64,000 nt of DNA from Roseomonas aeriglobus. Lineage in GTDB: Bacteria > Pseudomonadota > Alphaproteobacteria > Sphingomonadales > Sphingomonadaceae. The position numbers and the translations under genes are program-made. Location of the stretch: assembly GCA_016937575.1 (NCBI GenBank), contig JAFHKN010000002.1, positions 2,932,001 to 2,996,000 of the forward strand, read 5' to 3'. The notes under the pieces are model-generated. The model saw only the letters and a program-made list of their open reading frames with translations, was not told the origin of the DNA and searched no databases. Of the stretch, positions 1 through 64,000 are shown piece by piece (position 1 is the stretch's first letter; every line of letters begins with the position of its first letter).

Positions 1-492
1 GGGAACATCCTGGAGTGTAGTGACGCCGATTGGGCGCTCAGCTTCGACCTGAACGTTCACGCGATGCACCATGCGATCCGCGCCTATCTGCCTGCGATGC
101 TGGCGCGCGGAGGCGGGTCGATCGTCAACATGAGCAGCATCGCGTCGAGCGTGAAGGGCATTCCCAACCGCTATGCATATGGCGCCTCCAAGGCCGCCGT
201 CATCGGCCTGACCAAGGCGGTGGCGGCGGACTTTGCCGGCCGCAACGTCCGCTGCAACTGCATCTGCCCCGGCACGGTCGAGACGCCGTCGCTGCGCCAG
301 CGCGTGACCGAACAGGCCGCGGCGCAGAGCGTGAGCGTGGACGAAGCCGACGCCGCCTTCGTCGCGCGCCAGCCGATGGGGCGGCTGGGTCGCGCCGAAG
401 AGATCGCCGCGCTCGTCGCCTACCTCATGAGCGACGAGGCCAGCTTTACCACCGGCGCGGTCCATGTGATCGACGGCGGCTGGGTCAATTGA
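1..492 (+). CDS. SDR family oxidoreductase, 5' end outside window (probable 2-keto-3-deoxy-L-fuconate dehydrogenase)
   Basis: The reading frame is open from base 1, so the N-terminal Rossmann glycine motif lies outside the window; 163 C-terminal residues remain. The visible part has the short-chain dehydrogenase active site: MSSIAS with the catalytic Ser, then YAYGASKAA with the Tyr-x-x-x-Lys pair, followed by RCNCICPGTVETP and the C-terminal DGGWVN typical of the fold. The stop is two bases before the start of L-fuconate dehydratase, and FucP follows, so the likely substrate is 2-keto-3-deoxy-L-fuconate, oxidised with NAD in the non-phosphorylating L-fucose pathway. The family call is secure; the substrate is inferred from the neighbours only. 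Confidence 0.85.
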   Translation, partial: GNILECSDADWALSFDLNVHAMHHAIRAYLPAMLARGGGSIVNMSSIASSVKGIPNRYAYGASKAAVIGLTKAVAADFAGRNVRCNCICPGTVETPSLRQRVTEQAAAQSVSVDEADAAFVARQPMGRLGRAEEIAALVAYLMSDEASFTTGAVHVIDGGWVN

Positions 493-494
493 CG

Positions 495-1772
495 ATGACG
501 TCCATAACTGGTCTGCGCACCTTCGACCTGCGCTTTCCGACCAGCCTATCGCTCGACGGGTCGGACGCGATGAACCCCGATCCCGATTATTCGGCCGCCT
601 ATGTCGTGCTGGAAACGGATACGCCTGGCCTCAAAGGGCACGGGCTGACCTTCACCATCGGTCGCGGCAACGACGTCTGTTGCACTGCCATCCATGCCAT
701 GGAGCATCTGGTCGTCGGGCTGACGCTGGCCGAGGTCGCCGCCGATCCCGGCGCGATGTGGCGGCGGCTGACCGGTGACAGCCAGTTGCGCTGGATCGGC
801 CCCGACAAGGGCGCGATGCACCTGGCGACCGGCGCGGTCGTCAATGCGATCTGGGATTTGTGGGCGAAGGCGGAAGGGAAACCCGTCTGGCGGCTGGTCG
901 CCGACATGACGCCCGAGCAGCTCGTTCGCGCGATCGACTTTCGCTACCTGACCGACGCGATCACGCCCGAACAAGCGCTGATGCTGTTGACGCAGCGCGC
1001 GGCGGGCAAGGCCGAGCGGATCGAGCGGCTGATGGCCGACGGCTATCCCTGCTACACCACGTCGGCGGGCTGGCTCGGCTACCCCGACGACAAGCTGCGC
1101 CGCTTGACGCAGGAGGCCGTCGACGCGGGCTTCGACCACGTCAAGCTCAAGGTCGGCCGCGACCTGAGCGACGACATCCGCCGCGTGGCGATCGCGCGCG
1201 AGGTCCTGGGCCCCGACCGCAAGCTGATGATCGATGCCAATCAGATGTGGGAGGTCGGCCAGGCGATCGAATGGGTCAACGCACTGGCCTTCGCGAACCC
1301 GTGGTTCATCGAGGAGCCCACAAGCCCCGACGACGTGCTGGGCCATAGGACGATCCGGCGGGGTATCGGCGCGGTCAAGGTCGCGACCGGCGAGATGTGC
1401 CAGAATCGCATCCTGTTCAAACAGTTCATGGCCGCGGGCGCATGCGACGTCGTACAGCTCGATGCCTGCCGCATCGGCGGCGTGAACGAGGCGCTGGCAG
1501 TGATGCTGCTCGCCGCGCGCTTCGACCTGCCGGTCTGCCCGCACGCCGGCGGGGTCGGCCTGTGCGAATATGTCCAGCATCTGTCGATGATCGACTATCT
1601 GTGCTTCTCCGGAACGATGGAGGGGCGCGTGATCGAATATGTCGACCATCTGCACGAGCATTTCCTGGACCCGTGCGTGATCCGTGACGGAGCGTACATG
1701 CCGCCGACGCGGGCCGGCTATTCGATCGAGATAAAGCCGGAGACTTTAGAGGCTTTCCGCTTCGGCGGGTGA
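495..1772 (+). CDS. fucD: L-fuconate dehydratase (enolase superfamily)
   Basis: A 425-residue mandelate-racemase-subgroup enolase. It removes water from L-fuconate to give 2-keto-3-deoxy-L-fuconate in the cytoplasm. Visible landmarks in order: HVKLKVGRD with the two catalytic lysines, MIDANQMW with the first metal-binding Asp, FIEEPTSPDD and VATGEMC with the next acidic ligands, and VCPHAGGVGL with the catalytic His near residue 345. The length is close to the well-studied Xanthomonas enzyme (about 440). The ATG at 495 lies two bases after the upstream SDR stop and is the first good start; the frame is open further upstream but that is the shadow of the SDR gene. Probably co-transcribed with the SDR and fucP. 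Confidence 0.93.
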   Translation: MTSITGLRTFDLRFPTSLSLDGSDAMNPDPDYSAAYVVLETDTPGLKGHGLTFTIGRGNDVCCTAIHAMEHLVVGLTLAEVAADPGAMWRRLTGDSQLRWIGPDKGAMHLATGAVVNAIWDLWAKAEGKPVWRLVADMTPEQLVRAIDFRYLTDAITPEQALMLLTQRAAGKAERIERLMADGYPCYTTSAGWLGYPDDKLRRLTQEAVDAGFDHVKLKVGRDLSDDIRRVAIAREVLGPDRKLMIDANQMWEVGQAIEWVNALAFANPWFIEEPTSPDDVLGHRTIRRGIGAVKVATGEMCQNRILFKQFMAAGACDVVQLDACRIGGVNEALAVMLLAARFDLPVCPHAGGVGLCEYVQHLSMIDYLCFSGTMEGRVIEYVDHLHEHFLDPCVIRDGAYMPPTRAGYSIEIKPETLEAFRFGG

Positions 1773-1851
1773 CGTCTCGCCCGATCGGGCAACAATCGTT
1801 ACGGTCGGACGCACGGCAATCGACCGATCGCGCCGACAGGAGAGGCTGGAT

Positions 1852-3135
1852 ATGACGCGCGCGAAGGCCACACGCTACGCACCGGCGATCGTGCTGACGG
1901 TATCGCTGTTCTTCCTGTGGGGCATGGCGAACAACCTCAACGATATCCTGATCGCGCAGTTCAAGAAAGCCTTCACGCTTTCGGATTTCGAAACGAGCTT
2001 CGTCCAGCAGGCCTTCTACCTCGGCTATTTCTGCCTCGCGATCCCGGCTGCGATGGTGGTTCGCGCGAAAGGCTACAAGGCGGCGATCGTCACCGGATTG
2101 CTGCTCTACGCAGCGGGCGCGCTGCTGTTCTATCCGGCGGCGCACTACGGCGAATATCGCTATTTCCTCGCCGCGCTGTTCGTCATCGCTTCGGGTCTCG
2201 CTTTCCTCGAAACCTCGGCCAACCCGCTGATGACCGAGCTCGGCGATCCGGCGGGGGCGGCGCGGCGGCTGAACTGGGCGCAGGCGGCAAACCCGGTCGG
2301 CACGCTGGCCGGCGTGCTGATCGGCAAATATTTCATCCTGTCCGAAATCGCCCATGACGACCGTGCGATCGCCGCGATGGCACCGGCTGCGCGCGAGGCC
2401 TTTTATCGCGCCGAAACGCAAGCGGTGCAGGCACCGTATCTCGTCATCGGGCTGGTCGTGCTTGCCGTTGCGCTGGCTGCCGCGATGATCCGTTTCCCCG
2501 ATACGCGCGCCCAACCGGGCGAGGACGCGCAGCCGCCCTTTTCCCACGTCTTTCGCCACCCGCGCTTGCTCCTCGCCGCAGTCGCGCAATTCTTCTACGT
2601 CGGCGCGCAGGTCGGGCTGTGGAGCTACACGATCCGCTACGCGCAATATAACGTTGCCGGTATGATCGAGCGCACGGCTGCCGACTATCTGTTCGTCAGC
2701 CTGCTGCTGTTCGGCATCGGCCGTTTCGTCGGCACCGCGCTGATGGGCAGGATCGCGCCGGCGCGGCTGCTGGCGATCTTTGCCGGCGCGTCGCTGGCGC
2801 TGGCGGTCGGGTCGGCAACGATCGGCGGCCAGATGGGCCTGTATATGCTCGTCGCAGCGAGCTTCTTCCTGTCGATCCAGTTCCCGACGATCTTCGCCCT
2901 GGGCGTGGAGGGGCTGGGGCCGCTGCGCAAGGCGGGCGCGTCGCTGATCGTCATGGCGATCATCGGCGGGGCAGCGATCACCGCGACGATGGGGCAGGTG
3001 TCGGACGTCGCGGGTATCAACATGGCGATGCTGATCCCGGCGCTCGCGTTCGCCATCGTCCTGGCGTTCGCGGTGTCCGCCGGCCGCGGGACCACGCGGG
3101 CGATCGGCGATGACAACCCCCGGCCGATCCACTAG
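1852..3135 (+). CDS. fucP: L-fucose:H+ symporter, FucP-type MFS transporter
   Basis: 427 residues with about twelve hydrophobic segments. The N-terminus (SLFFLWGMANNLNDIL) and the ETSANPLMTELG and NWAQAANPVGTLAGV motifs are hallmarks of the FucP/glucose-galactose MFS family, which imports L-fucose with protons across the inner membrane. A purine-rich AGGAGAGG stands just before the ATG at 1852. The gene lies 79 bases after fucD and directly before an IclR regulator, so it is the uptake step of the same pathway. FucP relatives also carry other hexoses, so the substrate call leans on the fucD neighbour. Confidence 0.88.
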   Translation: MTRAKATRYAPAIVLTVSLFFLWGMANNLNDILIAQFKKAFTLSDFETSFVQQAFYLGYFCLAIPAAMVVRAKGYKAAIVTGLLLYAAGALLFYPAAHYGEYRYFLAALFVIASGLAFLETSANPLMTELGDPAGAARRLNWAQAANPVGTLAGVLIGKYFILSEIAHDDRAIAAMAPAAREAFYRAETQAVQAPYLVIGLVVLAVALAAAMIRFPDTRAQPGEDAQPPFSHVFRHPRLLLAAVAQFFYVGAQVGLWSYTIRYAQYNVAGMIERTAADYLFVSLLLFGIGRFVGTALMGRIAPARLLAIFAGASLALAVGSATIGGQMGLYMLVAASFFLSIQFPTIFALGVEGLGPLRKAGASLIVMAIIGGAAITATMGQVSDVAGINMAMLIPALAFAIVLAFAVSAGRGTTRAIGDDNPRPIH

Positions 3136-3145
3136 CATCGCGGGA

Positions 3146-3997
3146 ATGGCCGTTTCCAAGACCTCCGCGCGCGACGATGCGAAAGCCCCCGCCTATTCGG
3201 CGCCTGCGCTGGAGAAGGGCATTGATGTCATCGAACTGCTGGGCAGCGAGCCGTCCGGGCTGTCGATCAGCGAAATGGCGACGCGCATGGGCCGCTCGAT
3301 CAGCGAACTGTTTCGCGTCGTCGTGGTGCTCGACCGCCGTGGCTGGCTGCACAAGGACCCGGCAAGCGACCGCTACCGCGTGACCTACAAGCTGCTCGAG
3401 GTCGCCCATCGCGCGACGCCGGCGCAGGAGCTGACGCATGTCGCCGGGCCCTTGATGCATGCGCTGGCCACCAAGGTGGAACAGTCGTGCCATCTGGTCG
3501 TCGTCAATGGCACGCAGGGGCTGGTCGTGCTGCGACAGGAAAGCCCGGGGCAGACCGGCTTCTCGGTCCGGCTCGGCACTTCGGTCGATCTGGTATCGAG
3601 CTGCTCGGGTCACGTCCTGCTGGCCTTCGCGCCCGGCACCGTGCGCGATGCCTTGCTCGACGGAGCCAGGGGCGCCGCCGCGTTGCGGACCCGCCTCGAA
3701 CAGGTGCGGGCGCAGGGTCATGAATCGATCCCCAGCGCGCGGATGGCGGGCGTATCGGATATCAGCTGCCCGATCTTCGGCTTCGACGGTCATGTCGTCG
3801 CGGCACTGACCATCCCGTTCCTGGAAGCGATCGACGGCGCGCCGCATTGCAGCCAGGCCGAGGCCTTGGACGCGCTGAAGGCGACGACGGAAGCGATCTC
3901 GACCGCCCTTGGTTGGTACGACCGCGCGGCGGAGGACATCGTACCGACGCTTTCCGTGGCGGCGCCGACGCGCAAAAGGCGATCGGCCGCCAGTTGA
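3146..3997 (+). CDS. IclR family transcriptional regulator
   Basis: 283 residues from the ATG at 3146. The N-terminal winged helix (YSAPALEKGIDVIELL, then LSISEMATRMGRSISELFRVVVVL) is followed by the IclR effector domain (VRLGTSVDLVSSCSGHVLLAF; ISCPIFGFDGHVVAALTIPF). It probably controls the fucose genes just upstream in response to a pathway intermediate; this is inference from position. An ATG at 3110, inside the end of fucP, would add 12 residues; neither start has a well-spaced ribosome site, and 3146 gives a more usual N-terminus. Weak spot: the start, not the family. Confidence 0.87.
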   Translation: MAVSKTSARDDAKAPAYSAPALEKGIDVIELLGSEPSGLSISEMATRMGRSISELFRVVVVLDRRGWLHKDPASDRYRVTYKLLEVAHRATPAQELTHVAGPLMHALATKVEQSCHLVVVNGTQGLVVLRQESPGQTGFSVRLGTSVDLVSSCSGHVLLAFAPGTVRDALLDGARGAAALRTRLEQVRAQGHESIPSARMAGVSDISCPIFGFDGHVVAALTIPFLEAIDGAPHCSQAEALDALKATTEAISTALGWYDRAAEDIVPTLSVAAPTRKRRSAAS

Positions 3998-4043
3998 TCG
4001 GTGTTCGCTGAGGGTCTGTCGACGGCGGGCCTCATGGTCCCGT

Positions 4044-4067
4044 GCCTCGACGCGCTCGGCACGAACG
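4044..4067. repeat. possible degenerate copy of a dispersed intergenic motif
   Basis: Between the convergent iclR and egtD genes, the stretch reads, on the minus strand, CCGTTCGTGCCGAGCG followed by CGTCGAGGC. This resembles a short motif (CCGTTCGTGCTGAG-type) that I recall as widely scattered between genes in sphingomonad genomes. Only one weak copy is present in this window, so the call rests on memory of the motif and not on repetition seen here. Confidence 0.3.
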
Positions 4068-4090
4068 GTGATCGTCGCTGATGCCTCGGG

Positions 4091-5068
4091 TTACGGTGCC
4101 CGCCGCTCAGCCTGCGCTTCGGCCAGGATCAACGCGAAGCGATCCTCCGCATCGGTCCATTCCGCAACCGGCGTCCAGCCACCGCCGCGCAGCAACAGCC
4201 GCGCGTCGCGGGAGCCGTATTTGTGGCTGTTCTCGGTGTGGATCGTCTCGCCCGCCGCGATCGTGAACGGCCGCCCTTCGACGGTGAATTCGACGTCGCG
4301 GATCGCTTCCAGATGCATCTCGACCCGCGCGCGATCGTCGTTCCAGATTGCGCGGTGGCGAAATGCTTCGACCGGAATCGTGCCGTCGAGCTCGCGGTTG
4401 ATCCGGCAGAGCAGGTTGAGGTTGAACGCCGCCGTCACGCCGGCTGCATCGTCGTAGGCGGGGATCAGGACGTCCTCGCCCTTGATCCGGTCTATGCCGA
4501 TCAGCAGCAGCGATCCCTCACCCAGCGATGCGCGCATCGATCGCAGCAGATCGACTGCGCCTGCCGCCAGCATGTTGCCGATGGTCGAGCCCGGGAAGAA
4601 CCCCAGCTTGGTCAGGTCGCCCACCCCGGCCGGCAGCTTCAGCGGCTTGGTGAAGTCTCCTTCCAGCGGCGTCACCGCGATGCCGGGAAAGCGTTCGGCG
4701 ATGATCGCGGCGCTATCCCGCAGGAAATCGCCCGAAATGTCGATCGGCACATAGGCCGCCGGCTTGACGCATTCGAGCAGCGCGGGCGTCTTGGTGGATG
4801 AGCCCGAGCCGAACTCGACCACCGCACATCCTGCCGGCACGCGCCGGGCGAGTTCGTCGCAGCAATCGGCAAGAATCGCGATTTCGGTGCGCGTCGGATA
4901 ATATTCGGGAAGTTCGGTGATCTCCTCAAACAACTCCGACCCGCGACGATCGTAGAACCAGCGGGCGGGGATCGCACGGGGGCGAAGTGCCAACCCGGTC
5001 AGCACGTCGTGACGGAACTGCGGGTCGGCCAGCGAGGCCTGACCGTCTTCGATTTCCTGGCGCAGCAA
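4091..5068 (-). CDS. egtD: L-histidine N(alpha)-methyltransferase (ergothioneine biosynthesis)
   Basis: SAM-dependent enzyme that trimethylates histidine to hercynine. Visible: YYPTRTEIAIL, the SAM loop VVEFGSGSSTKT, YVPIDISGDFL, GDFTKPLKLP and FPGSTIGNM, and the C-terminal HTENSHKY segment typical of EgtD. The frame is open to an ATG at 5152, but that would overlap egtB by 83 bases. I prefer the TTG at 5068: it sits at the egtB stop, AAAGGA lies 8 bases upstream, and the resulting 325 residues match the usual EgtD length (about 320). This predicts translational coupling to egtB. Second and last biosynthetic gene of the operon; no egtA, egtC or egtE is seen nearby. Confidence 0.92.
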   Translation of the reverse strand: MLRQEIEDGQASLADPQFRHDVLTGLALRPRAIPARWFYDRRGSELFEEITELPEYYPTRTEIAILADCCDELARRVPAGCAVVEFGSGSSTKTPALLECVKPAAYVPIDISGDFLRDSAAIIAERFPGIAVTPLEGDFTKPLKLPAGVGDLTKLGFFPGSTIGNMLAAGAVDLLRSMRASLGEGSLLLIGIDRIKGEDVLIPAYDDAAGVTAAFNLNLLCRINRELDGTIPVEAFRHRAIWNDDRARVEMHLEAIRDVEFTVEGRPFTIAAGETIHTENSHKYGSRDARLLLRGGGWTPVAEWTDAEDRFALILAEAQAERRAP

Positions 5069-5069
5069 A

Positions 5070-6329
5070 TCAGAGGTCCTTTGCAAGACGGACGCCGGTG
5101 AACTGCCAGCGCTGATGGGGGTAGAAGAAATTGCGGTAGCAGGATCGCGCATGGCCGCGCGGCGTGGCGCACGACCCGCCGCGCAGGACGAACTGTCCGT
5201 TCATGAACTTGCCATTATATTCGCCGACCGCACCCTCGGCTGCGGTAAAGCCCGGATACGGGCGGTAGGCGCTGCCGGTCCATTCCCAGACGTCACCGAA
5301 GAAGCCCGGGGCGGCCGCGGCCGGGCGCGGTTCGACCGGGCCGGCGGCGTCGAGGAAATTGCCGGCATTGGCGGCGTGGGGCGCCGCGGCGGCCTCCCAT
5401 TCGAATTCGGTCGGCAATCGCGCGCCGGCCCAGCTGGCATAGGCATCCGCCTCGTAGAAGCTGATGTGCGTGACCGGTGCGGCCGGATCGATCGCGCGGC
5501 GGCCGTCGAGCCCGAAGCGGGTCCAGACTCCGTCGCGCGATTCCCAATAGAGCGGCGCGATGACGCCTTCGCTTTTGACCCAGGCCCAACCGTCGCTCAG
5601 CCACAGCCGCGGATCGGAATAGCCACCGTCGGCGATGAACGCGGCCCATTCGCCGTTGGTGACGGTTCGATCGGCGATCGCATGCGCGGGCACCAACGCG
5701 CGGTGACGCGGCCCTTCGCAGTCGAAGGCGAAGCCGTCGCCGCCATGTCCGATCTCGACGACCCGCTCTTCGCTTTCGACCCAATTTACCGGACCGGGCA
5801 TCGCAACCGGCACCTTGCGCTCCGCCGGCCAGATCGCAGGCTCGACCGGATTGCAGGAAAATAGATGGAGGATATCGGTCAGCAGGAGTTCCTGATGCTG
5901 CTGTTCATGATGGCATCCAAGCTCGACCAGCGCGCGCGCATCGTCGTTCAGGGTCGGCCATGCGTCCACCACCGCGGTCGTCACGGCGGCACGATAGGCG
6001 AGGACTTCGTCGAGCGTCGGGCGCGTGATCATGCCGCGGCGATGTCGCGCGTGGCGAACGCCCTCGGCTTCATAATAGCTGTTGAACAGGAACGGGAAGC
6101 GCGGGTCGAACAGCCCGTACCCCGCGACATGATCGCGCAGCACGAAGGTTTCGAAGAACCAGCTCGTATGCGCCAGATGCCATTTCGCCGGCGACGCGTC
6201 GGGCATCGACTGAACGGTCGCGTCCGCGTCGCTGAGCGGCGCGACCAGCGCCTCGCTCAACGCACGCACCCCGGCGAACAGGGCGAGCGCAGCATCGGCG
6301 GTGTGCGCCGGAGCAGGAGCGAGGGGCAT
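5070..6329 (-). CDS. egtB: Ergothioneine sulfoxide synthase EgtB
   Basis: 419 residues with the two EgtB parts: an N-terminal DinB-like four-helix domain carrying the iron ligands (WHLAHTSWFFE near residue 50; CHHEQQHQELLLTD near residue 142) and a C-terminal formylglycine-generating-enzyme-like domain (VTNGEWAAFI, ARLPTEFEWE, GDVWEWTGSAY, FVLRGGSCATP, the ending GVRLAKDL). It uses oxygen to join a cysteine-type thiol to hercynine. Whether the donor is cysteine or gamma-glutamylcysteine cannot be read from the sequence. Its stop is overlapped by the start region of egtD; the cobalamin adenosyltransferase gene ends 45 bases upstream. Confidence 0.94.
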   Translation of the reverse strand: MPLAPAPAHTADAALALFAGVRALSEALVAPLSDADATVQSMPDASPAKWHLAHTSWFFETFVLRDHVAGYGLFDPRFPFLFNSYYEAEGVRHARHRRGMITRPTLDEVLAYRAAVTTAVVDAWPTLNDDARALVELGCHHEQQHQELLLTDILHLFSCNPVEPAIWPAERKVPVAMPGPVNWVESEERVVEIGHGGDGFAFDCEGPRHRALVPAHAIADRTVTNGEWAAFIADGGYSDPRLWLSDGWAWVKSEGVIAPLYWESRDGVWTRFGLDGRRAIDPAAPVTHISFYEADAYASWAGARLPTEFEWEAAAAPHAANAGNFLDAAGPVEPRPAAAAPGFFGDVWEWTGSAYRPYPGFTAAEGAVGEYNGKFMNGQFVLRGGSCATPRGHARSCYRNFFYPHQRWQFTGVRLAKDL

Positions 6330-6374
6330 GGCGATCCTTCCCCCGCGGGCGGATCGCCAGAGCAGCGATCTGGG

Positions 6375-6929
6375 TTATTGACCCCCGGGAACCCACAAAA
6401 CGTCGCCATGCCCCTTTTGGTTCACATAGCGTCCGGCAACGAACAGATAATCCGACAGCCGATTGGCATAGGCGAGCGCAGGGGCACCGACGTCGGCACT
6501 CTCGGCCAGCGCCACGATCGCGCGCTCGGTCCGGCGCACGATCGCGCGGGCAAGGTGCAGGTGCGCTGCCGCCGGCACGCCGCCCGGCAGGATGAAGCTC
6601 GTCAGCGGTTCAAGCTCGGCGTTCAGCATATCGATCGCCCGTTCGAGCCGCGCGACCTGCGCAGGCGTCACCCGCAACGCGCCAGGAATGTCACCGGGCG
6701 TGGCAAGGTCGGCACCAAGATCGAACATGTCGTTCTGGATCCGCGCCAGTTCCTCCGCGACCGGTCCGTCGTCGAGCGCCGTCCGCGCGACACCGATCGC
6801 CGAATTCGCTTCGTCGACATCGCCGATCGCTTCCATCCTCGCATCGGCCTTCGACACGCGGCTGCCGTCGACCAGACCCGTGGTGCCGGTGTCACCGGTG
6901 CGCGTATAGATGCGGTTGAGCTTTACCAT
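6375..6929 (-). CDS. Cob(I)yrinic acid a,c-diamide / cobalamin adenosyltransferase, PduO type
   Basis: 184 residues. The N-terminus LNRIYTRTGDTGTTGLVDG is the ATP-binding signature of the PduO-type adenosyltransferases, and GALRVTPAQVARLERAID and CT-half RRTERAIVALAE...YANRLSDYLFVAGRYVN complete the five-helix fold. It transfers the adenosyl group of ATP to cob(I)alamin in the cytoplasm. The gene lies 34 bases after the small membrane protein gene and 45 before egtB, all on the minus strand, so a five-gene transcript with gluQ is likely. In many alphaproteobacteria this enzyme is paired with a small twin-transmembrane protein as here. Confidence 0.93.
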   Translation of the reverse strand: MVKLNRIYTRTGDTGTTGLVDGSRVSKADARMEAIGDVDEANSAIGVARTALDDGPVAEELARIQNDMFDLGADLATPGDIPGALRVTPAQVARLERAIDMLNAELEPLTSFILPGGVPAAAHLHLARAIVRRTERAIVALAESADVGAPALAYANRLSDYLFVAGRYVNQKGHGDVLWVPGGQ

Positions 6930-6963
6930 GGTTCAGGCATTCGGCCGGAGACCGGCGGGATGC

Positions 6964-7197
6964 TCAGGTCCGGCCGGCTGCGAACAGGATCACCACGACG
7001 ATCAGGATCGCAAGCGCCTGGAAGAAAATGCGGAACTGCATCATCTTGTTCGACTTGACCTGCGATACGGTGGGACCATCCGGCCCGGCTTTCAGCTCCT
7101 CCTCGGTCGTCTTCAGAAAAGTGACGATGCCGCGGATCAGCGCGACGAGCGTGGCGATCATCGCCGCGATCAGAGCCAGAGCCAGGAAAGTGTTCAT
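6964..7197 (-). CDS. Small twin-transmembrane (HIG1-type) protein
   Basis: 77 residues. Two hydrophobic segments, roughly residues 4-28 (LALALIAAMIATLVALIRGIV) and 54-73 (FFQALAILIVVVILFAA), are joined by a charged loop with QVKSNKMMQFRIFFQ, the RxxxQ-like pattern of HIG1 (hypoxia-induced gene 1) domain proteins. Relatives sit in the inner membrane and some associate with respiratory complexes; the function here is unknown. The start is 9 bases after the gluQ stop, implying co-translation in the gluQ to egtD run. Confidence 0.8.
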   Translation of the reverse strand: MNTFLALALIAAMIATLVALIRGIVTFLKTTEEELKAGPDGPTVSQVKSNKMMQFRIFFQALAILIVVVILFAAGRT

Positions 7198-7206
7198 GCC
7201 CTGTAT

Positions 7207-8166
7207 CTAGGAAGTCGCAGCCCGCTTGGGAAGGCGCCCGGCGAGCAGATCGCGTACCATCGCCGGCCCGTCCATGCCGCCTTCCCGCATCGCCGCCAGC
7301 GTCGGCGCGCCGGTGCGCTTGGCAAGCCGCTCGCCGGTCGCATCGGTCAGCAGCGGATGATGATGATAGCGCGGCGTCGGCAGGTCGAGCAGCGCCTGGA
7401 GCAGGCGGTGGACATGCGTACTGTCGAACAGATCGACCCCGCGTACGATATCGGTGACGCCTTGCGCGGCGTCATCGACAGTGACCGCAAGGTGATAGCT
7501 GGCCGGCGCATCCTTGCGGGCAAGGACGACGTCGCCATGGGCGGCAGGTTCAGCGCGGACCCAACCGGCCGTCGCGTCGTGCCAAGCAAGATCCTCCCCA
7601 GAATGGGGAGGGGGACCGCCGCCGAAGGCGGTGGTGGCGGGGGCGGGCCGCACAGGGCTACCTTCGCGGAGCCCCCCCTTCACCATCTTGCGCATGGTTC
7701 CCCTCCCCGTGCCGGGGAGGATTTGCCGGGCTTTCGCCACATCCAGCCGCCAGCAATGCGGGACCGCCGGGTCGACGTCGCGCCCCCGGCACGTCCCCGG
7801 ATAGATCGCGCCCGAGGTCCCATGCGGCGCGGACAAACTCGCGGCGATATCCGCGCGCGTGCACACGCAGCGGTAGAGCAGGCCCATCCCCCGCAACCGA
7901 TCGAGCGCCGCATCATACATGTCCAGCCGCGCCGACTGCCGCACCACCGGCCCGTCCCAGTGGAGCCCGAGCCACGTCAGATCCTCGATAATTCCTGCGA
8001 CATGCTCCTCGCGACTGCGGGTGCCGTCGATATCCTCGATCCGCAGCAGGAACTGCCCACCCCGCTCGCGCGCGAATCGGTGAGCCAGTGCCGCCGAATA
8101 GGCGTGCCCAAGGTGCAGCCGCCCGGTCGGGCTGGGGGCGAAGCGGGTGACGACAGGGGCGGGCAT
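7207..8166 (-). CDS. gluQ: Glutamyl-Q tRNA(Asp) synthetase with in-frame palindromic insert
   Basis: 319 residues. GluQRS charges glutamate onto the queuosine base at position 34 of tRNA-Asp. The class I signature appears as RFAPSPTGRLHLGHAYSA (HLGH), the four-residue zinc site as CVC...YPGTC, and DVVLARKDAPASYHLAVTVDD follows. Between DVAKARQ and LAWHDA about 44 residues (149-192, rich in Gly and Pro) have no counterpart in the family as I know it; they are coded exactly by a 132-bp palindromic element (7591-7722). Without it the protein would be about 275 residues, near the usual size. The ATG at 8166 gives the canonical N-terminus; the frame is open further upstream without support. Confidence 0.92.
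   Translation of the reverse strand: MPAPVVTRFAPSPTGRLHLGHAYSAALAHRFARERGGQFLLRIEDIDGTRSREEHVAGIIEDLTWLGLHWDGPVVRQSARLDMYDAALDRLRGMGLLYRCVCTRADIAASLSAPHGTSGAIYPGTCRGRDVDPAVPHCWRLDVAKARQILPGTGRGTMRKMVKGGLREGSPVRPAPATTAFGGGPPPHSGEDLAWHDATAGWVRAEPAAHGDVVLARKDAPASYHLAVTVDDAAQGVTDIVRGVDLFDSTHVHRLLQALLDLPTPRYHHHPLLTDATGERLAKRTGAPTLAAMREGGMDGPAMVRDLLAGRLPKRAATS
7591..7722. repeat. Family A palindromic element, copy 1, in frame inside gluQ
   Basis: 132 bp (44 codons). Ends are mutually inverted (ATCCTCCCC / GGGGAGGAT) and each end forms its own hairpin (CTCCCC-AGAAT-GGGGAG and CCTCCCCG-TGC-CGGGGAGG). An inner hairpin ACCGCC-GCCGAA-GGCGGT follows the left end. The first 17 bases (TCCTCCCCAGAATGGGG) and the last 18 (CCCCGTGCCGGGGAGGAT) recur in the imuB copy 39 kb away. 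The gluQ frame runs through without a stop. Confidence 0.85.
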
Positions 8167-8229
8167 CGCGCACAGATGGCAAGCGCACCTCAGCTTGTCG
8201 ATGCGAGGCCGCCCGATTACTCTGGCGCA

Positions 8230-9243
8230 ATGACACGCATTCCCGCCCTGCTCGCGATTTCGCTCAGCGTCCTGCCGGCGACCGCGCCGGCACAAGTCGC
8301 CCCCAAGCCGGGGGCAATGAAGACTTTCGGCGACTGGACGGTGGGCTGCGACAACGCCAATCGCTGTATGATGCTGTCGCTGGCGCCCGAGGACGGCGAC
8401 GCGCCGCCGACGACTTTGCTCGTGGCGCGCGACGCCGGCAGAGATGCCGGGTTTCGTGTGACCGTCGAGCCCGAGGACGGCCGCCCGCGCGGACTGGGGG
8501 TCGACGACAAGCCGCTGGTGGCGGGCAAGGTCGATTACGACGGCCCGCCCGCAAGCGCGATTGTGACCGCGATGGCGAACGGCCGGACGCTCCAGATCCG
8601 CAACGCAGCCGGCAAGTCCGAATCGCTACTCAGTCTGCGGGGCGCATCGGCGGCACTGCGCTACATCGACTCGCAGCAGGGGCGCGCCGGGACCGTCACC
8701 GCCGCGGTCGCCAAGGGGAGCGCTCCTGCCGCACGCGTGCCCTCCGCCCCGGCGCTACCGGTCGTGACGGCGATCACCCCGGCGGGGGTGGCAGCCAGGC
8801 CGACCGCGGCGCAGGTCGCAACGATGCGCAAGGTCGCGGAATGCGATCTCGAGGGCTTCGCCGGCGACAGCGCACCCGAGCTGCATGCCCTGGGTGGCGG
8901 CGCGACGCTGGTGCTCGTTCCTTGCTCGGCCGGCGCATACAACATCACTTCGGCGGCGTTCGTTCTCAGGGGCGGCAAGGTCGCCCCGGCGCGGGCGGAT
9001 GTGCCGACCGGCTTCGGTGAGGATGGTTTGACCGCTGGCCCGGCGATGCTGGTCAACGCCGGCTTCGGCGACGGTGTGCTCAGCAGCTATGCCAAGGGGC
9101 GCGGGATCGGCGACTGTGGTGTCTCGCAGAACTTCGTATGGGACGGAATGCGCCTGCGCCTGACCGAACAGGCCGAGATGAGCGAATGTCGCGGCAACAC
9201 CGGGCTGGCGACGACATGGCGCGCGACGGTACGGCGGAAATAG
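8230..9243 (+). CDS. Exported DUF1176 domain protein
   Basis: 337 residues from the ATG at 8230. The first 21 residues (TRIPALLAISLSVLPATAPAQ) are a signal peptide with an A-P-A-Q type end. The body starts with TFGDWTVGCDNANRCMML, resembling the Gram-negative DUF1176 / invasion-associated-locus-B fold with its paired cysteines, and the second half has further cysteines (AECDLEGF, VPCSAGAYN, GDCGVSQ, SECRGNTG) that probably form disulfides in the periplasm. The frame is open far upstream to 6910 only as antisense shadow of other genes. Divergent from gluQ with 63 bases between. Function unknown. Confidence 0.8.
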   Translation: MTRIPALLAISLSVLPATAPAQVAPKPGAMKTFGDWTVGCDNANRCMMLSLAPEDGDAPPTTLLVARDAGRDAGFRVTVEPEDGRPRGLGVDDKPLVAGKVDYDGPPASAIVTAMANGRTLQIRNAAGKSESLLSLRGASAALRYIDSQQGRAGTVTAAVAKGSAPAARVPSAPALPVVTAITPAGVAARPTAAQVATMRKVAECDLEGFAGDSAPELHALGGGATLVLVPCSAGAYNITSAAFVLRGGKVAPARADVPTGFGEDGLTAGPAMLVNAGFGDGVLSSYAKGRGIGDCGVSQNFVWDGMRLRLTEQAEMSECRGNTGLATTWRATVRRK

Positions 9244-9352
9244 CTGACGCCGCGGCTGTCTGTCGTCCGGCGTCGACGTCGGCTATCGCTGTTTCACTTC
9301 CCCCCGGACTCGCCCCCTCGGCCGCCACGATGCTCCGCAGCGCACGCGGGTC

Positions 9353-10783
9353 TTACAATTCGGTGCCCAGGATGTGCGGACGTTCGTCGGCCAGCTTCAC
9401 GATCAGTTCGCCGAACAGGCCGTTCGCCCAGGCGAACCAGGCGCGCGTGAATTTGGCGGGATCGTCCTGATCGACGGCTTCATGCACGAAGCCTGTGCCG
9501 CCGTCGCTGTCGCGAAGCCATTTCAGGCACTGGCGCACAGTGGTGTCGTCAATGGCCGAGAGGGCCCGGATGGTCAGCGACATCGGCCAGACCTGCCCCG
9601 GTCCGACATGCGGGCCGCCAATGCCCTCCACCGCCTTGCCACGGAAGAACCAGGGGTTGGCGTCGCTCCACGCCGCAGCTTCGGTACGACGCCACAATGG
9701 ATCTTCGGGTTTCACGCAGCCAAGATAGCCAAGCCCTGACAGCGACGGCACGTTCGCATCGTCCATGAAGATCGCGTTGCCGAAGCCGTCGACTTCATAG
9801 GCCCATACTTCGCGCCCGTCGCGCAGGCGCATCTTGCCATATTGCTGGATCGCTGTTTCGACCTCGTCGGACAGCGCCTTCGCCTCCATCGCCAGCTTCA
9901 TGTCGCCCGCCGCCTCTGCCGCGACCACCGCCAGCTCGCGCAGGGTGATAACGGCGAACATGTTGGCCGGGATCAGGAACGGGTAGAGGCAGGCATCGTC
10001 GGAAGGGCGGAAGCCCGAATGAATGAGGCCAACCGGCTTGGTCGGATTACCATAGCCCCACAGCAACGACTCGGTCGGCTGGTTGGCGGCGCGGCGGAAT
10101 GTGTACGGGCCGGGTCCGGTCTTGCGCTGCTGTTCGCGAAAGGTCTGGACGATCAACCGCGCCGACCTTGCCCACGTCACGTCGAAGGGCCGCGGATCGC
10201 GCATTTCCCGCCAGTAGAGATACGCCAGCCGCAGCGCATAGCACAGCGAATCGATCTCCCACTTCCGCTCGGCGACGCCGGGCCGCATCTCGGTCTCATC
10301 CTTCAGCGCCCAGCTGAGATTGGTCTTCGCCGCCGGGTCTTCCATGAAGGCATTGGCATAAGGATCGATCAGGATCGAGCGCGCGTGGCGGGCTATGAGT
10401 CCGCGGAACAGTTCGTCGAGCTTCGGATCCTTCTTGATCAGGTGCAGATAGGGCTTCACCTGCGCCGCACTGTCGCGCAGCCACAGGCAGGGGATATCGC
10501 CGGTAATCACGAAGCTGTCCGGTCGCCCGCCGATTGTCGACATCTTAACCGTGGTATCGAGCGTGTTGGGATACGCATTCTCGAACATCCACGCGAGTTT
10601 CGGGTCGGCGATCTTCGCCTTAACCCGCGCGATCTCGCGCTCGATCGCCTTGCTGACGAACTTGCGTTCGCCGAGCGGGGGGCGTCTGGTCGGGATCGCC
10701 GGCGGGGCGTCATCCTTCGCATGAGCAGGCAGGGCAGCCATGGCCGCAGTGGCTCCGACGAAGGCTCGACGCGTGATGGTCAT
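9353..10783 (-). CDS. Exported GH125 exo-alpha-1,6-mannosidase
   Basis: 476 residues. The N-terminus TITRRAFVGATAAMAALPAHA is a Tat-type signal (twin Arg, hydrophobic stretch, A-H-A cut). The body matches glycoside hydrolase family 125 (formerly DUF1237), metal-independent alpha-mannosidases: DIPCLWLRDSAAQVKPYL, NAFMEDPAAKTNLSW, ERKWEIDSLCYALRLAY, HSGFRPSDDACLYPFLIPANMFA, FMDDANVPSLSGLGYL and GTGFVHEAVDQDDPAKFTRAWF hold the acidic active-site residues. It likely trims terminal alpha-1,6-mannose from imported or surface glycans in the periplasm. The ATG at 10783 begins the signal; 17 further codons upstream are open but unlikely. Confidence 0.9.
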   Translation of the reverse strand: MTITRRAFVGATAAMAALPAHAKDDAPPAIPTRRPPLGERKFVSKAIEREIARVKAKIADPKLAWMFENAYPNTLDTTVKMSTIGGRPDSFVITGDIPCLWLRDSAAQVKPYLHLIKKDPKLDELFRGLIARHARSILIDPYANAFMEDPAAKTNLSWALKDETEMRPGVAERKWEIDSLCYALRLAYLYWREMRDPRPFDVTWARSARLIVQTFREQQRKTGPGPYTFRRAANQPTESLLWGYGNPTKPVGLIHSGFRPSDDACLYPFLIPANMFAVITLRELAVVAAEAAGDMKLAMEAKALSDEVETAIQQYGKMRLRDGREVWAYEVDGFGNAIFMDDANVPSLSGLGYLGCVKPEDPLWRRTEAAAWSDANPWFFRGKAVEGIGGPHVGPGQVWPMSLTIRALSAIDDTTVRQCLKWLRDSDGGTGFVHEAVDQDDPAKFTRAWFAWANGLFGELIVKLADERPHILGTEL

Positions 10784-10965
10784 TCCGGCAATCCCGTGAT
10801 TCGCCCGGCCAAGCTCGTCTCGGCCCGGGTCCACGCCGACCTATCGGGCCGGCCGCCGCCGATCCAGATGCGATACGGGCCGGTCGTGGCGGTCTGGATG
10901 GCTCCCGAGGTCCGCCCCCTGCCGGTTCCCAGGGCCCGAAACGACGCCGTGGGGCAGGACGATGC
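10784..10965. other. Intergenic stretch between two minus-strand genes, no gene seen
   Basis: 182 bases separate the Crp/Fnr gene end from the mannosidase start. Very GC-rich, with GGGCCGGCCGCC-type self-complementary words but no clear hairpin with a T run and no convincing small frame with a ribosome site. It must hold the mannosidase promoter, which I cannot place. Confidence 0.4.
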
Positions 10966-11751
10966 TCAGTGATCGGTTTCGCGGCGCAGGTGAAGATAGC
11001 CGGGATCGAACTCGCCGGCCGCCGCCAAACCGTTCCAATCGAGGATATGCAGCATATTCCCGTCGGTCGCGATCAACCCGTGGTCACGCAGCGTCCGCAT
11101 CATCCGGTTCACATGGACGCCGGTCAGACCAAGCGCCTCCCCCACATGCGTTTGGGTCAGGTTCAGCGCAAATTCGCGATGCGGCAGGTCAACCGCCTGG
11201 TACCGACACGATAATTCGCACAGGAGATGGGCGACCCTCGCCAGGGCACTGCGCCGGCCGATGGTCAGCAGCCATTCGCAGCCGATCTGCGCATCCGCCA
11301 CGCAGTCGCGCCACAAAGCTCGCGCCAGCGTGGGGGAACGCTCTGCAGCACGATGCAGGATGTCGTGAGGGATGAGCAGGATCGTCGCCGACACCGTCGA
11401 TTGCAACGGAGCGGTCACCACGGGCAGGACCGCCGAATGCAGATCGGCCATGTCGCCGGGAATGAAGAGCGCCGTCAGTTGCCGATGCCCGTCCGGCGCC
11501 TGACCGAAGCGAGCGACGATTCCGTCGACCACCAGGCACGAATGCTGCGTCCGCTCGCCAAGTCGGACGATATCGCGCGACGATGCGTAGCGCCGTATCT
11601 GCCCGGGCAGGCCCATGACCGCCTCGCGGTCGGAATTGGTCAGGGGTGAACGGATCTCCAGGCGGCGCAGCCACCGCGACAAAGCTTCATGCCCCTCGGT
11701 CATCGGCGTGCGATAGCGGAACGTTTCGGCTGCGTGATTGATCGAAGTCAT
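10966..11751 (-). CDS. Crp/Fnr family transcriptional regulator
   Basis: 261 residues. An N-terminal cyclic-nucleotide-binding-like beta-roll (RYASSRDIVRLGERTQHSCLVVDGIVARF; GDMADLHSAVLPVV) is followed by the dimer helix and a C-terminal helix-turn-helix (ALNLTQTHVGEALGLTGVHVNRMMRTLRDHGLI). No N-terminal cysteine cluster is seen, so it is not an oxygen-sensing Fnr. Sphingomonad genomes carry many such regulators, often tied to stress or light. Target unknown; it is divergent from the mfd-like gene with 168 bases between. Start at ATG 11751; 11703 is an alternative that would drop 16 residues. Confidence 0.88.
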   Translation of the reverse strand: MTSINHAAETFRYRTPMTEGHEALSRWLRRLEIRSPLTNSDREAVMGLPGQIRRYASSRDIVRLGERTQHSCLVVDGIVARFGQAPDGHRQLTALFIPGDMADLHSAVLPVVTAPLQSTVSATILLIPHDILHRAAERSPTLARALWRDCVADAQIGCEWLLTIGRRSALARVAHLLCELSCRYQAVDLPHREFALNLTQTHVGEALGLTGVHVNRMMRTLRDHGLIATDGNMLHILDWNGLAAAGEFDPGYLHLRRETDH

Positions 11752-11919
11752 AGGCAGGACCGCCGGATCATCTGCACTTCGATGGCGTCGAGCGAAGAGC
11801 CAGCGTACTCCACCATGTTCCCGGTCGCGCCGGCGTTGGTTCTGGATCGAAAGCGGCAGTTCTCCATGACAGGCGCAACGTGCAAACCGATGCTATGATC
11901 CCGATCAAAAGCGCCGGTT

Positions 11920-14900
11920 TTGGACGGAACGGCGAGCCGAAGCCGACGTTCGCCGAAGTCCCGGCAGTTCCGCCGGCTTCGGACACCCATCTTGCTGCAG
12001 CCGCCGCCTACGCCCGCCCCGACCATCGCGCCCCCCGCCCCTGCGGCGACCGCCATTCAACTGATCGCGGCAAAGTCGCCCGCGGGAGTAATCTTCGTCG
12101 CGCGCGATCATGGTCGCGCGGATGCGATCGCGGCGGTCGTGCGAGCGTTCGCGCCCGACCGTACGGTCGTTCTCTATCCAGCCAGCGACACCTTGCCCGG
12201 CGAAGCCGGCGCGTCCGCCGAAAATATCGGTGCGCGCGTCTCCGCCCTCCACGCGCTGCACGGCCGTGGCAAGACCGGCCCCATTCTGATCGTTCCCGTC
12301 GGCGCGACACTGGACCGTATCGCCGCGCCTGACGCGTTCACGGCAGAGCCGCCCCATCTGACCATCGGTCAGTCGATCGACGGCGATGCCTTTCGCGACC
12401 TCGCGCAAGACATCGGCTACCGCGACGATGACCGGGTCGACGAACCGGGCGAGTTTGCGGTGCGGGGACGAGCAATCGACGTCTACCCGGTTGACGCGAA
12501 CTGCCCCGCTCGGATCACTCTCGATGACGACGGTCGCATCCTCAGCATCGACTGGTATGACGCGCTGACGCAACGAAGCACTGCGTCGTGCGAGCGACTG
12601 GCGATCGGCCGGGCGGCAGAGCCCGACGCGGAGCGCAGCACGACCATTCTCGATCATCTGCCGGACGCCGCCGTGATGCTCGACGTTGGGGTCGACGATC
12701 GTCGCGATCGGCTGGTCGCGCTGGCAAGCGACACCGCGCGTGGAAAGGCGCGGCCGGTCACCGCACACGACTGGCAATCGGCTCTGTCTGCGCGTGACGT
12801 CCTTGCGCTCGTTGCCGACGATGCACCGCCCCCGCCCCGATTCGTCGAGCGCAAGGATCCGACCGCCGCCTTTGCGCGCTTCGCCCGCGCGACGCTTACG
12901 GAAGGGCCGTTGGCTGTCGCCGGCGTGCCACGGGATCTGCGCTTTCTCAAGCCGCGGCTTGCAAAGCGGTTGAAGACCACCATCGGCGACGCGGCCGGTT
13001 GGTCGGCCATTGCCAAGGCCAAGGCGGGAGAGGTTCTCGCTATCTCCGCGCCCTTGGCTCGCGGTTTCGTCGCAGGACGCGTGACCGTCGTCGCTGCCGC
13101 CGACCTGCTCGGCGGGCGTGCAGGTCGGAACGATCGCGCCGCCGATGGGCTTGCCGCACTATCGAACGGCGATGTCGCGATCGGCGATCTCGTGGTGCAT
13201 GAGCGTTACGGTATCGGCCGCGTGCTTGGACTGGAACGATTGGCCGACGGCGACGAGGGGATCGCCCTGGAATATGCCCGTGGCGGACGGCGTGTGGTCG
13301 GGCTGGCCGAGGCCGACCGACTGTGGCGATACGGCGCGGACGGCGATGCGGTGGCGCTCGACAGTCTCGACGGATCCAGCTGGGACAAACGGCGCGCCGA
13401 CATCGATCGGGCGATCGCCGAAAGTGCGCGGGCACTCGCCAAGGTTGCCGAAGAGCGCGCGGCGCTGACGACGGACCCGATCACACCCGACGCGGCGGCG
13501 TATGAGAAATTCGCCGCATCCTTCCCGTTCACCGAAACGCCCGATCAGGCCCGCGCCATCGCCGCGATTCGCGCGGACCTGGCGTCGGGCAAGCCGATGG
13601 ATCGTCTGGTCGTCGGCGACGTCGGCTATGGCAAGACCGAAGTCGCCCTGCGCGCCGCTGCGATGGTCGCGCTGGCCGGGCGGCAGGTGGTCGTTGCCGC
13701 ACCGACGACGGTGCTGGTCCGCCAGCACCTCGACACCTTTCGCAAGCGTTTCGCCGACACGGGGATCGAAGTCGCCTCGCTTTCCCGCCTGTCGAGCGCA
13801 GCGGAGGCGAAGCGCGTGAAGGCGGGGCTTGCCGACGGGTCGATCCGCATCGTCGTCGGCACCGCGGCGGTGGCTGGCAAGGGCGTGACCTTCGCCGACT
13901 TGGCGCTGGTCGCGATCGACGAGGAGCAGCGGTTCGGGGCGGCGCAAAAGGCCAAGCTCGCCGCGCTCGGCGCCGGGCACAGCCTGTTGCTCAGCGCGAC
14001 GCCGATCCCGCGCACCTTGCAGAGCGCGCTGATCGGACTGCAGGCAGTGTCGGTCATCGCCACGCCCCCGGCCCGCCGCCAGCCGATCCGCACCGTCGTC
14101 GGCCAGTTCGACGACGCCACCGTCCGCGCCGCCCTGCTGCGCGAAGAGGCGCGCGGCGGACAAAGCTTCGTCGTCGTGCCGCGGATCGAGGATATCGCGC
14201 CGCTGGAAGCGAAACTTCGCCGGCTGGTCCCCGAACTCGGTCTGGTCGTCGCGCATGGCAAACTGCCGGCGGCCGAAATAGACGAAGTGATGACCGGATT
14301 TGCCGCCGGCGACGGATCGGTGCTGCTGGCGACCAACATCATCGAGGCCGGGCTGGACGTGCCGCGTGCCAACACGATGATCGTTCACCGCGCCGATCGC
14401 TTCGGCTTGGCGCAACTTCACCAGCTGCGCGGTCGGGTCGGGCGCGGAGGGCGGCGAGGGCAGATTCTGCTCACGACCGAAACAGGCAAGACGATTGCCA
14501 ACCGCACGCTGAAGCGGCTCGAGACCCTACAGGCATTCGACCGGCTGGGCGCCGGCTTCGCGATCAGCGCGCAGGATCTCGACATGCGCGGGGCCGGCGA
14601 TTTGCTGGGCGAAGAACAGGCCGGGCACATGAAGCTGATCGGCATCGACCTTTATCAGCATCTCCTGACTCACGCGCTACGCGCCGCGCGCGGGGATCCG
14701 GCACCAACGCCGCTGCCCGACCTGACGCTTGGTGCGGTTGGGCATCTGCCCGAGGACTGGGTTCCAGAGGCAAGCGTGCGCTTGTCGCTATACATGCGCC
14801 TGGTACGGATCGCGGATGCGGCCGATCTCGACGCGTTCGAGGAGGAACTGGAGGATCGCTTCGGCGCCCTGCCGCCGCCCGCCCTGCGACTGATCGCCTG

Positions 14901-15117
14901 GATGCGCGTGCGCCTGCTCGCTCACGCAGCGGGCGTCGCGGCGATCGCCGGCGGGCCTGCCGCGATCGCCTTCACGCCGGTCGATCGCAAGGCCGATTGG
15001 GCCGCTGCAGGGCTGGCCGAAAAGGATGGGCGCTGGATCGACGCGACCGCGATCCCCGACGACGACGCCCGACTGGAGCGGGTCGGCGAGGTGCTGGAGG
15101 CGCTTCAGGAGGGCTGA
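11920..15117 (+). CDS. Mfd-like transcription-repair coupling factor, short form
   Basis: About 1065 residues. Order: UvrB-like N-terminal module (LYPASDTLPGEAGASAENIGARVSALHAL; FAVRGRAIDVYPV), a CarD/RID-type RNA-polymerase-binding module (DLVVHERYGIGRVLGLE), helicase motifs (VVGDVGYGKTEVALRA Walker A, AIDEEQRFGA motif II, LLSATPIPRT motif III, TNIIEAGLDVP, LHQLRGRVGRGGRRG), and the C-terminal TRCF domain (GDLLGEEQAGHMKLIG). Mfd pushes stalled RNA polymerase off lesions and recruits UvrA. This copy is about 80 residues shorter than E. coli Mfd, and its RID segment is divergent, so it may be a paralogue. No ATG is near: the start is a TTG at 11920 or a TTG near 11992. Confidence 0.78.
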   Translation: MDGTASRSRRSPKSRQFRRLRTPILLQPPPTPAPTIAPPAPAATAIQLIAAKSPAGVIFVARDHGRADAIAAVVRAFAPDRTVVLYPASDTLPGEAGASAENIGARVSALHALHGRGKTGPILIVPVGATLDRIAAPDAFTAEPPHLTIGQSIDGDAFRDLAQDIGYRDDDRVDEPGEFAVRGRAIDVYPVDANCPARITLDDDGRILSIDWYDALTQRSTASCERLAIGRAAEPDAERSTTILDHLPDAAVMLDVGVDDRRDRLVALASDTARGKARPVTAHDWQSALSARDVLALVADDAPPPPRFVERKDPTAAFARFARATLTEGPLAVAGVPRDLRFLKPRLAKRLKTTIGDAAGWSAIAKAKAGEVLAISAPLARGFVAGRVTVVAAADLLGGRAGRNDRAADGLAALSNGDVAIGDLVVHERYGIGRVLGLERLADGDEGIALEYARGGRRVVGLAEADRLWRYGADGDAVALDSLDGSSWDKRRADIDRAIAESARALAKVAEERAALTTDPITPDAAAYEKFAASFPFTETPDQARAIAAIRADLASGKPMDRLVVGDVGYGKTEVALRAAAMVALAGRQVVVAAPTTVLVRQHLDTFRKRFADTGIEVASLSRLSSAAEAKRVKAGLADGSIRIVVGTAAVAGKGVTFADLALVAIDEEQRFGAAQKAKLAALGAGHSLLLSATPIPRTLQSALIGLQAVSVIATPPARRQPIRTVVGQFDDATVRAALLREEARGGQSFVVVPRIEDIAPLEAKLRRLVPELGLVVAHGKLPAAEIDEVMTGFAAGDGSVLLATNIIEAGLDVPRANTMIVHRADRFGLAQLHQLRGRVGRGGRRGQILLTTETGKTIANRTLKRLETLQAFDRLGAGFAISAQDLDMRGAGDLLGEEQAGHMKLIGIDLYQHLLTHALRAARGDPAPTPLPDLTLGAVGHLPEDWVPEASVRLSLYMRLVRIADAADLDAFEEELEDRFGALPPPALRLIAWMRVRLLAHAAGVAAIAGGPAAIAFTPVDRKADWAAAGLAEKDGRWIDATAIPDDDARLERVGEVLEALQEG

Positions 15118-15216
15118 ACCGAACGAAGCTGTGCCTCGGCACAGGCAGAGCCGTGACGGCCAGTGCTGCGCCCGCGCCTGCGCCGGAGCACATGACGTGA
15201 TGGTGCGTCGGCGGGC

Positions 15217-15807
15217 CTACGGTCGACCGTCGCCGTTCAAGTGATTTTTCAGCGCCCGCCGTCGATCGGTCCGCGCCAAAGCATGCGGATCGACAGCTTC
15301 GGCCCGCGCGACCAATCCTTCGATCTCGCCAAGCAGTTCGGTCATCAGCGCGTGCCGCCGCAGCGTCGGGGCGGTCGCGGCTTCGTCGAGATAATTGTCG
15401 ATCAGCTCCGGCACGCGCCGTTCGAGTTTGATCTGAAGTTCGCCGAACGTCGAGAAGGGGTCGATCGTAGCGTCGCGCGACAGGAGCGCGTCGTAGCGTC
15501 GTTTGAGCGTCGTTATCCGCCCGCGCGTCAGGATGCCGGCGGCACCGGTCAATCGGTTCCACGCAAGCAGGCTGGCCGGCGGCACCGGCGCCCCTTTCGG
15601 CGACGAGGACGTGTTTATCACTGCCAGCAGAAAAGCGACGACCAGTGCAATCGTGATCGCGACGCGCGGAGCGACGCCGGCTTCCTCGACCAGCAGGACC
15701 GCCGCCAGCAGAGCGACCGGTGCCGCCACGATGATCCGCCGCGGTGCCGCCGACAGCGCGATGATCGTGCATATCGCGAGCAGAACGACGACGATGGCGG
15801 CGATCAT
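15217..15807 (-). CDS. Predicted membrane protein of unknown function
   Basis: 196 residues. Residues 1-65 are strongly hydrophobic (MIAAIVVVLLAICTIIALSA, VAAPVALLAAVLLVEEAG, VAITIALVVAFLLAVI), giving two or three membrane helices; the rest is a charged, helical cytoplasmic tail (RITTLKRRYDALLS, ELQIKLERRVPELIDNYLDEA, RRALKNHL). The start overlaps the stop of the DUF177 gene by four bases (ATGA-type), so it is translated with it. I recognise no family. Confidence 0.7.
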   Translation of the reverse strand: MIAAIVVVLLAICTIIALSAAPRRIIVAAPVALLAAVLLVEEAGVAPRVAITIALVVAFLLAVINTSSSPKGAPVPPASLLAWNRLTGAAGILTRGRITTLKRRYDALLSRDATIDPFSTFGELQIKLERRVPELIDNYLDEAATAPTLRRHALMTELLGEIEGLVARAEAVDPHALARTDRRRALKNHLNGDGRP

Positions 15808-16340
15808 CCGCCCTTTTTCTCCAGCAGGTCCTTCAGCCCCGCCAGCGCGCCGGCGGGCTTGGCCTCGTCCTCGGTCTGCACCCCGGCCTCGCGAAGAACC
15901 GCCTCGGCGCCCGGCGCGCGCGGATAGGGGTCCAGCGCTAGGGCGAACGTCTCCGCCGCCGCTTCGCCCAGGTCGATCGCCGCGCCCGAATAGAACATCG
16001 TGTCCATGTCGCCGCTGTCGAGTTCGACCTCGTCGGGCTGGTCACCCTGGGTTTCAGGCAGAAAACGGATGTCGAAGCGTTCGTCGATCGTCGCCGGCAC
16101 CGGATCTCCGGTTGCCGTACAGGCCTGGACCGCATCGGCGCGCAGGGTGCCGTTGGCGACGATACCGGCGGCGTCGCGGCGCAGGGCATAGGTGGCCTCC
16201 AGCCGATCGAGCGAGCGCAGGCCGAAGCGGCCGGCCAGCTTGCGGCGCTCCTCGGCATCCGCCTCGATCGTCACCGTCACGCTGCCTTCGCCGATCGTGT
16301 CGAGCCGGCGCGGACGCGAAAACTCATAAGCCTGGGTCAT
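15804..16340 (-). CDS. DUF177 (YceD-like) protein
   Basis: 178 residues with the DUF177 layout: FSRPRRLDTIG at the start, AVQACTATGDPVPATIDERFDIRFLP with the single conserved cysteine in the core, EVELDSGDMDTMFYSGAAIDLGEAAAETFALALDPYPRAPGA near the end, the part always conserved. Proteins of this family are linked to 23S rRNA or to 50S maturation and in alphaproteobacteria lie beside the cytochrome bc1 chaperone, as here. The start codon overlaps the end of the chaperone gene. The exact role in this group is unknown. Confidence 0.88.
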   Translation of the reverse strand: MTQAYEFSRPRRLDTIGEGSVTVTIEADAEERRKLAGRFGLRSLDRLEATYALRRDAAGIVANGTLRADAVQACTATGDPVPATIDERFDIRFLPETQGDQPDEVELDSGDMDTMFYSGAAIDLGEAAAETFALALDPYPRAPGAEAVLREAGVQTEDEAKPAGALAGLKDLLEKKGG

Positions 16341-16840
16341 GGCAACTGTCCCGCCTTGAGCGCATCGAGCGGCGTCTTCGCCAGCGCGGCATGCAGCGCC
16401 ATCAGTGCACCGCGCGTCTGCGCCAGTGCCGCTTCTCCGGGATCCTGATCGCGGTACAGGTTGCGTAGCAGGGCGGGATCGAGCGATCCCTTCGCCAGCC
16501 CCTCGCGATACGCGCCCAGCCGGCCGCCCAGCATCGACATCATCTTGCCGACATGCTTGCCAACGACGATGTCGCCGATGCCGATTTCCCGCAGCTGCGG
16601 GTCCATGTCGTCGACGAAGCGTTCGGCCAGCGCCACGCCGAACCCTTCCGCCCCCGGCTCGGCTTCGATGCGAAGCAGCACGATGCTCAGCACGGCCGCG
16701 ATCATGTCGAAGCGCCCATCGATCGTATCGGCGACGCCGCCTGCTTCGTACCAATGTGCCGCACGGGCGCGCTCGACCACCGCGCGGTACAGCGCGGCGG
16801 CCTCGTCCTTGCGGCCGAACAGGCGTTCGAGAAATGCCAA
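16337..16840 (-). CDS. Ubiquinol-cytochrome c chaperone (CBP3-like)
   Basis: 167 residues. The family signature is visible: ALYRAVVERARAAHWYEAGGVADTIDGRFDMIAAVLSIVLLR, then ALAERFVDDMDPQLREIGIGDIVVGKHVGKMMSMLGGRLGAY. Mitochondrial CBP3 helps cytochrome b assemble into complex III; the bacterial relatives are presumed to do the same. The open frame extends to 17026, but the real start is most likely the TTG at 16840: it opens with LAFLERLFG and has AGAGGA seven bases upstream. The end overlaps the DUF177 start. Divergent from bamE. Confidence 0.88.
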   Translation of the reverse strand: MAFLERLFGRKDEAAALYRAVVERARAAHWYEAGGVADTIDGRFDMIAAVLSIVLLRIEAEPGAEGFGVALAERFVDDMDPQLREIGIGDIVVGKHVGKMMSMLGGRLGAYREGLAKGSLDPALLRNLYRDQDPGEAALAQTRGALMALHAALAKTPLDALKAGQLP

Positions 16841-16970
16841 CGTGTCGTCCTCTAGAAATTCGGGTCGCCGCGCAGCGCTTGTCCCGCGGCCTTCCCGCGC
16901 ATATTGAGGCGATCGGGCGCGGTTGCAACGCCTCTGCCCCAGTATGTAATGTCCTCCGCCGGAGACCCGA

Positions 16971-17432
16971 ATGTTCCGACCCCTTGCTCTGACGCTCCTG
17001 TGCGGCGTCGCCCTAGCGGGCTGCACCCAGCTGCGTGGCCATCAGGGCTATGTGATCGATGCCGATCTGGTGAATTCGATCCAGCCGGGCGTCGATAACC
17101 GCGATTCGGTGCGTCAGGTGATGGGCCAGCCGACGATTTCCGGCCAGTTCGGCCAGGGCGACTGGTATTATGTCGCACGCGACACCCGCAACCTGGCTTT
17201 CAACAATCCTCGTCCCGTCCAGCAATCGACGTTGCGCGTGCGCTTCAACGACGCGGGTGTGGTGACGGCGATCGACCGGCTGGGCCTGGAACAGGTCGCG
17301 TCGATCACGCCGGAAAGCAAGAAGACGCCGACACTGGGCCGCGAGCGTGGCTTCTTCCAGGACCTCTTCGGCAACATCGGCACGGTCGGCGCCGCCGGTG
17401 CCGGGGCACCGGGCGGCGGCAACGGACCGTAA
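16971..17432 (+). CDS. bamE: Outer membrane assembly lipoprotein BamE (SmpA/OmlA)
   Basis: 153 residues. The signal ends in a lipobox, ALAGC, with the lipidated cysteine at residue 18. The SmpA/OmlA fold follows: GYVIDADLVNSIQPGVDNRDSVRQVMGQP and TISGQFGQGDWYYVARD, then a strand with LRVRFNDAGVVTAID. BamE is the small lipoprotein of the BAM complex that folds beta-barrel proteins into the outer membrane. A Gly/Ala-rich tail (GAAGAGAPGGGNGP) extends beyond the fold. Divergent from the chaperone gene with 130 bases between. Confidence 0.93.
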   Translation: MFRPLALTLLCGVALAGCTQLRGHQGYVIDADLVNSIQPGVDNRDSVRQVMGQPTISGQFGQGDWYYVARDTRNLAFNNPRPVQQSTLRVRFNDAGVVTAIDRLGLEQVASITPESKKTPTLGRERGFFQDLFGNIGTVGAAGAGAPGGGNGP

Positions 17433-17656
17433 CTGCGTAACACGCAAGCGGCCGCGCCGCAGATAAGCGCCGACGCGGCCGAGTGCGCCCGTTACGCACT
17501 GGTCCCGAAAGGGGTAAGGACCGGGACAGGCAACGCGCGAGTCGGGGATTGGTTCTAAAGCGGGCGTGCGGACGCAGTATCTGCCGCTGACAGCCAGAAC
17601 CACGGTCACGCCGTGACTGTGTTCCGGTCAAGATGAACCCAACAAAACTTGCCCGT

Positions 17657-17669
17657 ACCTAATCTAGGT
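17657..17669. promoter_or_regulatory. Perfect inverted repeat ACCTA-ATC-TAGGT
   Basis: A 5+3+5 palindrome lies in the 272-base gap before the glycosyltransferase, 36 bases before its likely TTG start. It could be an operator. Palindromes this short also occur by chance, and no partner site is seen in the window. The rest of the gap (17433-17704) holds no frame or terminator I can support. Confidence 0.3.
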
Positions 17670-17704
17670 TGAACGATGCGCCGTCGGTTGCTGGGGGGCA
17701 TCGT

Positions 17705-19084
17705 TTGGACTGGGGCGTTTCTACCGAATTCCTGGCGGCCCTTTCCTACGAGCTCACCTTGTTTGCAGCGGTAGGAATGATGGTCGGGGGAATCGACGAT
17801 TGTGTCGTCGACGCGATCTATCTTTGGCACCGCATCCGTCGGTGGTGGCGGGGCGAGCGCACAGCGACGCTGGCCGACATGCGCCCGCGAGCGCGCCGGC
17901 TGGCGATCTTTATCGCGGCATGGGACGAATCGGCGGTCATCGGGCGGATGCTCGCGGCCCTGTCACGCAATCTGGCCTCGAGCCGGTTGACGGTCTTCGT
18001 GGGCGCCTATCCCAACGACCGCGCCACGATCGACGCGATCGTCACGGTTGCCGAGGCCGACCCGCGAATTCGGCTGGTCGTGAACATTCGCCCCGGACCG
18101 ACGACGAAGGCGGACTGCCTGAATGCAATCTGGCGGTCGATGCGTGTCGAGGAAGACGCGATCGGCGCGCCCTTCGACGCGATCATCCTGCACGATGCCG
18201 AAGACCTGGTTCATCCCGCCGAACTGACGGTCATCGATCATTATCTGTCGCTGGCCGATGCGGTGCAGTTACCTGTGATCCCGCTGCCCCATCACGACGC
18301 GTCGCTGGTCGGGGGCACCTATCTCGACGAATTCGCCGAAGCGCATGGCAAGACGTTGGTCGTCCGCAGCAGCGTCGGCGCCGGGCTGCCGCTTGCGGGC
18401 GTCGGGTGCGCGATCTCGCGTCCGCTGCTCGGGAAGATCGCTGCGCTCAGGGGCGGGCACCCCTTTGATGCGGACAGCCTGACCGAGGATTACGAACTGG
18501 GCCTGACGATCGCCGCGATGGGCGGACGCATGCGTTTTGCCCAGGTCCAGACCGCCGATGGCCCGCCGGTCGCGGTTCAAGCCTATTTCCCGAAGGACTT
18601 CCTGCCGGCGGCCCGCCAAAAATCGCGGTGGATGATCGGGATCGCGCTTGCTGGCTGGGACCGGATCGGCTGGGGTCGCGCGCCGCATCTGGGCGAATGG
18701 TGGATGCGCCTGCGCGATCGGCGCGCGCCGATCGGGATCATCGTCCTGCTCGCCGCTTACATGGCAAGCGTTCTGATGGTCATCTGCGGCCTGATCGACC
18801 TGTGGGGCACCGACATGCCGTCGCTGCCGGGCAGCCTGGTGACGCTCCTCTATCTCAACGTCGTGCTGCTCCTGTGGCGGATGCTGGTGCGCGCCTATTT
18901 CGTCCATCGGCTGTACGGCTGGAAGGAGGCTTTGCGATCGGCCCCGAGAATGCTGATCGGCAATCTCGTGGCGATGGAGGCGGCGCGACGCGCGCTGACC
19001 CGCTACCTCGCGATGCTGCGCGGCGCCCCGACACGGTGGGAAAAGACGGCCCATCAGTTCCCGGACGAAACACCAAAGGCATGA
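17705..19084 (+). CDS. NfrB-like membrane glycosyltransferase (GT2)
   Basis: 459 residues. A membrane helix near residues 10-30 is followed by a GT2 catalytic domain: RLAIFIAAWDESAVIGRML, DAIILHDAEDLVHPAEL with the DxD-like metal site (HDAED), SLTEDYELGLTIAAMGG with the TED motif, and ARQKSRWMIGIALAGWDRIGW with the QxxRW-type motif; three further membrane helices end the protein. This resembles the N-terminal half of E. coli NfrB, needed for an N-acetylmannosamine-type surface polysaccharide and phage N4 adsorption, but lacks NfrB's long C-terminal c-di-GMP domain. TTG 17705 is preceded by GGGGGG; TTG 17669 is an alternative. It overlaps the next gene by ATGA. Confidence 0.82.
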   Translation: MDWGVSTEFLAALSYELTLFAAVGMMVGGIDDCVVDAIYLWHRIRRWWRGERTATLADMRPRARRLAIFIAAWDESAVIGRMLAALSRNLASSRLTVFVGAYPNDRATIDAIVTVAEADPRIRLVVNIRPGPTTKADCLNAIWRSMRVEEDAIGAPFDAIILHDAEDLVHPAELTVIDHYLSLADAVQLPVIPLPHHDASLVGGTYLDEFAEAHGKTLVVRSSVGAGLPLAGVGCAISRPLLGKIAALRGGHPFDADSLTEDYELGLTIAAMGGRMRFAQVQTADGPPVAVQAYFPKDFLPAARQKSRWMIGIALAGWDRIGWGRAPHLGEWWMRLRDRRAPIGIIVLLAAYMASVLMVICGLIDLWGTDMPSLPGSLVTLLYLNVVLLLWRMLVRAYFVHRLYGWKEALRSAPRMLIGNLVAMEAARRALTRYLAMLRGAPTRWEKTAHQFPDETPKA

Positions 19085-20130
19085 CCACCGCGGCAGGTCG
19101 GCCTCTCCGCTTTCTAGGGCTGATCGCCGGAGGATGGGCGACGTTGCGCATCACCCTGGTCTGGTGGAGCGGTGGCACGCTCGGAGACGCGGTTCGGGAC
19201 GCGCTGCCCTTGCCGATCGCAGCCAGCGCTGCCGCACCGTCCGGCGGCGGCGGCGGCGACGGACCGTCCGACCGGGCGCATCACCCGCCGTGGCCATCCG
19301 TATCCGCTGTCGGCCCATCGACCCCGAAACGATCGCCGGCGCCTATTCCGCTCGCGTCGAAGCCGGCGCCAAGCGCTGCTCCGCTCTCGCCGATCTCTGA
19401 CGCCCAGCGCGCTGCCGCTCAGCCCCATACTCCCGTAGCGGCCGGCGAGATCCTGCCACCGTCGGCACCATTTCCGGCGTCGCCGCGCGCAAGGCCGATA
19501 ACGCACAGGCACTTCAGCGTCAGCAGCTGGATGATCGCCCGCTCCGGCATTGGCGTCGGGAGCAGCGCCTTCGCGCCGCAGCTTGGCGGAACGCAGGGCG
19601 GTGTACGGGTGGATTACGGTATCGCTCGCAATCTGGCGGCGACCGCTCGGATCGCCGCCCCGGCGGCCGGGGCGGGACGCGAGCTGTCGGTCGGTATCGC
19701 CTGGCGCCCGGCCGGCGTGCCGCTGCGCTTCGTTGCCGAACAGCGCTTCGCGCTCGACGGCGGTCGCGGCGGTCCGTCCGTCGGTGTTAGCGGCGGCGTC
19801 GATGCGGTGCGCCTTCCGGCCGGGTTTCGCCTGGAAGGCTATGGACAGGCGGGCGTCATCCTGCGGGACGGCGTCGAGCATTTCGTCGACGGCAGTGCGC
19901 GCGCGACCCGCGGACTGGTCGCAGTCGGCGGGATCGAGATCGACGCCGGTGCCGGCGCCTGGGGCGGCGCCCAGCGCGACGTCGCGCGGTTCGACATCGG
20001 CCCGACGGTCGGCGCCCGCGTGCCAATCGTCGGGCAGACGCTGCGTGTTGCAGTCGACTGGCGACAACGCGTGGCGGGTCACGCCCGCCCCGGCTCGGGC
20101 CCGGCGCTGACCCTGGGCATGGATTTCTAG
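19081..20130 (+). CDS. Probable outer-membrane beta-barrel partner of the NfrB-like enzyme
   Basis: 349 residues, start overlapping the glycosyltransferase stop (ATGA). A hydrophobic segment near residues 8-32 is followed by a low-complexity Pro/Ala/Ser linker (about 50-130), then a C-terminal domain of alternating hydrophobic strands (GGVRVDYGIARNLAATARI; GRELSVGIAWRPAGVPLRFV; FRLEGYGQAGVI) that ends LTLGMDF with a terminal Phe, as outer-membrane barrels do. The pattern resembles the NfrA C-terminal domain. I infer an export channel or adsorption partner for the polysaccharide made by the upstream enzyme. No TPR repeats like those of full NfrA are present. Confidence 0.62.
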   Translation: MTTAAGRPLRFLGLIAGGWATLRITLVWWSGGTLGDAVRDALPLPIAASAAAPSGGGGGDGPSDRAHHPPWPSVSAVGPSTPKRSPAPIPLASKPAPSAAPLSPISDAQRAAAQPHTPVAAGEILPPSAPFPASPRARPITHRHFSVSSWMIARSGIGVGSSAFAPQLGGTQGGVRVDYGIARNLAATARIAAPAAGAGRELSVGIAWRPAGVPLRFVAEQRFALDGGRGGPSVGVSGGVDAVRLPAGFRLEGYGQAGVILRDGVEHFVDGSARATRGLVAVGGIEIDAGAGAWGGAQRDVARFDIGPTVGARVPIVGQTLRVAVDWRQRVAGHARPGSGPALTLGMDF

Positions 20131-20249
20131 ACAACGACGGCCGCGAATAATTGCGACGAATTGAAGTCGGTTTGTCGCAACATTTGTTGCAGCGCAGCGG
20201 ATTTCGTGATCGATTGTGAATGTCGGACGAACGGCTGGTTAAGGGGAGT

Positions 20250-20258
20250 GTTAACCAT
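20250..20258 (+). promoter_or_regulatory. GTTAACCAT site (CtrA half-site type), 44 bases before start
   Basis: GTTAACCAT matches the CtrA half-site TTAACCAT known from alphaproteobacteria. A further TTAA stands 8 bases upstream (20239-20242), close to the full TTAA-N7-TTAA site but one base longer. The same nine bases occur at nearly the same distance before the genes at 57597 and 63661. Confidence 0.5.
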
Positions 20259-20302
20259 CCGGGTGCATCATCCGATGATCGACTCTGGGTGGGGTGGGTA
20301 AC

Positions 20303-20854
20303 ATGACGGCGAAGATGAAGCCGGCCGAAGGTGTCATGACTTTGGCCGAAATGAAGGAGTTCGCGGGCTTTTCCGCAAGCACGCAGCGCTACATCCGGCG
20401 CGCGCTCGATATCGGGCTGGACCGCGACGACGCGATGACCCGGTGGTCGCGCGACGTGGTGGAGGCGGCGAGCATTCGGGCACAGGCCAGGATGTACGAT
20501 CGCCTGCCTGACCTGCGCGCGATGATCCCGGACGACAGCGGTCTGGACGCGGTGGAGCCGTTCATGGCGCCGCTCGTGACCCTGTCGGCGTTCGACCTGG
20601 GCCAGGGACGGCTGCCGACCTTCTCGGCCTATCGCTTCCTGTACGAACGCCTGCTGGGCGCCGAGTGCCGCCCATGGCTGCCGGCCGCCTTCTGCGCGGC
20701 CGCCGCGCTGCCGACTCTGCACCCGGACCTGCGCCGGCGGCTGCTCCAGTCGATCAGCGAAGCGGCGGCCACCGCCAGCGGCTGGTCGAACCGCAAACCG
20801 GCCTTCTTTCCATATTGGGTGGAAAAGGTCGGGGACATGGGCCTGGCGCACTAA
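20303..20854 (+). CDS. Protein of unknown function
   Basis: 183 residues from the ATG at 20303 (GGGTGGG five bases upstream; a GTG at 20294 is possible). No signal peptide or membrane segment. The N-terminus (TLAEMKEFAGFSASTQRYIRRA) could be a short helix-turn-helix-like segment, the rest is helical with a Trp/Phe-rich end (GWSNRKPAFFPYWVEKVGDM). I recognise no family. A GTTAACCAT motif 44 bases before the start suggests cell-cycle or motility control in common with the locus at 57.6 kb. A structured repeat begins at the base after its stop codon. Confidence 0.7.
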   Translation: MTAKMKPAEGVMTLAEMKEFAGFSASTQRYIRRALDIGLDRDDAMTRWSRDVVEAASIRAQARMYDRLPDLRAMIPDDSGLDAVEPFMAPLVTLSAFDLGQGRLPTFSAYRFLYERLLGAECRPWLPAAFCAAAALPTLHPDLRRRLLQSISEAAATASGWSNRKPAFFPYWVEKVGDMGLAH

Positions 20855-20942
20855 GCGGACGGCTTCGGATTGCGGAAGCAATCCGAAGACTCGTCACGTC
20901 GGCCAGCGGGACGGCACAGCCGTCCCGTCTGACGGCGTGACC
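20855..20942. repeat. Family C structured element, copy 1
   Basis: About 88 bases directly after the stop codon. Stem 1: TTCGGATTGC-GGAA-GCAATCCGAA, ten pairs capped by a GNRA-like loop. Stem 2: an imperfect outer arm CACGTCGG...TGACGGCGTG enclosing GGGACGGC-ACA-GCCGTCCC. The second copy (55951) keeps the joining segments but changes both stems with matching partners. It sits between convergent genes and may act as a two-way terminator or RNA end. Confidence 0.75.
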
Positions 20943-20993
20943 GACCAGGCTAGCTCCGACGGCGTCATCGCCGGGGCCACCGCCCAAAAAATC

Positions 20994-21692
20994 TCAGTTC
21001 GCCGGCACCGTCACGGACGCCGGGGCAGCAGCCTCGGTATCCTCGACTTTCGGCCGCGTCCGCATCCGGCGTTCGAGCACCGACGCCTTGTTGTCGGCCG
21101 GCACCGCCATATTCTCGTCTTCCGGATATTTCGCCCAATAGTCCGCGCCCTGCAGGCCGATGTCGGTTACACGGCCCGCGTTGAGGGGGATCAGAGAGCG
21201 GGTGAAGCTGCGGGGTTTCTTCATCAGCTTCTTGTCCTCGACAACGACGAGCCCCGCTCGGCGCGCCGCTTCGGCGACGAAGAACACGCAATTGCGCTTG
21301 TTGAGGTTCCACTTCGAACCGGGCGCGTCCCACTCGGCCACCTGCGCCTTGATCGCGGCATATTGCGCGTCGCTGATGGTGATGCGGAACTGGGCGTCGC
21401 TGCCGCGCATGTACTTCTTGGTGGTATAATCGACGTGCGCCTTCACCGACGCGAACAGCGCGATCGGCGTCATGTCGTTGAGCGTGAAGCCATAGCTTTC
21501 GTCGACGACCTGGCCGGTCGAATCGAGCGTTCCCTTCAGCGAGAAGAAGGCGTGCGGAAAATAGTTGCTGGTGTTCCTCGACCAGAAGGTCATGCGGACC
21601 TCTGCCGCGGCCGGCATCGCGATCCAGGCGAACAGCAGCACCGCCGCTGCAAGCATCCGACGAACTTGCCGCCCGATCGTCATCCTGGCCAC
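20994..21692 (-). CDS. Exported protein with NC-type conserved segment, unknown function
   Basis: 232 residues with a signal peptide (RRMLAAAVLLFAWIAMPAAAE, cut near residue 30). The mature part has FWSRNTSNYFPHAFFSLKG, FRITISDAQYAAIKAQVAEW and, near residue 133, WNLNKRNCVFFVAEAARRAGL. An Asn-Cys dipeptide in such a setting recalls papain-like or DUF4105-type proteins, but a matching catalytic His is not obvious to me. Periplasmic or outer-membrane location is likely. The tail is acidic and disordered. Convergent with the unknown gene upstream through the family C element. Confidence 0.68.
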   Translation of the reverse strand: MARMTIGRQVRRMLAAAVLLFAWIAMPAAAEVRMTFWSRNTSNYFPHAFFSLKGTLDSTGQVVDESYGFTLNDMTPIALFASVKAHVDYTTKKYMRGSDAQFRITISDAQYAAIKAQVAEWDAPGSKWNLNKRNCVFFVAEAARRAGLVVVEDKKLMKKPRSFTRSLIPLNAGRVTDIGLQGADYWAKYPEDENMAVPADNKASVLERRMRTRPKVEDTEAAAPASVTVPAN

Positions 21693-21787
21693 CCTTTACG
21701 CTGCACACTGCCTCGTGCCGGCATAAACGAGCGGCGACGACCCGTATAGGGCCACCGCCGCCACGTATCAGCATAGGTTCCTGTGTC

Positions 21788-22066
21788 TCAGGCGTCGCGC
21801 TGGCGAGCCTTTTCGGCCGTCTCGTCGTAACCGGAGGACGGCGCCGGGCCATGGTTATGAACCGGCTGGGTCGTAGCAGGCGGATCGCTCGCGTCCATCG
21901 ACTCATCGAGCCCGCGGTCGAGCCGGGCGTCCTTGTTCTCCGGATTCCGTTCGAGCCGCTCGGCGATTGATTCGTCGCGGCCGGCGTCACCGCGGCTGCG
22001 ATCGGCGTCGCTATCGTCGGGGGCGACGGTCATCGTCTCATCGACCGTCTGTTCGATCTCGCTCAT
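21788..22066 (-). CDS. Small acidic hydrophilic protein, unknown
   Basis: 92 residues, with no hydrophobic core: rich in Asp, Glu, Arg and Ser (DDSDADRSRGDAGRDES, ERLERNPENKDARLDRG), likely disordered. The ATG at 22066 has GGGAGAGA about six bases upstream. Relatives in sphingomonads tend to be general-stress-type small proteins, but nothing here proves that. It ends 95 bases before the exported protein gene on the same strand and lies downstream of the terminator that closes the Bax-inhibitor gene. Confidence 0.6.
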   Translation of the reverse strand: MSEIEQTVDETMTVAPDDSDADRSRGDAGRDESIAERLERNPENKDARLDRGLDESMDASDPPATTQPVHNHGPAPSSGYDETAEKARQRDA

Positions 22067-22135
22067 GCCAGTCTCTCCCTCAGCATGGATGCTGTTGCGG
22101 GAGGGTAACGAACGCCGCGCGCGCACGTTCCATGC

Positions 22136-22168
22136 AAAACGGCCCGGCGGAGATGCTCCGCCGGGCCG
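22136..22168 (-). terminator. Rho-independent terminator of the Bax-inhibitor-like gene
   Basis: On the minus strand a 13-bp perfect GC stem (arms 22156-22168 and 22140-22152) with a three-base loop is followed by TTTT. It lies 26 bases after the stop of the YccA-type gene. Confidence 0.85.
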
Positions 22169-22193
22169 CAAACCCTTGACCGTCCTCGGAATT

Positions 22194-22940
22194 TTATTCG
22201 CGATTGCCCAGGAACGAGAGCAGGAACTGGAACATGTTGACGAAGTCCAGGTACAGCGACAGCGCCCCCATGATAACCGCCTTGCCCATCATATCGGTGC
22301 CGGCGACATAATCGTACATGCCCTTGATGCGCTGCGTGTCATAGGCGGTCAGGCCGGCAAACAGCAGAACACCGATCGCGCTGATCGCCAGGTTGATCGC
22401 CGGCGACTGGAACCACAGGTTCAACAGCGAGGCGACGATCAAGCCGACGACACCCATGATCAGGAACGTGCCGAACCCCGACAGGTCACGCTTCGTCGTG
22501 TAGCCGTAGAGGCTGAGCGACAGGAACGCGACGGCCGTCGCGAAGAAGGTGATCGCGATCGACGCGCCGGAGTAGACCAGGAAGATCGTCGACATCGACA
22601 GGCCCATGACGGCCGCGAATGCCCAGAAGATCGCCTGTGCGGCCCCCGTCGACAAACGATTGATGCCGAAGCTCAGCACCATCACGAATGCCAGCGGCGA
22701 GAACATGATGACGTACTTCAGAATGCCGCCACTGAAGAACACCGCTGCCGCCGGGCTCTGCGCCCCGCCGCTGGCGAACAGCAAGGCGACGATGCCGGTC
22801 AACAGCACGCCCGACGCCATGTAGTTATAGACAGACAGCATGTAGGACCGGAGCCCCGCATCGTACGCCGCATCGCGGGTACGGGCGGACCGCGTCGCGA
22901 ACGGCGCGCTCTCCGTCCGGGGATCAGACCAGTTTGCCAT
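22194..22940 (-). CDS. Bax inhibitor-1 / YccA family membrane protein
   Basis: 248 residues with seven hydrophobic segments. The signature GFGTFLIMGVVGLIVASLLN, LFAGLTAYDTQRIKGMY and the final ALSLYLDFVNMFQFLLSFLGNRE are typical of the BI-1/YccA family (E. coli YbhL, YccA). Members form pH-sensitive calcium leak channels or modulate FtsH; the bacterial role is still loosely defined. The ATG at 22940 has AAGGAG 8-9 bases upstream. Monocistronic: its own terminator follows. Confidence 0.92.
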   Translation of the reverse strand: MANWSDPRTESAPFATRSARTRDAAYDAGLRSYMLSVYNYMASGVLLTGIVALLFASGGAQSPAAAVFFSGGILKYVIMFSPLAFVMVLSFGINRLSTGAAQAIFWAFAAVMGLSMSTIFLVYSGASIAITFFATAVAFLSLSLYGYTTKRDLSGFGTFLIMGVVGLIVASLLNLWFQSPAINLAISAIGVLLFAGLTAYDTQRIKGMYDYVAGTDMMGKAVIMGALSLYLDFVNMFQFLLSFLGNRE

Positions 22941-23048
22941 TGTGAACCAACTCCTTTGCCCGGCGCTTCTGCCGGTTAGATCCAAATATCGCCCCGCGTG
23001 GGCACGGTTTCAAGCGAAACCGGGGTCGAATCGGCGCCCAGAAACACT

Positions 23049-23600
23049 ATGATACAATTGATGCACCGCTTGTTCGTCGCCTTTCGTCCACCGGCGGACG
23101 TCCGCCGCCACCTTCTCGACGCGATGGGCGGCATTTCCGGCGCGCGCTGGCAGGTCGACGAGCAACTGCACCTGACGCTGCGCTACATCGGCGAGGTCGA
23201 ACGCCCCGTCGCAGAGGATGTCGCCGTCGCGCTGGAGGGCGTGCGTGCCGCCCCGGTAACGCTGACGATCGCCGGCGCGGGTGTTTTCGACGGCACCGGA
23301 CGCCCAGGTGGTGCGGTATGGGCAGGCGTGACGCCGCGGGAGCCGCTGGCGGCCCTTCATACGAAGATCGACACGACGCTGGTCCGTGCGGGGCTGCCGC
23401 CCGAACGGCGAGCGTATCTGCCGCACATCACCCTGGCCCGGCTGTCACGTCACGCGGGGTCGCCCGACCGGTTTCTGGCCGATCGGGCCATGCTGTCGAG
23501 CGCGCCCTTCACGCTCGACCATTTCCTGCTGTTCGAAAGCCACGTGGGTGCGAACGGTGCGGCGTATGAGGCGGTCGCGCGCTATCCCCTGGTTCGATAG
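23049..23600 (+). CDS. thpR: RNA 2',3'-cyclic phosphodiesterase (2'-5' RNA ligase family)
   Basis: 183 residues. Two HxTx motifs define the 2H phosphoesterase site: HLTLRYIG near residue 45 and HITLARLS near residue 128. The fold opens with HRLFVAFRPPADVRRHL and ends with FTLDHFLLFESHVG. Such enzymes open 2',3'-cyclic phosphates or ligate tRNA halves in vitro. Starts at 23049 and 23061 (MHRLFVAF, the usual family beginning) are both possible and lack a clear ribosome site. Convergent with the SOD gene, nine bases apart. Confidence 0.9.
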   Translation: MIQLMHRLFVAFRPPADVRRHLLDAMGGISGARWQVDEQLHLTLRYIGEVERPVAEDVAVALEGVRAAPVTLTIAGAGVFDGTGRPGGAVWAGVTPREPLAALHTKIDTTLVRAGLPPERRAYLPHITLARLSRHAGSPDRFLADRAMLSSAPFTLDHFLLFESHVGANGAAYEAVARYPLVR

Positions 23601-23609
23601 CGTGGCGGC

Positions 23610-24149
23610 TCAGCTCCGTTCGAACACGCCGCAGGCGATGCGGCCGCCCGAATTGCCCGAGGGGTCGGTCTTATAGTCGTCGGCCGCGGCGTGAACGACG
23701 AAGGCGGCGCCATCGGCGTCCATCAGGCCGGCCATGGTGCCGGCGGGCAGCATCATTTCCAGTTTGCCGCGACCGTTTGCGCCGATCTGGACGTTGGGGA
23801 AGTCGCCGGCATGCGGACCCATCGGGTTTTCGGTGCCGTGCTTCATGTTGGTCGGATTCCAATGTCCGCCCGCGGTCGTGAAGTCCGGGCCATCGCAACG
23901 ACCGGTGGTGTGGACGTGCGCGCCGTGCGGACCCGCCGGCAGCTTCGACACGTCGAGCGATACGCGGATCCCGCCGTTCACTTCGGTCGCGACCGCCCGG
24001 CCGACTTCGGTCCCGTCGGCCATCCGCAGGACTGCACGCGCACCGCCCGAAGATGCCGAGGTGTCGGTCGACGTGCCGCCCATCGTCGTACAGCCCGCCA
24101 CCAGCACCGCACCCGCCGCAGCCGCCGCAGCCGTCATCATCCGGATCAT
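23610..24149 (-). CDS. Cu/Zn superoxide dismutase, lipoprotein form
   Basis: 179 residues. A short signal ends in LVAGC, a lipobox, so the enzyme is probably membrane-anchored in the periplasm. Metal ligands are present: GAHVHTTGRCDG (two His plus the disulfide Cys), GGHWNPTN (bridging His), GPHAGDFPN (His), FVVHAAADDY (His) and the closing GRIACGVFE with the second Cys. It dismutates superoxide. Of the two close ATGs, 24149 has AGGGG nine bases upstream whereas at 24158 the same AGGGG touches the codon, so I chose 24149. Confidence 0.92.
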   Translation of the reverse strand: MIRMMTAAAAAAGAVLVAGCTTMGGTSTDTSASSGGARAVLRMADGTEVGRAVATEVNGGIRVSLDVSKLPAGPHGAHVHTTGRCDGPDFTTAGGHWNPTNMKHGTENPMGPHAGDFPNVQIGANGRGKLEMMLPAGTMAGLMDADGAAFVVHAAADDYKTDPSGNSGGRIACGVFERS

Positions 24150-24241
24150 CGCCGTCATCCCCTGTTCGAAAATCTCGTTACGCCAATGATCCAGGATTGG
24201 CGGGGTTCCAAGCGTGTGCATCGGACTCCCAAGACGAGCAT

Positions 24242-24271
24242 AAAAAAAGCCCCGGCCTAAGGCCGGGGCTT
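24242..24271 (-). terminator. Strong Rho-independent terminator after the 31-residue peptide gene
   Basis: Minus strand: AAGCCCCGGCC, loop TTA, GGCCGGGGCTT, then a run of seven T. It begins 24 bases after the stop of the small gene and is the best-formed terminator in the window. Confidence 0.92.
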
Positions 24272-24295
24272 CCAGAACTTGGCAGTCTTGGAGAC

Positions 24296-24391
24296 TTAGC
24301 CGTTCACGCCAGTGTTGGCGTCGTTACCATTCCAGTTGCCGGTCGAGACCCAGTCCCAGAAACCGCGAACCGGACGTGCGTTCTTAATCAT
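24296..24391 (-). CDS. 31-residue peptide gene, unknown family
   Basis: Short gene coding 31 residues: it begins MIKNARPVRGFWDW, contains three Trp in the middle third (positions 12, 14 and 20), and ends GNDANTGVNG. There is no signal peptide, membrane segment or cysteine. Support for a real gene is unusually complete: a promoter-like pair TTGTAA-17-TACACT (24445-24473), AGGGGA seven bases before the ATG, and a strong terminator 24 bases after the TAA. The expected transcript is about 190 bases, so a small RNA with a reading frame is the alternative. It stands alone between the SOD and EAL genes. I know of no relative. Confidence 0.72.
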   Translation of the reverse strand: MIKNARPVRGFWDWVSTGNWNGNDANTGVNG

Positions 24392-24444
24392 GCCCGTTTC
24401 CCCTGTCTTCGAATCGGACCGCCGCAGGACGGCCCGGCAGGGAG

Positions 24445-24473
24445 AGTGTATCCGAACGAGACGGAATTTACAA
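24445..24473 (-). promoter_or_regulatory. Sigma-70-type promoter of the 31-residue peptide gene
   Basis: Minus strand: -35 TTGTAA (24473-24468), 17-base spacer, -10 TACACT (24450-24445). Transcription would start near 24438 and give a leader of about 47 bases before the ATG at 24391. It lies just after the stop of the EAL gene. Confidence 0.65.
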
Positions 24474-24484
24474 TTTGATAACCA

Positions 24485-26833
24485 TTACGCTGCCCGAACG
24501 ATCGCCTTGCTTTCGATCAGCTTGACAAGGGCTGGCAATTTCATGGGCCGTCCGATCAAATAGCCCTGCGCGCGATCGCAACCGAGTTTTGCTAGCTCGC
24601 TCAGGATCTCCGGTGTCTCGACACCTTCCGCGACGACGCTGCGGCCTAGGGAATGCGCCAATTCTATCGTCGATCGCACCATGACTCGGTCGCTGACATT
24701 GCGGTCGATCGCGGCTACGAAGCTGCGGTCGATCTTCACCTCGGTCGCAGGGATCTTTTTAAAATATTCGAGCGTGGAAAAGCCCGTTCCGTAATCGTCG
24801 ATTGACACGTTGATGCCCAGCGAACCGATTTCCTCCAGCGTGCGAATCGACGCGCGACCGCTGCTCATCGCGGCCGATTCGGTCACTTCCAGCGTGAGTC
24901 GTTCGGCCGGCAACCCCGAGTCGTCGAGAAGCCGTCGGACCATCGTCACCAGCCCAGGCTTTTCCAGCAAACGCGCCGACATGTTGACGGCGACGTCAAA
25001 TACGACCCCTTTGGCAAAGAATTCGGCGGCAACGCGGATTGCATCGCCCAATACGAAGGCTGTCAGTTTATCGATACGATTATGCTGTTCCGCGGCGATG
25101 ACGAATTCGAGTGGGCTGACCTCACCCTTGTCTGGGTGCGACCAGCGAACTAGCGCCTCCGCTCCGACGATCGCGCCGGATGCGACGTCAATCTGTGGCT
25201 GATAAGCGACCCAGATTTCCCCGCCGTCGATTGCCGCATCGAGTTGGCCAAGCAAAGACAACTTCCATTCGGCGTCCACCAATTTGGCGGGGTCGTAGAT
25301 TTTCCACCGTAGCCCTTCGCTCGCCGCCTCATCTGCAGCGACCAGCGTCGCGCCCAAACGGTTCGGCAGGGTCCGGGACGCGTCCGCATCGATACCCAAT
25401 GTCATAGAAAGATCGATCGGTCGTCCGTCGACCAGCGCCGGACTGCGGAACAGCGCGTATATTGCGTCGAGCTGGTCCGGTCCGGTGACATCGGGCGTCG
25501 ACAGCCAGGCAAAAATTCCCTCGTCCCCTTGATAGATTCGCGCGCCGCGCGCGCCCAATGCCAAGCGAGCAACGATTTGTTCGACGAGCGCTCGTTCGGC
25601 ATCCGGCGGCAACGACGAGGTAATTTCGGCAAAGTTGTGGATGCGAGCGCCGACAATCACGGCGTTCGCTGCAGGCACTTCGCTTCGTAGGGCCGTAAGG
25701 TTCGGCAGACCTGTCACAGCATTGATGCTGCCGAGCGCCTGATAAGAGCGACGAAACCGGAACCACGCGCCACTTCCCATGCCGAAGGCAATACAAGTGA
25801 CAAGCGGCATGATCTGGAACGTGACGCCGTGCGACTCTGCAACGACTGGGGCGATCGTCAGACCGACGATAGCGATCGCGACCGCGGTCCGCCCCAACCA
25901 TCGCCAGCGCGAGAACAAGTAGATCGTGCACAGAAGGAAGCCGCACGCCAGCGGCGCCAGCCACCCGACCGACGTGACGCCACCCGCCATCAGTGTTTCC
26001 GCCGCGACGATGTTGATGAACATCCCGTTGATCTGGCCGACGCCGGGCGCATAATAGACATCGCCCATTTCGTTCGACGCAGCGCCGATTACGACGTCCT
26101 TGCCGCGAATATCCTGATCGCGAGTTCTACCGGCAAAAATGTCGGCCGCGCTGACATACGGAATTTTTCGGGCGTTGATCGCATAGTCGATCGCAAAGGT
26201 TTTACCCGGCGGTCCTGATTGACGGGCCAATTCGGCCGACATCGTCGGGGGGACGATGGCACCCATTTGCGTCGCATAGCCCATGTTCCGAATCGAGGCC
26301 GAACCGTCGACCTTTACGGATACGCTTATGACGCGCCCGTATTGCCTAAATTCGGCGCGGGGAATCTTGTAATACCGCTCCCCGGTCGCCGGATCGCGCA
26401 CCAGCATCGCGGCCAGATAGACATTTCCAGCTCGCTTCAACGCATCGACGAAAGCGGCGTCCTGTACCGAATCCGATTTTGTCGCGAACGATACGTCGAA
26501 GAAGATTCGCCTTACGCCGGCAGCGTTCAGCCGGTCGATCAATTCGATATGACGATGGCGCGACCAAGGCCATGAGCCAATCTCTTCCAGACTGGGATCA
26601 TCAATGCCAATCGCGACGATCTGCCCCGACGGCGCGCGTGGACGCAGACGATCGCGCATTTCGTGCAACTTGCTCTCGATGGGCTCGGCCAGTCCTAAAA
26701 TGCCCACGGCCAGCGCCGCCAGCGTCGACCAGAACAGGATCTTCCGTCCTGATCTGCGACGCGCGGCAAGGTCATCCGGTCCCTCGCGGCGGGCAAGGCG
26801 GGTCAGCAGGCGGGTAGAGCGCGCGACGTTCAC
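24485..26833 (-). CDS. CHASE2 - degenerate GGDEF - EAL membrane phosphodiesterase
   Basis: 782 residues. A membrane helix (about 33-50) leads into a CHASE2 periplasmic sensor ([39 protein letters not shown]), then two or three membrane helices (about 290-365), a GGDEF-like region whose signature is eroded to QGDEG (about residue 445), and an EAL domain with all key residues: [57 protein letters not shown]. It should therefore break down c-di-GMP in response to an external signal, with the GGDEF part serving control only. No partner gene is adjacent. Confidence 0.92.
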
Positions 26834-27018
26834 ACATCCGCCCTACAGGAGCTTGGTTAACGAAGACTTTGCGAGCGCAACAGCGCCCTTCCCCACGCCC
26901 GAAAGCCTTGCTATCGGCCAGCCCGAATCTCGCAACTGCGAACACCCGCCGGCACACCTCGCGGCCCAAAAGAGCCGCCCGCCGCCCGTGCCGGCCACGA
27001 AGGAAGGGACGCTCAGAC

Positions 27019-29699
<2,681 letters not shown>

Positions 29700-29703
<4 letters not shown>

Positions 29704-30071
29704 GCCTGACGCGTCGAGGCGCGGTCGCGGGGGGACTCGCGATCGCCCTGGCCGGTCCGGCGGCGTTTGCCGCCGCGGCCGACGGCAGCTTCGGCATGAT
29801 CGGCAAGATCACCGCAAAGCCGGGCCAGCGCGATGCGCTCGTCCGGCTTTTGCTTGCCGGGACCGGCGCGATGCCGGGCAATCTCGCCTATCTGGTCGCC
29901 GAGGACCGCGGCCAGGCCGACACGATCTGGGTGACCGAGGCCTGGGATAGCGAGGCGAGCCACAAGGCGTCGCTCACCCTGCCCGCCGTCCGCGACGCCA
30001 TACGCCAAGCCATGCCGCTGATCGCCGGCTTCGATACTGTCGCCACCACCCGCCCGGTGGCACGCGCATGA
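29700..30071 (+). CDS. Exported antibiotic-biosynthesis-monooxygenase-type protein
   Basis: 123 residues from a TTG overlapping the aconitase stop (TTGA). The N-terminus [23 protein letters not shown] is a Tat-like signal. The rest is a ferredoxin-like dimeric alpha/beta barrel ([49 protein letters not shown]) as in the ABM family, which includes quinol oxygenases and heme-degrading enzymes. No cofactor residues can be read. First of three exported proteins joined by overlapping or near-overlapping codons; co-expression with aconitase is probable but may be incidental. Confidence 0.78.
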
Positions 30072-30574
30072 AGGCCGTCGCCGCCCTGCTGCTGGCAATG
30101 CTCGTCACTCCCGCTGGTGCTCAGGAAACAGCGCGCGGGCTGACCGGGGCCTATGATCCACAGAACCCCTTCGCCCGAATCCTGCGTGGCGAACGGCCGG
30201 CATCGAAGGTTCATGAGGACGCGACCGTGCTCGTCCTGATGCCGCTGACGATGGCGAAGCCCGGCCATGTCCTGGTGATCCCCAAGCGATTGGGGGTGCG
30301 CAATCTCCTCGACCTGACCCCGGCCGAGCTCGCCGCGTGCATGGTCGCCGCGCAAAAGGCCGGCCGCGCGCAGATCGCGGCCCTCGGCGCGACCGGGTTC
30401 CAGATCCGACAGAATAACGGTGGCGACGCGGGGCAGGAGGTGTTCCACCCGCATTTGCACGTCATCCCATTCGTGGGACCGGACAAAGCCTTGCGCCCGG
30501 ACGCGGATCGCAACACACGCGAGGAACTCGATGCGATGGCCGCGCGATTACGGGCGGCTTGGCCGAAGGAGTGA
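30068..30574 (+). CDS. HIT family protein with signal peptide
   Basis: 168 residues. The histidine triad HPHLHVIPF (near residue 135) and NPFARILRGERPASKVHEDATVLVLMPL are classic HIT-domain features; HIT proteins hydrolyse nucleotide phosphoramidates or AMP-linked compounds. Unusually it begins with a clear signal peptide ([18 protein letters not shown]), so it should act in the periplasm, whereas most relatives are cytosolic. It overlaps the upstream monooxygenase gene by ATGA and ends just before the DUF2147 gene, also exported. Confidence 0.87.
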   Translation: MKAVAALLLAMLVTPAGAQETARGLTGAYDPQNPFARILRGERPASKVHEDATVLVLMPLTMAKPGHVLVIPKRLGVRNLLDLTPAELAACMVAAQKAGRAQIAALGATGFQIRQNNGGDAGQEVFHPHLHVIPFVGPDKALRPDADRNTREELDAMAARLRAAWPKE

Positions 30575-30578
30575 TGTG

Positions 30579-30986
30579 ATGCGTACCGCCCTGCTCGCCG
30601 CTGCCCTGTTGATCCCGACCGCAGCCATTGCCGCCCCTGCCCCGGTCACCGGCCGCTGGCTCACGGTGGAGGGCAAGGCGATCGTCGAGATCGCACCCTG
30701 CGGCGCACAACTGTGCGGGCGGATCGTCAAGGTGTTGAAGCCACGCCCCGGCGGCCCCGCAGTCGACGTCAACAACCCCGACCCAGCCAAGCGTCGCCAG
30801 CCGATCGAGGGGCTGTCGATCCTGACCGGCTTCGCGCCAAAGGGCGATCGCTGGGGTGGGCGCATCTATGATCCGGAAAGCGGCCGGACCTATCGGTCGG
30901 AGCTGTCGGCCGAGGGCAATACGCTGAAGGTGAAGGGCTGTTTCGGCCCGTTCTGCCGCAGCCAGGACTGGACGCGTCTGCGCTGA
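30579..30986 (+). CDS. Exported DUF2147 domain protein
   Basis: 135 residues with a signal peptide (RTALLAAALLIPTAAIA). The DUF2147 barrel follows: GRWLTVEGKAIVEIAPCGAQLCGRIV, GLSILTGFAPKGDRWGGRIYDPESGRTYRSELS, LKVKGCFGPFCRSQDWTRL, with two Cys pairs that may form disulfides. The ATG at 30579 has AAGGAG about nine bases upstream. Role unknown; many relatives are periplasmic. Confidence 0.88.
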   Translation: MRTALLAAALLIPTAAIAAPAPVTGRWLTVEGKAIVEIAPCGAQLCGRIVKVLKPRPGGPAVDVNNPDPAKRRQPIEGLSILTGFAPKGDRWGGRIYDPESGRTYRSELSAEGNTLKVKGCFGPFCRSQDWTRLR

Positions 30987-31063
30987 GCCAAAACGGGACG
31001 CGAGCGAGTCGCCTTCCTGTTCAATAGGATGCTATCCCTTCCGCAGAATAGCGGGAGTGTCAT

Positions 31064-31678
31064 GTGAAAAAGCCCCAGACCGTCGCCAGCCTGACGGAGC
31101 TCGGCCGCGTTCAGCTGTCGAAGAGTTTTTTCCTGCGCGATTTCCTGCAGTCGGAAACCGCGGCGATGCACGGCCTGTCGAACGTGCCCGACGATCCCGA
31201 CCTGGCGATCGCCGCCGGCACGCGACTGTGCGAGGAGTTGCTGGAGCCGCTGCAAGATGCATTCGGGCGGATCGCGGTCCGCTCGGCGTATCGCTCGAGC
31301 GAGGTCAACGCTTTGTGCCACGCCAAGGGCTATGGCTGCGCGTCGAACGAGCGCAACGCCGCCTATCATATCTGGGACCGGCGTGACGCCAAGGGGCATA
31401 TGGGCGCGGCGGCCAGCATCATCGTGCCGAGCTTCGCCAACCGTTTCGACCAGCCGGGCGACTGGAAACGGCTGGCGTGGTGGATCCACGACCATCTTCC
31501 CTATGCGACGATGGAATTCTTTCCCACCAAATGGGCGTTCAACCTGGGCTGGCACGAGCGCCCCTTGCGTGCGATCATGAGCCATATCCCGGGCGACCGC
31601 GGCTATCTGACCAAGCCCGGCATGCCGGGCCATGAGGAGCGGCACGAAGCCGAGTGGGCAGGAATTCTGCCGGCCTAG
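31064..31678 (+). CDS. Peptidase M15-like protein
   Basis: 204 residues from a GTG with CGGGAG six bases upstream. The middle resembles M15-type D,D-carboxypeptidase-like proteins (FGRIAVRSAYRSSEVNALCHAKG), but the zinc-binding pattern is altered: AAYHIWDRRDAKGHMGAAASI where an SxHxxGxAxD is expected, and HDHLPY later. No signal peptide is seen. It may bind or cut peptidoglycan-type peptides, or may be a non-catalytic relative. Family call moderate. Confidence 0.65.
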   Translation: MKKPQTVASLTELGRVQLSKSFFLRDFLQSETAAMHGLSNVPDDPDLAIAAGTRLCEELLEPLQDAFGRIAVRSAYRSSEVNALCHAKGYGCASNERNAAYHIWDRRDAKGHMGAAASIIVPSFANRFDQPGDWKRLAWWIHDHLPYATMEFFPTKWAFNLGWHERPLRAIMSHIPGDRGYLTKPGMPGHEERHEAEWAGILPA

Positions 31679-31731
31679 AGCATTGGCGGCGCGGTTGGCA
31701 TGCCCGCCCATCGTCGAGCGAGGAGGGACGT

Positions 31732-32166
31732 ATGAAGCAGGCTTGGATTGCCGGTCTTTTGCTATTTAGCGCAGCGACTACCGCCGCGCAGACAAAAGAA
31801 TCCATCCTCGATCCGGCGCGGGCGATTGCGGCAGCCGATGCCTCTCGCACGGGCTATCACGGTCGGTTCGCGATGACGGTCCTGTCGACCGGCACGTCGC
31901 GAACCGCGACCTATCTGAACGCCACGGCCGATTATCGCGCGCCCGATGCGCTGACGTTCCGCCTGGCGCCCAATGTCGCCGCGGCGATGGAAAAGCGCTA
32001 CGGCGCACCGGCCGATCAATATTTGAAGGGCAAGCGTGTGACGGTCGAAGGCATCGTTCAGCGCCGGATGATCGTGAACTCTCGCTACGGCAAGGCAGAA
32101 AGTTTCAATCGCTGGACCCACGAGGTGTACGTCCGGTTACCCGGTCAGATCATCGCGGTCGAATAG
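31732..32166 (+). CDS. Small exported protein, OB-like, unknown
   Basis: 144 residues from ATG 31732, which has GAGGAGGGA five bases upstream. Signal peptide KQAWIAGLLLFSAATTAAQ. The mature part is beta-rich: FAMTVLSTGTSRTATYLNATADYR, then YLKGKRVTVEGIVQRRMIV, a string that resembles OB-fold proteins reporting strand-loop-strand pairs. I do not recognise a named family. Convergent with the M23 peptidase gene, 30 bases apart. Confidence 0.68.
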   Translation: MKQAWIAGLLLFSAATTAAQTKESILDPARAIAAADASRTGYHGRFAMTVLSTGTSRTATYLNATADYRAPDALTFRLAPNVAAAMEKRYGAPADQYLKGKRVTVEGIVQRRMIVNSRYGKAESFNRWTHEVYVRLPGQIIAVE

Positions 32167-32196
32167 GATCGGGGACGCGGCTGGCGCGCCGATCGC

Positions 32197-33672
32197 TCAA
32201 TCGGCCGTCGGCACTGCCATAAGCCGCGCGAACTTGGTCTTGAACGCCGCCAGCGCCGAACCCGACAGCTGCTGGACGCTTTCGAACGTCACCTTGCCCG
32301 GGTTGATCGGCACGCCGTTTTTCCACAGTTCATAGTGGAGGTGCGCGCCGGTCGACATGCCGGTCGAGCCGACATAGCCGATGATCTGCCCCTTGCTCAC
32401 CCGCCCGCCGCTGGCGACAGCGATGCGGCTCATATGACCGAAGCCGGTCGCCAGGCCATTGCCGTGCGACAGCTTCACGAACTTGCCATAGCCTCCGGCC
32501 CAGCCCGCCATCTGGACGACGCCGTCCATCGGCGCGCGGATCGGCGAGCCCATGGGGGCGGCGATGTCCAGGCCCTTGTGCATGCGGGCATAGCCCAGCA
32601 CCGGGTGACGACGCATGCCGAACGCCGACGTCAGGCGGCCTGCAACCGGCATCATCGCGCCGGTCGAACTCTTGGCGCCGATGCCCTTGGCGTCGAACCA
32701 CTGATCCTTGCCGTCCTGGTCGAACCGCACGAGCTGCAGCTTGCGCGCGTCGCCCGAGAGCCCGGCGTAGATCAGCTTTCCGAGCTGGACTTCGCCCGTT
32801 TCGGCGCGGGCACGCTCGACGATCAGGTCGAACTGCTCGTTCGATCCGATCCGGCTCATCGGCACGCGGCTGGCGATCGAGCGAATGAAGGCTTCGACCG
32901 CCTTGGCCGGGACGCCGGCGGCGCGGGCGGAGCGATAGAGGCTGGGGCCGACGCGGCCCTGAATGCGCAGCGGGGTGTGGTCGATTGCGATCGGAACGGC
33001 GGTGACCGCAAGTGCGCCGGCATCGCGCACGACCTTCATGCCCAGGTCGAACCGCGCGCGGAAGCTCAGCGATTCGAGCGGGCGGGCATCCGCCTTGTTC
33101 GCACGACGGCCGAGCGTCAGCTGAAGCTGGGTGCCGGGCTTCAGTTCGTCGAGCGGCATCCGCGCCGCGACCATGTCCGCGACACGATCCGCCTCGTCCT
33201 CGCCCACGCCGGCGCGCTCCAATGCGCGGGCGAAGGCATCGCCCGACGGCAGCGTCGTCGACAGCTCAAGGATCGGCCGCTCCGGCGTATCGGTCAGCGG
33301 GCGGACCGCGGCGGTCGGCGCGAGCCGGCGCCCCGAGGTGGCGCCATAGGCCAGCGGCGCGATCGACTGCGCGCGCGCCTCGTCCCAGTCGGCGCCCTCC
33401 ATGACCGGCGCGGCGGGGCGGTAGAGGGGGTGGAAACCGGGAGCGAGCGCGATCGTGACGGCGCAAAGCGCAGCACAGGTCGCCGCCCCCCGCCACCACT
33501 CGCGGCTGCCGATGTTGGCGCCGAGGTCGGGAACCAGGTCGATGTCGCGCAGGCGGTCGTGCCAGCGATCGATCCGGCCGGCCGGATACGCAGCGGCCAC
33601 CGGCGCGCGACCGAACCGCAGCGCACTCGCGCCGCCGGCACCATCCAGACCATGATCGTTGCGCAGATACAC
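32197..33672 (-). CDS. M23 family metallopeptidase (LytM-type)
   Basis: 491 residues from a GTG at 33672 (VYLRNDHGLDGAGG, the usual sphingomonad beginning). A membrane anchor lies near residues 65-80 (CAALCAVTIALAPGF), followed by a linker, an OapA-like region with a LysM-type ASRVPMSRIGSNEQFDLIVE piece, and a C-terminal LytM domain with zinc ligands HKGLDIAAP (HxxxD) and HLHYELW (HxH). It should cut peptidoglycan cross-links or regulate an amidase in the periplasm. A TTG at 33735 would add 21 residues. Confidence 0.9.
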   Translation of the reverse strand: MYLRNDHGLDGAGGASALRFGRAPVAAAYPAGRIDRWHDRLRDIDLVPDLGANIGSREWWRGAATCAALCAVTIALAPGFHPLYRPAAPVMEGADWDEARAQSIAPLAYGATSGRRLAPTAAVRPLTDTPERPILELSTTLPSGDAFARALERAGVGEDEADRVADMVAARMPLDELKPGTQLQLTLGRRANKADARPLESLSFRARFDLGMKVVRDAGALAVTAVPIAIDHTPLRIQGRVGPSLYRSARAAGVPAKAVEAFIRSIASRVPMSRIGSNEQFDLIVERARAETGEVQLGKLIYAGLSGDARKLQLVRFDQDGKDQWFDAKGIGAKSSTGAMMPVAGRLTSAFGMRRHPVLGYARMHKGLDIAAPMGSPIRAPMDGVVQMAGWAGGYGKFVKLSHGNGLATGFGHMSRIAVASGGRVSKGQIIGYVGSTGMSTGAHLHYELWKNGVPINPGKVTFESVQQLSGSALAAFKTKFARLMAVPTAD

Positions 33673-33993
33673 TGCGGCGCATGCCCCCGAGAAAGAAAAC
33701 AGCCTGCCCCGAAACCCATCAGGCCGTGGCGGCAAGCGTTGTGGGGCGCAAAAGCTAAAGTCAAATTAACCCGGGCGGTTGTTTGCGCGGCTTGCGACGA
33801 GGCGTTGGGTGGGATCGACGAAAGGCCCGTGCCCTATGCGACGGGCAAATGGGGCTCGGCGAAGGACGGGACCGTGGCTGCCGCGGCCTGACGGTTGCCA
33901 ACGCTCCGGGCCACGCCGAAGCGCAGAGCGCCGCGTTTTTGAGCAACCCGTTCCTTTTGCTTTGAAAACGCAGGCTCGTTGGGTGATTCCTTA
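33673..33993. other. 321-base divergent intergenic region, no gene recognised
   Basis: Lies between the M23 peptidase (minus) and the helicase (plus). A frame reaches 33891 on the plus strand but continues the antisense of the peptidase and has no start signal. The AT-richer end (CGTTTTTGAGC, then CCTTTTGCTTTG near 33945-33965) probably contains the helicase promoter; I cannot assign -35 and -10 boxes. Confidence 0.45.
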
Positions 33994-36520
<2,527 letters not shown>

Positions 36521-36528
<8 letters not shown>

Positions 36529-36814
36529 CACGATGCGCCTCGACAAGTTCCTGTGGTTCGTGCGTTTGGCGAAGACGCGTAGCTTTGCGCAGGAAGTGGC
36601 CGAGGCGCGGCATCTGCGCATCGACGGGCGAGTGATCGAAAAGGCTGCCGCCGGCGTCCGCATCGGCAATACGCTGACCTTCCCCCTTCACGGCCGCGTC
36701 CGCGTCATCCGCGTGCTCGCGCTGCCCACCCGCCGCGGCCCGGCGCCCGAAGCGCAGGCCTGTTACGCCGATCTGGGGGCTGAGAACGTCTCGCAGAACC
36801 GCACAGGCGATTGA
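36521..36814 (+). CDS. S4-domain RNA-binding protein (Hsp15-like)
   Basis: 97 residues. The S4 motif MRLDKFLWFVRLAKTRSFAQEVAEARHLRIDGRVIEKAA occupies residues 5-43 or so and the rest is a basic tail, as in HslR/Hsp15, which binds 50S subunits with stalled nascent chains. GTG 36521 has GGGAG five bases upstream and overlaps the helicase stop by 8 bases; ATG 36533 is an alternative. Translational coupling to the helicase is likely. Confidence 0.88.
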
Positions 36815-36865
36815 CGCACCGGGAAACGGCCAATAGCGGGGGCCGCGTTCGAAGGAGTTGCCCCA

Positions 36866-37207
36866 ATGACCTATGTCGTCACCGATGCCTGCATCCGCTG
36901 CAAGTACATGGACTGCGTCGAGGTCTGTCCGGTCGACTGTTTCTATGAGGGCGAGAATATGCTCGTCATCAACCCCAGCGAGTGCATCGACTGTGGCGTG
37001 TGCGAGCCCGAGTGCCCGGCCGAGGCGATCCTGCCCGACACCGAAAACGGTCTCGAAAAGTGGCTGGAGCTCAACACCACCTTTTCTGCCCAATGGCCCA
37101 ACGTCACGCGCAAGCTCGACCAGACCCCGCCCGACGCCGACGAGCACAAGGGTGAAGAGGGCAAGTTCGACAAATATTTCTCGCCCGAACCCGGCGCTGG
37201 CGACTGA
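36866..37207 (+). CDS. fdxA: 7Fe ferredoxin FdxA
   Basis: 113 residues. Two cluster motifs: [17 protein letters not shown] (a [3Fe-4S] type spacing) and [16 protein letters not shown] ([4Fe-4S]). A long C-terminal tail follows, as in the FdxA family of alphaproteobacteria. A cytosolic one-electron carrier. Preceded by AAGGAG before the ATG. Confidence 0.95.
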
Positions 37208-37215
37208 GATCGGGA

Positions 37216-37260
37216 CGGTGCGGTAGCGTGCCTGCCGCTACGGCAGCCCTGCCCGCACCG
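37216..37260. other. Branched hairpin after fdxA
   Basis: Nine bases after the fdxA stop: outer perfect stem CGGTGCGG / CCGCACCG closing an inner hairpin GTAGCG-TGCCTGC-CGCTAC that competes with TGCCG-CTA-CGGCA. No T run follows, so it is not a standard terminator. The remaining 209 bases up to carD hold no gene and presumably the carD promoter. Confidence 0.5.
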
Positions 37261-37469
37261 GTAATCGGCGGTTTTCGGCCTTTTCCGAATCGCTTGCCTG
37301 TGTCGTGACACTGGTAATTTTATTGCGGACGTGTTAAATGGTCCGGGACGAGGGCGATGGATTCGCCGCTCGCCCGGAGAAGCACAGACCTGCCCCGACG
37401 TCGCCGACCGGTCCTCGGTCGCGCGCATCTTTCATGTCGGGCCAGTGAACACGGAAAGGCTCAACGCAC

Positions 37470-38003
37470 ATGGCTGCTAAGGCGCTGTCCTTCGTTGTCG
37501 GCGATTATGTCGTTTACCCCAAGCACGGCGTTGGTCGTGTTATCGAGCTCCAGAAGCAGGAAATCGCGGGCACCAGCCTCGAACTCTATGTGCTGCGCTT
37601 CGAAAAGGAGCGCATGACGCTCCGTGTGCCCACTAACAAGGCCGAGAGCGTCGGCATGCGCAAGCTCAGCAGCGACAAGACGCTGCGTGAGGCGCTCGAC
37701 ACGCTGAAGGGCAAGCCCAAGGTCAAGCGCACCATGTGGTCGCGCCGCGCGCAGGAATATGAAGCGAAGATCAATTCGGGCGACCTCGTGTCGATCGCCG
37801 AAGTGGTCCGCGACCTGTTCCGCCCCGACGATCAGCCCGAGCAGAGCTATTCGGAACGCCAGATCTTCGAAGCTGCCGCCAGCCGCCTGGCGCGCGAACT
37901 GGCCGCGATGGAAGAGGTCGACGAACCCAAGGCGCTGGTGAAGATCATCGACATCCTGAAGGCCGCGGCACCGGCCTATGCCAAGGAAAAGGCGCTCGCC
38001 TGA
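37470..38003 (+). CDS. carD: CarD family transcriptional regulator
   Basis: 177 residues. The N-terminal Tudor-like RNA-polymerase-interaction domain is clear (FVVGDYVVYPKHGVGRVIELQ, LRFEKERMTLRVPTNKAE), followed by a helical DNA-binding domain (RRAQEYEAKINSGDLVSIAEVVRDLFR; SYSERQIFEAAASRLARELAAM). CarD binds the beta subunit and stabilises open complexes, and is usually essential in alphaproteobacteria. The gene has a terminator just after it. Confidence 0.94.
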   Translation: MAAKALSFVVGDYVVYPKHGVGRVIELQKQEIAGTSLELYVLRFEKERMTLRVPTNKAESVGMRKLSSDKTLREALDTLKGKPKVKRTMWSRRAQEYEAKINSGDLVSIAEVVRDLFRPDDQPEQSYSERQIFEAAASRLARELAAMEEVDEPKALVKIIDILKAAAPAYAKEKALA

Positions 38004-38026
38004 TCCACGCATTCCGGATGAAATTT

Positions 38027-38059
38027 GAAAGGGGCGGCCGGCAACGGTCGCCCCTTTTC
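38027..38059 (+). terminator. Rho-independent terminator of carD
   Basis: Stem AAAGGGGCGGCC / GGTCGCCCCTTT with a six-base GGCAAC-type loop, followed by TTTTC. It starts about 24 bases after the carD stop. Confidence 0.82.
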
Positions 38060-38116
38060 ATTTGCGCGTCGGCCGTTTGTGTATTATTCATACAACACAC
38101 AAACGGGAGATGGTCG

Positions 38117-38848
38117 ATGCGGTTTCTGATGGTCCTGGCAGCCTTGCCCCTGGTCGCGTGCGGCAGCATCGCCAGCGGATCGAACAAGGGCGAGCCCGCC
38201 GCGGAAAGCGGCAGCGGCACCGCGCGCAGCTTCCAGGTCGCCGATTTCACGAAGGTCGAACTTGCCGGCGCCGACGATATCGACGTGCGGGTGGGCCAGG
38301 GCTTTTCGGTGCGCGCCGAGGGGCCGGCCGATCAGCTCGACAAACTCGACATCCGTCGCGACGGATCGACGTTATGGGTCGGCCGCAAGCGCGAGAAGGG
38401 CAGTTGGTCGATCGGCCGCGGCAAGGGCGTGAAAATCTATATCACCATGCCGGCGATCGAAGGCGCATCGCTCGCCGGGTCGGGAAATCTCTCGGTCGAT
38501 ACCGCCCGCGCAAAGTCCTTCGAAGCGAGCCTTGCCGGGTCGGGCAATCTGCGGCTCGGCCGTGTCGAGGCCGAAGATATCGAGGTCGATCTGGCCGGGT
38601 CGGGCAACGTCGATGCCGCCGGACAGGTCGGCAAGCTGGAGGTCAACATCGCCGGATCGGGCAACGTCCAGGCGCCGGCGCTGAAAGCCGCGGAAGCGGA
38701 AATCTCGATCGCCGGATCGGGCAATGTCGCCGCCGAGGTCAACCGTTCGGCCAAGATCAGCCTGATGGGATCGGGCGATGTGACGCTGACCGGCGGCGCG
38801 CGGTGCGATTCGACCAAGATGGGGTCGGGCGAGATCAAGTGTAGCTGA
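38117..38848 (+). CDS. GIN/DUF2807 domain lipoprotein with beta-helix repeats
   Basis: 243 residues from ATG 38117. Signal ends in PLVACG, a lipobox. After a first strand pair (FTKVELAGADDIDVRVGQGFSVRAEG), the motif AGSGN recurs every 18-20 residues: SLAGSGNLSVD, SLAGSGNLRLG, DLAGSGNVDAA, NIAGSGNVQAP, SIAGSGNVAAE, then MGSGDV and MGSGEI. This is a right-handed parallel beta-helix of the head-GIN (DUF2807) family. Function unknown; periplasmic or surface adhesin-like scaffold is plausible. A second, GIN-like gene follows. Confidence 0.88.
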   Translation: MRFLMVLAALPLVACGSIASGSNKGEPAAESGSGTARSFQVADFTKVELAGADDIDVRVGQGFSVRAEGPADQLDKLDIRRDGSTLWVGRKREKGSWSIGRGKGVKIYITMPAIEGASLAGSGNLSVDTARAKSFEASLAGSGNLRLGRVEAEDIEVDLAGSGNVDAAGQVGKLEVNIAGSGNVQAPALKAAEAEISIAGSGNVAAEVNRSAKISLMGSGDVTLTGGARCDSTKMGSGEIKCS

Positions 38849-38870
38849 TTCGGAGGTGTATTGAACCACC

Positions 38871-38959
38871 GCGCCCCGGCGAAGGCCGGGGCCCCAGTTA
38901 CAGGTAGCGCGGTAAGCTACGGACCGACCTGTCGAACCGGGCCCGGCCTCCGCCGGGAC
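38871..38959. repeat. Family B palindromic element, copy 1
   Basis: About 89 bases between the two GIN genes. It is bounded by GCCCCGGCGAAGGCCGGGGC (38873-38892) and CCCGGCCTCCGCCGGG (38942-38957), each a hairpin, with an inner AGTTACAGG...CCGACCTGTCGAAC segment of imperfect complementarity. A shorter relative lies inside imuB (47077-47153). Confidence 0.6.
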
Positions 38960-39096
38960 ACGGTCAACATGGTCGTTCACGACACGGCCTTGCGGGTGTC
39001 CCTCGGCCCGGGACCGAGGAGTGAAACACCAACGCGCCTTCGGCAACCATACGCGGGCCGCTTGCGGATCGACCGGCAAGGTGCGACCGTCCCGCC

Positions 39097-39801
39097 ATGA
39101 TCCGCCGCCTTGCCGTCCTCTCCCTCGTCGCCTGCGCCACCCCGGCCCACGCCGACGAGCGCCGCTACATGCTGACCGATTTCGACGCGATTCGGATCGA
39201 AGGACCCTATGAGGTCGGCGTGACCACCGGCAGCGCGGCGTCGGCTGTCGCCACCGGGACGCCCCGCGGGTTCGAGAGCATCAACGTCCGCGTCGAAAAT
39301 CGGACCCTGGTCGTCAGCGCCGGCTTCGCGAAATGGGGCGGCTATCCCGGCGCAAAAGGCGCCGCGCCGCGGATAGCGGTGACCGTGCCTGCCGTGCGCA
39401 GCGCGAACGTGCAGGGCGGCGCCCGGCTGACGATCGACAAGGCGGTGGGGCAGAAGGTCACGCTGCAATTGCTCGGCGCCGGCTCGATCACGGTCGCGAC
39501 CGTCAAGGCGGACAATCTGGAGGCGGGCGTCGTCGGCAGCGGTGCGATCGTGATGGGTGGCACCGCCCGACGCGCCCGCTTCCTCGCCAACGGCGCCGGC
39601 TCGATCGACGCAGCCGCCGCCACGATCGATGCGCTGGTGGCCGACTGGCAGAGCGTCGGCGCCGCCAAGGCCACGGTGCGCTACACGGCGGAAATCTATG
39701 CTCGCGGACAGGGGCCTGTGGAGATTCTGGGGAACGCGGCGTGCAAGGTCGCCGGCGCAGGCCCGGTGAGTTGCGGGAACATCACGGGGCGGCGGGATTA
39801 A
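39097..39801 (+). CDS. Exported GIN-like (DUF2807) protein
   Basis: 234 residues with signal peptide (RRLAVLSLVACATPAHA). The mature part follows the same plan as the upstream lipoprotein: DFDAIRIEGPYEVGVTTGSA, then strands ending in GAGSI, GSGAI and NGAGSID. It lacks a lipobox and the repeats are more eroded. The pair probably arose by duplication and may act together at the cell surface. Role unknown. The stop is followed at once by a run of 13 C. Confidence 0.8.
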   Translation: MIRRLAVLSLVACATPAHADERRYMLTDFDAIRIEGPYEVGVTTGSAASAVATGTPRGFESINVRVENRTLVVSAGFAKWGGYPGAKGAAPRIAVTVPAVRSANVQGGARLTIDKAVGQKVTLQLLGAGSITVATVKADNLEAGVVGSGAIVMGGTARRARFLANGAGSIDAAAATIDALVADWQSVGAAKATVRYTAEIYARGQGPVEILGNAACKVAGAGPVSCGNITGRRD

Positions 39802-39814
39802 CCCCCCCCCCCCC
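39802..39814. repeat. Run of 13 C directly after a stop codon
   Basis: Homopolymer of thirteen C beginning at the base after the TAA of the GIN-like gene, in the 132-base gap before dinB (which ends from the other side). Such tracts slip during replication and are error-prone in sequencing; here it lies outside coding sequence. Confidence 0.9.
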
Positions 39815-39933
39815 GGCCTTTCCGCGACGGCGGCAATCAGGTCCGGCTGAATGTCGTGAGGTCCGCTGACGTCGGCGCCTATCGATCTTCGGCTTTGTAG
39901 GAACAACGAATCAGGCGGCGTGCGCCGCGCCCC

Positions 39934-41013
39934 TCACCCGAACAACGGCAGCCCGCGTTCTTGCCGCGCGACGAAATTGGACACCGTGACGCCGACCAGC
40001 CGAATGCCCTTCGGTGTCGGCAGGACGGATCGGATCAAGCCCAGCGCTGCGGTGCGCAGTCCATCATGGCTGTCGACCGGCAGGGACAGCGTTTGACTGC
40101 GCGTAATCTGCTGAAAATCGGCATATTTGACCTTTACCGTCACCGTCCGCCCGAAGGCGCCGGCGGTCTCGCACCATGTCCACACGTCGTCGGCCATTTC
40201 GATCACCCCTGCCTCGATTTCGGCATCCGCGGTCAGATTGCGATCGAAGGTCGTTTCCGAGCCCGAGGATTTGCGAACGCGATCGGGGTTGACCGGGCGC
40301 TCGTCCTCGCCGCGGGCGATGGCGTAGTACCAGCCGGCGCTGCTGCCGAAATTCGCGCGCAGGAACGCCATCGAACAGGCGCGCAGGTCCGCGCCCGTGT
40401 GGATGCCCAGCCGCTCCATCTTCGCTGCGGTGACGGGGCCGACGCCGTGGAAGCGCGCGACGGGCAGCGTTTCGACCCACGCCGCTCCCATGTCGGGCGT
40501 CACCGCGAACTGACCGTTGGGCTTGCGGTGGTCGGACGCGAGCTTCGCCAGGAACTTGTTGTAGGAAATGCCGGCCGAAGCGGTGAGGCCGGTTTCCTCC
40601 AGGATGCGCGCTCGGATCGCCTTCGCGGTCGCCCAGGCGGTCGGCAGTCCGGCGAGATTGGCGGTGACGTCGAGATAGGCTTCGTCGAGCGACAGCGGTT
40701 GAATGATCGGCGTGAATTCGGCGAAAATGGCGTGGATCTGCCGCGACACCGCCTTGTAGACGTCGAAGCGCGGGCGGACGAAGACCAGTTGCGGACAGCG
40801 CCGAAGCGCGGTGATCGAAGGGAGCGCCGATCGCACGCCGAATGCGCGGGCCTCGTAACTCGCCGCCGCGACGACGCCGCGCGCGTTGGGTGATCCGACG
40901 GCGACCGGCTGGCCCTTCAGCGATGGATCGTCACGCTGCTCCACCGACGCAAAAAAGGCGTCCATGTCGATGTGGATGATCTTGCGCGGGTCGGCGGACA
41001 CGCCGCCCGACAT
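39934..41013 (-). CDS. dinB: DNA polymerase IV (Y family)
   Basis: 359 residues, standard length. Motifs: IIHIDMDAFFASVEQRDDP (catalytic Asp), VVAAASYEARAFGVRSAL, PLSLDEAYLDVT (the DE pair), GISYNKFLAKLASDHRKPNGQ, FHGVGPVTAAKMERLGI (HhH), and at the C-terminus a short PLF tail that may bind the beta clamp. Translesion polymerase. ATG 41013 lies 20 bases after dnaE2 on the same strand, so it may be part of the SOS mutasome transcript; no separate LexA box is visible before it. Confidence 0.95.
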   Translation of the reverse strand: MSGGVSADPRKIIHIDMDAFFASVEQRDDPSLKGQPVAVGSPNARGVVAAASYEARAFGVRSALPSITALRRCPQLVFVRPRFDVYKAVSRQIHAIFAEFTPIIQPLSLDEAYLDVTANLAGLPTAWATAKAIRARILEETGLTASAGISYNKFLAKLASDHRKPNGQFAVTPDMGAAWVETLPVARFHGVGPVTAAKMERLGIHTGADLRACSMAFLRANFGSSAGWYYAIARGEDERPVNPDRVRKSSGSETTFDRNLTADAEIEAGVIEMADDVWTWCETAGAFGRTVTVKVKYADFQQITRSQTLSLPVDSHDGLRTAALGLIRSVLPTPKGIRLVGVTVSNFVARQERGLPLFG

Positions 41014-41033
41014 GGGTGCGCAGACGGCGGCGC

Positions 41034-44000
41034 TCAATGGAAATCGCGGGATTTGATGGGAATCGCGTCTTCCGGATCGCAGCCGTTGTTGAACGCCTTG
41101 TGATAGTCGGAGCGCACGCGCGGTTGCCAGCCGGGATCGCCGCGGTCGGGGGCCCCGCCATGGGTCGCGCCGTCGCCGCGTGTCGTCAGCCGCGGAAGAT
41201 CGACGTCGCCGACCTCGCGCAGCATCCAGCTGTAATCGACGATGCGATCGACGATGACGTGGATGACCAGCCCCTCCTTCTGCACGCGTCCCTGCACACC
41301 GATCATCGTCGCCGACATGACCGTGCGGCGCTGCGCCTCGAACCGGTCGGGCCACAGGATGGCGTTGGCAACGCCTGTTTCGTCCTCGATGGTGATGAAC
41401 AGCACGCCCTTGGCGCTGCCGGGCTTCTGGCGGACCAGGATGACCCCAGCGACCTCGACCTTGCGCCCGTCCTTGATCCCCGCCAGTGCCGCGGCGGGCA
41501 CGATACCGGCACGTTCCAGCCGTGGGCGCAGGAACGACAGCGGGTGGGCGCGCAGCGACAGCTGGGTCGAGCGATAATCCTCGACGACCTCGCGCCCCGC
41601 GGTCAGCGGCGTGAGCGCGACGGCAGGCTCGCGCACCTCCATCGCGTCTAGGAGCGGAAGCGATTTCTCGCCCAGCGCCTTCACCGCCCAGAGCGCCTGA
41701 CGGCGATCGTGGCCGAAACAGCGGAAGGCATCGGCCCGGGCGAGCCGTTCGAGCGCAGCGGGCTTGACCCGCGATCGGCGGAAGACGTCGGGAATCGAAG
41801 TGAACGGCCCACCGGCCGCCCGCGCGGCGAGGATGGCGTGGGCATCGGCCTGGGCGAGGCCCGCGACCATGTTCATACCCAGGCGGATGGGGCGCAGGTC
41901 TGCCCAGTCGGCCTCCGAGCCGGCGAAACGAGCGAGTCTTGGCCCTCTCCCCTTCAGGGGAGCGTCAGGTGAACCGCGCCCCGCGCGGTTCAGATCAGGC
42001 TGGGGGCCTGATCCACCTGACGCTGGTCGGGAGAGGGGGCGGTGTCTCACCGGGACCTGAGCCTGCTGCACTGCCCGTCTCCCAACCCTCTCCCTGCAAG
42101 CGGGGAGAGGGCTTAGAAGCCGCGTATCCCAATCGCTGTCGTTCACGCACACCGGCTCGACGACCACGCCATGCTCGCGCGCATCGCGCACGATCTGTGC
42201 CGGCGCGTAGAAGCCCATCGGCTGCGCGTTCAGCAGCGCTGCGCAGAACACGTCCGGGTGATGGCATTTCATCCAGCACGAAGCATAGGCGATCTTGGCG
42301 AAGGACGCGGCGTGGCTTTCGGGAAAACCATAGCTGCCAAAACCCTCGATCTGCTTGACCAGGCGTTCTGCGAAATCGAGCGAGATGCCGTTCTTGAGCA
42401 TGCCGGCGATGAGTTCATCATGGAAATGACTGACTCCACCGGTGAATTTGAACGTCGCCATCGCCTTGCGCAGGCTATCCGCCTTGCTGGGTGAAAAGCC
42501 CGCGCCAACGATCGCAACCTTCATCGCCTGTTCCTGGAACAGCGGCACGCCCATGGTCTTTTCCAGCACCTCACGCAAAGCGGTATTCGGATATTCGATC
42601 GCCTCCTTGCCCTCGCGCCGCCGCAGATAGGGATGCACCATGTCGCCCTGGATCGGCCCCGGCCGGACGATCGCGACCTCGATCACCAGATCGTAGAATT
42701 CCTTAGGCTTCATCCGCGGCAACATCGACATCTGCGCGCGGCTTTCGATCTGGAAGACTCCTAGCGTGTCGGCCTGCTGGATCATCGCGAACGTGTCGGG
42801 ACAATCGACCTGCATTTCGTCCGACGCCATGGTCAGGCGGAGTCCCTTATGCTCGGCAAGCAATTCGAACGCCCGGCGCATACACCCGAGCATGCCGAGG
42901 CCGAGGATATCGACCTTCATCAGCTTCAACTCTTCGATATCGGCCTTTTCCCATTCGACGACGTGACGATCCGCCATCGCTGCGGGCTCGATCGGCACCA
43001 GCGTGTCGAGGCGATCCCGCGTCAGGACGAAGCCGCCGGGATGTTGCGAGAGGTGCCGCGGCGTCCCGATCAATTCCCGGGCGAGTTCGAGCGTGAGGGC
43101 AAGGCGCGGGTCGGTCTTGTCGAGGTTGAGTTGATCGACGTGCTGGTCACGCACCCCCTCCTCCGACCAGCCCCAGACCTGGCCGGCCAGCGCAGCAGTC
43201 ATATCCTCGGACAGGCCCATGACCTTGCCGACCTCGCGCACCGCGCCGCGCGCACGGAAGCGGCTGACGACCGCGGTCAGCGCCGCGTGATCGCGACCAT
43301 AGGTGTCGTAGATCCACTGGATCACGTCCTCGCGCCGCTCATGTTCGAAATCGACGTCGATATCGGGCGGTTCATGACGGTCTTCGGAAATGAAGCGTTC
43401 GAACAACAGCTTGTGCTGGACGGGGTCGATCGACGTCACACCCAGCACGAAACAGATCATCGAATTCGCCGCCGACCCACGCCCCTGGCACAGGATATTC
43501 TGGCTGCGCGCATAATCGACGATCGCGACGACGGTCAGGAAATAGGGCGCGTATCGCATCTTTTCGACGAGCCGCAGTTCATGGCTGAGCAGCTTGCGAT
43601 ATTTCTCGGTCGGGCAGCCGCCGTACCGCTTGTTCAGGGCGCGCCAGGCGAGCTTTTCCAATGCCTTTTGCGGGCTGTGCGCCGACATCACCCGTTCGTC
43701 GGGATATTGATATTCCAGGCTGCGCAGGTCGAACCGACAGCGTTCGACGATCCGTTCGACCGCGTGCAGCGCGTCGGGATAATCGGCGAAGCGGCGCGCC
43801 ATCTCGGCTGGTGGCTTCAGGTGCCGGTCGACGCTGCGTTCGCGGGCCAGGCCCAGGTCATCGATCGTACAACCGTTACGGATCGCGGTGACGACATCCT
43901 GCAGCATCCGTCGATCGGGATGATGATAGAGCACATCTCCCGTCGCAAGCGGGATCAGGCCATGCGCACGGGCTGCCTCCGCCGTGGAGCGCAGGCGCAA

Positions 44001-44507
44001 GGCATCGCCCGGCCGGCGAAGATGGGTCAGGCAGACATGGCCGCGGTCGGGGCCGAACACATCGGCCATCCAGGCGAGCGCGCGGGGCACGGGATCGGCA
44101 TCGGCGACCAGGGCACCGATCAGTCCGTCGCAATGCGCAGCCACATCTTCCCAATGGAGAAAGCACTGCCCCTTTTCGCCCTTCTGCGGGTCGGCGCGCA
44201 GCTTGCCGCGGGTCAGCAGTGTCGTCAGCCGGCTCCATGCCGCCTTGTCCTCCGGCCAGACGAGCAGCGAACTGCCGCAGACCAGGTCGAGCCGGCAGCC
44301 GGGGATCGACCGCACGCGAATGCCATGCTTCTTTTCGACCTCATCGCTCGCGTAGAGCGCCCGCACCACGCCCGCGACCGAATTGCGGTCGACGATGCCC
44401 AGCGCCGGCATGCCCATCACCGCAGCCTGGGCGAACAGTTGCTCACACGACGACGCGCCGCGCAGGAAGCTGAAGTGGGTGGTGACCTGGAGTTCGCTGT
44501 AGGTCAT
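41034..44507 (-). CDS. dnaE2: Error-prone DNA polymerase DnaE2 (ImuC) with in-frame palindromic insert
   Basis: 1157 residues. PHP domain at the N-terminus (TYSELQVTTHFSFLRGASS), C-family polymerase palm with GRGSAANSMICF and PPDIDVDFEHERREDVIQ (catalytic Asp pair), tail with OB-fold (VEVAGVILVRQKPGSAKGV) and final PRVRSDYHKAFNNG. Lesion-bypass polymerase of the ImuABC mutasome. Residues about 799-855 (SPLPACRERVG to APLKGRG) correspond exactly to a 171-bp palindromic element (41942-42112) placed between NDSDWDTRL and RLARFAGSEADW; without it the length is about 1100, normal for the family. The insert falls in a linker before the C-terminal region. Confidence 0.95.
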   Translation of the reverse strand: MTYSELQVTTHFSFLRGASSCEQLFAQAAVMGMPALGIVDRNSVAGVVRALYASDEVEKKHGIRVRSIPGCRLDLVCGSSLLVWPEDKAAWSRLTTLLTRGKLRADPQKGEKGQCFLHWEDVAAHCDGLIGALVADADPVPRALAWMADVFGPDRGHVCLTHLRRPGDALRLRSTAEAARAHGLIPLATGDVLYHHPDRRMLQDVVTAIRNGCTIDDLGLARERSVDRHLKPPAEMARRFADYPDALHAVERIVERCRFDLRSLEYQYPDERVMSAHSPQKALEKLAWRALNKRYGGCPTEKYRKLLSHELRLVEKMRYAPYFLTVVAIVDYARSQNILCQGRGSAANSMICFVLGVTSIDPVQHKLLFERFISEDRHEPPDIDVDFEHERREDVIQWIYDTYGRDHAALTAVVSRFRARGAVREVGKVMGLSEDMTAALAGQVWGWSEEGVRDQHVDQLNLDKTDPRLALTLELARELIGTPRHLSQHPGGFVLTRDRLDTLVPIEPAAMADRHVVEWEKADIEELKLMKVDILGLGMLGCMRRAFELLAEHKGLRLTMASDEMQVDCPDTFAMIQQADTLGVFQIESRAQMSMLPRMKPKEFYDLVIEVAIVRPGPIQGDMVHPYLRRREGKEAIEYPNTALREVLEKTMGVPLFQEQAMKVAIVGAGFSPSKADSLRKAMATFKFTGGVSHFHDELIAGMLKNGISLDFAERLVKQIEGFGSYGFPESHAASFAKIAYASCWMKCHHPDVFCAALLNAQPMGFYAPAQIVRDAREHGVVVEPVCVNDSDWDTRLLSPLPACRERVGRRAVQQAQVPVRHRPLSRPASGGSGPQPDLNRAGRGSPDAPLKGRGPRLARFAGSEADWADLRPIRLGMNMVAGLAQADAHAILAARAAGGPFTSIPDVFRRSRVKPAALERLARADAFRCFGHDRRQALWAVKALGEKSLPLLDAMEVREPAVALTPLTAGREVVEDYRSTQLSLRAHPLSFLRPRLERAGIVPAAALAGIKDGRKVEVAGVILVRQKPGSAKGVLFITIEDETGVANAILWPDRFEAQRRTVMSATMIGVQGRVQKEGLVIHVIVDRIVDYSWMLREVGDVDLPRLTTRGDGATHGGAPDRGDPGWQPRVRSDYHKAFNNGCDPEDAIPIKSRDFH
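41942..42112. repeat. Family A-like palindromic element, copy 6, in frame inside dnaE2
   Basis: 171 bp (57 codons) with inverted ends GCCCTCTCC / GGAGAGGGC. Each end is itself a hairpin (CTCCCC-TTC-AGGGGAG and CTCTCC-CTGCAAGC-GGGGAG). Inner arms GCGTCAGGTG and CACCTGACGC (about 41961-41970 and 42018-42029) are complementary. The outer word differs from copies 1 and 2 (CCCTCTCC instead of TCCTCCCC), so this is a subfamily. Open in the dnaE2 frame. Confidence 0.8.
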
Positions 44508-44537
44508 TGGCCGGCACGCCCGACATGACTATATGAC

Positions 44538-44545
44538 ATGTACAT
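44538..44545. promoter_or_regulatory. ATGTACAT palindrome between dnaE2 and the antitoxin gene
   Basis: Perfect 8-base palindrome in the 54-base gap that must contain the toxin-antitoxin promoter, next to ATATGACATG (44531-44540). Phd/YefM-type antitoxins bind short palindromes in their own promoter, so this is a plausible operator. Not proven by a second copy. Confidence 0.4.
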
Positions 44546-44561
44546 TTCGGGAAGGTCGGTC

Positions 44562-44804
44562 ATGAACAAGATCGTCAGCGCCAGCGAGTTCAAGGCCAAG
44601 TGCCTGCGCCTGATCGAGGAAATGCAGGCCGACGGGGTGCCGATCACCATCACCAAGCGGGGCAAGGTGGTGGCGGAAGTGACGCCGAAGGCGGAGGCAC
44701 CGCGCAAATCGGTGATCGGCATGCTACGCAGCCCCGACTATCGATCGGACTGGGACCATGAGGCGCCCACAAGCGACCCGGACGATTGGGACGCGCTGCG
44801 GTGA
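44562..44804 (+). CDS. Phd/YefM-type antitoxin
   Basis: 80 residues from ATG 44562 with GGAAGG six bases upstream. The N-terminus NKIVSASEFKAKCLRLIEEM and PITITKRGKVVAEVTP are the Phd/YefM DNA-binding fold. The acidic C-terminus (DHEAPTSDPDDWDAL) is the disordered toxin-binding tail. It shares the GTGA overlap with the toxin gene. The pair is oriented opposite to the flanking imuB and dnaE2. Confidence 0.92.
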   Translation: MNKIVSASEFKAKCLRLIEEMQADGVPITITKRGKVVAEVTPKAEAPRKSVIGMLRSPDYRSDWDHEAPTSDPDDWDALR

Positions 44805-45211
44805 TCGTCCTCGACACCCATGCGCTGATTTGGGTGGTTCGTGACGATCGAAATCTTGGCCAAAACGCTCGCGCGATTATCGACAACGCCACCCGCACGA
44901 CGGGTCTGATCGTTCCAGCATTCTGTGCCTGGGAAATCGCACAGATTGAAAGACGTCAAAATCTGACATTTGAAGGCGGTGTTGTGGCCTGGTTTGAACG
45001 CATTCTTGCCGAACCCGGCTTTCGCCTGAGCCCACTCGTTCCCAAAATTGCCGTCGGCAGTGTGATGCTTGATTGGAAGCACAAGGATCCTGCGGATCGC
45101 ATCATGGTCGCAACGGCGCAGTATCATGACATGGCATTGCTGACCGCCGATCGGACCATCCTGCGCTATGCCGCCGACGGGCATGTGAAGGCGATCGACG
45201 CCCGTCGTTAA
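44801..45211 (+). CDS. VapC-type PIN domain toxin
   Basis: 136 residues from the GTG at 44801. PIN acidic residues: VLDTHALIW (Asp), CAWEIAQIE (Glu), DPADRIMVATA (Asp) and LLTADRTIL (Asp), the four-acid RNase site. VapC toxins cleave tRNA or rRNA. Translationally coupled to the antitoxin. Its stop is eight bases before the imuB stop on the other strand, so the module fills the whole interval between imuB and dnaE2. Confidence 0.92.
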   Translation: MIVLDTHALIWVVRDDRNLGQNARAIIDNATRTTGLIVPAFCAWEIAQIERRQNLTFEGGVVAWFERILAEPGFRLSPLVPKIAVGSVMLDWKHKDPADRIMVATAQYHDMALLTADRTILRYAADGHVKAIDARR

Positions 45212-45219
45212 CGCCCGCA

Positions 45220-47364
45220 TCACCCGAACCACCCGTGCAGGAACCAGTTGAGGTCCCCTGTTTCCGCGCGCTCGCCGTCGCCGCGGCGGTAGAGCCAGAA
45301 GCGCGTGCCGGCGTCGTCCTCGACACAGAAATAGTCGCGGATGGCGGTGCGTTCGGCCGCACGGCGCCACCATTCGCCGGCGATGCGTTCGGGGCCGTCG
45401 GAGCGTGCGACCGTCACGGTGCGGCCGCGCCAGACGAAGCGGCGGGGCGCGCCGTCGGGCATTACCGACAGGACGTTGTCGATCCGCTCCGGCCGGGCAA
45501 GCAGGCGCACCGGGCGCGGCCAGCGAGGGTGCCAGGGCGGGACGACCGTACGGGTATCGAGCGTGCGGACGTCATCGGGCTTCAGCCTGGGCGCGGCACG
45601 GGTCGGCGGGTCGAGCGGCGGGGCCGGCGCCGCGCTGCGTTCGGGGACGTCGCTTTCGACCGGACGCACTCGCCACAGCCGACGACCCAGAGTCGCCAGC
45701 GTGTCGACCAATGGGGCCAGGTCGGGTTCGGCCTCCCCGGCCAGTTCGGCGCTAAGCGCCTCGGCTCCTAGTCGATCGGCAGCCCGCAGGTACAGGGTCA
45801 GCGCATCGATGCCGTAACCGGGTTCGACGTCGCCGATTCGGCGGACGAGCAGACGCAGGATGTGGCCCCCGTCCCGGCTCGGGCGGGCGAGACCGATACG
45901 GATGTGCTGCGGCACCGCATCGATGCGGTCGGCGATCACCTCGATCCGCCGCGCGCCCAGACCTGCAGTTGCGAGCTCGGCCGTCAGGCGGGGCACGAGC
46001 GTACCCAGCCAATGTTCGATCGCCTCGGCGGTGGCGATCGGTTCGGCGAAGCGCTGGGTGATGGCGATCGGTTCGGGCGGGACGACGGGCGTCAGCGGAT
46101 CGGGCAACCGTCCGAGAGCCTGGTCGAGCCGGGTGACGGTGCCCGGACCGAACCGACGCGCGAGCGGTCCGCGCGCGACATCCGCCAGCATCCCGATCGT
46201 GTCGATGCCCAGGCGGCGCAGCAGTTCGATCTGCGGCTCCGCCAGGGCCAGCGCGGCGACCGGCAGCGGGGCGAGCGCGGCGGCATCGTCGTGCGAATGG
46301 ACGATCCGCGCCGGGCCATAACGGGCGAGCGCATGCGCGGCGGTCGCGGAATGGGCGACAGCGATGCGCGCGGTGAATCCGCGGCGCGCGAGTTGGCGAA
46401 CGATGCGCCGGGCCATCGCGGCCTCGCCACCATGTAGATGTTCGGTACCGGTAATGTCGATCAACAGACCCGCCCTGCCGTCGATCGCGACCGTCGGCGA
46501 CACGCGGCGGGCAAGCATGATCGCCAGCGCGGCGAGATCGGCGGCGTCGCCCTCAGGGTCGTAATCGCGAACGTCCAGCCCGGGGGTCTGGGCGCGCGCC
46601 TGGGTCAGCGCCATGCCGCGGGTAATGCCGAGCGCGCGGGCGTGCGTGCAGGCGGCGGCGATCTCCACACGCGGACCGGTCTTGTGGACGAGAACGAGGG
46701 GAGCGCTTTGGTCCTCCCCAGAATGGGGGGGTGCATCAGCCGAAGGCTGGTGGAGGGGGGCTTCCGCAAGCGACCCGTTTGCGGCCTGCCCCCTCCACCG
46801 CTCTACGAGCGGTCCCCTTCCCCGTGCCGGGGAGGATCGGGCGCCTTCGTCGGGACGCATCGCCTTGAACGGGTGCGGGGCGGCTTCGCTGCGGCGGCCG
46901 AGCTCGCGCATCGGGGGCTGCTGATGTGCGGGGAGCGTCGCGAGAGCCGCTTGTACTTCCGCACGCGCCCAACGCGCGCCGGGTCGCCAACCGCCGCCGC
47001 GGGGGACGGAGCAGGCGTTGAGTTGTTCGGCCGCGACCTGGGTAGCGAGGGATTGCACGGTGCCGGTCAACCCGCCGTGCTCCCGCGTAGGCGGGAGCAT
47101 AGAGCCACGAGCGATGGGTTCGCCGCCCTGGGCTCCGGCCTTCGCCGGAGCACGCGAGGGTACGGGGGCACGCGAGAGACTCTCGCCTGCTCCGCCGCAA
47201 GCCAAGCTTGCGTCGTCGGACGCGCTTTGCGCACCGGCCGGGTCGGACGCTGCGCGGCCGTCGGCGCGCATCGGCGCTGTCGCGCCTGCGTCACGCGGCT
47301 GCCGCTTCGCGGCGAGCCGCTCGACCGACCACTCCGGCAGGTACAGCGCAGCGACCCGTTTCAT
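45220..47364 (-). CDS. imuB: ImuB, catalytically divergent Y-family polymerase of the mutasome, with two palindromic inserts
   Basis: 714 residues, long for ImuB (commonly 500-560). It begins MKRVAALYLPEWSVERL with GGAGG upstream of ATG 47364. The core has PLVLVHKTGPRVEIAAAC, ARALGITRGMALTQARA, GLLIDITGTEHLHGGEAAMARRI and the clamp-binding/ImuB C-terminal features; the acidic pair of active Y polymerases is not intact, as expected for ImuB. Residues 71-96 (around SRAPAKAGAQGG) and 177-218 (around SSPARGRGPLVERW) are coded by palindromic elements of two families, in frame. ImuB links ImuA, DnaE2 and the clamp. Overlaps imuA by 74 bases. Confidence 0.92.
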   Translation of the reverse strand: MKRVAALYLPEWSVERLAAKRQPRDAGATAPMRADGRAASDPAGAQSASDDASLACGGAGESLSRAPVPSRAPAKAGAQGGEPIARGSMLPPTREHGGLTGTVQSLATQVAAEQLNACSVPRGGGWRPGARWARAEVQAALATLPAHQQPPMRELGRRSEAAPHPFKAMRPDEGARSSPARGRGPLVERWRGQAANGSLAEAPLHQPSADAPPHSGEDQSAPLVLVHKTGPRVEIAAACTHARALGITRGMALTQARAQTPGLDVRDYDPEGDAADLAALAIMLARRVSPTVAIDGRAGLLIDITGTEHLHGGEAAMARRIVRQLARRGFTARIAVAHSATAAHALARYGPARIVHSHDDAAALAPLPVAALALAEPQIELLRRLGIDTIGMLADVARGPLARRFGPGTVTRLDQALGRLPDPLTPVVPPEPIAITQRFAEPIATAEAIEHWLGTLVPRLTAELATAGLGARRIEVIADRIDAVPQHIRIGLARPSRDGGHILRLLVRRIGDVEPGYGIDALTLYLRAADRLGAEALSAELAGEAEPDLAPLVDTLATLGRRLWRVRPVESDVPERSAAPAPPLDPPTRAAPRLKPDDVRTLDTRTVVPPWHPRWPRPVRLLARPERIDNVLSVMPDGAPRRFVWRGRTVTVARSDGPERIAGEWWRRAAERTAIRDYFCVEDDAGTRFWLYRRGDGERAETGDLNWFLHGWFG
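46712..46836. repeat. Family A palindromic element, copy 2, in frame inside imuB
   Basis: About 125 bases; ends TCCTCCCCAGAATGGGG and CCCCGTGCCGGGGAGGA are the same words as in the gluQ copy, while the middle differs (CATCAGCCGAAGGCTGGTGG; CCTCCACCGCTCTACGAGCGG). Different middles with the same ends suggest independent or ancient insertions. Codes about residues 177-218 of ImuB. Confidence 0.85.
47077..47153. repeat. Family B palindromic element, copy 2, inside imuB
   Basis: 77 bases with inverted ends GTGCTCC / GGAGCAC. Hairpins GCTCCCGC-GTAG-GCGGGAGC (47079-47098) and CTCCGGC-CTTC-GCCGGAG stand at either end. The frame of imuB passes through without a stop, coding residues about 71-96. Confidence 0.78.
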
Positions 47365-48028
47365 CGCAAGCCTCCAATTCCCAGGCGCCCGGGGCGCCAC
47401 CCTTTTGTCGAACCAGTTCCACCCGCCAGCGTGATCGCCCCACCCCCGCGACGGGCAGCGGGGTGGAGGGCGCGGTGGCGATCCGCCAGCGGGTGACCGC
47501 AGCGGAAGGGGCGGCCAGCGGGTCGTCGTCGGTGGAGACATGGCGTTTGAGCAGCAATGCGATCGTCCGCCCGCCCTCCGCCGCCAGTTGCAGCCGACGC
47601 GTCGCGGCAAGCCCTGCGCGTTTCGCCTCGCCGATCACGGCGCCAAGCGAACGGTGCCGCAAGCCTTCTTCCATGATCGCCAGCAGGTCGGCGTCATCCT
47701 GTGCCTCGGCATAGATTACGCGGTGGGCGGCCAGCCCCGCCTGCGCCAGGCCCGGCGCGAACAGGTCGCGGCGCCGGACCACCCACAAGACCGGGCCCCA
47801 GGCGCGCGCGGCGATGCCCGCCATGAACAGGGTCGCGGCGGCATCGTCGCCCATGCTGGCCGAAGCACCGGCGACTTCGTGGAGCGCATCGAGCCGCAAG
47901 CCGGTCGAAGCGAGCGTGCCGTCGATCGCGCCGATTCCGAACGGCAAAGCCTCCCGCCGGCGGAAGGATCCGCTCTCGATCCCTCGCAATTCCTCGCGAA
48001 GGTGGGCTATGACGGCGGGGTTGGACAC
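47291..48028 (-). CDS. imuA: ImuA, RecA-like mutasome subunit
   Basis: 245 residues from a GTG at 48028 (SNPAVIAHLREELRGIE). The SulA/RecA-like core shows FGIGAIDGTLASTGLRLDALHEVAG, WVVRRRDLFAPGLAQAGL, VIGEAKRAGLAATRRLQLAAEGG and the C-terminal strand WRVELVRQKGGAPGAWELE. ImuA binds ImuB and RecA to organise translesion synthesis. A LexA box lies 28 bases upstream. The open frame extends to 48289 through a palindromic repeat and is rejected as start. First gene of the imuA-imuB-dnaE2-dinB line. Confidence 0.9.
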   Translation of the reverse strand: MSNPAVIAHLREELRGIESGSFRRREALPFGIGAIDGTLASTGLRLDALHEVAGASASMGDDAAATLFMAGIAARAWGPVLWVVRRRDLFAPGLAQAGLAAHRVIYAEAQDDADLLAIMEEGLRHRSLGAVIGEAKRAGLAATRRLQLAAEGGRTIALLLKRHVSTDDDPLAAPSAAVTRWRIATAPSTPLPVAGVGRSRWRVELVRQKGGAPGAWELEACDETGRCAVPAGVVGRAARREAAAA

Positions 48029-48056
48029 GCGGGGCACGACTCGCAAAACAACAGAT

Positions 48057-48071
48057 GTTCTTATTCTGTTC
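48057..48071 (-). promoter_or_regulatory. LexA (SOS) box of the imuA operon
   Basis: Exact alphaproteobacterial LexA site GTTC-N7-GTTC (GTTCTTATTCTGTTC on the plus strand). It lies 28 bases before the imuA start, where it would block the promoter until RecA-driven LexA cleavage. No second copy was seen before dnaE2 or dinB. Confidence 0.88.
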
Positions 48072-48105
48072 CGTTTGCTCGCCGAGTCAACCGGCTGTTT
48101 TCTCT

Positions 48106-48257
48106 GAATTCCTCCCGAGCTTGTCTCGGGGAGGGGGACCGCAGGCCGCAGGCCGGTGGTGGAGGGGCTGGCGGCGTCCGGCGCGTGCCGCGCCGCCCCT
48201 CCACCACCCGGCTCCGCCGGGCGGTCCCCCTCCCCCAGCAAGCTGGGGGCGGAATTC
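48106..48257. repeat. Family A-like palindromic element, copy 3, intergenic
   Basis: 152 bases bounded by GAATTC on both sides. Order: CCTCCCGAGC-TTGTCTCGGGGAGG hairpin, GGGGGACCGC...GGCCGGTGGTGGAGGGG, an inner GC block, CCCCTCCACCACCCGGC with GCCGGGCGGTCCCCC as complement of the left side, and CCCCCAGC-AAGCTGGGGG at the right. The two halves are broadly complementary, so the whole can fold as one long hairpin. Confidence 0.8.
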
Positions 48258-48349
48258 GTGAGCCGCACGCCTCCTGCCACGAACCGCACTCGACCTGCGA
48301 TCTCAACGCGTTAATCTTCGCGCCATCCTGACATCGCCATAGGCCGCCC

Positions 48350-50476
48350 ATGACCTTACGCTTGACGCTCGCGCTCCTCGCCACGACTTCCCCGGTCATG
48401 GCCACCGCTCAAACCGCCGCCCCCGTCGCCACCCCGACCGCGGATGCCGCCATCCTGCTGCAGCCCTGGGGCGGCCCGAACGGCGGAGTGCCGCCATGGG
48501 ACAAGGTGACGCCGGCGATGTTCCCGGCCGCCTATGATACGGCGATGGCCGAGTATCGCCGCCAGATTCATGCGATCCGCGACAATCGCGCCGTGCCGAC
48601 GTTCCAGACCGTCATCGTGCCGCTGCAGCTGGCCGGCGACACGATCAGCCGGGTCGGGGCGATGTGGGGGGTCTATACCTCCAACCTCGCCACCAAGGAG
48701 GTTCAGGACATCGACCGGGTGCTGAGCCCGAAGCTCGCCGCCTTCTACGACGAACTGACGCTCGACCCGCTGCTTTTTGCCAAGATCAAGGCCGTGTACG
48801 ATGGCCGCAAGGCCGCCAAGCTCGACGCGCAGCAGATGCGCCTGGTCGAGCGGACGTACCGCAGCTACGTCCGACGCGGTGCGATGCTGTCGCCGGAGCA
48901 GCGCGCGCAGGTGACGCAGCTGAACCAGCAGCTCGCCACCGCCTTCACCGACTTCGGCAGCAAGCTGCTGGCGGACGAGGAAAAATGGATCGTCATCGAC
49001 AGCGAGGCGCAGCTCGACGGCGTGCCTGACAGCGTGAAGGCGGCGATGGCCGCGGCCGCGACGTCGCGCAATCTGCCGGGCAAATGGGTGGTGGTGAACA
49101 CGCGGTCCTCCGCCCAGCCGGTGCTGACCTATGCCAGGGACCGGGCGCTGCGCGAGAAGGTGTTCAAGGCCTTCGTCAACCGCGGCGACAATGGTGACGC
49201 CAACGACACCAAGGCGACGATCGCGCAGATCCTGAAGCTGCGCCAGGACCGTGCCAAGCTGCTCGGTTTCAAGAACCACGCCTATTTCCGCATGGACGAC
49301 ACCATGGCCGAGACCCCGGCCAATGCGATGGCGCTGATGATGCGCGTCTGGCCCGCCGCAGTCGCCCGCGTGAAGGAAGAAGTCGCCGACATGCAGAAGG
49401 TGGCGGACGCCGAGAAGGCCGGCATCACCATCCAGCCGTGGGACTATCGCTATTACGCCGAGAAGGTGCGCAAAGCGAAGTACGATTTGGATGAGAGCGA
49501 GATCAAACCGTATCTCGAGCTCGGCAACATCCTGCAGGGCGCCTTCTACGCCGCCGGTCGCCTGTACGACCTGGGGTTCAAGGAAAACACCGGGCAGATC
49601 CCGGTCTTCGATCCCGACGTCCGCACCTTCGAAGTGACGAACACCAAGACCGGCCGCTTCATCGGATACTTCTACTTCGATGCCTATGCCCGACCGGGAA
49701 AGCGGTCGGGCGCATGGGCGACGACGTATCGCAGCCAGCAGAAGCTGGGCGGCGACCGCACGGTGCTCAGTTCGAACAACAATAATTTCGTGAAGGGGGC
49801 GCCGGGCCAGCCGACGCTGATCAGCCTGGACGATGCGACCACCGCCTTCCACGAATTCGGCCACGCGATCCATTCGCTGTTGCAGAACGTGACCTACCCA
49901 GGCCTCGCCGGAACGCCGCGCGACTTCGTCGAATATCCCAGCCAGGTGAACGAGAACTGGCTGCTGACCCGCGACGTGCTCGATCGGTACGCGAGGAACG
50001 CCGCCGGCCAGCCGATGCCGCAGGCGCTGGTCGACAAGATCGAAAAGTCGTCGACGTTCAACCAGGGCTTCGACACGGTCGAATATCTGTCGAGCGCGAT
50101 CGTCGACATGAAGCTGCATGACCGCGACACGCCGGTGACCGACGTCGCCGCGTTCGAGCGCGAGACGCTCGCCGAGCTCGGCATGCCCAAGGAAATGGTG
50201 ATGCGGCACCGTCTGCCGCAGTTCAATCACCTGTTCTCGTCGGATGCCTATTCGGCCGGCTATTACAGCTATCTCTGGTCGGAAACGATGGACGCCGACA
50301 CCTGGGCGGCGTTCGAGCAGGCCGGGGTCTGGGACCGCGCGACGGCCGATCGATTCCGCACGACGCTGCTGTCGACCGGCAACGAAACCGACCGCAAGGA
50401 GGCGTACCGCCAGTTCCGCGGGCGCGACCCGGACGTCAACGCGCTGTTCAAGCGGCGGGGGTTCCCGACCAAGTAA
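48350..50476 (+). CDS. M3 family metallopeptidase (peptidyl-dipeptidase Dcp type), exported
   Basis: 708 residues with signal peptide (TLRLTLALLATTSPVMATAQ). The zinc site FHEFGHAIHSLLQ (HExxH) is near residue 505, with the downstream EYPSQVNENWL supplying the third ligand. DDxTTAFHEFGHAIH and the AYSAGYYSYLWSETMDADTW tail are typical of M3A Dcp/oligopeptidase A. It trims dipeptides from peptides in the periplasm. Preceded by the family A element, followed by another. Confidence 0.94.
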   Translation: MTLRLTLALLATTSPVMATAQTAAPVATPTADAAILLQPWGGPNGGVPPWDKVTPAMFPAAYDTAMAEYRRQIHAIRDNRAVPTFQTVIVPLQLAGDTISRVGAMWGVYTSNLATKEVQDIDRVLSPKLAAFYDELTLDPLLFAKIKAVYDGRKAAKLDAQQMRLVERTYRSYVRRGAMLSPEQRAQVTQLNQQLATAFTDFGSKLLADEEKWIVIDSEAQLDGVPDSVKAAMAAAATSRNLPGKWVVVNTRSSAQPVLTYARDRALREKVFKAFVNRGDNGDANDTKATIAQILKLRQDRAKLLGFKNHAYFRMDDTMAETPANAMALMMRVWPAAVARVKEEVADMQKVADAEKAGITIQPWDYRYYAEKVRKAKYDLDESEIKPYLELGNILQGAFYAAGRLYDLGFKENTGQIPVFDPDVRTFEVTNTKTGRFIGYFYFDAYARPGKRSGAWATTYRSQQKLGGDRTVLSSNNNNFVKGAPGQPTLISLDDATTAFHEFGHAIHSLLQNVTYPGLAGTPRDFVEYPSQVNENWLLTRDVLDRYARNAAGQPMPQALVDKIEKSSTFNQGFDTVEYLSSAIVDMKLHDRDTPVTDVAAFERETLAELGMPKEMVMRHRLPQFNHLFSSDAYSAGYYSYLWSETMDADTWAAFEQAGVWDRATADRFRTTLLSTGNETDRKEAYRQFRGRDPDVNALFKRRGFPTK

Positions 50477-50492
50477 GGCTTTCGAGCCATCA

Positions 50493-50618
50493 AATCCTCC
50501 CCTGCAAGGGGAGGGGGACCGCCGCCTAAGGCGGTGGTGGAGGGGTGTTCCGCTATCGAAACGGTGACATCCCTCCGTCAGGCCTGCGGCCTGCCACCTC
50601 CCCTTACAGGAGAGGATT
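50493..50618. repeat. Family A palindromic element, copy 4, intergenic
   Basis: 126 bases between the M3 peptidase stop (50476) and the lacI-type gene end. Ends AATCCTC / GAGGATT; left hairpin CTCCCC-TGCA-AGGGGAG, then ACCGCC-GCCTAA-GGCGGT and GGTGGAGGGG as in copies 1-3; right part GGCCTGCGGCC and CCTCCCCTTACAGGAGAGG. It may also serve as terminator region for the convergent genes. Confidence 0.8.
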
Positions 50619-50648
50619 GCTCGTCGGTCACAATCGCTCCCCTATGGC

Positions 50649-51713
50649 TCACGCCGCGCCATCCGACCCGCGCCGGATCAGCGTGAAGGGCAGGGTGCGA
50701 TGTTCGGGCACCGCATCCACCCGCCCCACCCGCCGATCGCGGATCAGAGCGACCAGCAGGTCGATCGCCGTGCGGGCCATCTCGGCGATCGGCTGGCGGA
50801 TCGTCGTCAACTCGGGCCAGATCTCGGTCGCGAGCGCGGTGTCATCGAAACCGACGACGCTCAGGTCCCGCGGCACGTCCAGCCCCAGCCGATGCGCCAC
50901 CGCGACGCAGGCCGCAGCCATGTCGTCGTTGCAGGCGAAAATCGCGCTGGGACGCTCCGGACGAGTCAGCAGTCGCTCGGCCGCAAGCGCGCCAGAGCGG
51001 TAGGTAAACAGGCCCGGCATGACCAGTGCGTCGTCCAGCGTGATATCGGCCGCCGCCAGGGCCTCGCGATAACCGGCAAATCGTCGTGCGCTTGCGGTCT
51101 GGTCAGGATTGCCGGCGATGAAGCCAATGCGGCGATGTCCCTGTGCGACCAGATGCGCGGCCATTGCGCGCGCCGCGGCCTGATCGTCGATCCCGACCGC
51201 CGCCATGGCGGCCAGCGGCGCACCCGATGCGACCGCGACCGCCGGCAGCGCGGCATCGGCGATCAGGGCCTGCACGTCGATATTGTCGCACAAGGGCGCG
51301 GGCAGGATGACGCCGTCGACCCCGGCGCGCGCCAGCCGCGACGCTGCCTGCGCGATGTCTTCGGCATCGGCGCACGGCACTACGAGCAGCTGGGCGTTGA
51401 TCGCCGTCGCATGCTCCAGCCCGCCGAGCAGGAAAGCGCTGAGATAGGCGGCGCTCGGGTTGGCATAGAGCAGGCCCAGGCGAAGGTCCCCCGCACTTGC
51501 CAGCGATCGCGCCGCGAGGTTGGGGGCATAGTCCAGTGCCGCGATAGCGGCTGCGACCCGCTCGCGCGTCTCGGCACGGACATTGGCCATGCCGTTGACG
51601 ACGCGCGATACCGTCATCGGCGACACGCCGGCATGGCGCGCGACGTCGTCGACGGTAGCCCCGCCGCGGCGGCGACGGGGGGATTTCAGCGGAACGTCGG
51701 TGTCGGATGGCAC
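50649..51713 (-). CDS. LacI family transcriptional regulator
   Basis: 354 residues from a GTG at 51713. The HTH TVDDVARHAGVSPMTVSRVVNG with the hinge VRAETRERVAAAIAALDYAPNLAARSLAS is exact for LacI; the periplasmic-binding-like core includes LGLLYANPSAAYLSAFLLGGLEHA, GHRRIGFIAGNPDQTASARRFAGYREAL and VPRDLSVVGFDDTALATEIWPELTTIRQP. The sugar effector and targets are unknown; no sugar genes are adjacent. Longer upstream frame (to 51962) runs through a palindromic repeat and is rejected. Confidence 0.9.
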   Translation of the reverse strand: MPSDTDVPLKSPRRRRGGATVDDVARHAGVSPMTVSRVVNGMANVRAETRERVAAAIAALDYAPNLAARSLASAGDLRLGLLYANPSAAYLSAFLLGGLEHATAINAQLLVVPCADAEDIAQAASRLARAGVDGVILPAPLCDNIDVQALIADAALPAVAVASGAPLAAMAAVGIDDQAAARAMAAHLVAQGHRRIGFIAGNPDQTASARRFAGYREALAAADITLDDALVMPGLFTYRSGALAAERLLTRPERPSAIFACNDDMAAACVAVAHRLGLDVPRDLSVVGFDDTALATEIWPELTTIRQPIAEMARTAIDLLVALIRDRRVGRVDAVPEHRTLPFTLIRRGSDGAA

Positions 51714-51764
51714 GCCCGATATCGTGCGGCGAAGCGGTGACGGGTGCAAGCGGGAAGGCACATG

Positions 51765-51881
51765 TCCTCCCCTGCCAGGGGAAGCGGCGGGCCGCAGGCC
51801 TGACGGGGGGGTGTCACACCATCCGGATCGGGTGACACCCCCGACGCGCTTCGTGCCGCCCCCTCCCCTGCGAGGGGGGAG
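51765..51881. repeat. Family A palindromic element, copy 5, intergenic
   Basis: About 117 bases between the lacI-type start and the SDR end. Left TCCTCCCC-TGCC-AGGGGAA, right CCCCTCCCC-TGC-GAGGGGGGAG; between them GGGTGTCAC-ACCATCCGGATCG-GGTGACACCC, a long inner stem unlike the other copies. Ends agree with copy 4. Confidence 0.75.
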
Positions 51882-51892
51882 TCTCAGACGCG

Positions 51893-52753
51893 CTACCCGT
51901 TGACGATCGTGCCCCCATTGGGATGCAGCACCTGGCCCGACATGTAGCTCGAATCCTCGCACGCCAGGAACAGGAACGCCGGCGCGACTTCATTGGGTTG
52001 TCCCGGCCGCCCCATCGGGGTGTTCTGGCCGAAGGTCGCCAGCTTTTCCGGCGTCGCGCCGCCGAACGGGTTGAGCGGTGTCCAGATCGGCCCCGGTGCG
52101 ACGGCGTTCACGCGGATGCCCTTGCCGACCAGATTTTCGGACAGCGACCGGGTAAACGCGGTGATCGCGCCCTTGGTCGAGGAATAGTCCAGCAGATCCT
52201 TGGCGCCCTGATACATGGTCACGCTGGTGCAGTTCACGATCGCAGCACCCTCGCCCAGATGCGGCAGCGCGGCCTGGACCATGTGGAACATGCCGAAGAT
52301 GTTCGTCTGGAACGTACGGAGCAGCTGCTCCTCCGTGATGTCGCGAATATCCTCATCGGGATGCTGTTCGCCGGCATTGTTGACCAGCACGTCGAGCCGG
52401 CCGAACGCCTCGATCGTCTGCGCGACCGCGCGTTCGCACATCTTGCGGCTGCCGACGTCGGCACGGATGGCAAGGCCGCGGCGCCCCTCGCCTTCGATGA
52501 TCCGCACCGTATCCTCGGCGTCGTCACTTTCGAGCAGATAGACGATCGCGACGTCGGCGCCTTCGCGGGCATAGAGCGCGGCGACTGCACGGCCGATGCC
52601 GCTGTCGCCGCCGGTAACGATCGCGACCTTGCCTGCCAGACGCCCGGAGCCGGGGTAGCGCGGCTGCCATTCCGGCTTGGGCTCGAGCTGGCGCTCGTGG
52701 CCGGGCAGCGCGTCTTCATGAACCATTTCGGCGGTGTCGGTGGCAGCGGTCAT
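51893..52753 (-). CDS. SDR family oxidoreductase (YhdF/YghA-like)
   Basis: 286 residues. Rossmann GGDSGIGRAVAALYAREGADV (residues about 47-67), VLVNNAGEQHPDEDI, SVTMYQGAKDLLDYSSTKGAITAFTRSL with Tyr-x-x-x-Lys, and APGPIWTPLNP. The N-terminal extension (LPGHERQLEPKPEWQPRYPGSGRL) is typical of the stress-linked YhdF/GspDH-like group. Substrate unknown. ATG 52753 follows GGAGACCC; a GTG one codon earlier is possible. The two tiny membrane-protein genes lie upstream on the same strand. Confidence 0.9.
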   Translation of the reverse strand: MTAATDTAEMVHEDALPGHERQLEPKPEWQPRYPGSGRLAGKVAIVTGGDSGIGRAVAALYAREGADVAIVYLLESDDAEDTVRIIEGEGRRGLAIRADVGSRKMCERAVAQTIEAFGRLDVLVNNAGEQHPDEDIRDITEEQLLRTFQTNIFGMFHMVQAALPHLGEGAAIVNCTSVTMYQGAKDLLDYSSTKGAITAFTRSLSENLVGKGIRVNAVAPGPIWTPLNPFGGATPEKLATFGQNTPMGRPGQPNEVAPAFLFLACEDSSYMSGQVLHPNGGTIVNG

Positions 52754-52878
52754 CACGGGTCTCCTGCAGGCGTGCCGGCTCAGCGGCCCGGCGGCGTGGG
52801 AGTTCCCGAAGGTTTTGCGGTAGATTACATGTTTCTCGGAGCAATGGTCACGGCGTATTTCGCGAAACCCGGCTGGCA

Positions 52879-52912
52879 GGCGCGCCGTCCGCTAAGGCGA
52901 AGGCGGCGCGCC
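52879..52912. other. GC hairpin between the small-protein genes and the SDR gene
   Basis: Stem GGCGCGCCG / CGGCGCGCC, nine perfect pairs, around a 16-base loop. It lies 25 bases after the stop of the 31-residue protein and could end or attenuate that transcript before the SDR gene. No T run follows on the minus strand. Confidence 0.5.
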
Positions 52913-52936
52913 GATGGGGTCGGGTCCGCATCCGGA

Positions 52937-53032
52937 TCACGCCAGGAAGCCCGGACCCGGATGGCTGCTGCCAACGACGAGCAGAACGGTGGCAGCGAAC
53001 GAGATGGCACTGATGGCGAGCGAGCGAAGCAT
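52937..53032 (-). CDS. 31-residue single-span membrane protein, unknown
   Basis: Starts MLRSLAISAIS, continues with a hydrophobic core of about 15 residues (ISFAATVLLVVGSS) and ends HPGPGFLA. AAGGA lies eight bases before the ATG. It follows the 36-residue gene by 44 bases on the same strand. Likely an inner-membrane small protein of one helix; no family recognised. See the sigma-54-type promoter upstream. Confidence 0.68.
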   Translation of the reverse strand: MLRSLAISAISFAATVLLVVGSSHPGPGFLA

Positions 53033-53076
53033 GATGAAAATCCTTTTGTCTGATCTGATGTTGGTCGGACGGCGCG

Positions 53077-53187
53077 TTAGGCGATCGTCACGTGCGGGGC
53101 CGATGCGATCACCAGCATTGCGGTGAACAGGAGCGAGCCGAGAAGGGCGACGGTCGAGCGCTGGAGACTTTCGATGCGATAGGTCAT
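53077..53187 (-). CDS. 36-residue single-span membrane protein, unknown
   Basis: Starts MTYRIESLQRS (amphipathic), followed by VALLGSLLFTAMLVIASA as one membrane helix and a short tail PHVTIA. AAGGATCAGGGAC precedes the ATG at 53187. I recall similar short reading frames in other sphingomonads, without a known function. Expressed together with the 31-residue gene from a sigma-54-type promoter 57 bases upstream. Confidence 0.7.
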   Translation of the reverse strand: MTYRIESLQRSTVALLGSLLFTAMLVIASAPHVTIA

Positions 53188-53243
53188 GTCCCTGATCCTT
53201 GTCTTGTGTAGCGCCGGACGATCCGACGCTGATGCAAGGACAG

Positions 53244-53261
53244 TTGCAGGGGCCGTGCCAA
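53244..53261 (-). promoter_or_regulatory. Sigma-54-type promoter (GG-N10-GC) before the small membrane proteins
   Basis: Minus strand TTGGCACGGCCCCTGCAA: the -24 box TGGCACG is exact, the -12 box is CTGCA, and the GG and GC dinucleotides are ten bases apart as sigma-54 requires. Transcription would begin near 53233, giving a leader of about 45 bases before ATG 53187. The stretch upstream (53262-53437) has no gene and could hold activator sites. Confidence 0.62.
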
Positions 53262-53437
53262 ATTCGTAAGTCATTGAGATTGCTAGAGCGACAAATCTCG
53301 TCGGCGGATTTTGCTGATTTTCTTGGGTGATTTTCGCCGTAGTTTGGCAATTTCTACCGCTGCCACGTCGGGCAAGGACGAGACAGACGTTTTGTGACGC
53401 GATCACCAGATCGCCCGGCACCGGCGATGGAGGTTAT

Positions 53438-54484
53438 TCACCCGATCCGAACGCAGTTTCGGCCGTCGTTCTTTGCGACATAGAGGAGGCGATCGGCGCG
53501 CTGGAAGACGGTGCGCGCCGTGTCGCCACGAACGGCTTCGGCGATACCGGCCGACAGCGTGACCGCACCGAGCGGCGCGTCGGTTTCTCGCAGCTTGTAC
53601 CGCTTGTCGGCAACGTGTCCGCGCGCGCGATCCAAGATGGCATGGACCTGATCCGCGGTCAGATCGCCCAACAGCACGACGAATTCCTCGCCACCATAGC
53701 GTGCGACAAAATGCCCGTCGCATTGCTCGGACAGGGCCGTACCGATCGCCTTCAGTACCCGGTCGCCAATGGCATGACCGAACCGATCATTGACCGACTT
53801 GAAATGGTCGATGTCGCACACCGCGAGCCACAATCTTTGGCCGAGGGCCAGGCGCTCGGCGAAGGCTTCCTCGAACGCGCGGCGGTTTGGCAGGTCGGTC
53901 AGTGGGTCGCGCCGCGCATTGTCACGCGCCTCTTCCAGTTCGGCGCGCAATTGCTCCGCCTCGCGCGTCGTCACTTCCAGCCGCGACTCGGCCGCCTGAA
54001 CCCGCTCGGCGAGCGCGGCGGTCAGTCGAACGACCTCGTCGGTGTCCAGCGTCGTTCGGATCGCTTCGGCGCTGGCTGCCAGGTCGCGGCTGAAGTCGGC
54101 GGTGTCGGCGTGGAGGTCGGAAACGACATCGAACAGGCCTTCGATCTGCATCTGCGTGCGCGCGACCATTCGCGCCGCTTCCGCCTTCGCCTCCATCAAC
54201 GCCTCGGCCGCGGGGGCGTTCGACACGTCCACGCCCAGCTCTTCGATGTCCTTGACCGTCAGGCGGACACCGCCGTCGGTCAGCGAGGCGACGGCCTTGG
54301 CCAGCGGACTGCCGGGCTGGCTGAGCACGTTGTGCGCGAAGACGTAGTTGACCGGATCAGGCGACAGCCGTTGCGCTGTCAAGAAGTCGCCGATCTGATC
54401 GAACAGGCCGGATGCCGCGCCGCGCGCGCCGGTCTGCGCTGCAGCGCCCCTTGCGACCATGCCAGAACGATTCCCGAAAGCCAT
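53438..54484 (-). CDS. Diguanylate cyclase (GGDEF), cytosolic
   Basis: 348 residues. The C-terminal GGDEF domain runs from about 185: RDPLTDLPNRRAFEEAFAERL, AVCDIDHFKSVNDRFGHAIGD, ARYGGEEFVVLLGD (active GGEEF). The usual RxxD inhibitory site before GGEEF is not present (the positions read EQCD). The N-terminal half is helical, with a predicted coiled coil (about residues 140-180), no membrane span, and no known sensor. It should make c-di-GMP. It lies downstream of no obvious partner on this strand. Confidence 0.93.
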   Translation of the reverse strand: MAFGNRSGMVARGAAAQTGARGAASGLFDQIGDFLTAQRLSPDPVNYVFAHNVLSQPGSPLAKAVASLTDGGVRLTVKDIEELGVDVSNAPAAEALMEAKAEAARMVARTQMQIEGLFDVVSDLHADTADFSRDLAASAEAIRTTLDTDEVVRLTAALAERVQAAESRLEVTTREAEQLRAELEEARDNARRDPLTDLPNRRAFEEAFAERLALGQRLWLAVCDIDHFKSVNDRFGHAIGDRVLKAIGTALSEQCDGHFVARYGGEEFVVLLGDLTADQVHAILDRARGHVADKRYKLRETDAPLGAVTLSAGIAEAVRGDTARTVFQRADRLLYVAKNDGRNCVRIG

Positions 54485-54548
54485 CCGTAGCCGGCCTTAG
54501 AGAAGTTTTCCTAACAAGCGATTGACCAGCCCCTGCCGCACGACGGCT

Positions 54549-55097
54549 TCAACCCCGCTTAATCGCCTTAACCGCAGTTAGCGTTTTCTCGACATGGTGC
54601 GCGGCGTCAAGCTCGCTGTGCGCGAAAACGATGCGGCCATCGCGCCCGATGACATAGCTCGTCCGATTGGTGGCGTTGATCAGCGCGCCCGACGGCGTCT
54701 TGATCTGCCGACCGAGCGCGACGTCATATCCCGCGACGACCTTTGGCCCGGCACTCGCCACGGTAAATTTACCGGCACATTCCTTGGTCGAGAAATCGCG
54801 CAGAACCTCGACCGAGTCTGCCGACATGCCGAGCACCGTCGCACCGGCGGCGGTGAACTGCGGGATCGCCTGGGCAAAGGCCGCCGCCTCGGCGTTGCAG
54901 CCGGACGTGCCGGCGGCGGGGAAGAAATAGAGCACGACCGGCCCCTTGCGCAGCAACTGCGCCAGATGCACGTTCACGACCTTGCCCTGATAGCCGCCGC
55001 GCGTCTTGAAGTCGGGCGCCTTGGCCCCGGGGGCCAGCGCTGCGGTGGCGGGGGCGGCGGCGAGCGCCAGGGCGGCAAGAGCGAGAAGACGGCGCAT
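54549..55097 (-). CDS. Exported peroxiredoxin (AhpC/TSA, BCP-like)
   Basis: 182 residues with signal peptide (RRLLALAALALAAAPATAA). The peroxidatic cysteine is in FFPAAGTSGCNAEAAAFA, with the usual P-x-x-x-T/S-x-x-C changed to P-A-A-G-T-S-G-C; KECAGKF gives a possible resolving Cys. Reduces peroxides in the periplasm. Divergent from hisN with 70 bases between. Confidence 0.88.
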   Translation of the reverse strand: MRRLLALAALALAAAPATAALAPGAKAPDFKTRGGYQGKVVNVHLAQLLRKGPVVLYFFPAAGTSGCNAEAAAFAQAIPQFTAAGATVLGMSADSVEVLRDFSTKECAGKFTVASAGPKVVAGYDVALGRQIKTPSGALINATNRTSYVIGRDGRIVFAHSELDAAHHVEKTLTAVKAIKRG

Positions 55098-55167
55098 CCG
55101 GTGAAAAGCCCTTTTGTTGATCCTGGCAAACCTAGCCTCGTCTGCCGCACTCCGCTAGTCGCAACAT

Positions 55168-55950
55168 ATGCCGGTATCCGCTTCCGATCTCGCCCTCGCC
55201 CATGCCCTTGCCGATGCGGCCGGCGGAGTCATCCGCCGCTATTTCCGCGCCGATTACGGGCTGGAGACGAAGGACGACGAAAGCCCCGTGACGCGCGCCG
55301 ACCGCGAGGCCGAAGCGGCGATGCGCCGGCTGATCCTGGCCGAGGCACCGCGCGACGGCATCGTCGGCGAGGAGGAAGGCACGACCGTCGGGACGAGCGG
55401 GCGGCAATGGGTGCTGGACCCGATCGACGGGACCCGGGCCTTCATCGCCGGCCGCCCGATCTTCGGGACGCTGATCGCGCTGGTCGCGGACGGCTTCCCG
55501 GTGCTCGGCATCATCGACCAGCCGATCCTGAAGGAACGCTGGGTCGGGGTCATGGGCCGCGATACCGAACTGAACGGCAAGCCCGCGCGCACCCGCCGCT
55601 GTCGCGACCTTGCCGACGCATTGCTGGCGACGACGAGTCCCGCGCTGTTCAACGACGACGAACTCCATGCGTTCGAGCATCTGGACGCCAAGGTGCGATC
55701 GACCGTGCTCGGCGGCGATTGCTACAATTACGCCTGTCTGGCCTCGGGGCATCTCGACGTCGTGGTTGAAAGCGGCCTGAAGCTCCACGATTTCGCCGCA
55801 CTGGTGCCGGTGGTAGAGGGTGCCGGCGGGGTCATGTGTGATTGGAACGGCGACCCGCTGCACGCCGGCAGCGCCGGCGACGTCATCGCCGCAGGCGATG
55901 CGGCGCGCGTGGAGGATATCCTCGAAGCGATGAGCTGTCGCGGTCACTGA
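55168..55950 (+). CDS. hisN: Histidinol-phosphatase, inositol-monophosphatase type
   Basis: 260 residues. Metal-binding motifs: GIVGEEEG, VLDPIDGTRAFI (DPIDGT) and the C-terminal KLHDFAALVPVVEGAGG (WD-like HD replacing WD). ESPVTRADREAE and LGGDCYNYACLASGHLDVVVE are characteristic of the HisN branch that dephosphorylates histidinol phosphate. Family certain; substrate is by resemblance. A family C element follows the stop directly. Confidence 0.86.
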   Translation: MPVSASDLALAHALADAAGGVIRRYFRADYGLETKDDESPVTRADREAEAAMRRLILAEAPRDGIVGEEEGTTVGTSGRQWVLDPIDGTRAFIAGRPIFGTLIALVADGFPVLGIIDQPILKERWVGVMGRDTELNGKPARTRRCRDLADALLATTSPALFNDDELHAFEHLDAKVRSTVLGGDCYNYACLASGHLDVVVESGLKLHDFAALVPVVEGAGGVMCDWNGDPLHAGSAGDVIAAGDAARVEDILEAMSCRGH

Positions 55951-56041
55951 GCGGGCGGCGCGCGATTTGCGCAAGCAAATCGCCGACTCGCCACGTCGGG
56001 CAGCGGTGCCGGCAACGCCGGCTCCGTCTGACGGCGTGGCG
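55951..56041. repeat. Family C structured element, copy 2
   Basis: About 91 bases directly after the hisN stop. Stem 1 GCGATTTGC-GCAA-GCAAATCGC (nine pairs, GNRA loop), linker GACTCGCCACGTCGG, stem 2 GCCGGC-AAC-GCCGGC inside the same outer arm CACGTCGG...TGACGGCGTG as copy 1. Stems differ from copy 1 by paired changes, linkers are kept. Confidence 0.78.
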
Positions 56042-56044
56042 CCC

Positions 56045-57472
56045 CTAGGTCGCTCGCCGCCTTACCCCCAGCCCCAAAAAGTACACGACCAGCCCGACGA
56101 CGTTCCATCCGAGGAACCACAGTTGCGTGGTGCTCGGCAGGCTCGCGAACAGGTACAGACAGCCCAGCACCGCGCCGGCCCCCACGACCCATGCTGCCGG
56201 CGTGCGGAACGGCCGGTGCATGTCGGGCGCGCGTCGGCGCATGACGAGCATGCAGACGGCGACGGCAACGAACGCCGTCAGCGTTCCCGCATTGGCCAGC
56301 GCGGCGATCGCATCGATCGGCAGGAAGCCTGCAAACACCATCACGACGGCCGCGGTGAACACGGTGATGCGCACCGGGACGCCGCGGCGCGATACCGTCG
56401 CCAGGCGTTCGGGCAGCAACCGGTCGCGCGCCATCACGAAGAAGATGCGGCTTTGGCCGTAGAGGAAGGCCAGAATGACGGTCGGCAGCGCGATGACGGC
56501 CGAGCCGGCAAGGAATGCCGCCGCGCCACCCTGCCCCAGTTCGCGCAGGATCAGTGCCAGCGGCTCCGGGCTGTCGGCAAAGCGCGTGTAACCGATCGCC
56601 CCGACCGCGGCGACCGCGACCAGCATGTAGATGGCGACGCAGGCGACCATCGACCCGACGATGCCGATCGACAGATCGCGGCCAGGATTCTTGGCCTCTT
56701 CCGCGGCGGTCGAGATCGCGTCGAAGCCGTAGAAGGCGAAGAAGATGATCGCGGCGGCTGCCATCACGCCGCGTTCGACACCCCCGTCCGACAGATGCTT
56801 GGCGAAGCCGTACGGCGAGAAGGGCTTGAGATTGGCGGCATCGAAATAGGGCAAGGCCACCGCGACGAAGACGGCCAGCGCGATCAGCTTCACCACGACC
56901 AGGATGGCATTCAGCGTCGCGCTTTCCTTGGTGCCGAGCATCAGCAGGGCGGAGACGACCGCGACGATGACCAGCGCGGGTACGTTGATGCCCCAGTTCG
57001 CGACCGCCCCATCGACCATCGTCGGCCCGTGCGTGAGCGCATCGGGCAGCGCGAGACCGAGGCCGTGGAGGAAGCCGACGGCATAGCCAGACCAGCCGAC
57101 CGCCACGGTCGCGACGACGAGCGTATATTCGGCAAGCAACGACCAACCGACGACCCACGCGATGACTTCGCCGAGCACGGCATAGCTGTAGGTATATGCG
57201 CTGCCCGATACCGGCATCATCGTCGACATCTCGGCATAGGCGAGCGCGGCGCAGGCGCAGATCGCGCCCGCGATGGCAAAGGACAGGATGACCGCAGGCC
57301 CCGCGCGGTCCGCACCGACGCCGATCAGCGTCAGAATGCCGGTACCGACGATCGCACCGACGCCGAGCGCGACCAGATGCGGCCAGGACAGGGTGCGTGC
57401 CAGCTGGTGCTCCGCCGCCATCTGCGACGGTGGCACGATCGCCTTGCGCCTAAAAATCCCGCTGTCGCTCAT
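56045..57472 (-). CDS. APC superfamily amino-acid permease
   Basis: 475 residues, about twelve membrane spans. The N-terminal GVGAIVGTGILTLIGVGADRAGP is the unwound TM1 binding motif of APC permeases; FAFYGFDAISTAAEEAKNPGRDLSIGIVGS is the conserved TM6-7 region of cationic/neutral amino-acid carriers of the CAT/YfnA type. Imports amino acids; the substrate cannot be read. Convergent with hisN through the family C element. Confidence 0.9.
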   Translation of the reverse strand: MSDSGIFRRKAIVPPSQMAAEHQLARTLSWPHLVALGVGAIVGTGILTLIGVGADRAGPAVILSFAIAGAICACAALAYAEMSTMMPVSGSAYTYSYAVLGEVIAWVVGWSLLAEYTLVVATVAVGWSGYAVGFLHGLGLALPDALTHGPTMVDGAVANWGINVPALVIVAVVSALLMLGTKESATLNAILVVVKLIALAVFVAVALPYFDAANLKPFSPYGFAKHLSDGGVERGVMAAAAIIFFAFYGFDAISTAAEEAKNPGRDLSIGIVGSMVACVAIYMLVAVAAVGAIGYTRFADSPEPLALILRELGQGGAAAFLAGSAVIALPTVILAFLYGQSRIFFVMARDRLLPERLATVSRRGVPVRITVFTAAVVMVFAGFLPIDAIAALANAGTLTAFVAVAVCMLVMRRRAPDMHRPFRTPAAWVVGAGAVLGCLYLFASLPSTTQLWFLGWNVVGLVVYFLGLGVRRRAT

Positions 57473-57543
57473 GCCGGCTCCCCGTATCCTTTGTTACCAC
57501 CGGGTGTAGCGCGCACGTCGGCCGGGTCCAAGTCTCACGATTT

Positions 57544-57552
57544 GTTAACCAT
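57544..57552 (+). promoter_or_regulatory. GTTAACCAT site, 44 bases before the 801-residue gene
   Basis: Same nine bases as at 20250 and 63605, with the same distance to the start codon; CAGACGAGACC is shared with the third site just before the start. Candidate CtrA half-site for the downstream locus. Confidence 0.52.
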
Positions 57553-57596
57553 TCCCGTCAATATCTCGTCCGCAAATCTTCAGACGAGACCGAACG

Positions 57597-60002
57597 ATGG
57601 CGACGACGACCACAATCCGCGCCCATGAGATGGCGACCCTGCTCGACCGCGCGCCGGCCGGGATCACCACGCTGTCGCTCGACTGTTTCGACACGTTGCT
57701 CTGGCGAAATACGCATGCGCCGTGTGACGTCTTCGCCGAACTGGCCATTCCCGGCGGCGGCATCGAGCCGCGATCCTGGGCCGAACGCATCGAACATGGC
57801 CATGCGCTCAGCCGCACCGGATCGCATGAGGTGACGCTGGACGGCATCTACCGGCGCATGGTGGCGAACGGCGACGACGCGGATGTCGCGGCAGCGGTGG
57901 AACGCGAATTGCTGGCAGAAGCGCGCCATCTGTTCGCCTTCGCCCCGACCGTCGCCCTGATGCGGGCGGCCAAGGCGCGCGGTCTGCGCGTCGTCATCGT
58001 CAGCGACATGTATCTGTCGGAGACCCGGCTGCGGCGCCTGCTGGCCGACTGTGCCGGTACCGATGTGGTCGCGATGATCGACCATGTCTTCGTGTCGTGC
58101 GAATATGGTCGCGGGAAGGCGCATGGTCTGTTCGATCATGTCCTGCGGACCATCGGCGCCCGACCGGATCAGGTGCTGCACGTCGGTGACAATAAATCGT
58201 CCGATCACGACGGCGCCGCGCGCGCGGGCATTCATGCCGTCCATCTGAAACAGTTCGATGCGGACACCGCAACGCGGCTGCGATTGGAGATGGTCGCCAA
58301 TGTGATGATCGACCCGGCCGTGCGGGTCAGCGTACCCGCCCTGCAGCCGCACCGCGCCGCGGTATCGATGAGGACCGACGACACCCCGGCACATATTCTG
58401 GGCCACGACGTGATCGGCCCGCTGATGCATAGCTTCGCCGAATTCGTCCATGCCGACGTCCAGGCGATGACGGAGCGCGTCGGCCGCCCGGTACGCCCAC
58501 TGTTCCTGATGCGCGACGGCCATCTGCCGTTCGAGGTCTATACCGCCGCCTATCCCGACACCGGCGCCGTGCGCGTCGAACTCAGCCGCCTTGTCGCGAC
58601 GCGCGCGTCCCTCGCCGACGAAGATCTGCTCGACCGATTCCTCATGCGGGACCTGACCGGTTACACCGGAGAGACGCTGGCTCGTCACCTGATGCTCGAG
58701 CCCGCGGAATATGCCGCTGCGGTCCGCAAGGCAGCGAAGGGAGACGTCTGCGCCGCCATCGCAGCCAGCGTACAGCGCGGCGACCTGCGCCGCCGTGTCC
58801 TGCGCCGGGCCGCTGCCTTCCGCACCCGCATGATCGCCCACCTGCGCGCCGCCGGCGTGCGTGATGGAGAGGCGGTGATGATGGTCGACCTCGGCTATGC
58901 CGGATCGGTCCAGAACACGCTGACCCCGGTGCTCGAACGCCAGATGGGGCTGACGGTCGCCGGTCGCTATCTCGTTCTACGCGAATCGGTGCGCAGCGGG
59001 CTCGACAAGCGCGGGCTGCTGGACACCGACATGTTCGACACCCGCACGTTGAACGCGATCACCAGCTACATCGCGGTCGTCGAGCAGATGTGCAACGTCG
59101 AGCAGGGATCGACGATCGACTTCACCGCCGATGGGACGCCGATCCGTGAGGAGTATCAGCCCAACGCCGCCCAGCACGCCGCGCGCATGCCGATCCAGTC
59201 GGCCTGTATCGCTTTCGCGCGGGACGCGCGCAACGCGATGCACACGACCGCTCGTTCCGACGACATGACCGCCCGGCGACGGATGGCGGGTGCGATCCTG
59301 ACGCGCCTGCTATTCTTGCCGATGCCCGCCGAAATAGCGCTGTTCGAAGCCTTCGAGCATGACGACAATATGGGAACGTCGTCGATCCACAGCGTGCTCG
59401 ATCGCAATCACGCCGCGACGGGGCTCCGCCAGCGCGGGCTGGCCTATATCAACGGCGCCCAACGCATCTTCGTTACCGCGGAGATCGCCCAGCACGGCTT
59501 GCCGCTCAGTCTGGCGCTGATGGCGACGAGCCGCTTCGGGCTCGACATTCGCAACGGCGATTTCCAGGTCGGCGGCATCGAGGTGCCCGTCCTGATGCTC
59601 GACGCGACGGATCAGACGATCATTCCGATCACCGCCTATCCAACCCATGACGGTTGGTACCGCATCGCGGTGCCCGTGGCGCGCGGCAGCGTCACAACCG
59701 CCGTGCAACTGGGTTCGGTCTGGTCCAGCGTCCAGATCGACGGCGCGACCTGGGTCGCCGCGGCCTATCACGATCTCGACTTCGACCCGGCCAGCCAGCG
59801 GCTGATCGTTGCGGAGCGGACGCCGGCGATCACCGTTCCCGACGCGATGAGCGAAATCGCTCCCGGCATCTTCAGTTGCGACGCGACCGGCGTCGTCATC
59901 ATACCCCCTGCCGGTCGCGACGCGCAGGTGCTGAACCTCGTCTTCCGTCCACTTGCGGTTCGCGAAACCGCCGTTGCCGACGCACACAAGGTCGCTGCCT
60001 GA
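57597..60002 (+). CDS. Large HAD-type protein of a probable glycosylation locus
   Basis: 801 residues. N-terminal HAD-like hydrolase: LSLDCFDTLLWRN (DxFDT, motif I), LRVVIVSDMYLSE (motif II), KAHGLFDHVLR (Lys), HVGDNKSSDHDGAARAG (motif IV). Residues about 250-600 are an uncharacterised helical region (MRDGHLPFEVYTAAYPD; MVDLGYAGSVQNTLTPVLE), and the last 190 are beta-rich. Proteins with this plan occur in polysaccharide and glycosylation clusters, acting on sugar-phosphate intermediates; the reaction here is unknown. First gene of three. Confidence 0.72.
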   Translation: MATTTTIRAHEMATLLDRAPAGITTLSLDCFDTLLWRNTHAPCDVFAELAIPGGGIEPRSWAERIEHGHALSRTGSHEVTLDGIYRRMVANGDDADVAAAVERELLAEARHLFAFAPTVALMRAAKARGLRVVIVSDMYLSETRLRRLLADCAGTDVVAMIDHVFVSCEYGRGKAHGLFDHVLRTIGARPDQVLHVGDNKSSDHDGAARAGIHAVHLKQFDADTATRLRLEMVANVMIDPAVRVSVPALQPHRAAVSMRTDDTPAHILGHDVIGPLMHSFAEFVHADVQAMTERVGRPVRPLFLMRDGHLPFEVYTAAYPDTGAVRVELSRLVATRASLADEDLLDRFLMRDLTGYTGETLARHLMLEPAEYAAAVRKAAKGDVCAAIAASVQRGDLRRRVLRRAAAFRTRMIAHLRAAGVRDGEAVMMVDLGYAGSVQNTLTPVLERQMGLTVAGRYLVLRESVRSGLDKRGLLDTDMFDTRTLNAITSYIAVVEQMCNVEQGSTIDFTADGTPIREEYQPNAAQHAARMPIQSACIAFARDARNAMHTTARSDDMTARRRMAGAILTRLLFLPMPAEIALFEAFEHDDNMGTSSIHSVLDRNHAATGLRQRGLAYINGAQRIFVTAEIAQHGLPLSLALMATSRFGLDIRNGDFQVGGIEVPVLMLDATDQTIIPITAYPTHDGWYRIAVPVARGSVTTAVQLGSVWSSVQIDGATWVAAAYHDLDFDPASQRLIVAERTPAITVPDAMSEIAPGIFSCDATGVVIIPPAGRDAQVLNLVFRPLAVRETAVADAHKVAA

Positions 60003-60059
60003 CAGGCTTATCGCCGCGTTAAACCGATTTTTAGCGCCTGCGGGGGTAGCAGTCGCCGA

Positions 60060-62540
60060 ATGACCAAGCTGCGCTATCCGCTGATCGCCCCGCGCCCGCC
60101 GCGTCCGACCTTGCTGGGGGAGGGCCTGGCCCGGATCGAGGCGGCCGGAATCTACAGCAACAACGGCCCCGAGGTCTGCCGGTTCGAAATGGCAGCTACC
60201 GAGCGCCTGTTCACCGGCCGCGGCGACTGCGTGACGGTCGCCAACGCGACGCTTGGCCTGATGCTGGCGATTCGCGAGGCGGCGGAACGGGTCGGGCGCC
60301 CCCGCGGCTATGCCCTGATCCCCGCCTTTACCTTTGCCGCGACCGCGCAAGCCGCGATGTGGGCGGGACTGACGCCGCTGATCTGCGATATCGACCCCGG
60401 CGACTGGGTGTCGTGCGCCGCGCATGAGGCGGAACTGCTGGCCCGCCATGGCGACCAGATTTCGGTTGTGGTGCCCTATGCGACGTTCGGCAATGCGATC
60501 GACCTGACGCGGTACGAGGCCATGGCGCGCACGCACGGTGTCGGCATCGTCGTCGATGCGGCCGCCTCGCTCGGGACGCTTGATGACGACGGCGTGGGTT
60601 TCGGCGCGGGCGCGCCGTTCGCGATCGTCTATTCGATGCAGGCGACGAAGCCGTTCGCGGTGGCCGAAGGCGGCCTGATCCACACCGGCGACACGGCGCT
60701 GGCCGCCAAACTGCGCACGATGGCCAGCTTCGGCTTCGAAGCGCCGCGCAGCGCCTCGCTGCCCGGCTTCAACGCCAAGCTGCCCGAAGTGCTGGCGGTC
60801 ATGGCGCTGGCGAAGCTGGACGAGATCGAAGGCGTCAGCGACCGTCGCGCGAGCGTCGAGGCCGCCTATCGGGAAGCGCTTGCCCCGCTCGGACTGCAGA
60901 CGCCGTATGGCAAGCGCCGCGCGATGGGCTTCATGCCAGCGCTGCTGCCGGCGCATCTGGCGACTCGACGCGGCGAGATCATCGCGGCTCTCGCCGACCG
61001 TGGGATCGGCGCCGCGACCTATTTCAGCCCGCATTTGGGCCAGCAGCCGCTGTTCCAGCGCGACGCGCAGATCGAGCCGACCCCGGTCGCCGACGATATC
61101 GGAGCCCGCATCCTGTCCCTGCCCGCGACCGACGGCCTGACCGCGGCCGATGCGGTCGGTATCGCGCATGCACTGCTCGAAACCATCGGCGTGTCGCGCG
61201 CCGCGCCCGCCGCGCGCACCGCGCCGGTCGCGCGGTTGCTGATCGTCGGCGGTGGCCCGGCCGGCACCGCGATGCTGACCGCCGCGGCGAAGGCGGGCAA
61301 GCTGAAGGAGCTTTCGCAGGGCCTGATCCTGGTCGATCGGGGCGATGTACTGGGCAACGGCCGTTTGGGTAACTACGCCATCGCTTCGGACAGCACGGCC
61401 CAGACCTTCCTGTCGGCGGTGGAGAACAATCCCGAACCCGCCATCGCCGCCCTCGCCGGCCACCCGACAGCGACCGCGGTCGGCGAATGGCGCGACAAGC
61501 TGGGCGTACCGCTGGCGACCGCGGGTCCCTTCCTCGCCGCGACCGGCGAGCGGCTGGCCACACTCGTATCCGGTTACGGCGGCGAAGTGCTCAAGGGGCA
61601 TGAGGCGCTGAAGGCCACCCGCGCGATCGACGGCATCTGGACCATCCGCCTGCGCCGCCTGTCCGACGGCCATGAATTCGACGCCCGCGCCGAAAATCTG
61701 GTCATCGCGACCGGGGGCCATCAGCCGCTCGACCGGCTGGTCGAACAGCGCGTCGCCGGTGAGCGGCTGACCCGCCGGGTCGGCGATAGATTGCTTCAGT
61801 CGGACGAGGTGCTGGCCCTCGGCGGGCTGGACCGCGTCGCCGACCTGCTCTCAGGCAAGCGATCGCCGCGGGTCGCCGTGATCGGCGGTTCGACCAGCGC
61901 ACTGACCACCGTCGCACTGCTGCTGCGTTCGCGGCCAGGCATCCCGTTCGGGGCGGGCGGCGTGACATTGCTCCACCGCCGTCCGCTGCGGCCCTTCTAT
62001 CACTCGGTCGAAGCCGCACATGCGGAAGGCTTCACCGACTTCGGCGCCGACGACATCTGCCCGGTAACCGGCTTCGTCTATCGCCTTGCCGGTTTCCGGC
62101 TGGAGGCGCGCGAACTGGTGCTCAGGATGCTGGCGGTCGATGGGCGTGAGCCCGATCCCCGCGTCCGGATGCACCGCATCGGCGACGACGAAGGCCAGGC
62201 GCTCGATGTGCTCGACCGCGCCGATCTGGTCATCGCCGCGCTCGGCTATCGCCCGCGTGTCCTGCCGCTGGAGGATGCCGCCGGGCGTCCGCTCTCGCTG
62301 GCCGCCGCTCGAGATCGGCCGATGGTCGACGGCTATTGCCGCGTGCTCGATGGCGACGACGTGCCCATCCCGGGCCTGTTCGGCATTGGCTTGGCCGCGG
62401 GCTTCGTGCCGTCCGGCCGGCTCGGCGGCGAAGCGAGCTTCCAGGGGCAGGCCAACGGCCTGTGGCTCTGGCAGAACGACGTCGGCCAGTTGATCGTCGA
62501 TGCGGTCCTGACCGGCGAGGCGAAAGCGCTCGCCGCATGA
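60060..62540 (+). CDS. Fused DegT/DnrJ/EryC1 aminotransferase and FAD-dependent oxidoreductase
   Basis: 826 residues. N-terminal half (1-385): PLP sugar aminotransferase with IYSNNGPEVCRFE, ALIPAFTFAATAQAAMWAGL, GIVVDAAASLG and YSMQATKPFAVAEGG, where Lys in ATK binds PLP. C-terminal half (395-826): flavoprotein with LLIVGGGPAGTAMLTAA (dinucleotide fold), VIGGSTSALTTVALLL (second Rossmann) and the ending GIGLAAGFVPSGRLGGEASFQG. It probably installs an amino group on a nucleotide-linked keto-sugar while the partner oxidises a related sugar or the amino group. One continuous frame, no repeat insert at the joint. Confidence 0.85.
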   Translation: MTKLRYPLIAPRPPRPTLLGEGLARIEAAGIYSNNGPEVCRFEMAATERLFTGRGDCVTVANATLGLMLAIREAAERVGRPRGYALIPAFTFAATAQAAMWAGLTPLICDIDPGDWVSCAAHEAELLARHGDQISVVVPYATFGNAIDLTRYEAMARTHGVGIVVDAAASLGTLDDDGVGFGAGAPFAIVYSMQATKPFAVAEGGLIHTGDTALAAKLRTMASFGFEAPRSASLPGFNAKLPEVLAVMALAKLDEIEGVSDRRASVEAAYREALAPLGLQTPYGKRRAMGFMPALLPAHLATRRGEIIAALADRGIGAATYFSPHLGQQPLFQRDAQIEPTPVADDIGARILSLPATDGLTAADAVGIAHALLETIGVSRAAPAARTAPVARLLIVGGGPAGTAMLTAAAKAGKLKELSQGLILVDRGDVLGNGRLGNYAIASDSTAQTFLSAVENNPEPAIAALAGHPTATAVGEWRDKLGVPLATAGPFLAATGERLATLVSGYGGEVLKGHEALKATRAIDGIWTIRLRRLSDGHEFDARAENLVIATGGHQPLDRLVEQRVAGERLTRRVGDRLLQSDEVLALGGLDRVADLLSGKRSPRVAVIGGSTSALTTVALLLRSRPGIPFGAGGVTLLHRRPLRPFYHSVEAAHAEGFTDFGADDICPVTGFVYRLAGFRLEARELVLRMLAVDGREPDPRVRMHRIGDDEGQALDVLDRADLVIAALGYRPRVLPLEDAAGRPLSLAAARDRPMVDGYCRVLDGDDVPIPGLFGIGLAAGFVPSGRLGGEASFQGQANGLWLWQNDVGQLIVDAVLTGEAKALAA

Positions 62541-63598
62541 GCGCCGCCCCCGCCGTTTCGGTGGTCATGGCCGCCTATAACGGCGCGCATCTGATCGAGG
62601 AGACGCTGGCGAGCCTGCGCGACCAGACGCTCGGGAATTTCGAAGTGCTGGTCGTCGACGATTGCTCGACCGACGACACCCGTGCGGTCGTCCGCCGCTG
62701 GCCCGACGCCCGCGTCCGCCTGATCGAGGCGCCCGTCAACGGCGGGCCGGTCCGCGCCCGCAATCTCGCGTTCGCACAGGCGCGCGGGCGGTATATCGCA
62801 GGTCTCGACCAGGACGACATCTGCCTGGCCGATCGCTTCGCCACGCAGGTCGCCTATCTCGACGCGCACGCAGATACCGTGTTGGTCGCGGCGACCGCGA
62901 CGGTGTTTGAAGGGCGCAGAGAACGCGCCTCGCAACAGGCTACCAATTCGACCCCGGCGCTGATCCGCTGGCTGCTTCACGTCAAGAATCCGCTGGTCTG
63001 GTCGACGACGATGACCCGGGCCAGCGTCGCACGGCAGCTCGACCCGTTCACCCGCCCCGACTGCCTCTATGCCGAGGATTTCGACCTCTACCACCGGCTG
63101 CTCGCCCATGGCGACGTCGCACGGATCGACCGGCCGTTGCTGCGCTATCGCGACCATCCCGGCGGCGCGTCGAACCGATATCGCGAAACGATGCTGGCAA
63201 ACAGCGGCGCCGTGCTGGAGCGGGCGTGGCGCCCCGTTCTTGGCGACGATGCCGCCGATGCGGCGAGGCTGCTCGCGCAATATGTCACCGCGGGCGAACC
63301 ATGCCAGGACCGCGCGACGCTGATCCGGGTCGGGGCGCTGCTCAGTTCGCTGCAATCGACGTATCTGGCGACCATTTTCCATGACAGCGAAAGCCGTCGC
63401 CTGATCAAATGGGAGACGGCACGGCTCTGGTGGCGGATCCTGCGGCACGCCGTCCGGTCAGGCGCGGTGCCGATGAAGGATGCACTGACGGTGCGGCCGG
63501 ACCATCTGGGGCTTGGCTATGCCGGGATCGACGACCTGATGCTTTCGGGCCTGGTGGGCGGCGCCCGGTCGATGCTCGCCCGGCGCGTACGGGGTTAG
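62537..63598 (+). CDS. Glycosyltransferase family 2
   Basis: 353 residues, start overlapping the previous stop (ATGA). GT-A fold: VSVVMAAYNGAHLIEETLASL, LVVDDCSTDDTRAVV, GLDQDDICLADRF (the DxD-like QDD), and EDFDLYHRLLAHGDVARIDRPLLRYRDHPGG. The rest is a helical tail. It transfers a sugar, likely the product of the preceding enzymes, to a surface or flagellar acceptor. No membrane anchor. Confidence 0.9.
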   Translation: MSAAPAVSVVMAAYNGAHLIEETLASLRDQTLGNFEVLVVDDCSTDDTRAVVRRWPDARVRLIEAPVNGGPVRARNLAFAQARGRYIAGLDQDDICLADRFATQVAYLDAHADTVLVAATATVFEGRRERASQQATNSTPALIRWLLHVKNPLVWSTTMTRASVARQLDPFTRPDCLYAEDFDLYHRLLAHGDVARIDRPLLRYRDHPGGASNRYRETMLANSGAVLERAWRPVLGDDAADAARLLAQYVTAGEPCQDRATLIRVGALLSSLQSTYLATIFHDSESRRLIKWETARLWWRILRHAVRSGAVPMKDALTVRPDHLGLGYAGIDDLMLSGLVGGARSMLARRVRG

Positions 63599-63604
63599 CG
63601 GTCG

Positions 63605-63613
63605 GTTAACCAT
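63605..63613 (+). promoter_or_regulatory. GTTAACCAT site, 47 bases before the chemoreceptor-like gene
   Basis: Third copy of the motif, with CAGACGAGACC 10-20 bases before the TTG start as before the 801-residue gene. Confidence 0.5.
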
Positions 63614-63660
63614 CGGTTGTTACCCATGGTCGGTCATCACTCGCAGACGAGACCCGCCGC

Positions 63661-64000
63661 TTGGCTTCCTTGCCCATTCCTGCCGCCGATCTGGAGCCCG
63701 CACGCAATGACGACGCGATCCGCGCCGTCGCGCGAAGTTGTGGGCAGCTCGCGGTCGGGTGCAGCGATGCCGCCGGCTATGTCGCCGGGGTGTCCGACGG
63801 CATCACGCGGCAGCTGACCGCTCTCGGCGAGCTCGAGATGGTCACCGCCGCGCTCGATGCCGACCAGCACGGCGTCGCCATATCGACCAGCGAAGCCCGA
63901 CGCCTGTCCGAACAGGCGCGTTCCACGCTGGAACGCGAAAGCGCCCAGATTTCGACCGCCGTGTCCGAATTCGGTGCGCTCACCGCGCTGGTCGCCAGCC
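63661..64000 (+). CDS. Probable methyl-accepting chemotaxis-type protein, 3' end outside window
   Basis: 113 residues are visible before the window ends. The frame starts at a TTG (63661), the first possible start after an in-frame stop at 63607. No signal or membrane helix in the first 110 residues; the visible part is a helical coil (VAGVSDGITRQLTALGELEMVTAALDADQHGVAIS, then SEARRLSEQARSTLERE). Soluble MCP-like proteins begin this way, but the diagnostic signalling hairpin lies outside the window. Location after the glycosylation locus and the shared motif upstream suggest motility. Confidence 0.5.
   Translation, partial: MASLPIPAADLEPARNDDAIRAVARSCGQLAVGCSDAAGYVAGVSDGITRQLTALGELEMVTAALDADQHGVAISTSEARRLSEQARSTLERESAQISTAVSEFGALTALVAS

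Follow-up and report, generated by a model that had tools for sequence, protein, structure and literature searches.

Most descriptions of palindromic repeats lying in frame within proteins have so far come from Rickettsia; elsewhere only isolated instances, involving REPs, are on record. The passages of PMC10969869 and PMC2229807 that deal with the Rickettsia palindromic elements (RPE) describe palindromes of ∼105–150 bp in several families, found in frame within conserved protein genes as well as in intergenic regions, and include no description of a change of family at the same site; in-frame fusions are also recorded there for MITEs. Excerpts of Di Nocera et al. 2013 (PMC3733652) note that truB of R. 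conorii bears RPE-1, and present the CGTC/GTAG REPs as high-copy palindromes near gene 3′ ends, mostly between convergent or unidirectional genes, with intragenic copies in dnaE2, tRNA synthetase genes and truB (the latter two also in S. alaskensis). As defined in these excerpts, a CGTC REP is a stem-loop of 20–40 bp with CGTC at one end and a stem opening with A/T pairs; CGTC REPs occur without a transposase, and recB of two Xanthomonas species carries different REPs at about one site. The REPIN is described in part of PMC3116915 as a doublet of two inverted REP-like units, and the passages of PMC12306157 mention neither sphingomonads nor in-frame cases. Our literature searches returned no paper on GluQ with palindromes, none joining Sphingomonas, palindromic elements, in-frame and Rickettsia, and eukaryote papers alone for different elements at one same site, whilst none of the matches listed contained any of the four full hairpin strings. 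It is the gluQ site that these searches did not turn up in print, in-frame palindromes as such being already known from the Rickettsia RPE and the GTAG/CGTC REPs.

In the 64-kb window (the whole stretch of DNA analysed), a profile of the palindrome family studied here, family A, built on 29 doublets and scored with nhmmer, identified five copies, which are joined by one element of a sister family (B). This is close to the initial annotation, which proposed six elements of family A or like it, 117–171 bp long (here 117 to ∼169 bp), and, as proposed there, three lie inside ORFs (gluQ, dnaE2 and imuB) and the other three are intergenic. The 132 bp element at 7591–7722 (65 bits; fold z −4.05) lies in frame in gluQ, a minus-strand gene for GluQRS (ORF 7207–8295, called gene 7207–8166), and the best GluQRS HMM match is split into two stretches around it. 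In dnaE2 (41034–44507, minus strand) the B element occupies 41943–42111, again in frame, with a CCCTCTCCC...GGGAGAGGG hairpin at 42086–42111 and a nested palindrome at 41961–42024; its fold z of −5.79 refers to 41943–42085. Within imuB (ORF 45220–47610, minus strand, start likely near 47364) an element at 46711–46838 (profile boundaries 46712–46837; 63 bits; z −5.32), likewise in frame, separates the IMS domain from the conserved N-terminal blocks. The same gene carries a second palindrome pair at 47078–47151, GCTCCCGCGTAGGCGGGAGC and GCTCCGGCGAAGGCCGGAGC, which match one pattern exactly and with 2 mismatches, respectively (chance expectation 0.17 matches), the first hairpin having a 9-bp stem; of the two shorter elements (77 and 89 bp) previously grouped as a second family, this pair answers to the one that could be placed. 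The intergenic copies comprise a copy with a long stem at 48110–48256 (22 bits; z −7.44), upstream of the peptidase M3 gene, with profile boundaries of 48110–48240 and a right end taken to 48256 by eye; a copy with mosaic arms 3′ of the same gene at 50494–50618 (profile boundaries 50494–50617; 84 bits; z −6.92), which starts 18 bp past the stop codon; and a degenerate copy between lacI-type and short-chain dehydrogenase genes at 51765–51881 (profile boundaries 51765–51877; 43 bits; z −2.14). Five of the six elements folded better than all of 200 shuffles (z −4.1 to −7.4), and the degenerate copy folded weakly, with 5 of 200 shuffles equally good.

Family A is a REP-like, high-copy palindrome, mostly 117–148 bp long, with terminal inverted repeats ATCCTCCCC...GGGGAGGAT. 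Each arm consists of an outer hairpin (CCTCCCC..GGGGAGG), a linker, a variable inner hairpin and, pairing with the opposite arm, a purine-rich segment; as the two arms are inverted, one strand can form an outer stem with inner hairpins, and this is how single strands were found to fold. Elements combining arms of two subfamilies exist. As exact terminal hairpins number 135 in the own genome against 1 for a reversed-pattern control, the family is not a product of chance. In same-genus relatives 3 to 256 hairpins were counted in 35 of 36 genomes; tests of genome copy number covered families A and B. The family is not private to one lineage, as had been suggested, the arm being present in Sphingomonas, Sphingobium, Novosphingobium, Sphingopyxis, Erythrobacter, Caulobacter and Brevundimonas. 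Neither did the proposed selection for stop-free frames hold up in any strong form, since copies have 3.95 of six frames open against 3.35 in dinucleotide shuffles, an effect that is weak at best.

The position of the copies is that of a REP in the broad sense: numerous, mostly extragenic, near gene 3′ ends and rare between divergent genes. Gene 3′ ends lay at median distances of 7 and 6 bp, 5′ ends at 47 and 56 bp, and convergent outnumbered divergent gene pairs 17:3 and 24:5 (p 0.003 and 0.0005). Among 65 own-genome copies, 55 lay between called genes, 7 across a gene edge and 3 inside genes (that in imuB by eye); among 91 copies in named loci, 8 lay inside seven genes and 16 across an edge, edge-crossing copies being counted neither in nor out. 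One of these (L056, 8974–9104) is almost wholly within the called start of murB. These counts depend on a home-made gene caller, which learnt codon usage from 21 long ORFs in the window and missed the imuB insert, so that the placement and frame-length survey scores this copy as intergenic. In-gene copies are a small minority of all copies.

As with the CGTC/GTAG REPs of the excerpts above, family A is high-copy, lies near gene 3′ ends and has some intragenic copies; unlike them, its unit measures mostly 117–148 bp and has a pair of differing hairpins in each arm. Identity with a CGTC REP was rejected, as no tag accompanies the outer hairpin and a CGTC string is confined to the interior of a single arm type, and a RAYT-type GTAG REP was likewise rejected, with no GTAG at the hairpin foot in an alignment of 29 copies. 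A family A element does resemble a REPIN, as far as the REPIN description goes, in being a doublet of two inverted REP-like units. REPINs are mobilised by RAYT transposases. Using the Y1_Tnp model only, we found Y1 transposase genes in 4 of 37 genomes of the genus, the own genome among them, where no family copies flank the gene; the three hairpin-richest genomes (G025, G016 and G024) have none, and G000 and G010 (135 and 131 hairpins) have one each. A RAYT-driven REPIN was rejected on this rarity of Y1_Tnp matches and on the unflanked own gene. MITEs are similarly short, non-autonomous and bounded by terminal inverted repeats, but family A differs in showing no signal of target duplication, repeats of 3–9 bp being no commoner in 45 copies than with shuffled partners; the partner-transposon search covered Y1 alone. 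The RPE, as described in part above, are matched by family A in being palindromes in frame inside conserved proteins and also intergenic, and are set apart from it by host, by its GC-rich double-hairpin arms and by its few in-gene copies.

The gluQ loop was followed through the genus. At least 43 of 287 genomes with GluQ have it filled, 40 by alignment unbroken across the insert and three further genomes that carry inserts. Insert-less orthologues have 16 residues at this point in 16 of 16 parsed, against 56 in the window gluQ (19 of 23 loci in the empty set were parsed), and similar sequence is not shared by all orthologues, as it would be in an old protein part. The predicted excess of multiples of three inside genes was not refuted: the frame is kept in 42 of 43 filled loops, versus lengths divisible by three in 13 of 58 full-length own-genome copies (a set that takes in the gluQ, mutase and imuB copies lying within genes). 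The parse seeks open frames, so that frame-shifted genes escape it unless followed up, as was the exception, G262, which is frame-shifted at the insert. In G026 the open frame of the filled gluQ spans just 183 codons; with G262, filled genes do not always look intact. Under the first set of type labels, 40 of 41 inserts tested folded well (z −3.5 to −16, as against −2.6 to 2.2 for the gene flanks).

Insertions are also found in truB, dnaE2 and imuB. In truB, 82 of 146 genomes align unbroken across the insert. A sample of 50 loci (two, G250 and G036, unparsed) gave insert regions of 61–72 residues in 29 of 30 fetched, against 27–34 in 18 empty ones; these 18 came from 20 loci picked as broken alignments, among which G005 was filled. 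In dnaE2, most same-genus copies and a paralogue on own contig C5 align in two pieces, with query residues ∼800–870 falling between them. The imuB paralogue on C5, like several further copies, aligns with the two flanks of the insert with ≤40 nt between, and the family A profile matched no other imuB locus. This case is less clean, empty sites being found only in more distant copies. The proposed in-frame insertion into proteins is borne out by empty gluQ and dnaE2 in relatives and empty imuB and dnaE2 paralogues on C5, and at gluQ, truB and dnaE2 it is, as judged from the sequences, RPE-like behaviour. The added protein segments are putative, being read from the genes. The loops are predicted to be disordered, in keeping with the earlier suggestion of a tolerated surface loop.

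The occupant of the gluQ loop varies among palindromes of family A (in two variants, A and A-long), B, CGTC-like and D types, labels assigned by eye from the letters and, for the flank tree, type-change counts and insert edges, in revised form. On the flank tree (supports rough, bootstrap unsettled; B-type G076, which lacks an anchor, and unparsed G017 left out), occupant type needs 24 changes, or 18 with the A variants merged, and the filled or empty state needs 6. Under the first labels, G281 (A-long) and G270 (B) hold different families at a flank identity of 0.898. When the G130 insert was compared with 40 first-look candidates per genome, the orthologous gluQ copy ranked 2nd, 4th, 6th and 5th in four genomes and never first, the matches listed including neither the A-long gluQ copy of G258 nor the B copy of G097. 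Insert similarity thus does not simply track gene descent. Types are more clustered on the tree than are shuffled labels, and together with the high ranks of gluQ copies this means that some descent remains. The A share of genome hairpins has a median of 0.59 in 21 genomes with A or A-long against 0.29 in nine with B (p 0.002; 30 of 40 genomes used, kinship ignored by the statistic). The best reading is that the site often remains occupied while the occupant family changes, with fast turnover.

We consider it probable that these are REP-like, non-autonomous palindromes of Sphingomonadales and Caulobacterales that survive in tolerant disordered loops, where occupants turn over fast. Copies would spread with neither Y1 association nor target duplication detected, and most would survive near gene 3′ ends, the position observed, where they probably act as, or adjoin, terminator or 3′-end hairpins. 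Those in genes would be kept mainly when in frame, as observed, and within a length-variable loop predicted to be disordered, presumably by selection. A few loops, GluQRS and TruB foremost, are found filled across many species, with the gluQ occupant seen often to switch family.

How the switch occurs is less settled, and a model without exchange, in which elements insert independently and repeatedly at a single tolerant loop and are lost by deletion, has a somewhat less than even chance of being the answer. CGTC-like inserts (six genomes) and D inserts have edges of their own, at 35–57 nt, and therefore new insertion does occur; short gluQ remnants resembling deletion scars are present in G160 and in G193, the sister of insert-bearing G011; and nesting is visible both in the dnaE2 element and in G005 truB, where a CGTC-like palindrome stands beside half an A-long element. 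Against this, A, A-long and B would each require a net target loss of ∼12 nt, much alike, many times.

Those constant edges are what recommends in-place cassette exchange, in which one ancestral gluQ insertion was followed by swaps of A, A-long and B within the same footprint. Measured from the start of the WRLD codons, A inserts start at 30 nt in 13 of 14, and all 14 stop 7 nt short of the W codon; A-long inserts start at 30–31 nt in 8 of 9 and B inserts at 29–33 nt in 8 of 8. The mosaic elements also fit, as does the G000 copy, which is closer to inverted than to direct copies of G299, G176 and G210, although it scores 83 at best with intergenic copies against 81.5 with the inverted orthologue (best of nine compared). 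Between their edges, however, A and B have little sequence in common, and the CGTC-like and D edges differ. Exchange is accordingly doubtful, and so is recombination or template switching at common G-rich ends as its tentative route. Equally speculative is the idea that GluQRS-type loops are permanent parking sites whose resident is exchanged in place for another family; if so, ∼40 residues of a conserved enzyme would evolve with the genome's intergenic repeats rather than with their own gene, and the repeat population would shape part of a protein. As these fixed sites can be tracked through hundreds of species in empty, filled, switched, scarred and broken states, repeat entry and change in conserved proteins become testable by strain comparison.

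Domestication, whereby the insert is useful to protein or mRNA and the site is kept filled, is improbable. In one 27-species clade 24 have the loop filled, so the insert could there be useful rather than just tolerated, and stem folding is preserved through changes on either side: six gluQ copies have 5 pairs in which both partners are altered (a number reached by 2 of 500 shuffles), further pair types in them not being raised (166 of 500). Yet the peptide differs wholly between families, filled and empty gluQ coexist within the genus, the filled gene of G262 is frame-shifted, and GluQRS and TruB are both dispensable in E. coli. Finally, that the segments are old protein parts inherited vertically is hardly credible and was rejected, for although some sister species share a family (the three D-type species form one clade on the flank tree), insert-less gluQ, dnaE2 and imuB occur in relatives and as own paralogues, and different families, whose similarity does not simply follow gene descent, occupy one site.

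The palindromes described in the initial annotation proved to be real repeats: their terminal hairpin, CCTCCCC-(3 to 8)-GGGGAGG, was found 135 times in the 4.28-Mb genome of this strain, as against once for the reversed pattern. Many matches were paired as doublets, ∼97–126 bp apart, and alignment of 29 such doublets revealed a single architecture for this REP-like family (family A), consisting of an arm, a centre and an inverted arm. Each arm runs from ATCCTCCCC, a loop and GGGGAGG through a linker (GGGACC or TGGC) and an inner hairpin to GGTGGAGGGG or GACGGAGGGG. The stem of the inner hairpin varies between copies, yet mostly remains self-complementary. As arms of both linker types are combined within single copies, the elements are mosaic. 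The window contains five family A copies and, within dnaE2 (41943–42111), one copy of a sister family; upon DNA folding, the window copies formed an outer stem enclosing inner hairpins. Elsewhere, we observed four family A copies arranged in tandem with similar spacers between them (locus L056, 2450–3141), as well as a third related palindrome type, CCCCTCCCCTTCAGGGGAGGGGTTGGGG..., present as a 93-bp doublet (locus L057, 2475–2567).

The terminal hairpin was present in 42 of 61 genomes, and 35 of 36 relatives within the genus carried 3–256 copies, the remaining one having none. Among the matches listed, a stricter pattern (ATCCTCCCC...GGGGAGGGGGACC) was found in named genomes of Sphingomonas, Sphingobium, Novosphingobium, Sphingopyxis and Erythrobacter, and also in Porphyrobacter, Blastomonas, Caulobacter and Brevundimonas. 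Y1 transposases were detected in 11 of the 61 genomes and in 4 of 37 within the genus; the hairpin-rich genomes had either one (the present genome and G010) or none (G025, G016 and G024), and no family member was found in the flanks of the Y1 gene of the present genome.

To describe placement we used 385 kb of this genome, comprising the window and 50 stretches that surround the first 100 hairpins listed, a sample that is biased because its stretches were chosen by exact hairpins. It contained 65 family A copies (≥ 20 bits), of which 55 were intergenic, 7 lay over a gene edge and 3 were within genes (the called genes gluQ and that for methylmalonyl-CoA mutase, with imuB as the third). Median distances were 7 bp to neighbouring 3′ ends vs 47 bp to 5′ ends, and convergent neighbours outnumbered divergent ones 17 : 3, compared with 51 : 51 when every pair of adjacent genes in these 385 kb was counted. 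For 80 named loci, 91 copies were distributed similarly (67 intergenic, 16 over a gene edge, 8 inside 7 genes; medians 6 and 56 bp; convergent to divergent 24 : 5), with inserts in ligA, truB (twice), murD and the genes for dihydrolipoamide acyltransferase, a ligase-associated DEXH helicase and an Smr-domain protein; the truB of the present genome likewise holds a family copy. The lengths of 58 full-length copies from this genome, those in genes included, left remainders of 0, 1 and 2 on division by three in 13, 22 and 23 cases, and there is therefore no general preference for multiples of three. Selection for being stop-free, as suggested initially, is at best weak: 3.95 of six frames were open per element vs 3.35 in shuffles, making the surplus mainly one of composition. 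No target duplications were found in the 45 copies inspected for them.

That the in-gene segments are insertions was upheld for gluQ, dnaE2 and truB, which have shorter empty copies, and less cleanly for imuB, where closer orthologues carry other sequence. In gluQ, which encodes GluQRS, 19 of 23 orthologous loci were parsed, 3 of them filled; all 16 empty genus orthologues had exactly 16 residues from the WRLD to the W-D motif, vs 56 in our protein (insert at 7591–7722). For dnaE2, alignments to most same-genus copies and to a further copy on contig C5 of this genome stop at residue ∼797–814 and restart at ∼853–873, the gap being ≤ 99 nt there vs ∼210 nt in the window; dnaE2 of G021 and G002, which aligned without a break, may hold a comparable segment. 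The truB loop measured 27–34 residues in 18 empty genes and 61–72 in 29 filled ones. In the truB of G005 (L425) a CGTC-like palindrome lies beside half of an element of a longer family A variant (A-long), a case in which palindromes have joined or nested. A second truB of the present genome, on contig C6, has the insert and one in-frame TGA.

The extra imuB and dnaE2 copies on contig C5 are without inserts. Both imuB blocks are ≤ 40 nt apart in the C5 copy and in several others at ∼50 % identity, whilst those closer orthologues that were parsed have 204–972 nt of other sequence between them. A family A profile search of other imuB loci returned no copy, and the element (46711–46838) is thus an insertion in a hypervariable stretch. 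From the N-terminal block to the IMS domain (46840–47300) the segment spans 57 to 972 nt in parsed relatives and holds peptides, e.g. HPGEGRDL, that we take to resemble REP-encoded ones; given this variable length and these peptides, imuB looks like another parking site. Between dnaE2 and imuB (44561–45211) lie two small plus-strand genes that, judged by eye, resemble antitoxin and PIN-domain toxin genes.

Palindromes inserted in frame into proteins have been described before. Di Nocera 2013 (PMC3733652) places GTAG and CGTC REPs within genes, among them dnaE2, truB and those for tRNA synthetases, some of these intragenic REPs being from S. alaskensis, and reports two Xanthomonas species with different REPs at about one recB site; overviews of RPE and other in-frame elements are also available (PMC10969869, PMC2229807). 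In the literature searched, we found no earlier description of the family A architecture or of a long-occupied, family-switching gluQ site.

GluQ was found (E-value 1 × 10−35) in 287 of 295 genus genomes. In 40, the present one included, it aligned unbroken through the insert with no internal stop (39 were parsed and the G076 insert was seen separately), and long inserts additionally occur in G079 and G311. In G262 (L314) the conserved parts either side of the insert are in different frames; either the gene is broken or the sequencing is in error. The site is thus filled in at least 43 genomes, 42 of them in frame, a lower bound, letter-by-letter reading having covered few of the remaining genomes; one of these, G026, has an open frame of 183 codons. 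By types assigned by eye from the sequence letters, the parsed inserts comprised 14 of family A, 9 of A-long (stems such as CCTCCCCGAGC), 8 of the sister family B (9 with G076), 6 CGTC-like, 3 of type D (CCTCCCCTCCC) and 1 other; genomes of the genus carry A, A-long and B in high copy number. Mononucleotide shuffles folded far less well than the inserts in 40 of 41 cases (z −3.5 to −16), the exception being G126 (z 0.4), whilst the gene flanks gave z of −2.6 to 2.2. Among database proteins near our GluQ (112 of 120 parsed) there were extra kinds of occupant and short remnants, 20 being < 40 residues.

Family A inserts start 30 nt past the WRLD start in 13 of 14 cases and, in all 14, end 7 nt short of the W codon, edges that A-long and B mostly have in common; this speaks for in-place exchange or a shared target preference. 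New insertion occurs too, since CGTC-like and D inserts start elsewhere, 35–57 nt past the WRLD start. Orientation also differs, as our copy is closer to several inverted orthologous copies than to direct ones. On a tree of 65 GluQ flanks, with rough supports, a clade of 27 (99/93) comprised 24 filled, 1 scarred and 2 empty genes. Types required 24 changes vs 38 when shuffled (18 vs 34 with A and A-long merged), and filled or scarred vs empty 6 vs 18.5; types thus cluster, yet switch far more often than occupancy. The closest flank pair (G281/G270, nucleotide identity 0.898) carries A-long vs B, and by the first labels 18 of 39 inserts shared their type with the nearest flank neighbour. When four A-type genomes were searched with the G130 insert, their best match was never the orthologous gluQ copy, which ranked, among the rows listed, 2 (tied) in G184, 4 in G210, 5 in G176 and 6 in G064. 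The occupant thus behaves largely as if drawn from the pool of repeats in its genome. In six gluQ sequences of one family, chosen for nearly equal length, 5 of 30 stem pairs had changed on both sides with pairing kept (2 of 500 shuffles as high) and paired cells reached 97.2 % vs 92.5 %, with no rise in further pair types; the kept pairing is consistent with compensation in place, with conversion or with another copy having replaced the insert.

In a weak model (pLDDT 65.5), the TruB insert is predicted as a loop joining two strands. For GluQRS, AlphaFold with 53 sequences (pLDDT 81.6) placed the insert in a predicted low-confidence loop at about residues 150–192, with a helix on one side and a strand on the other.
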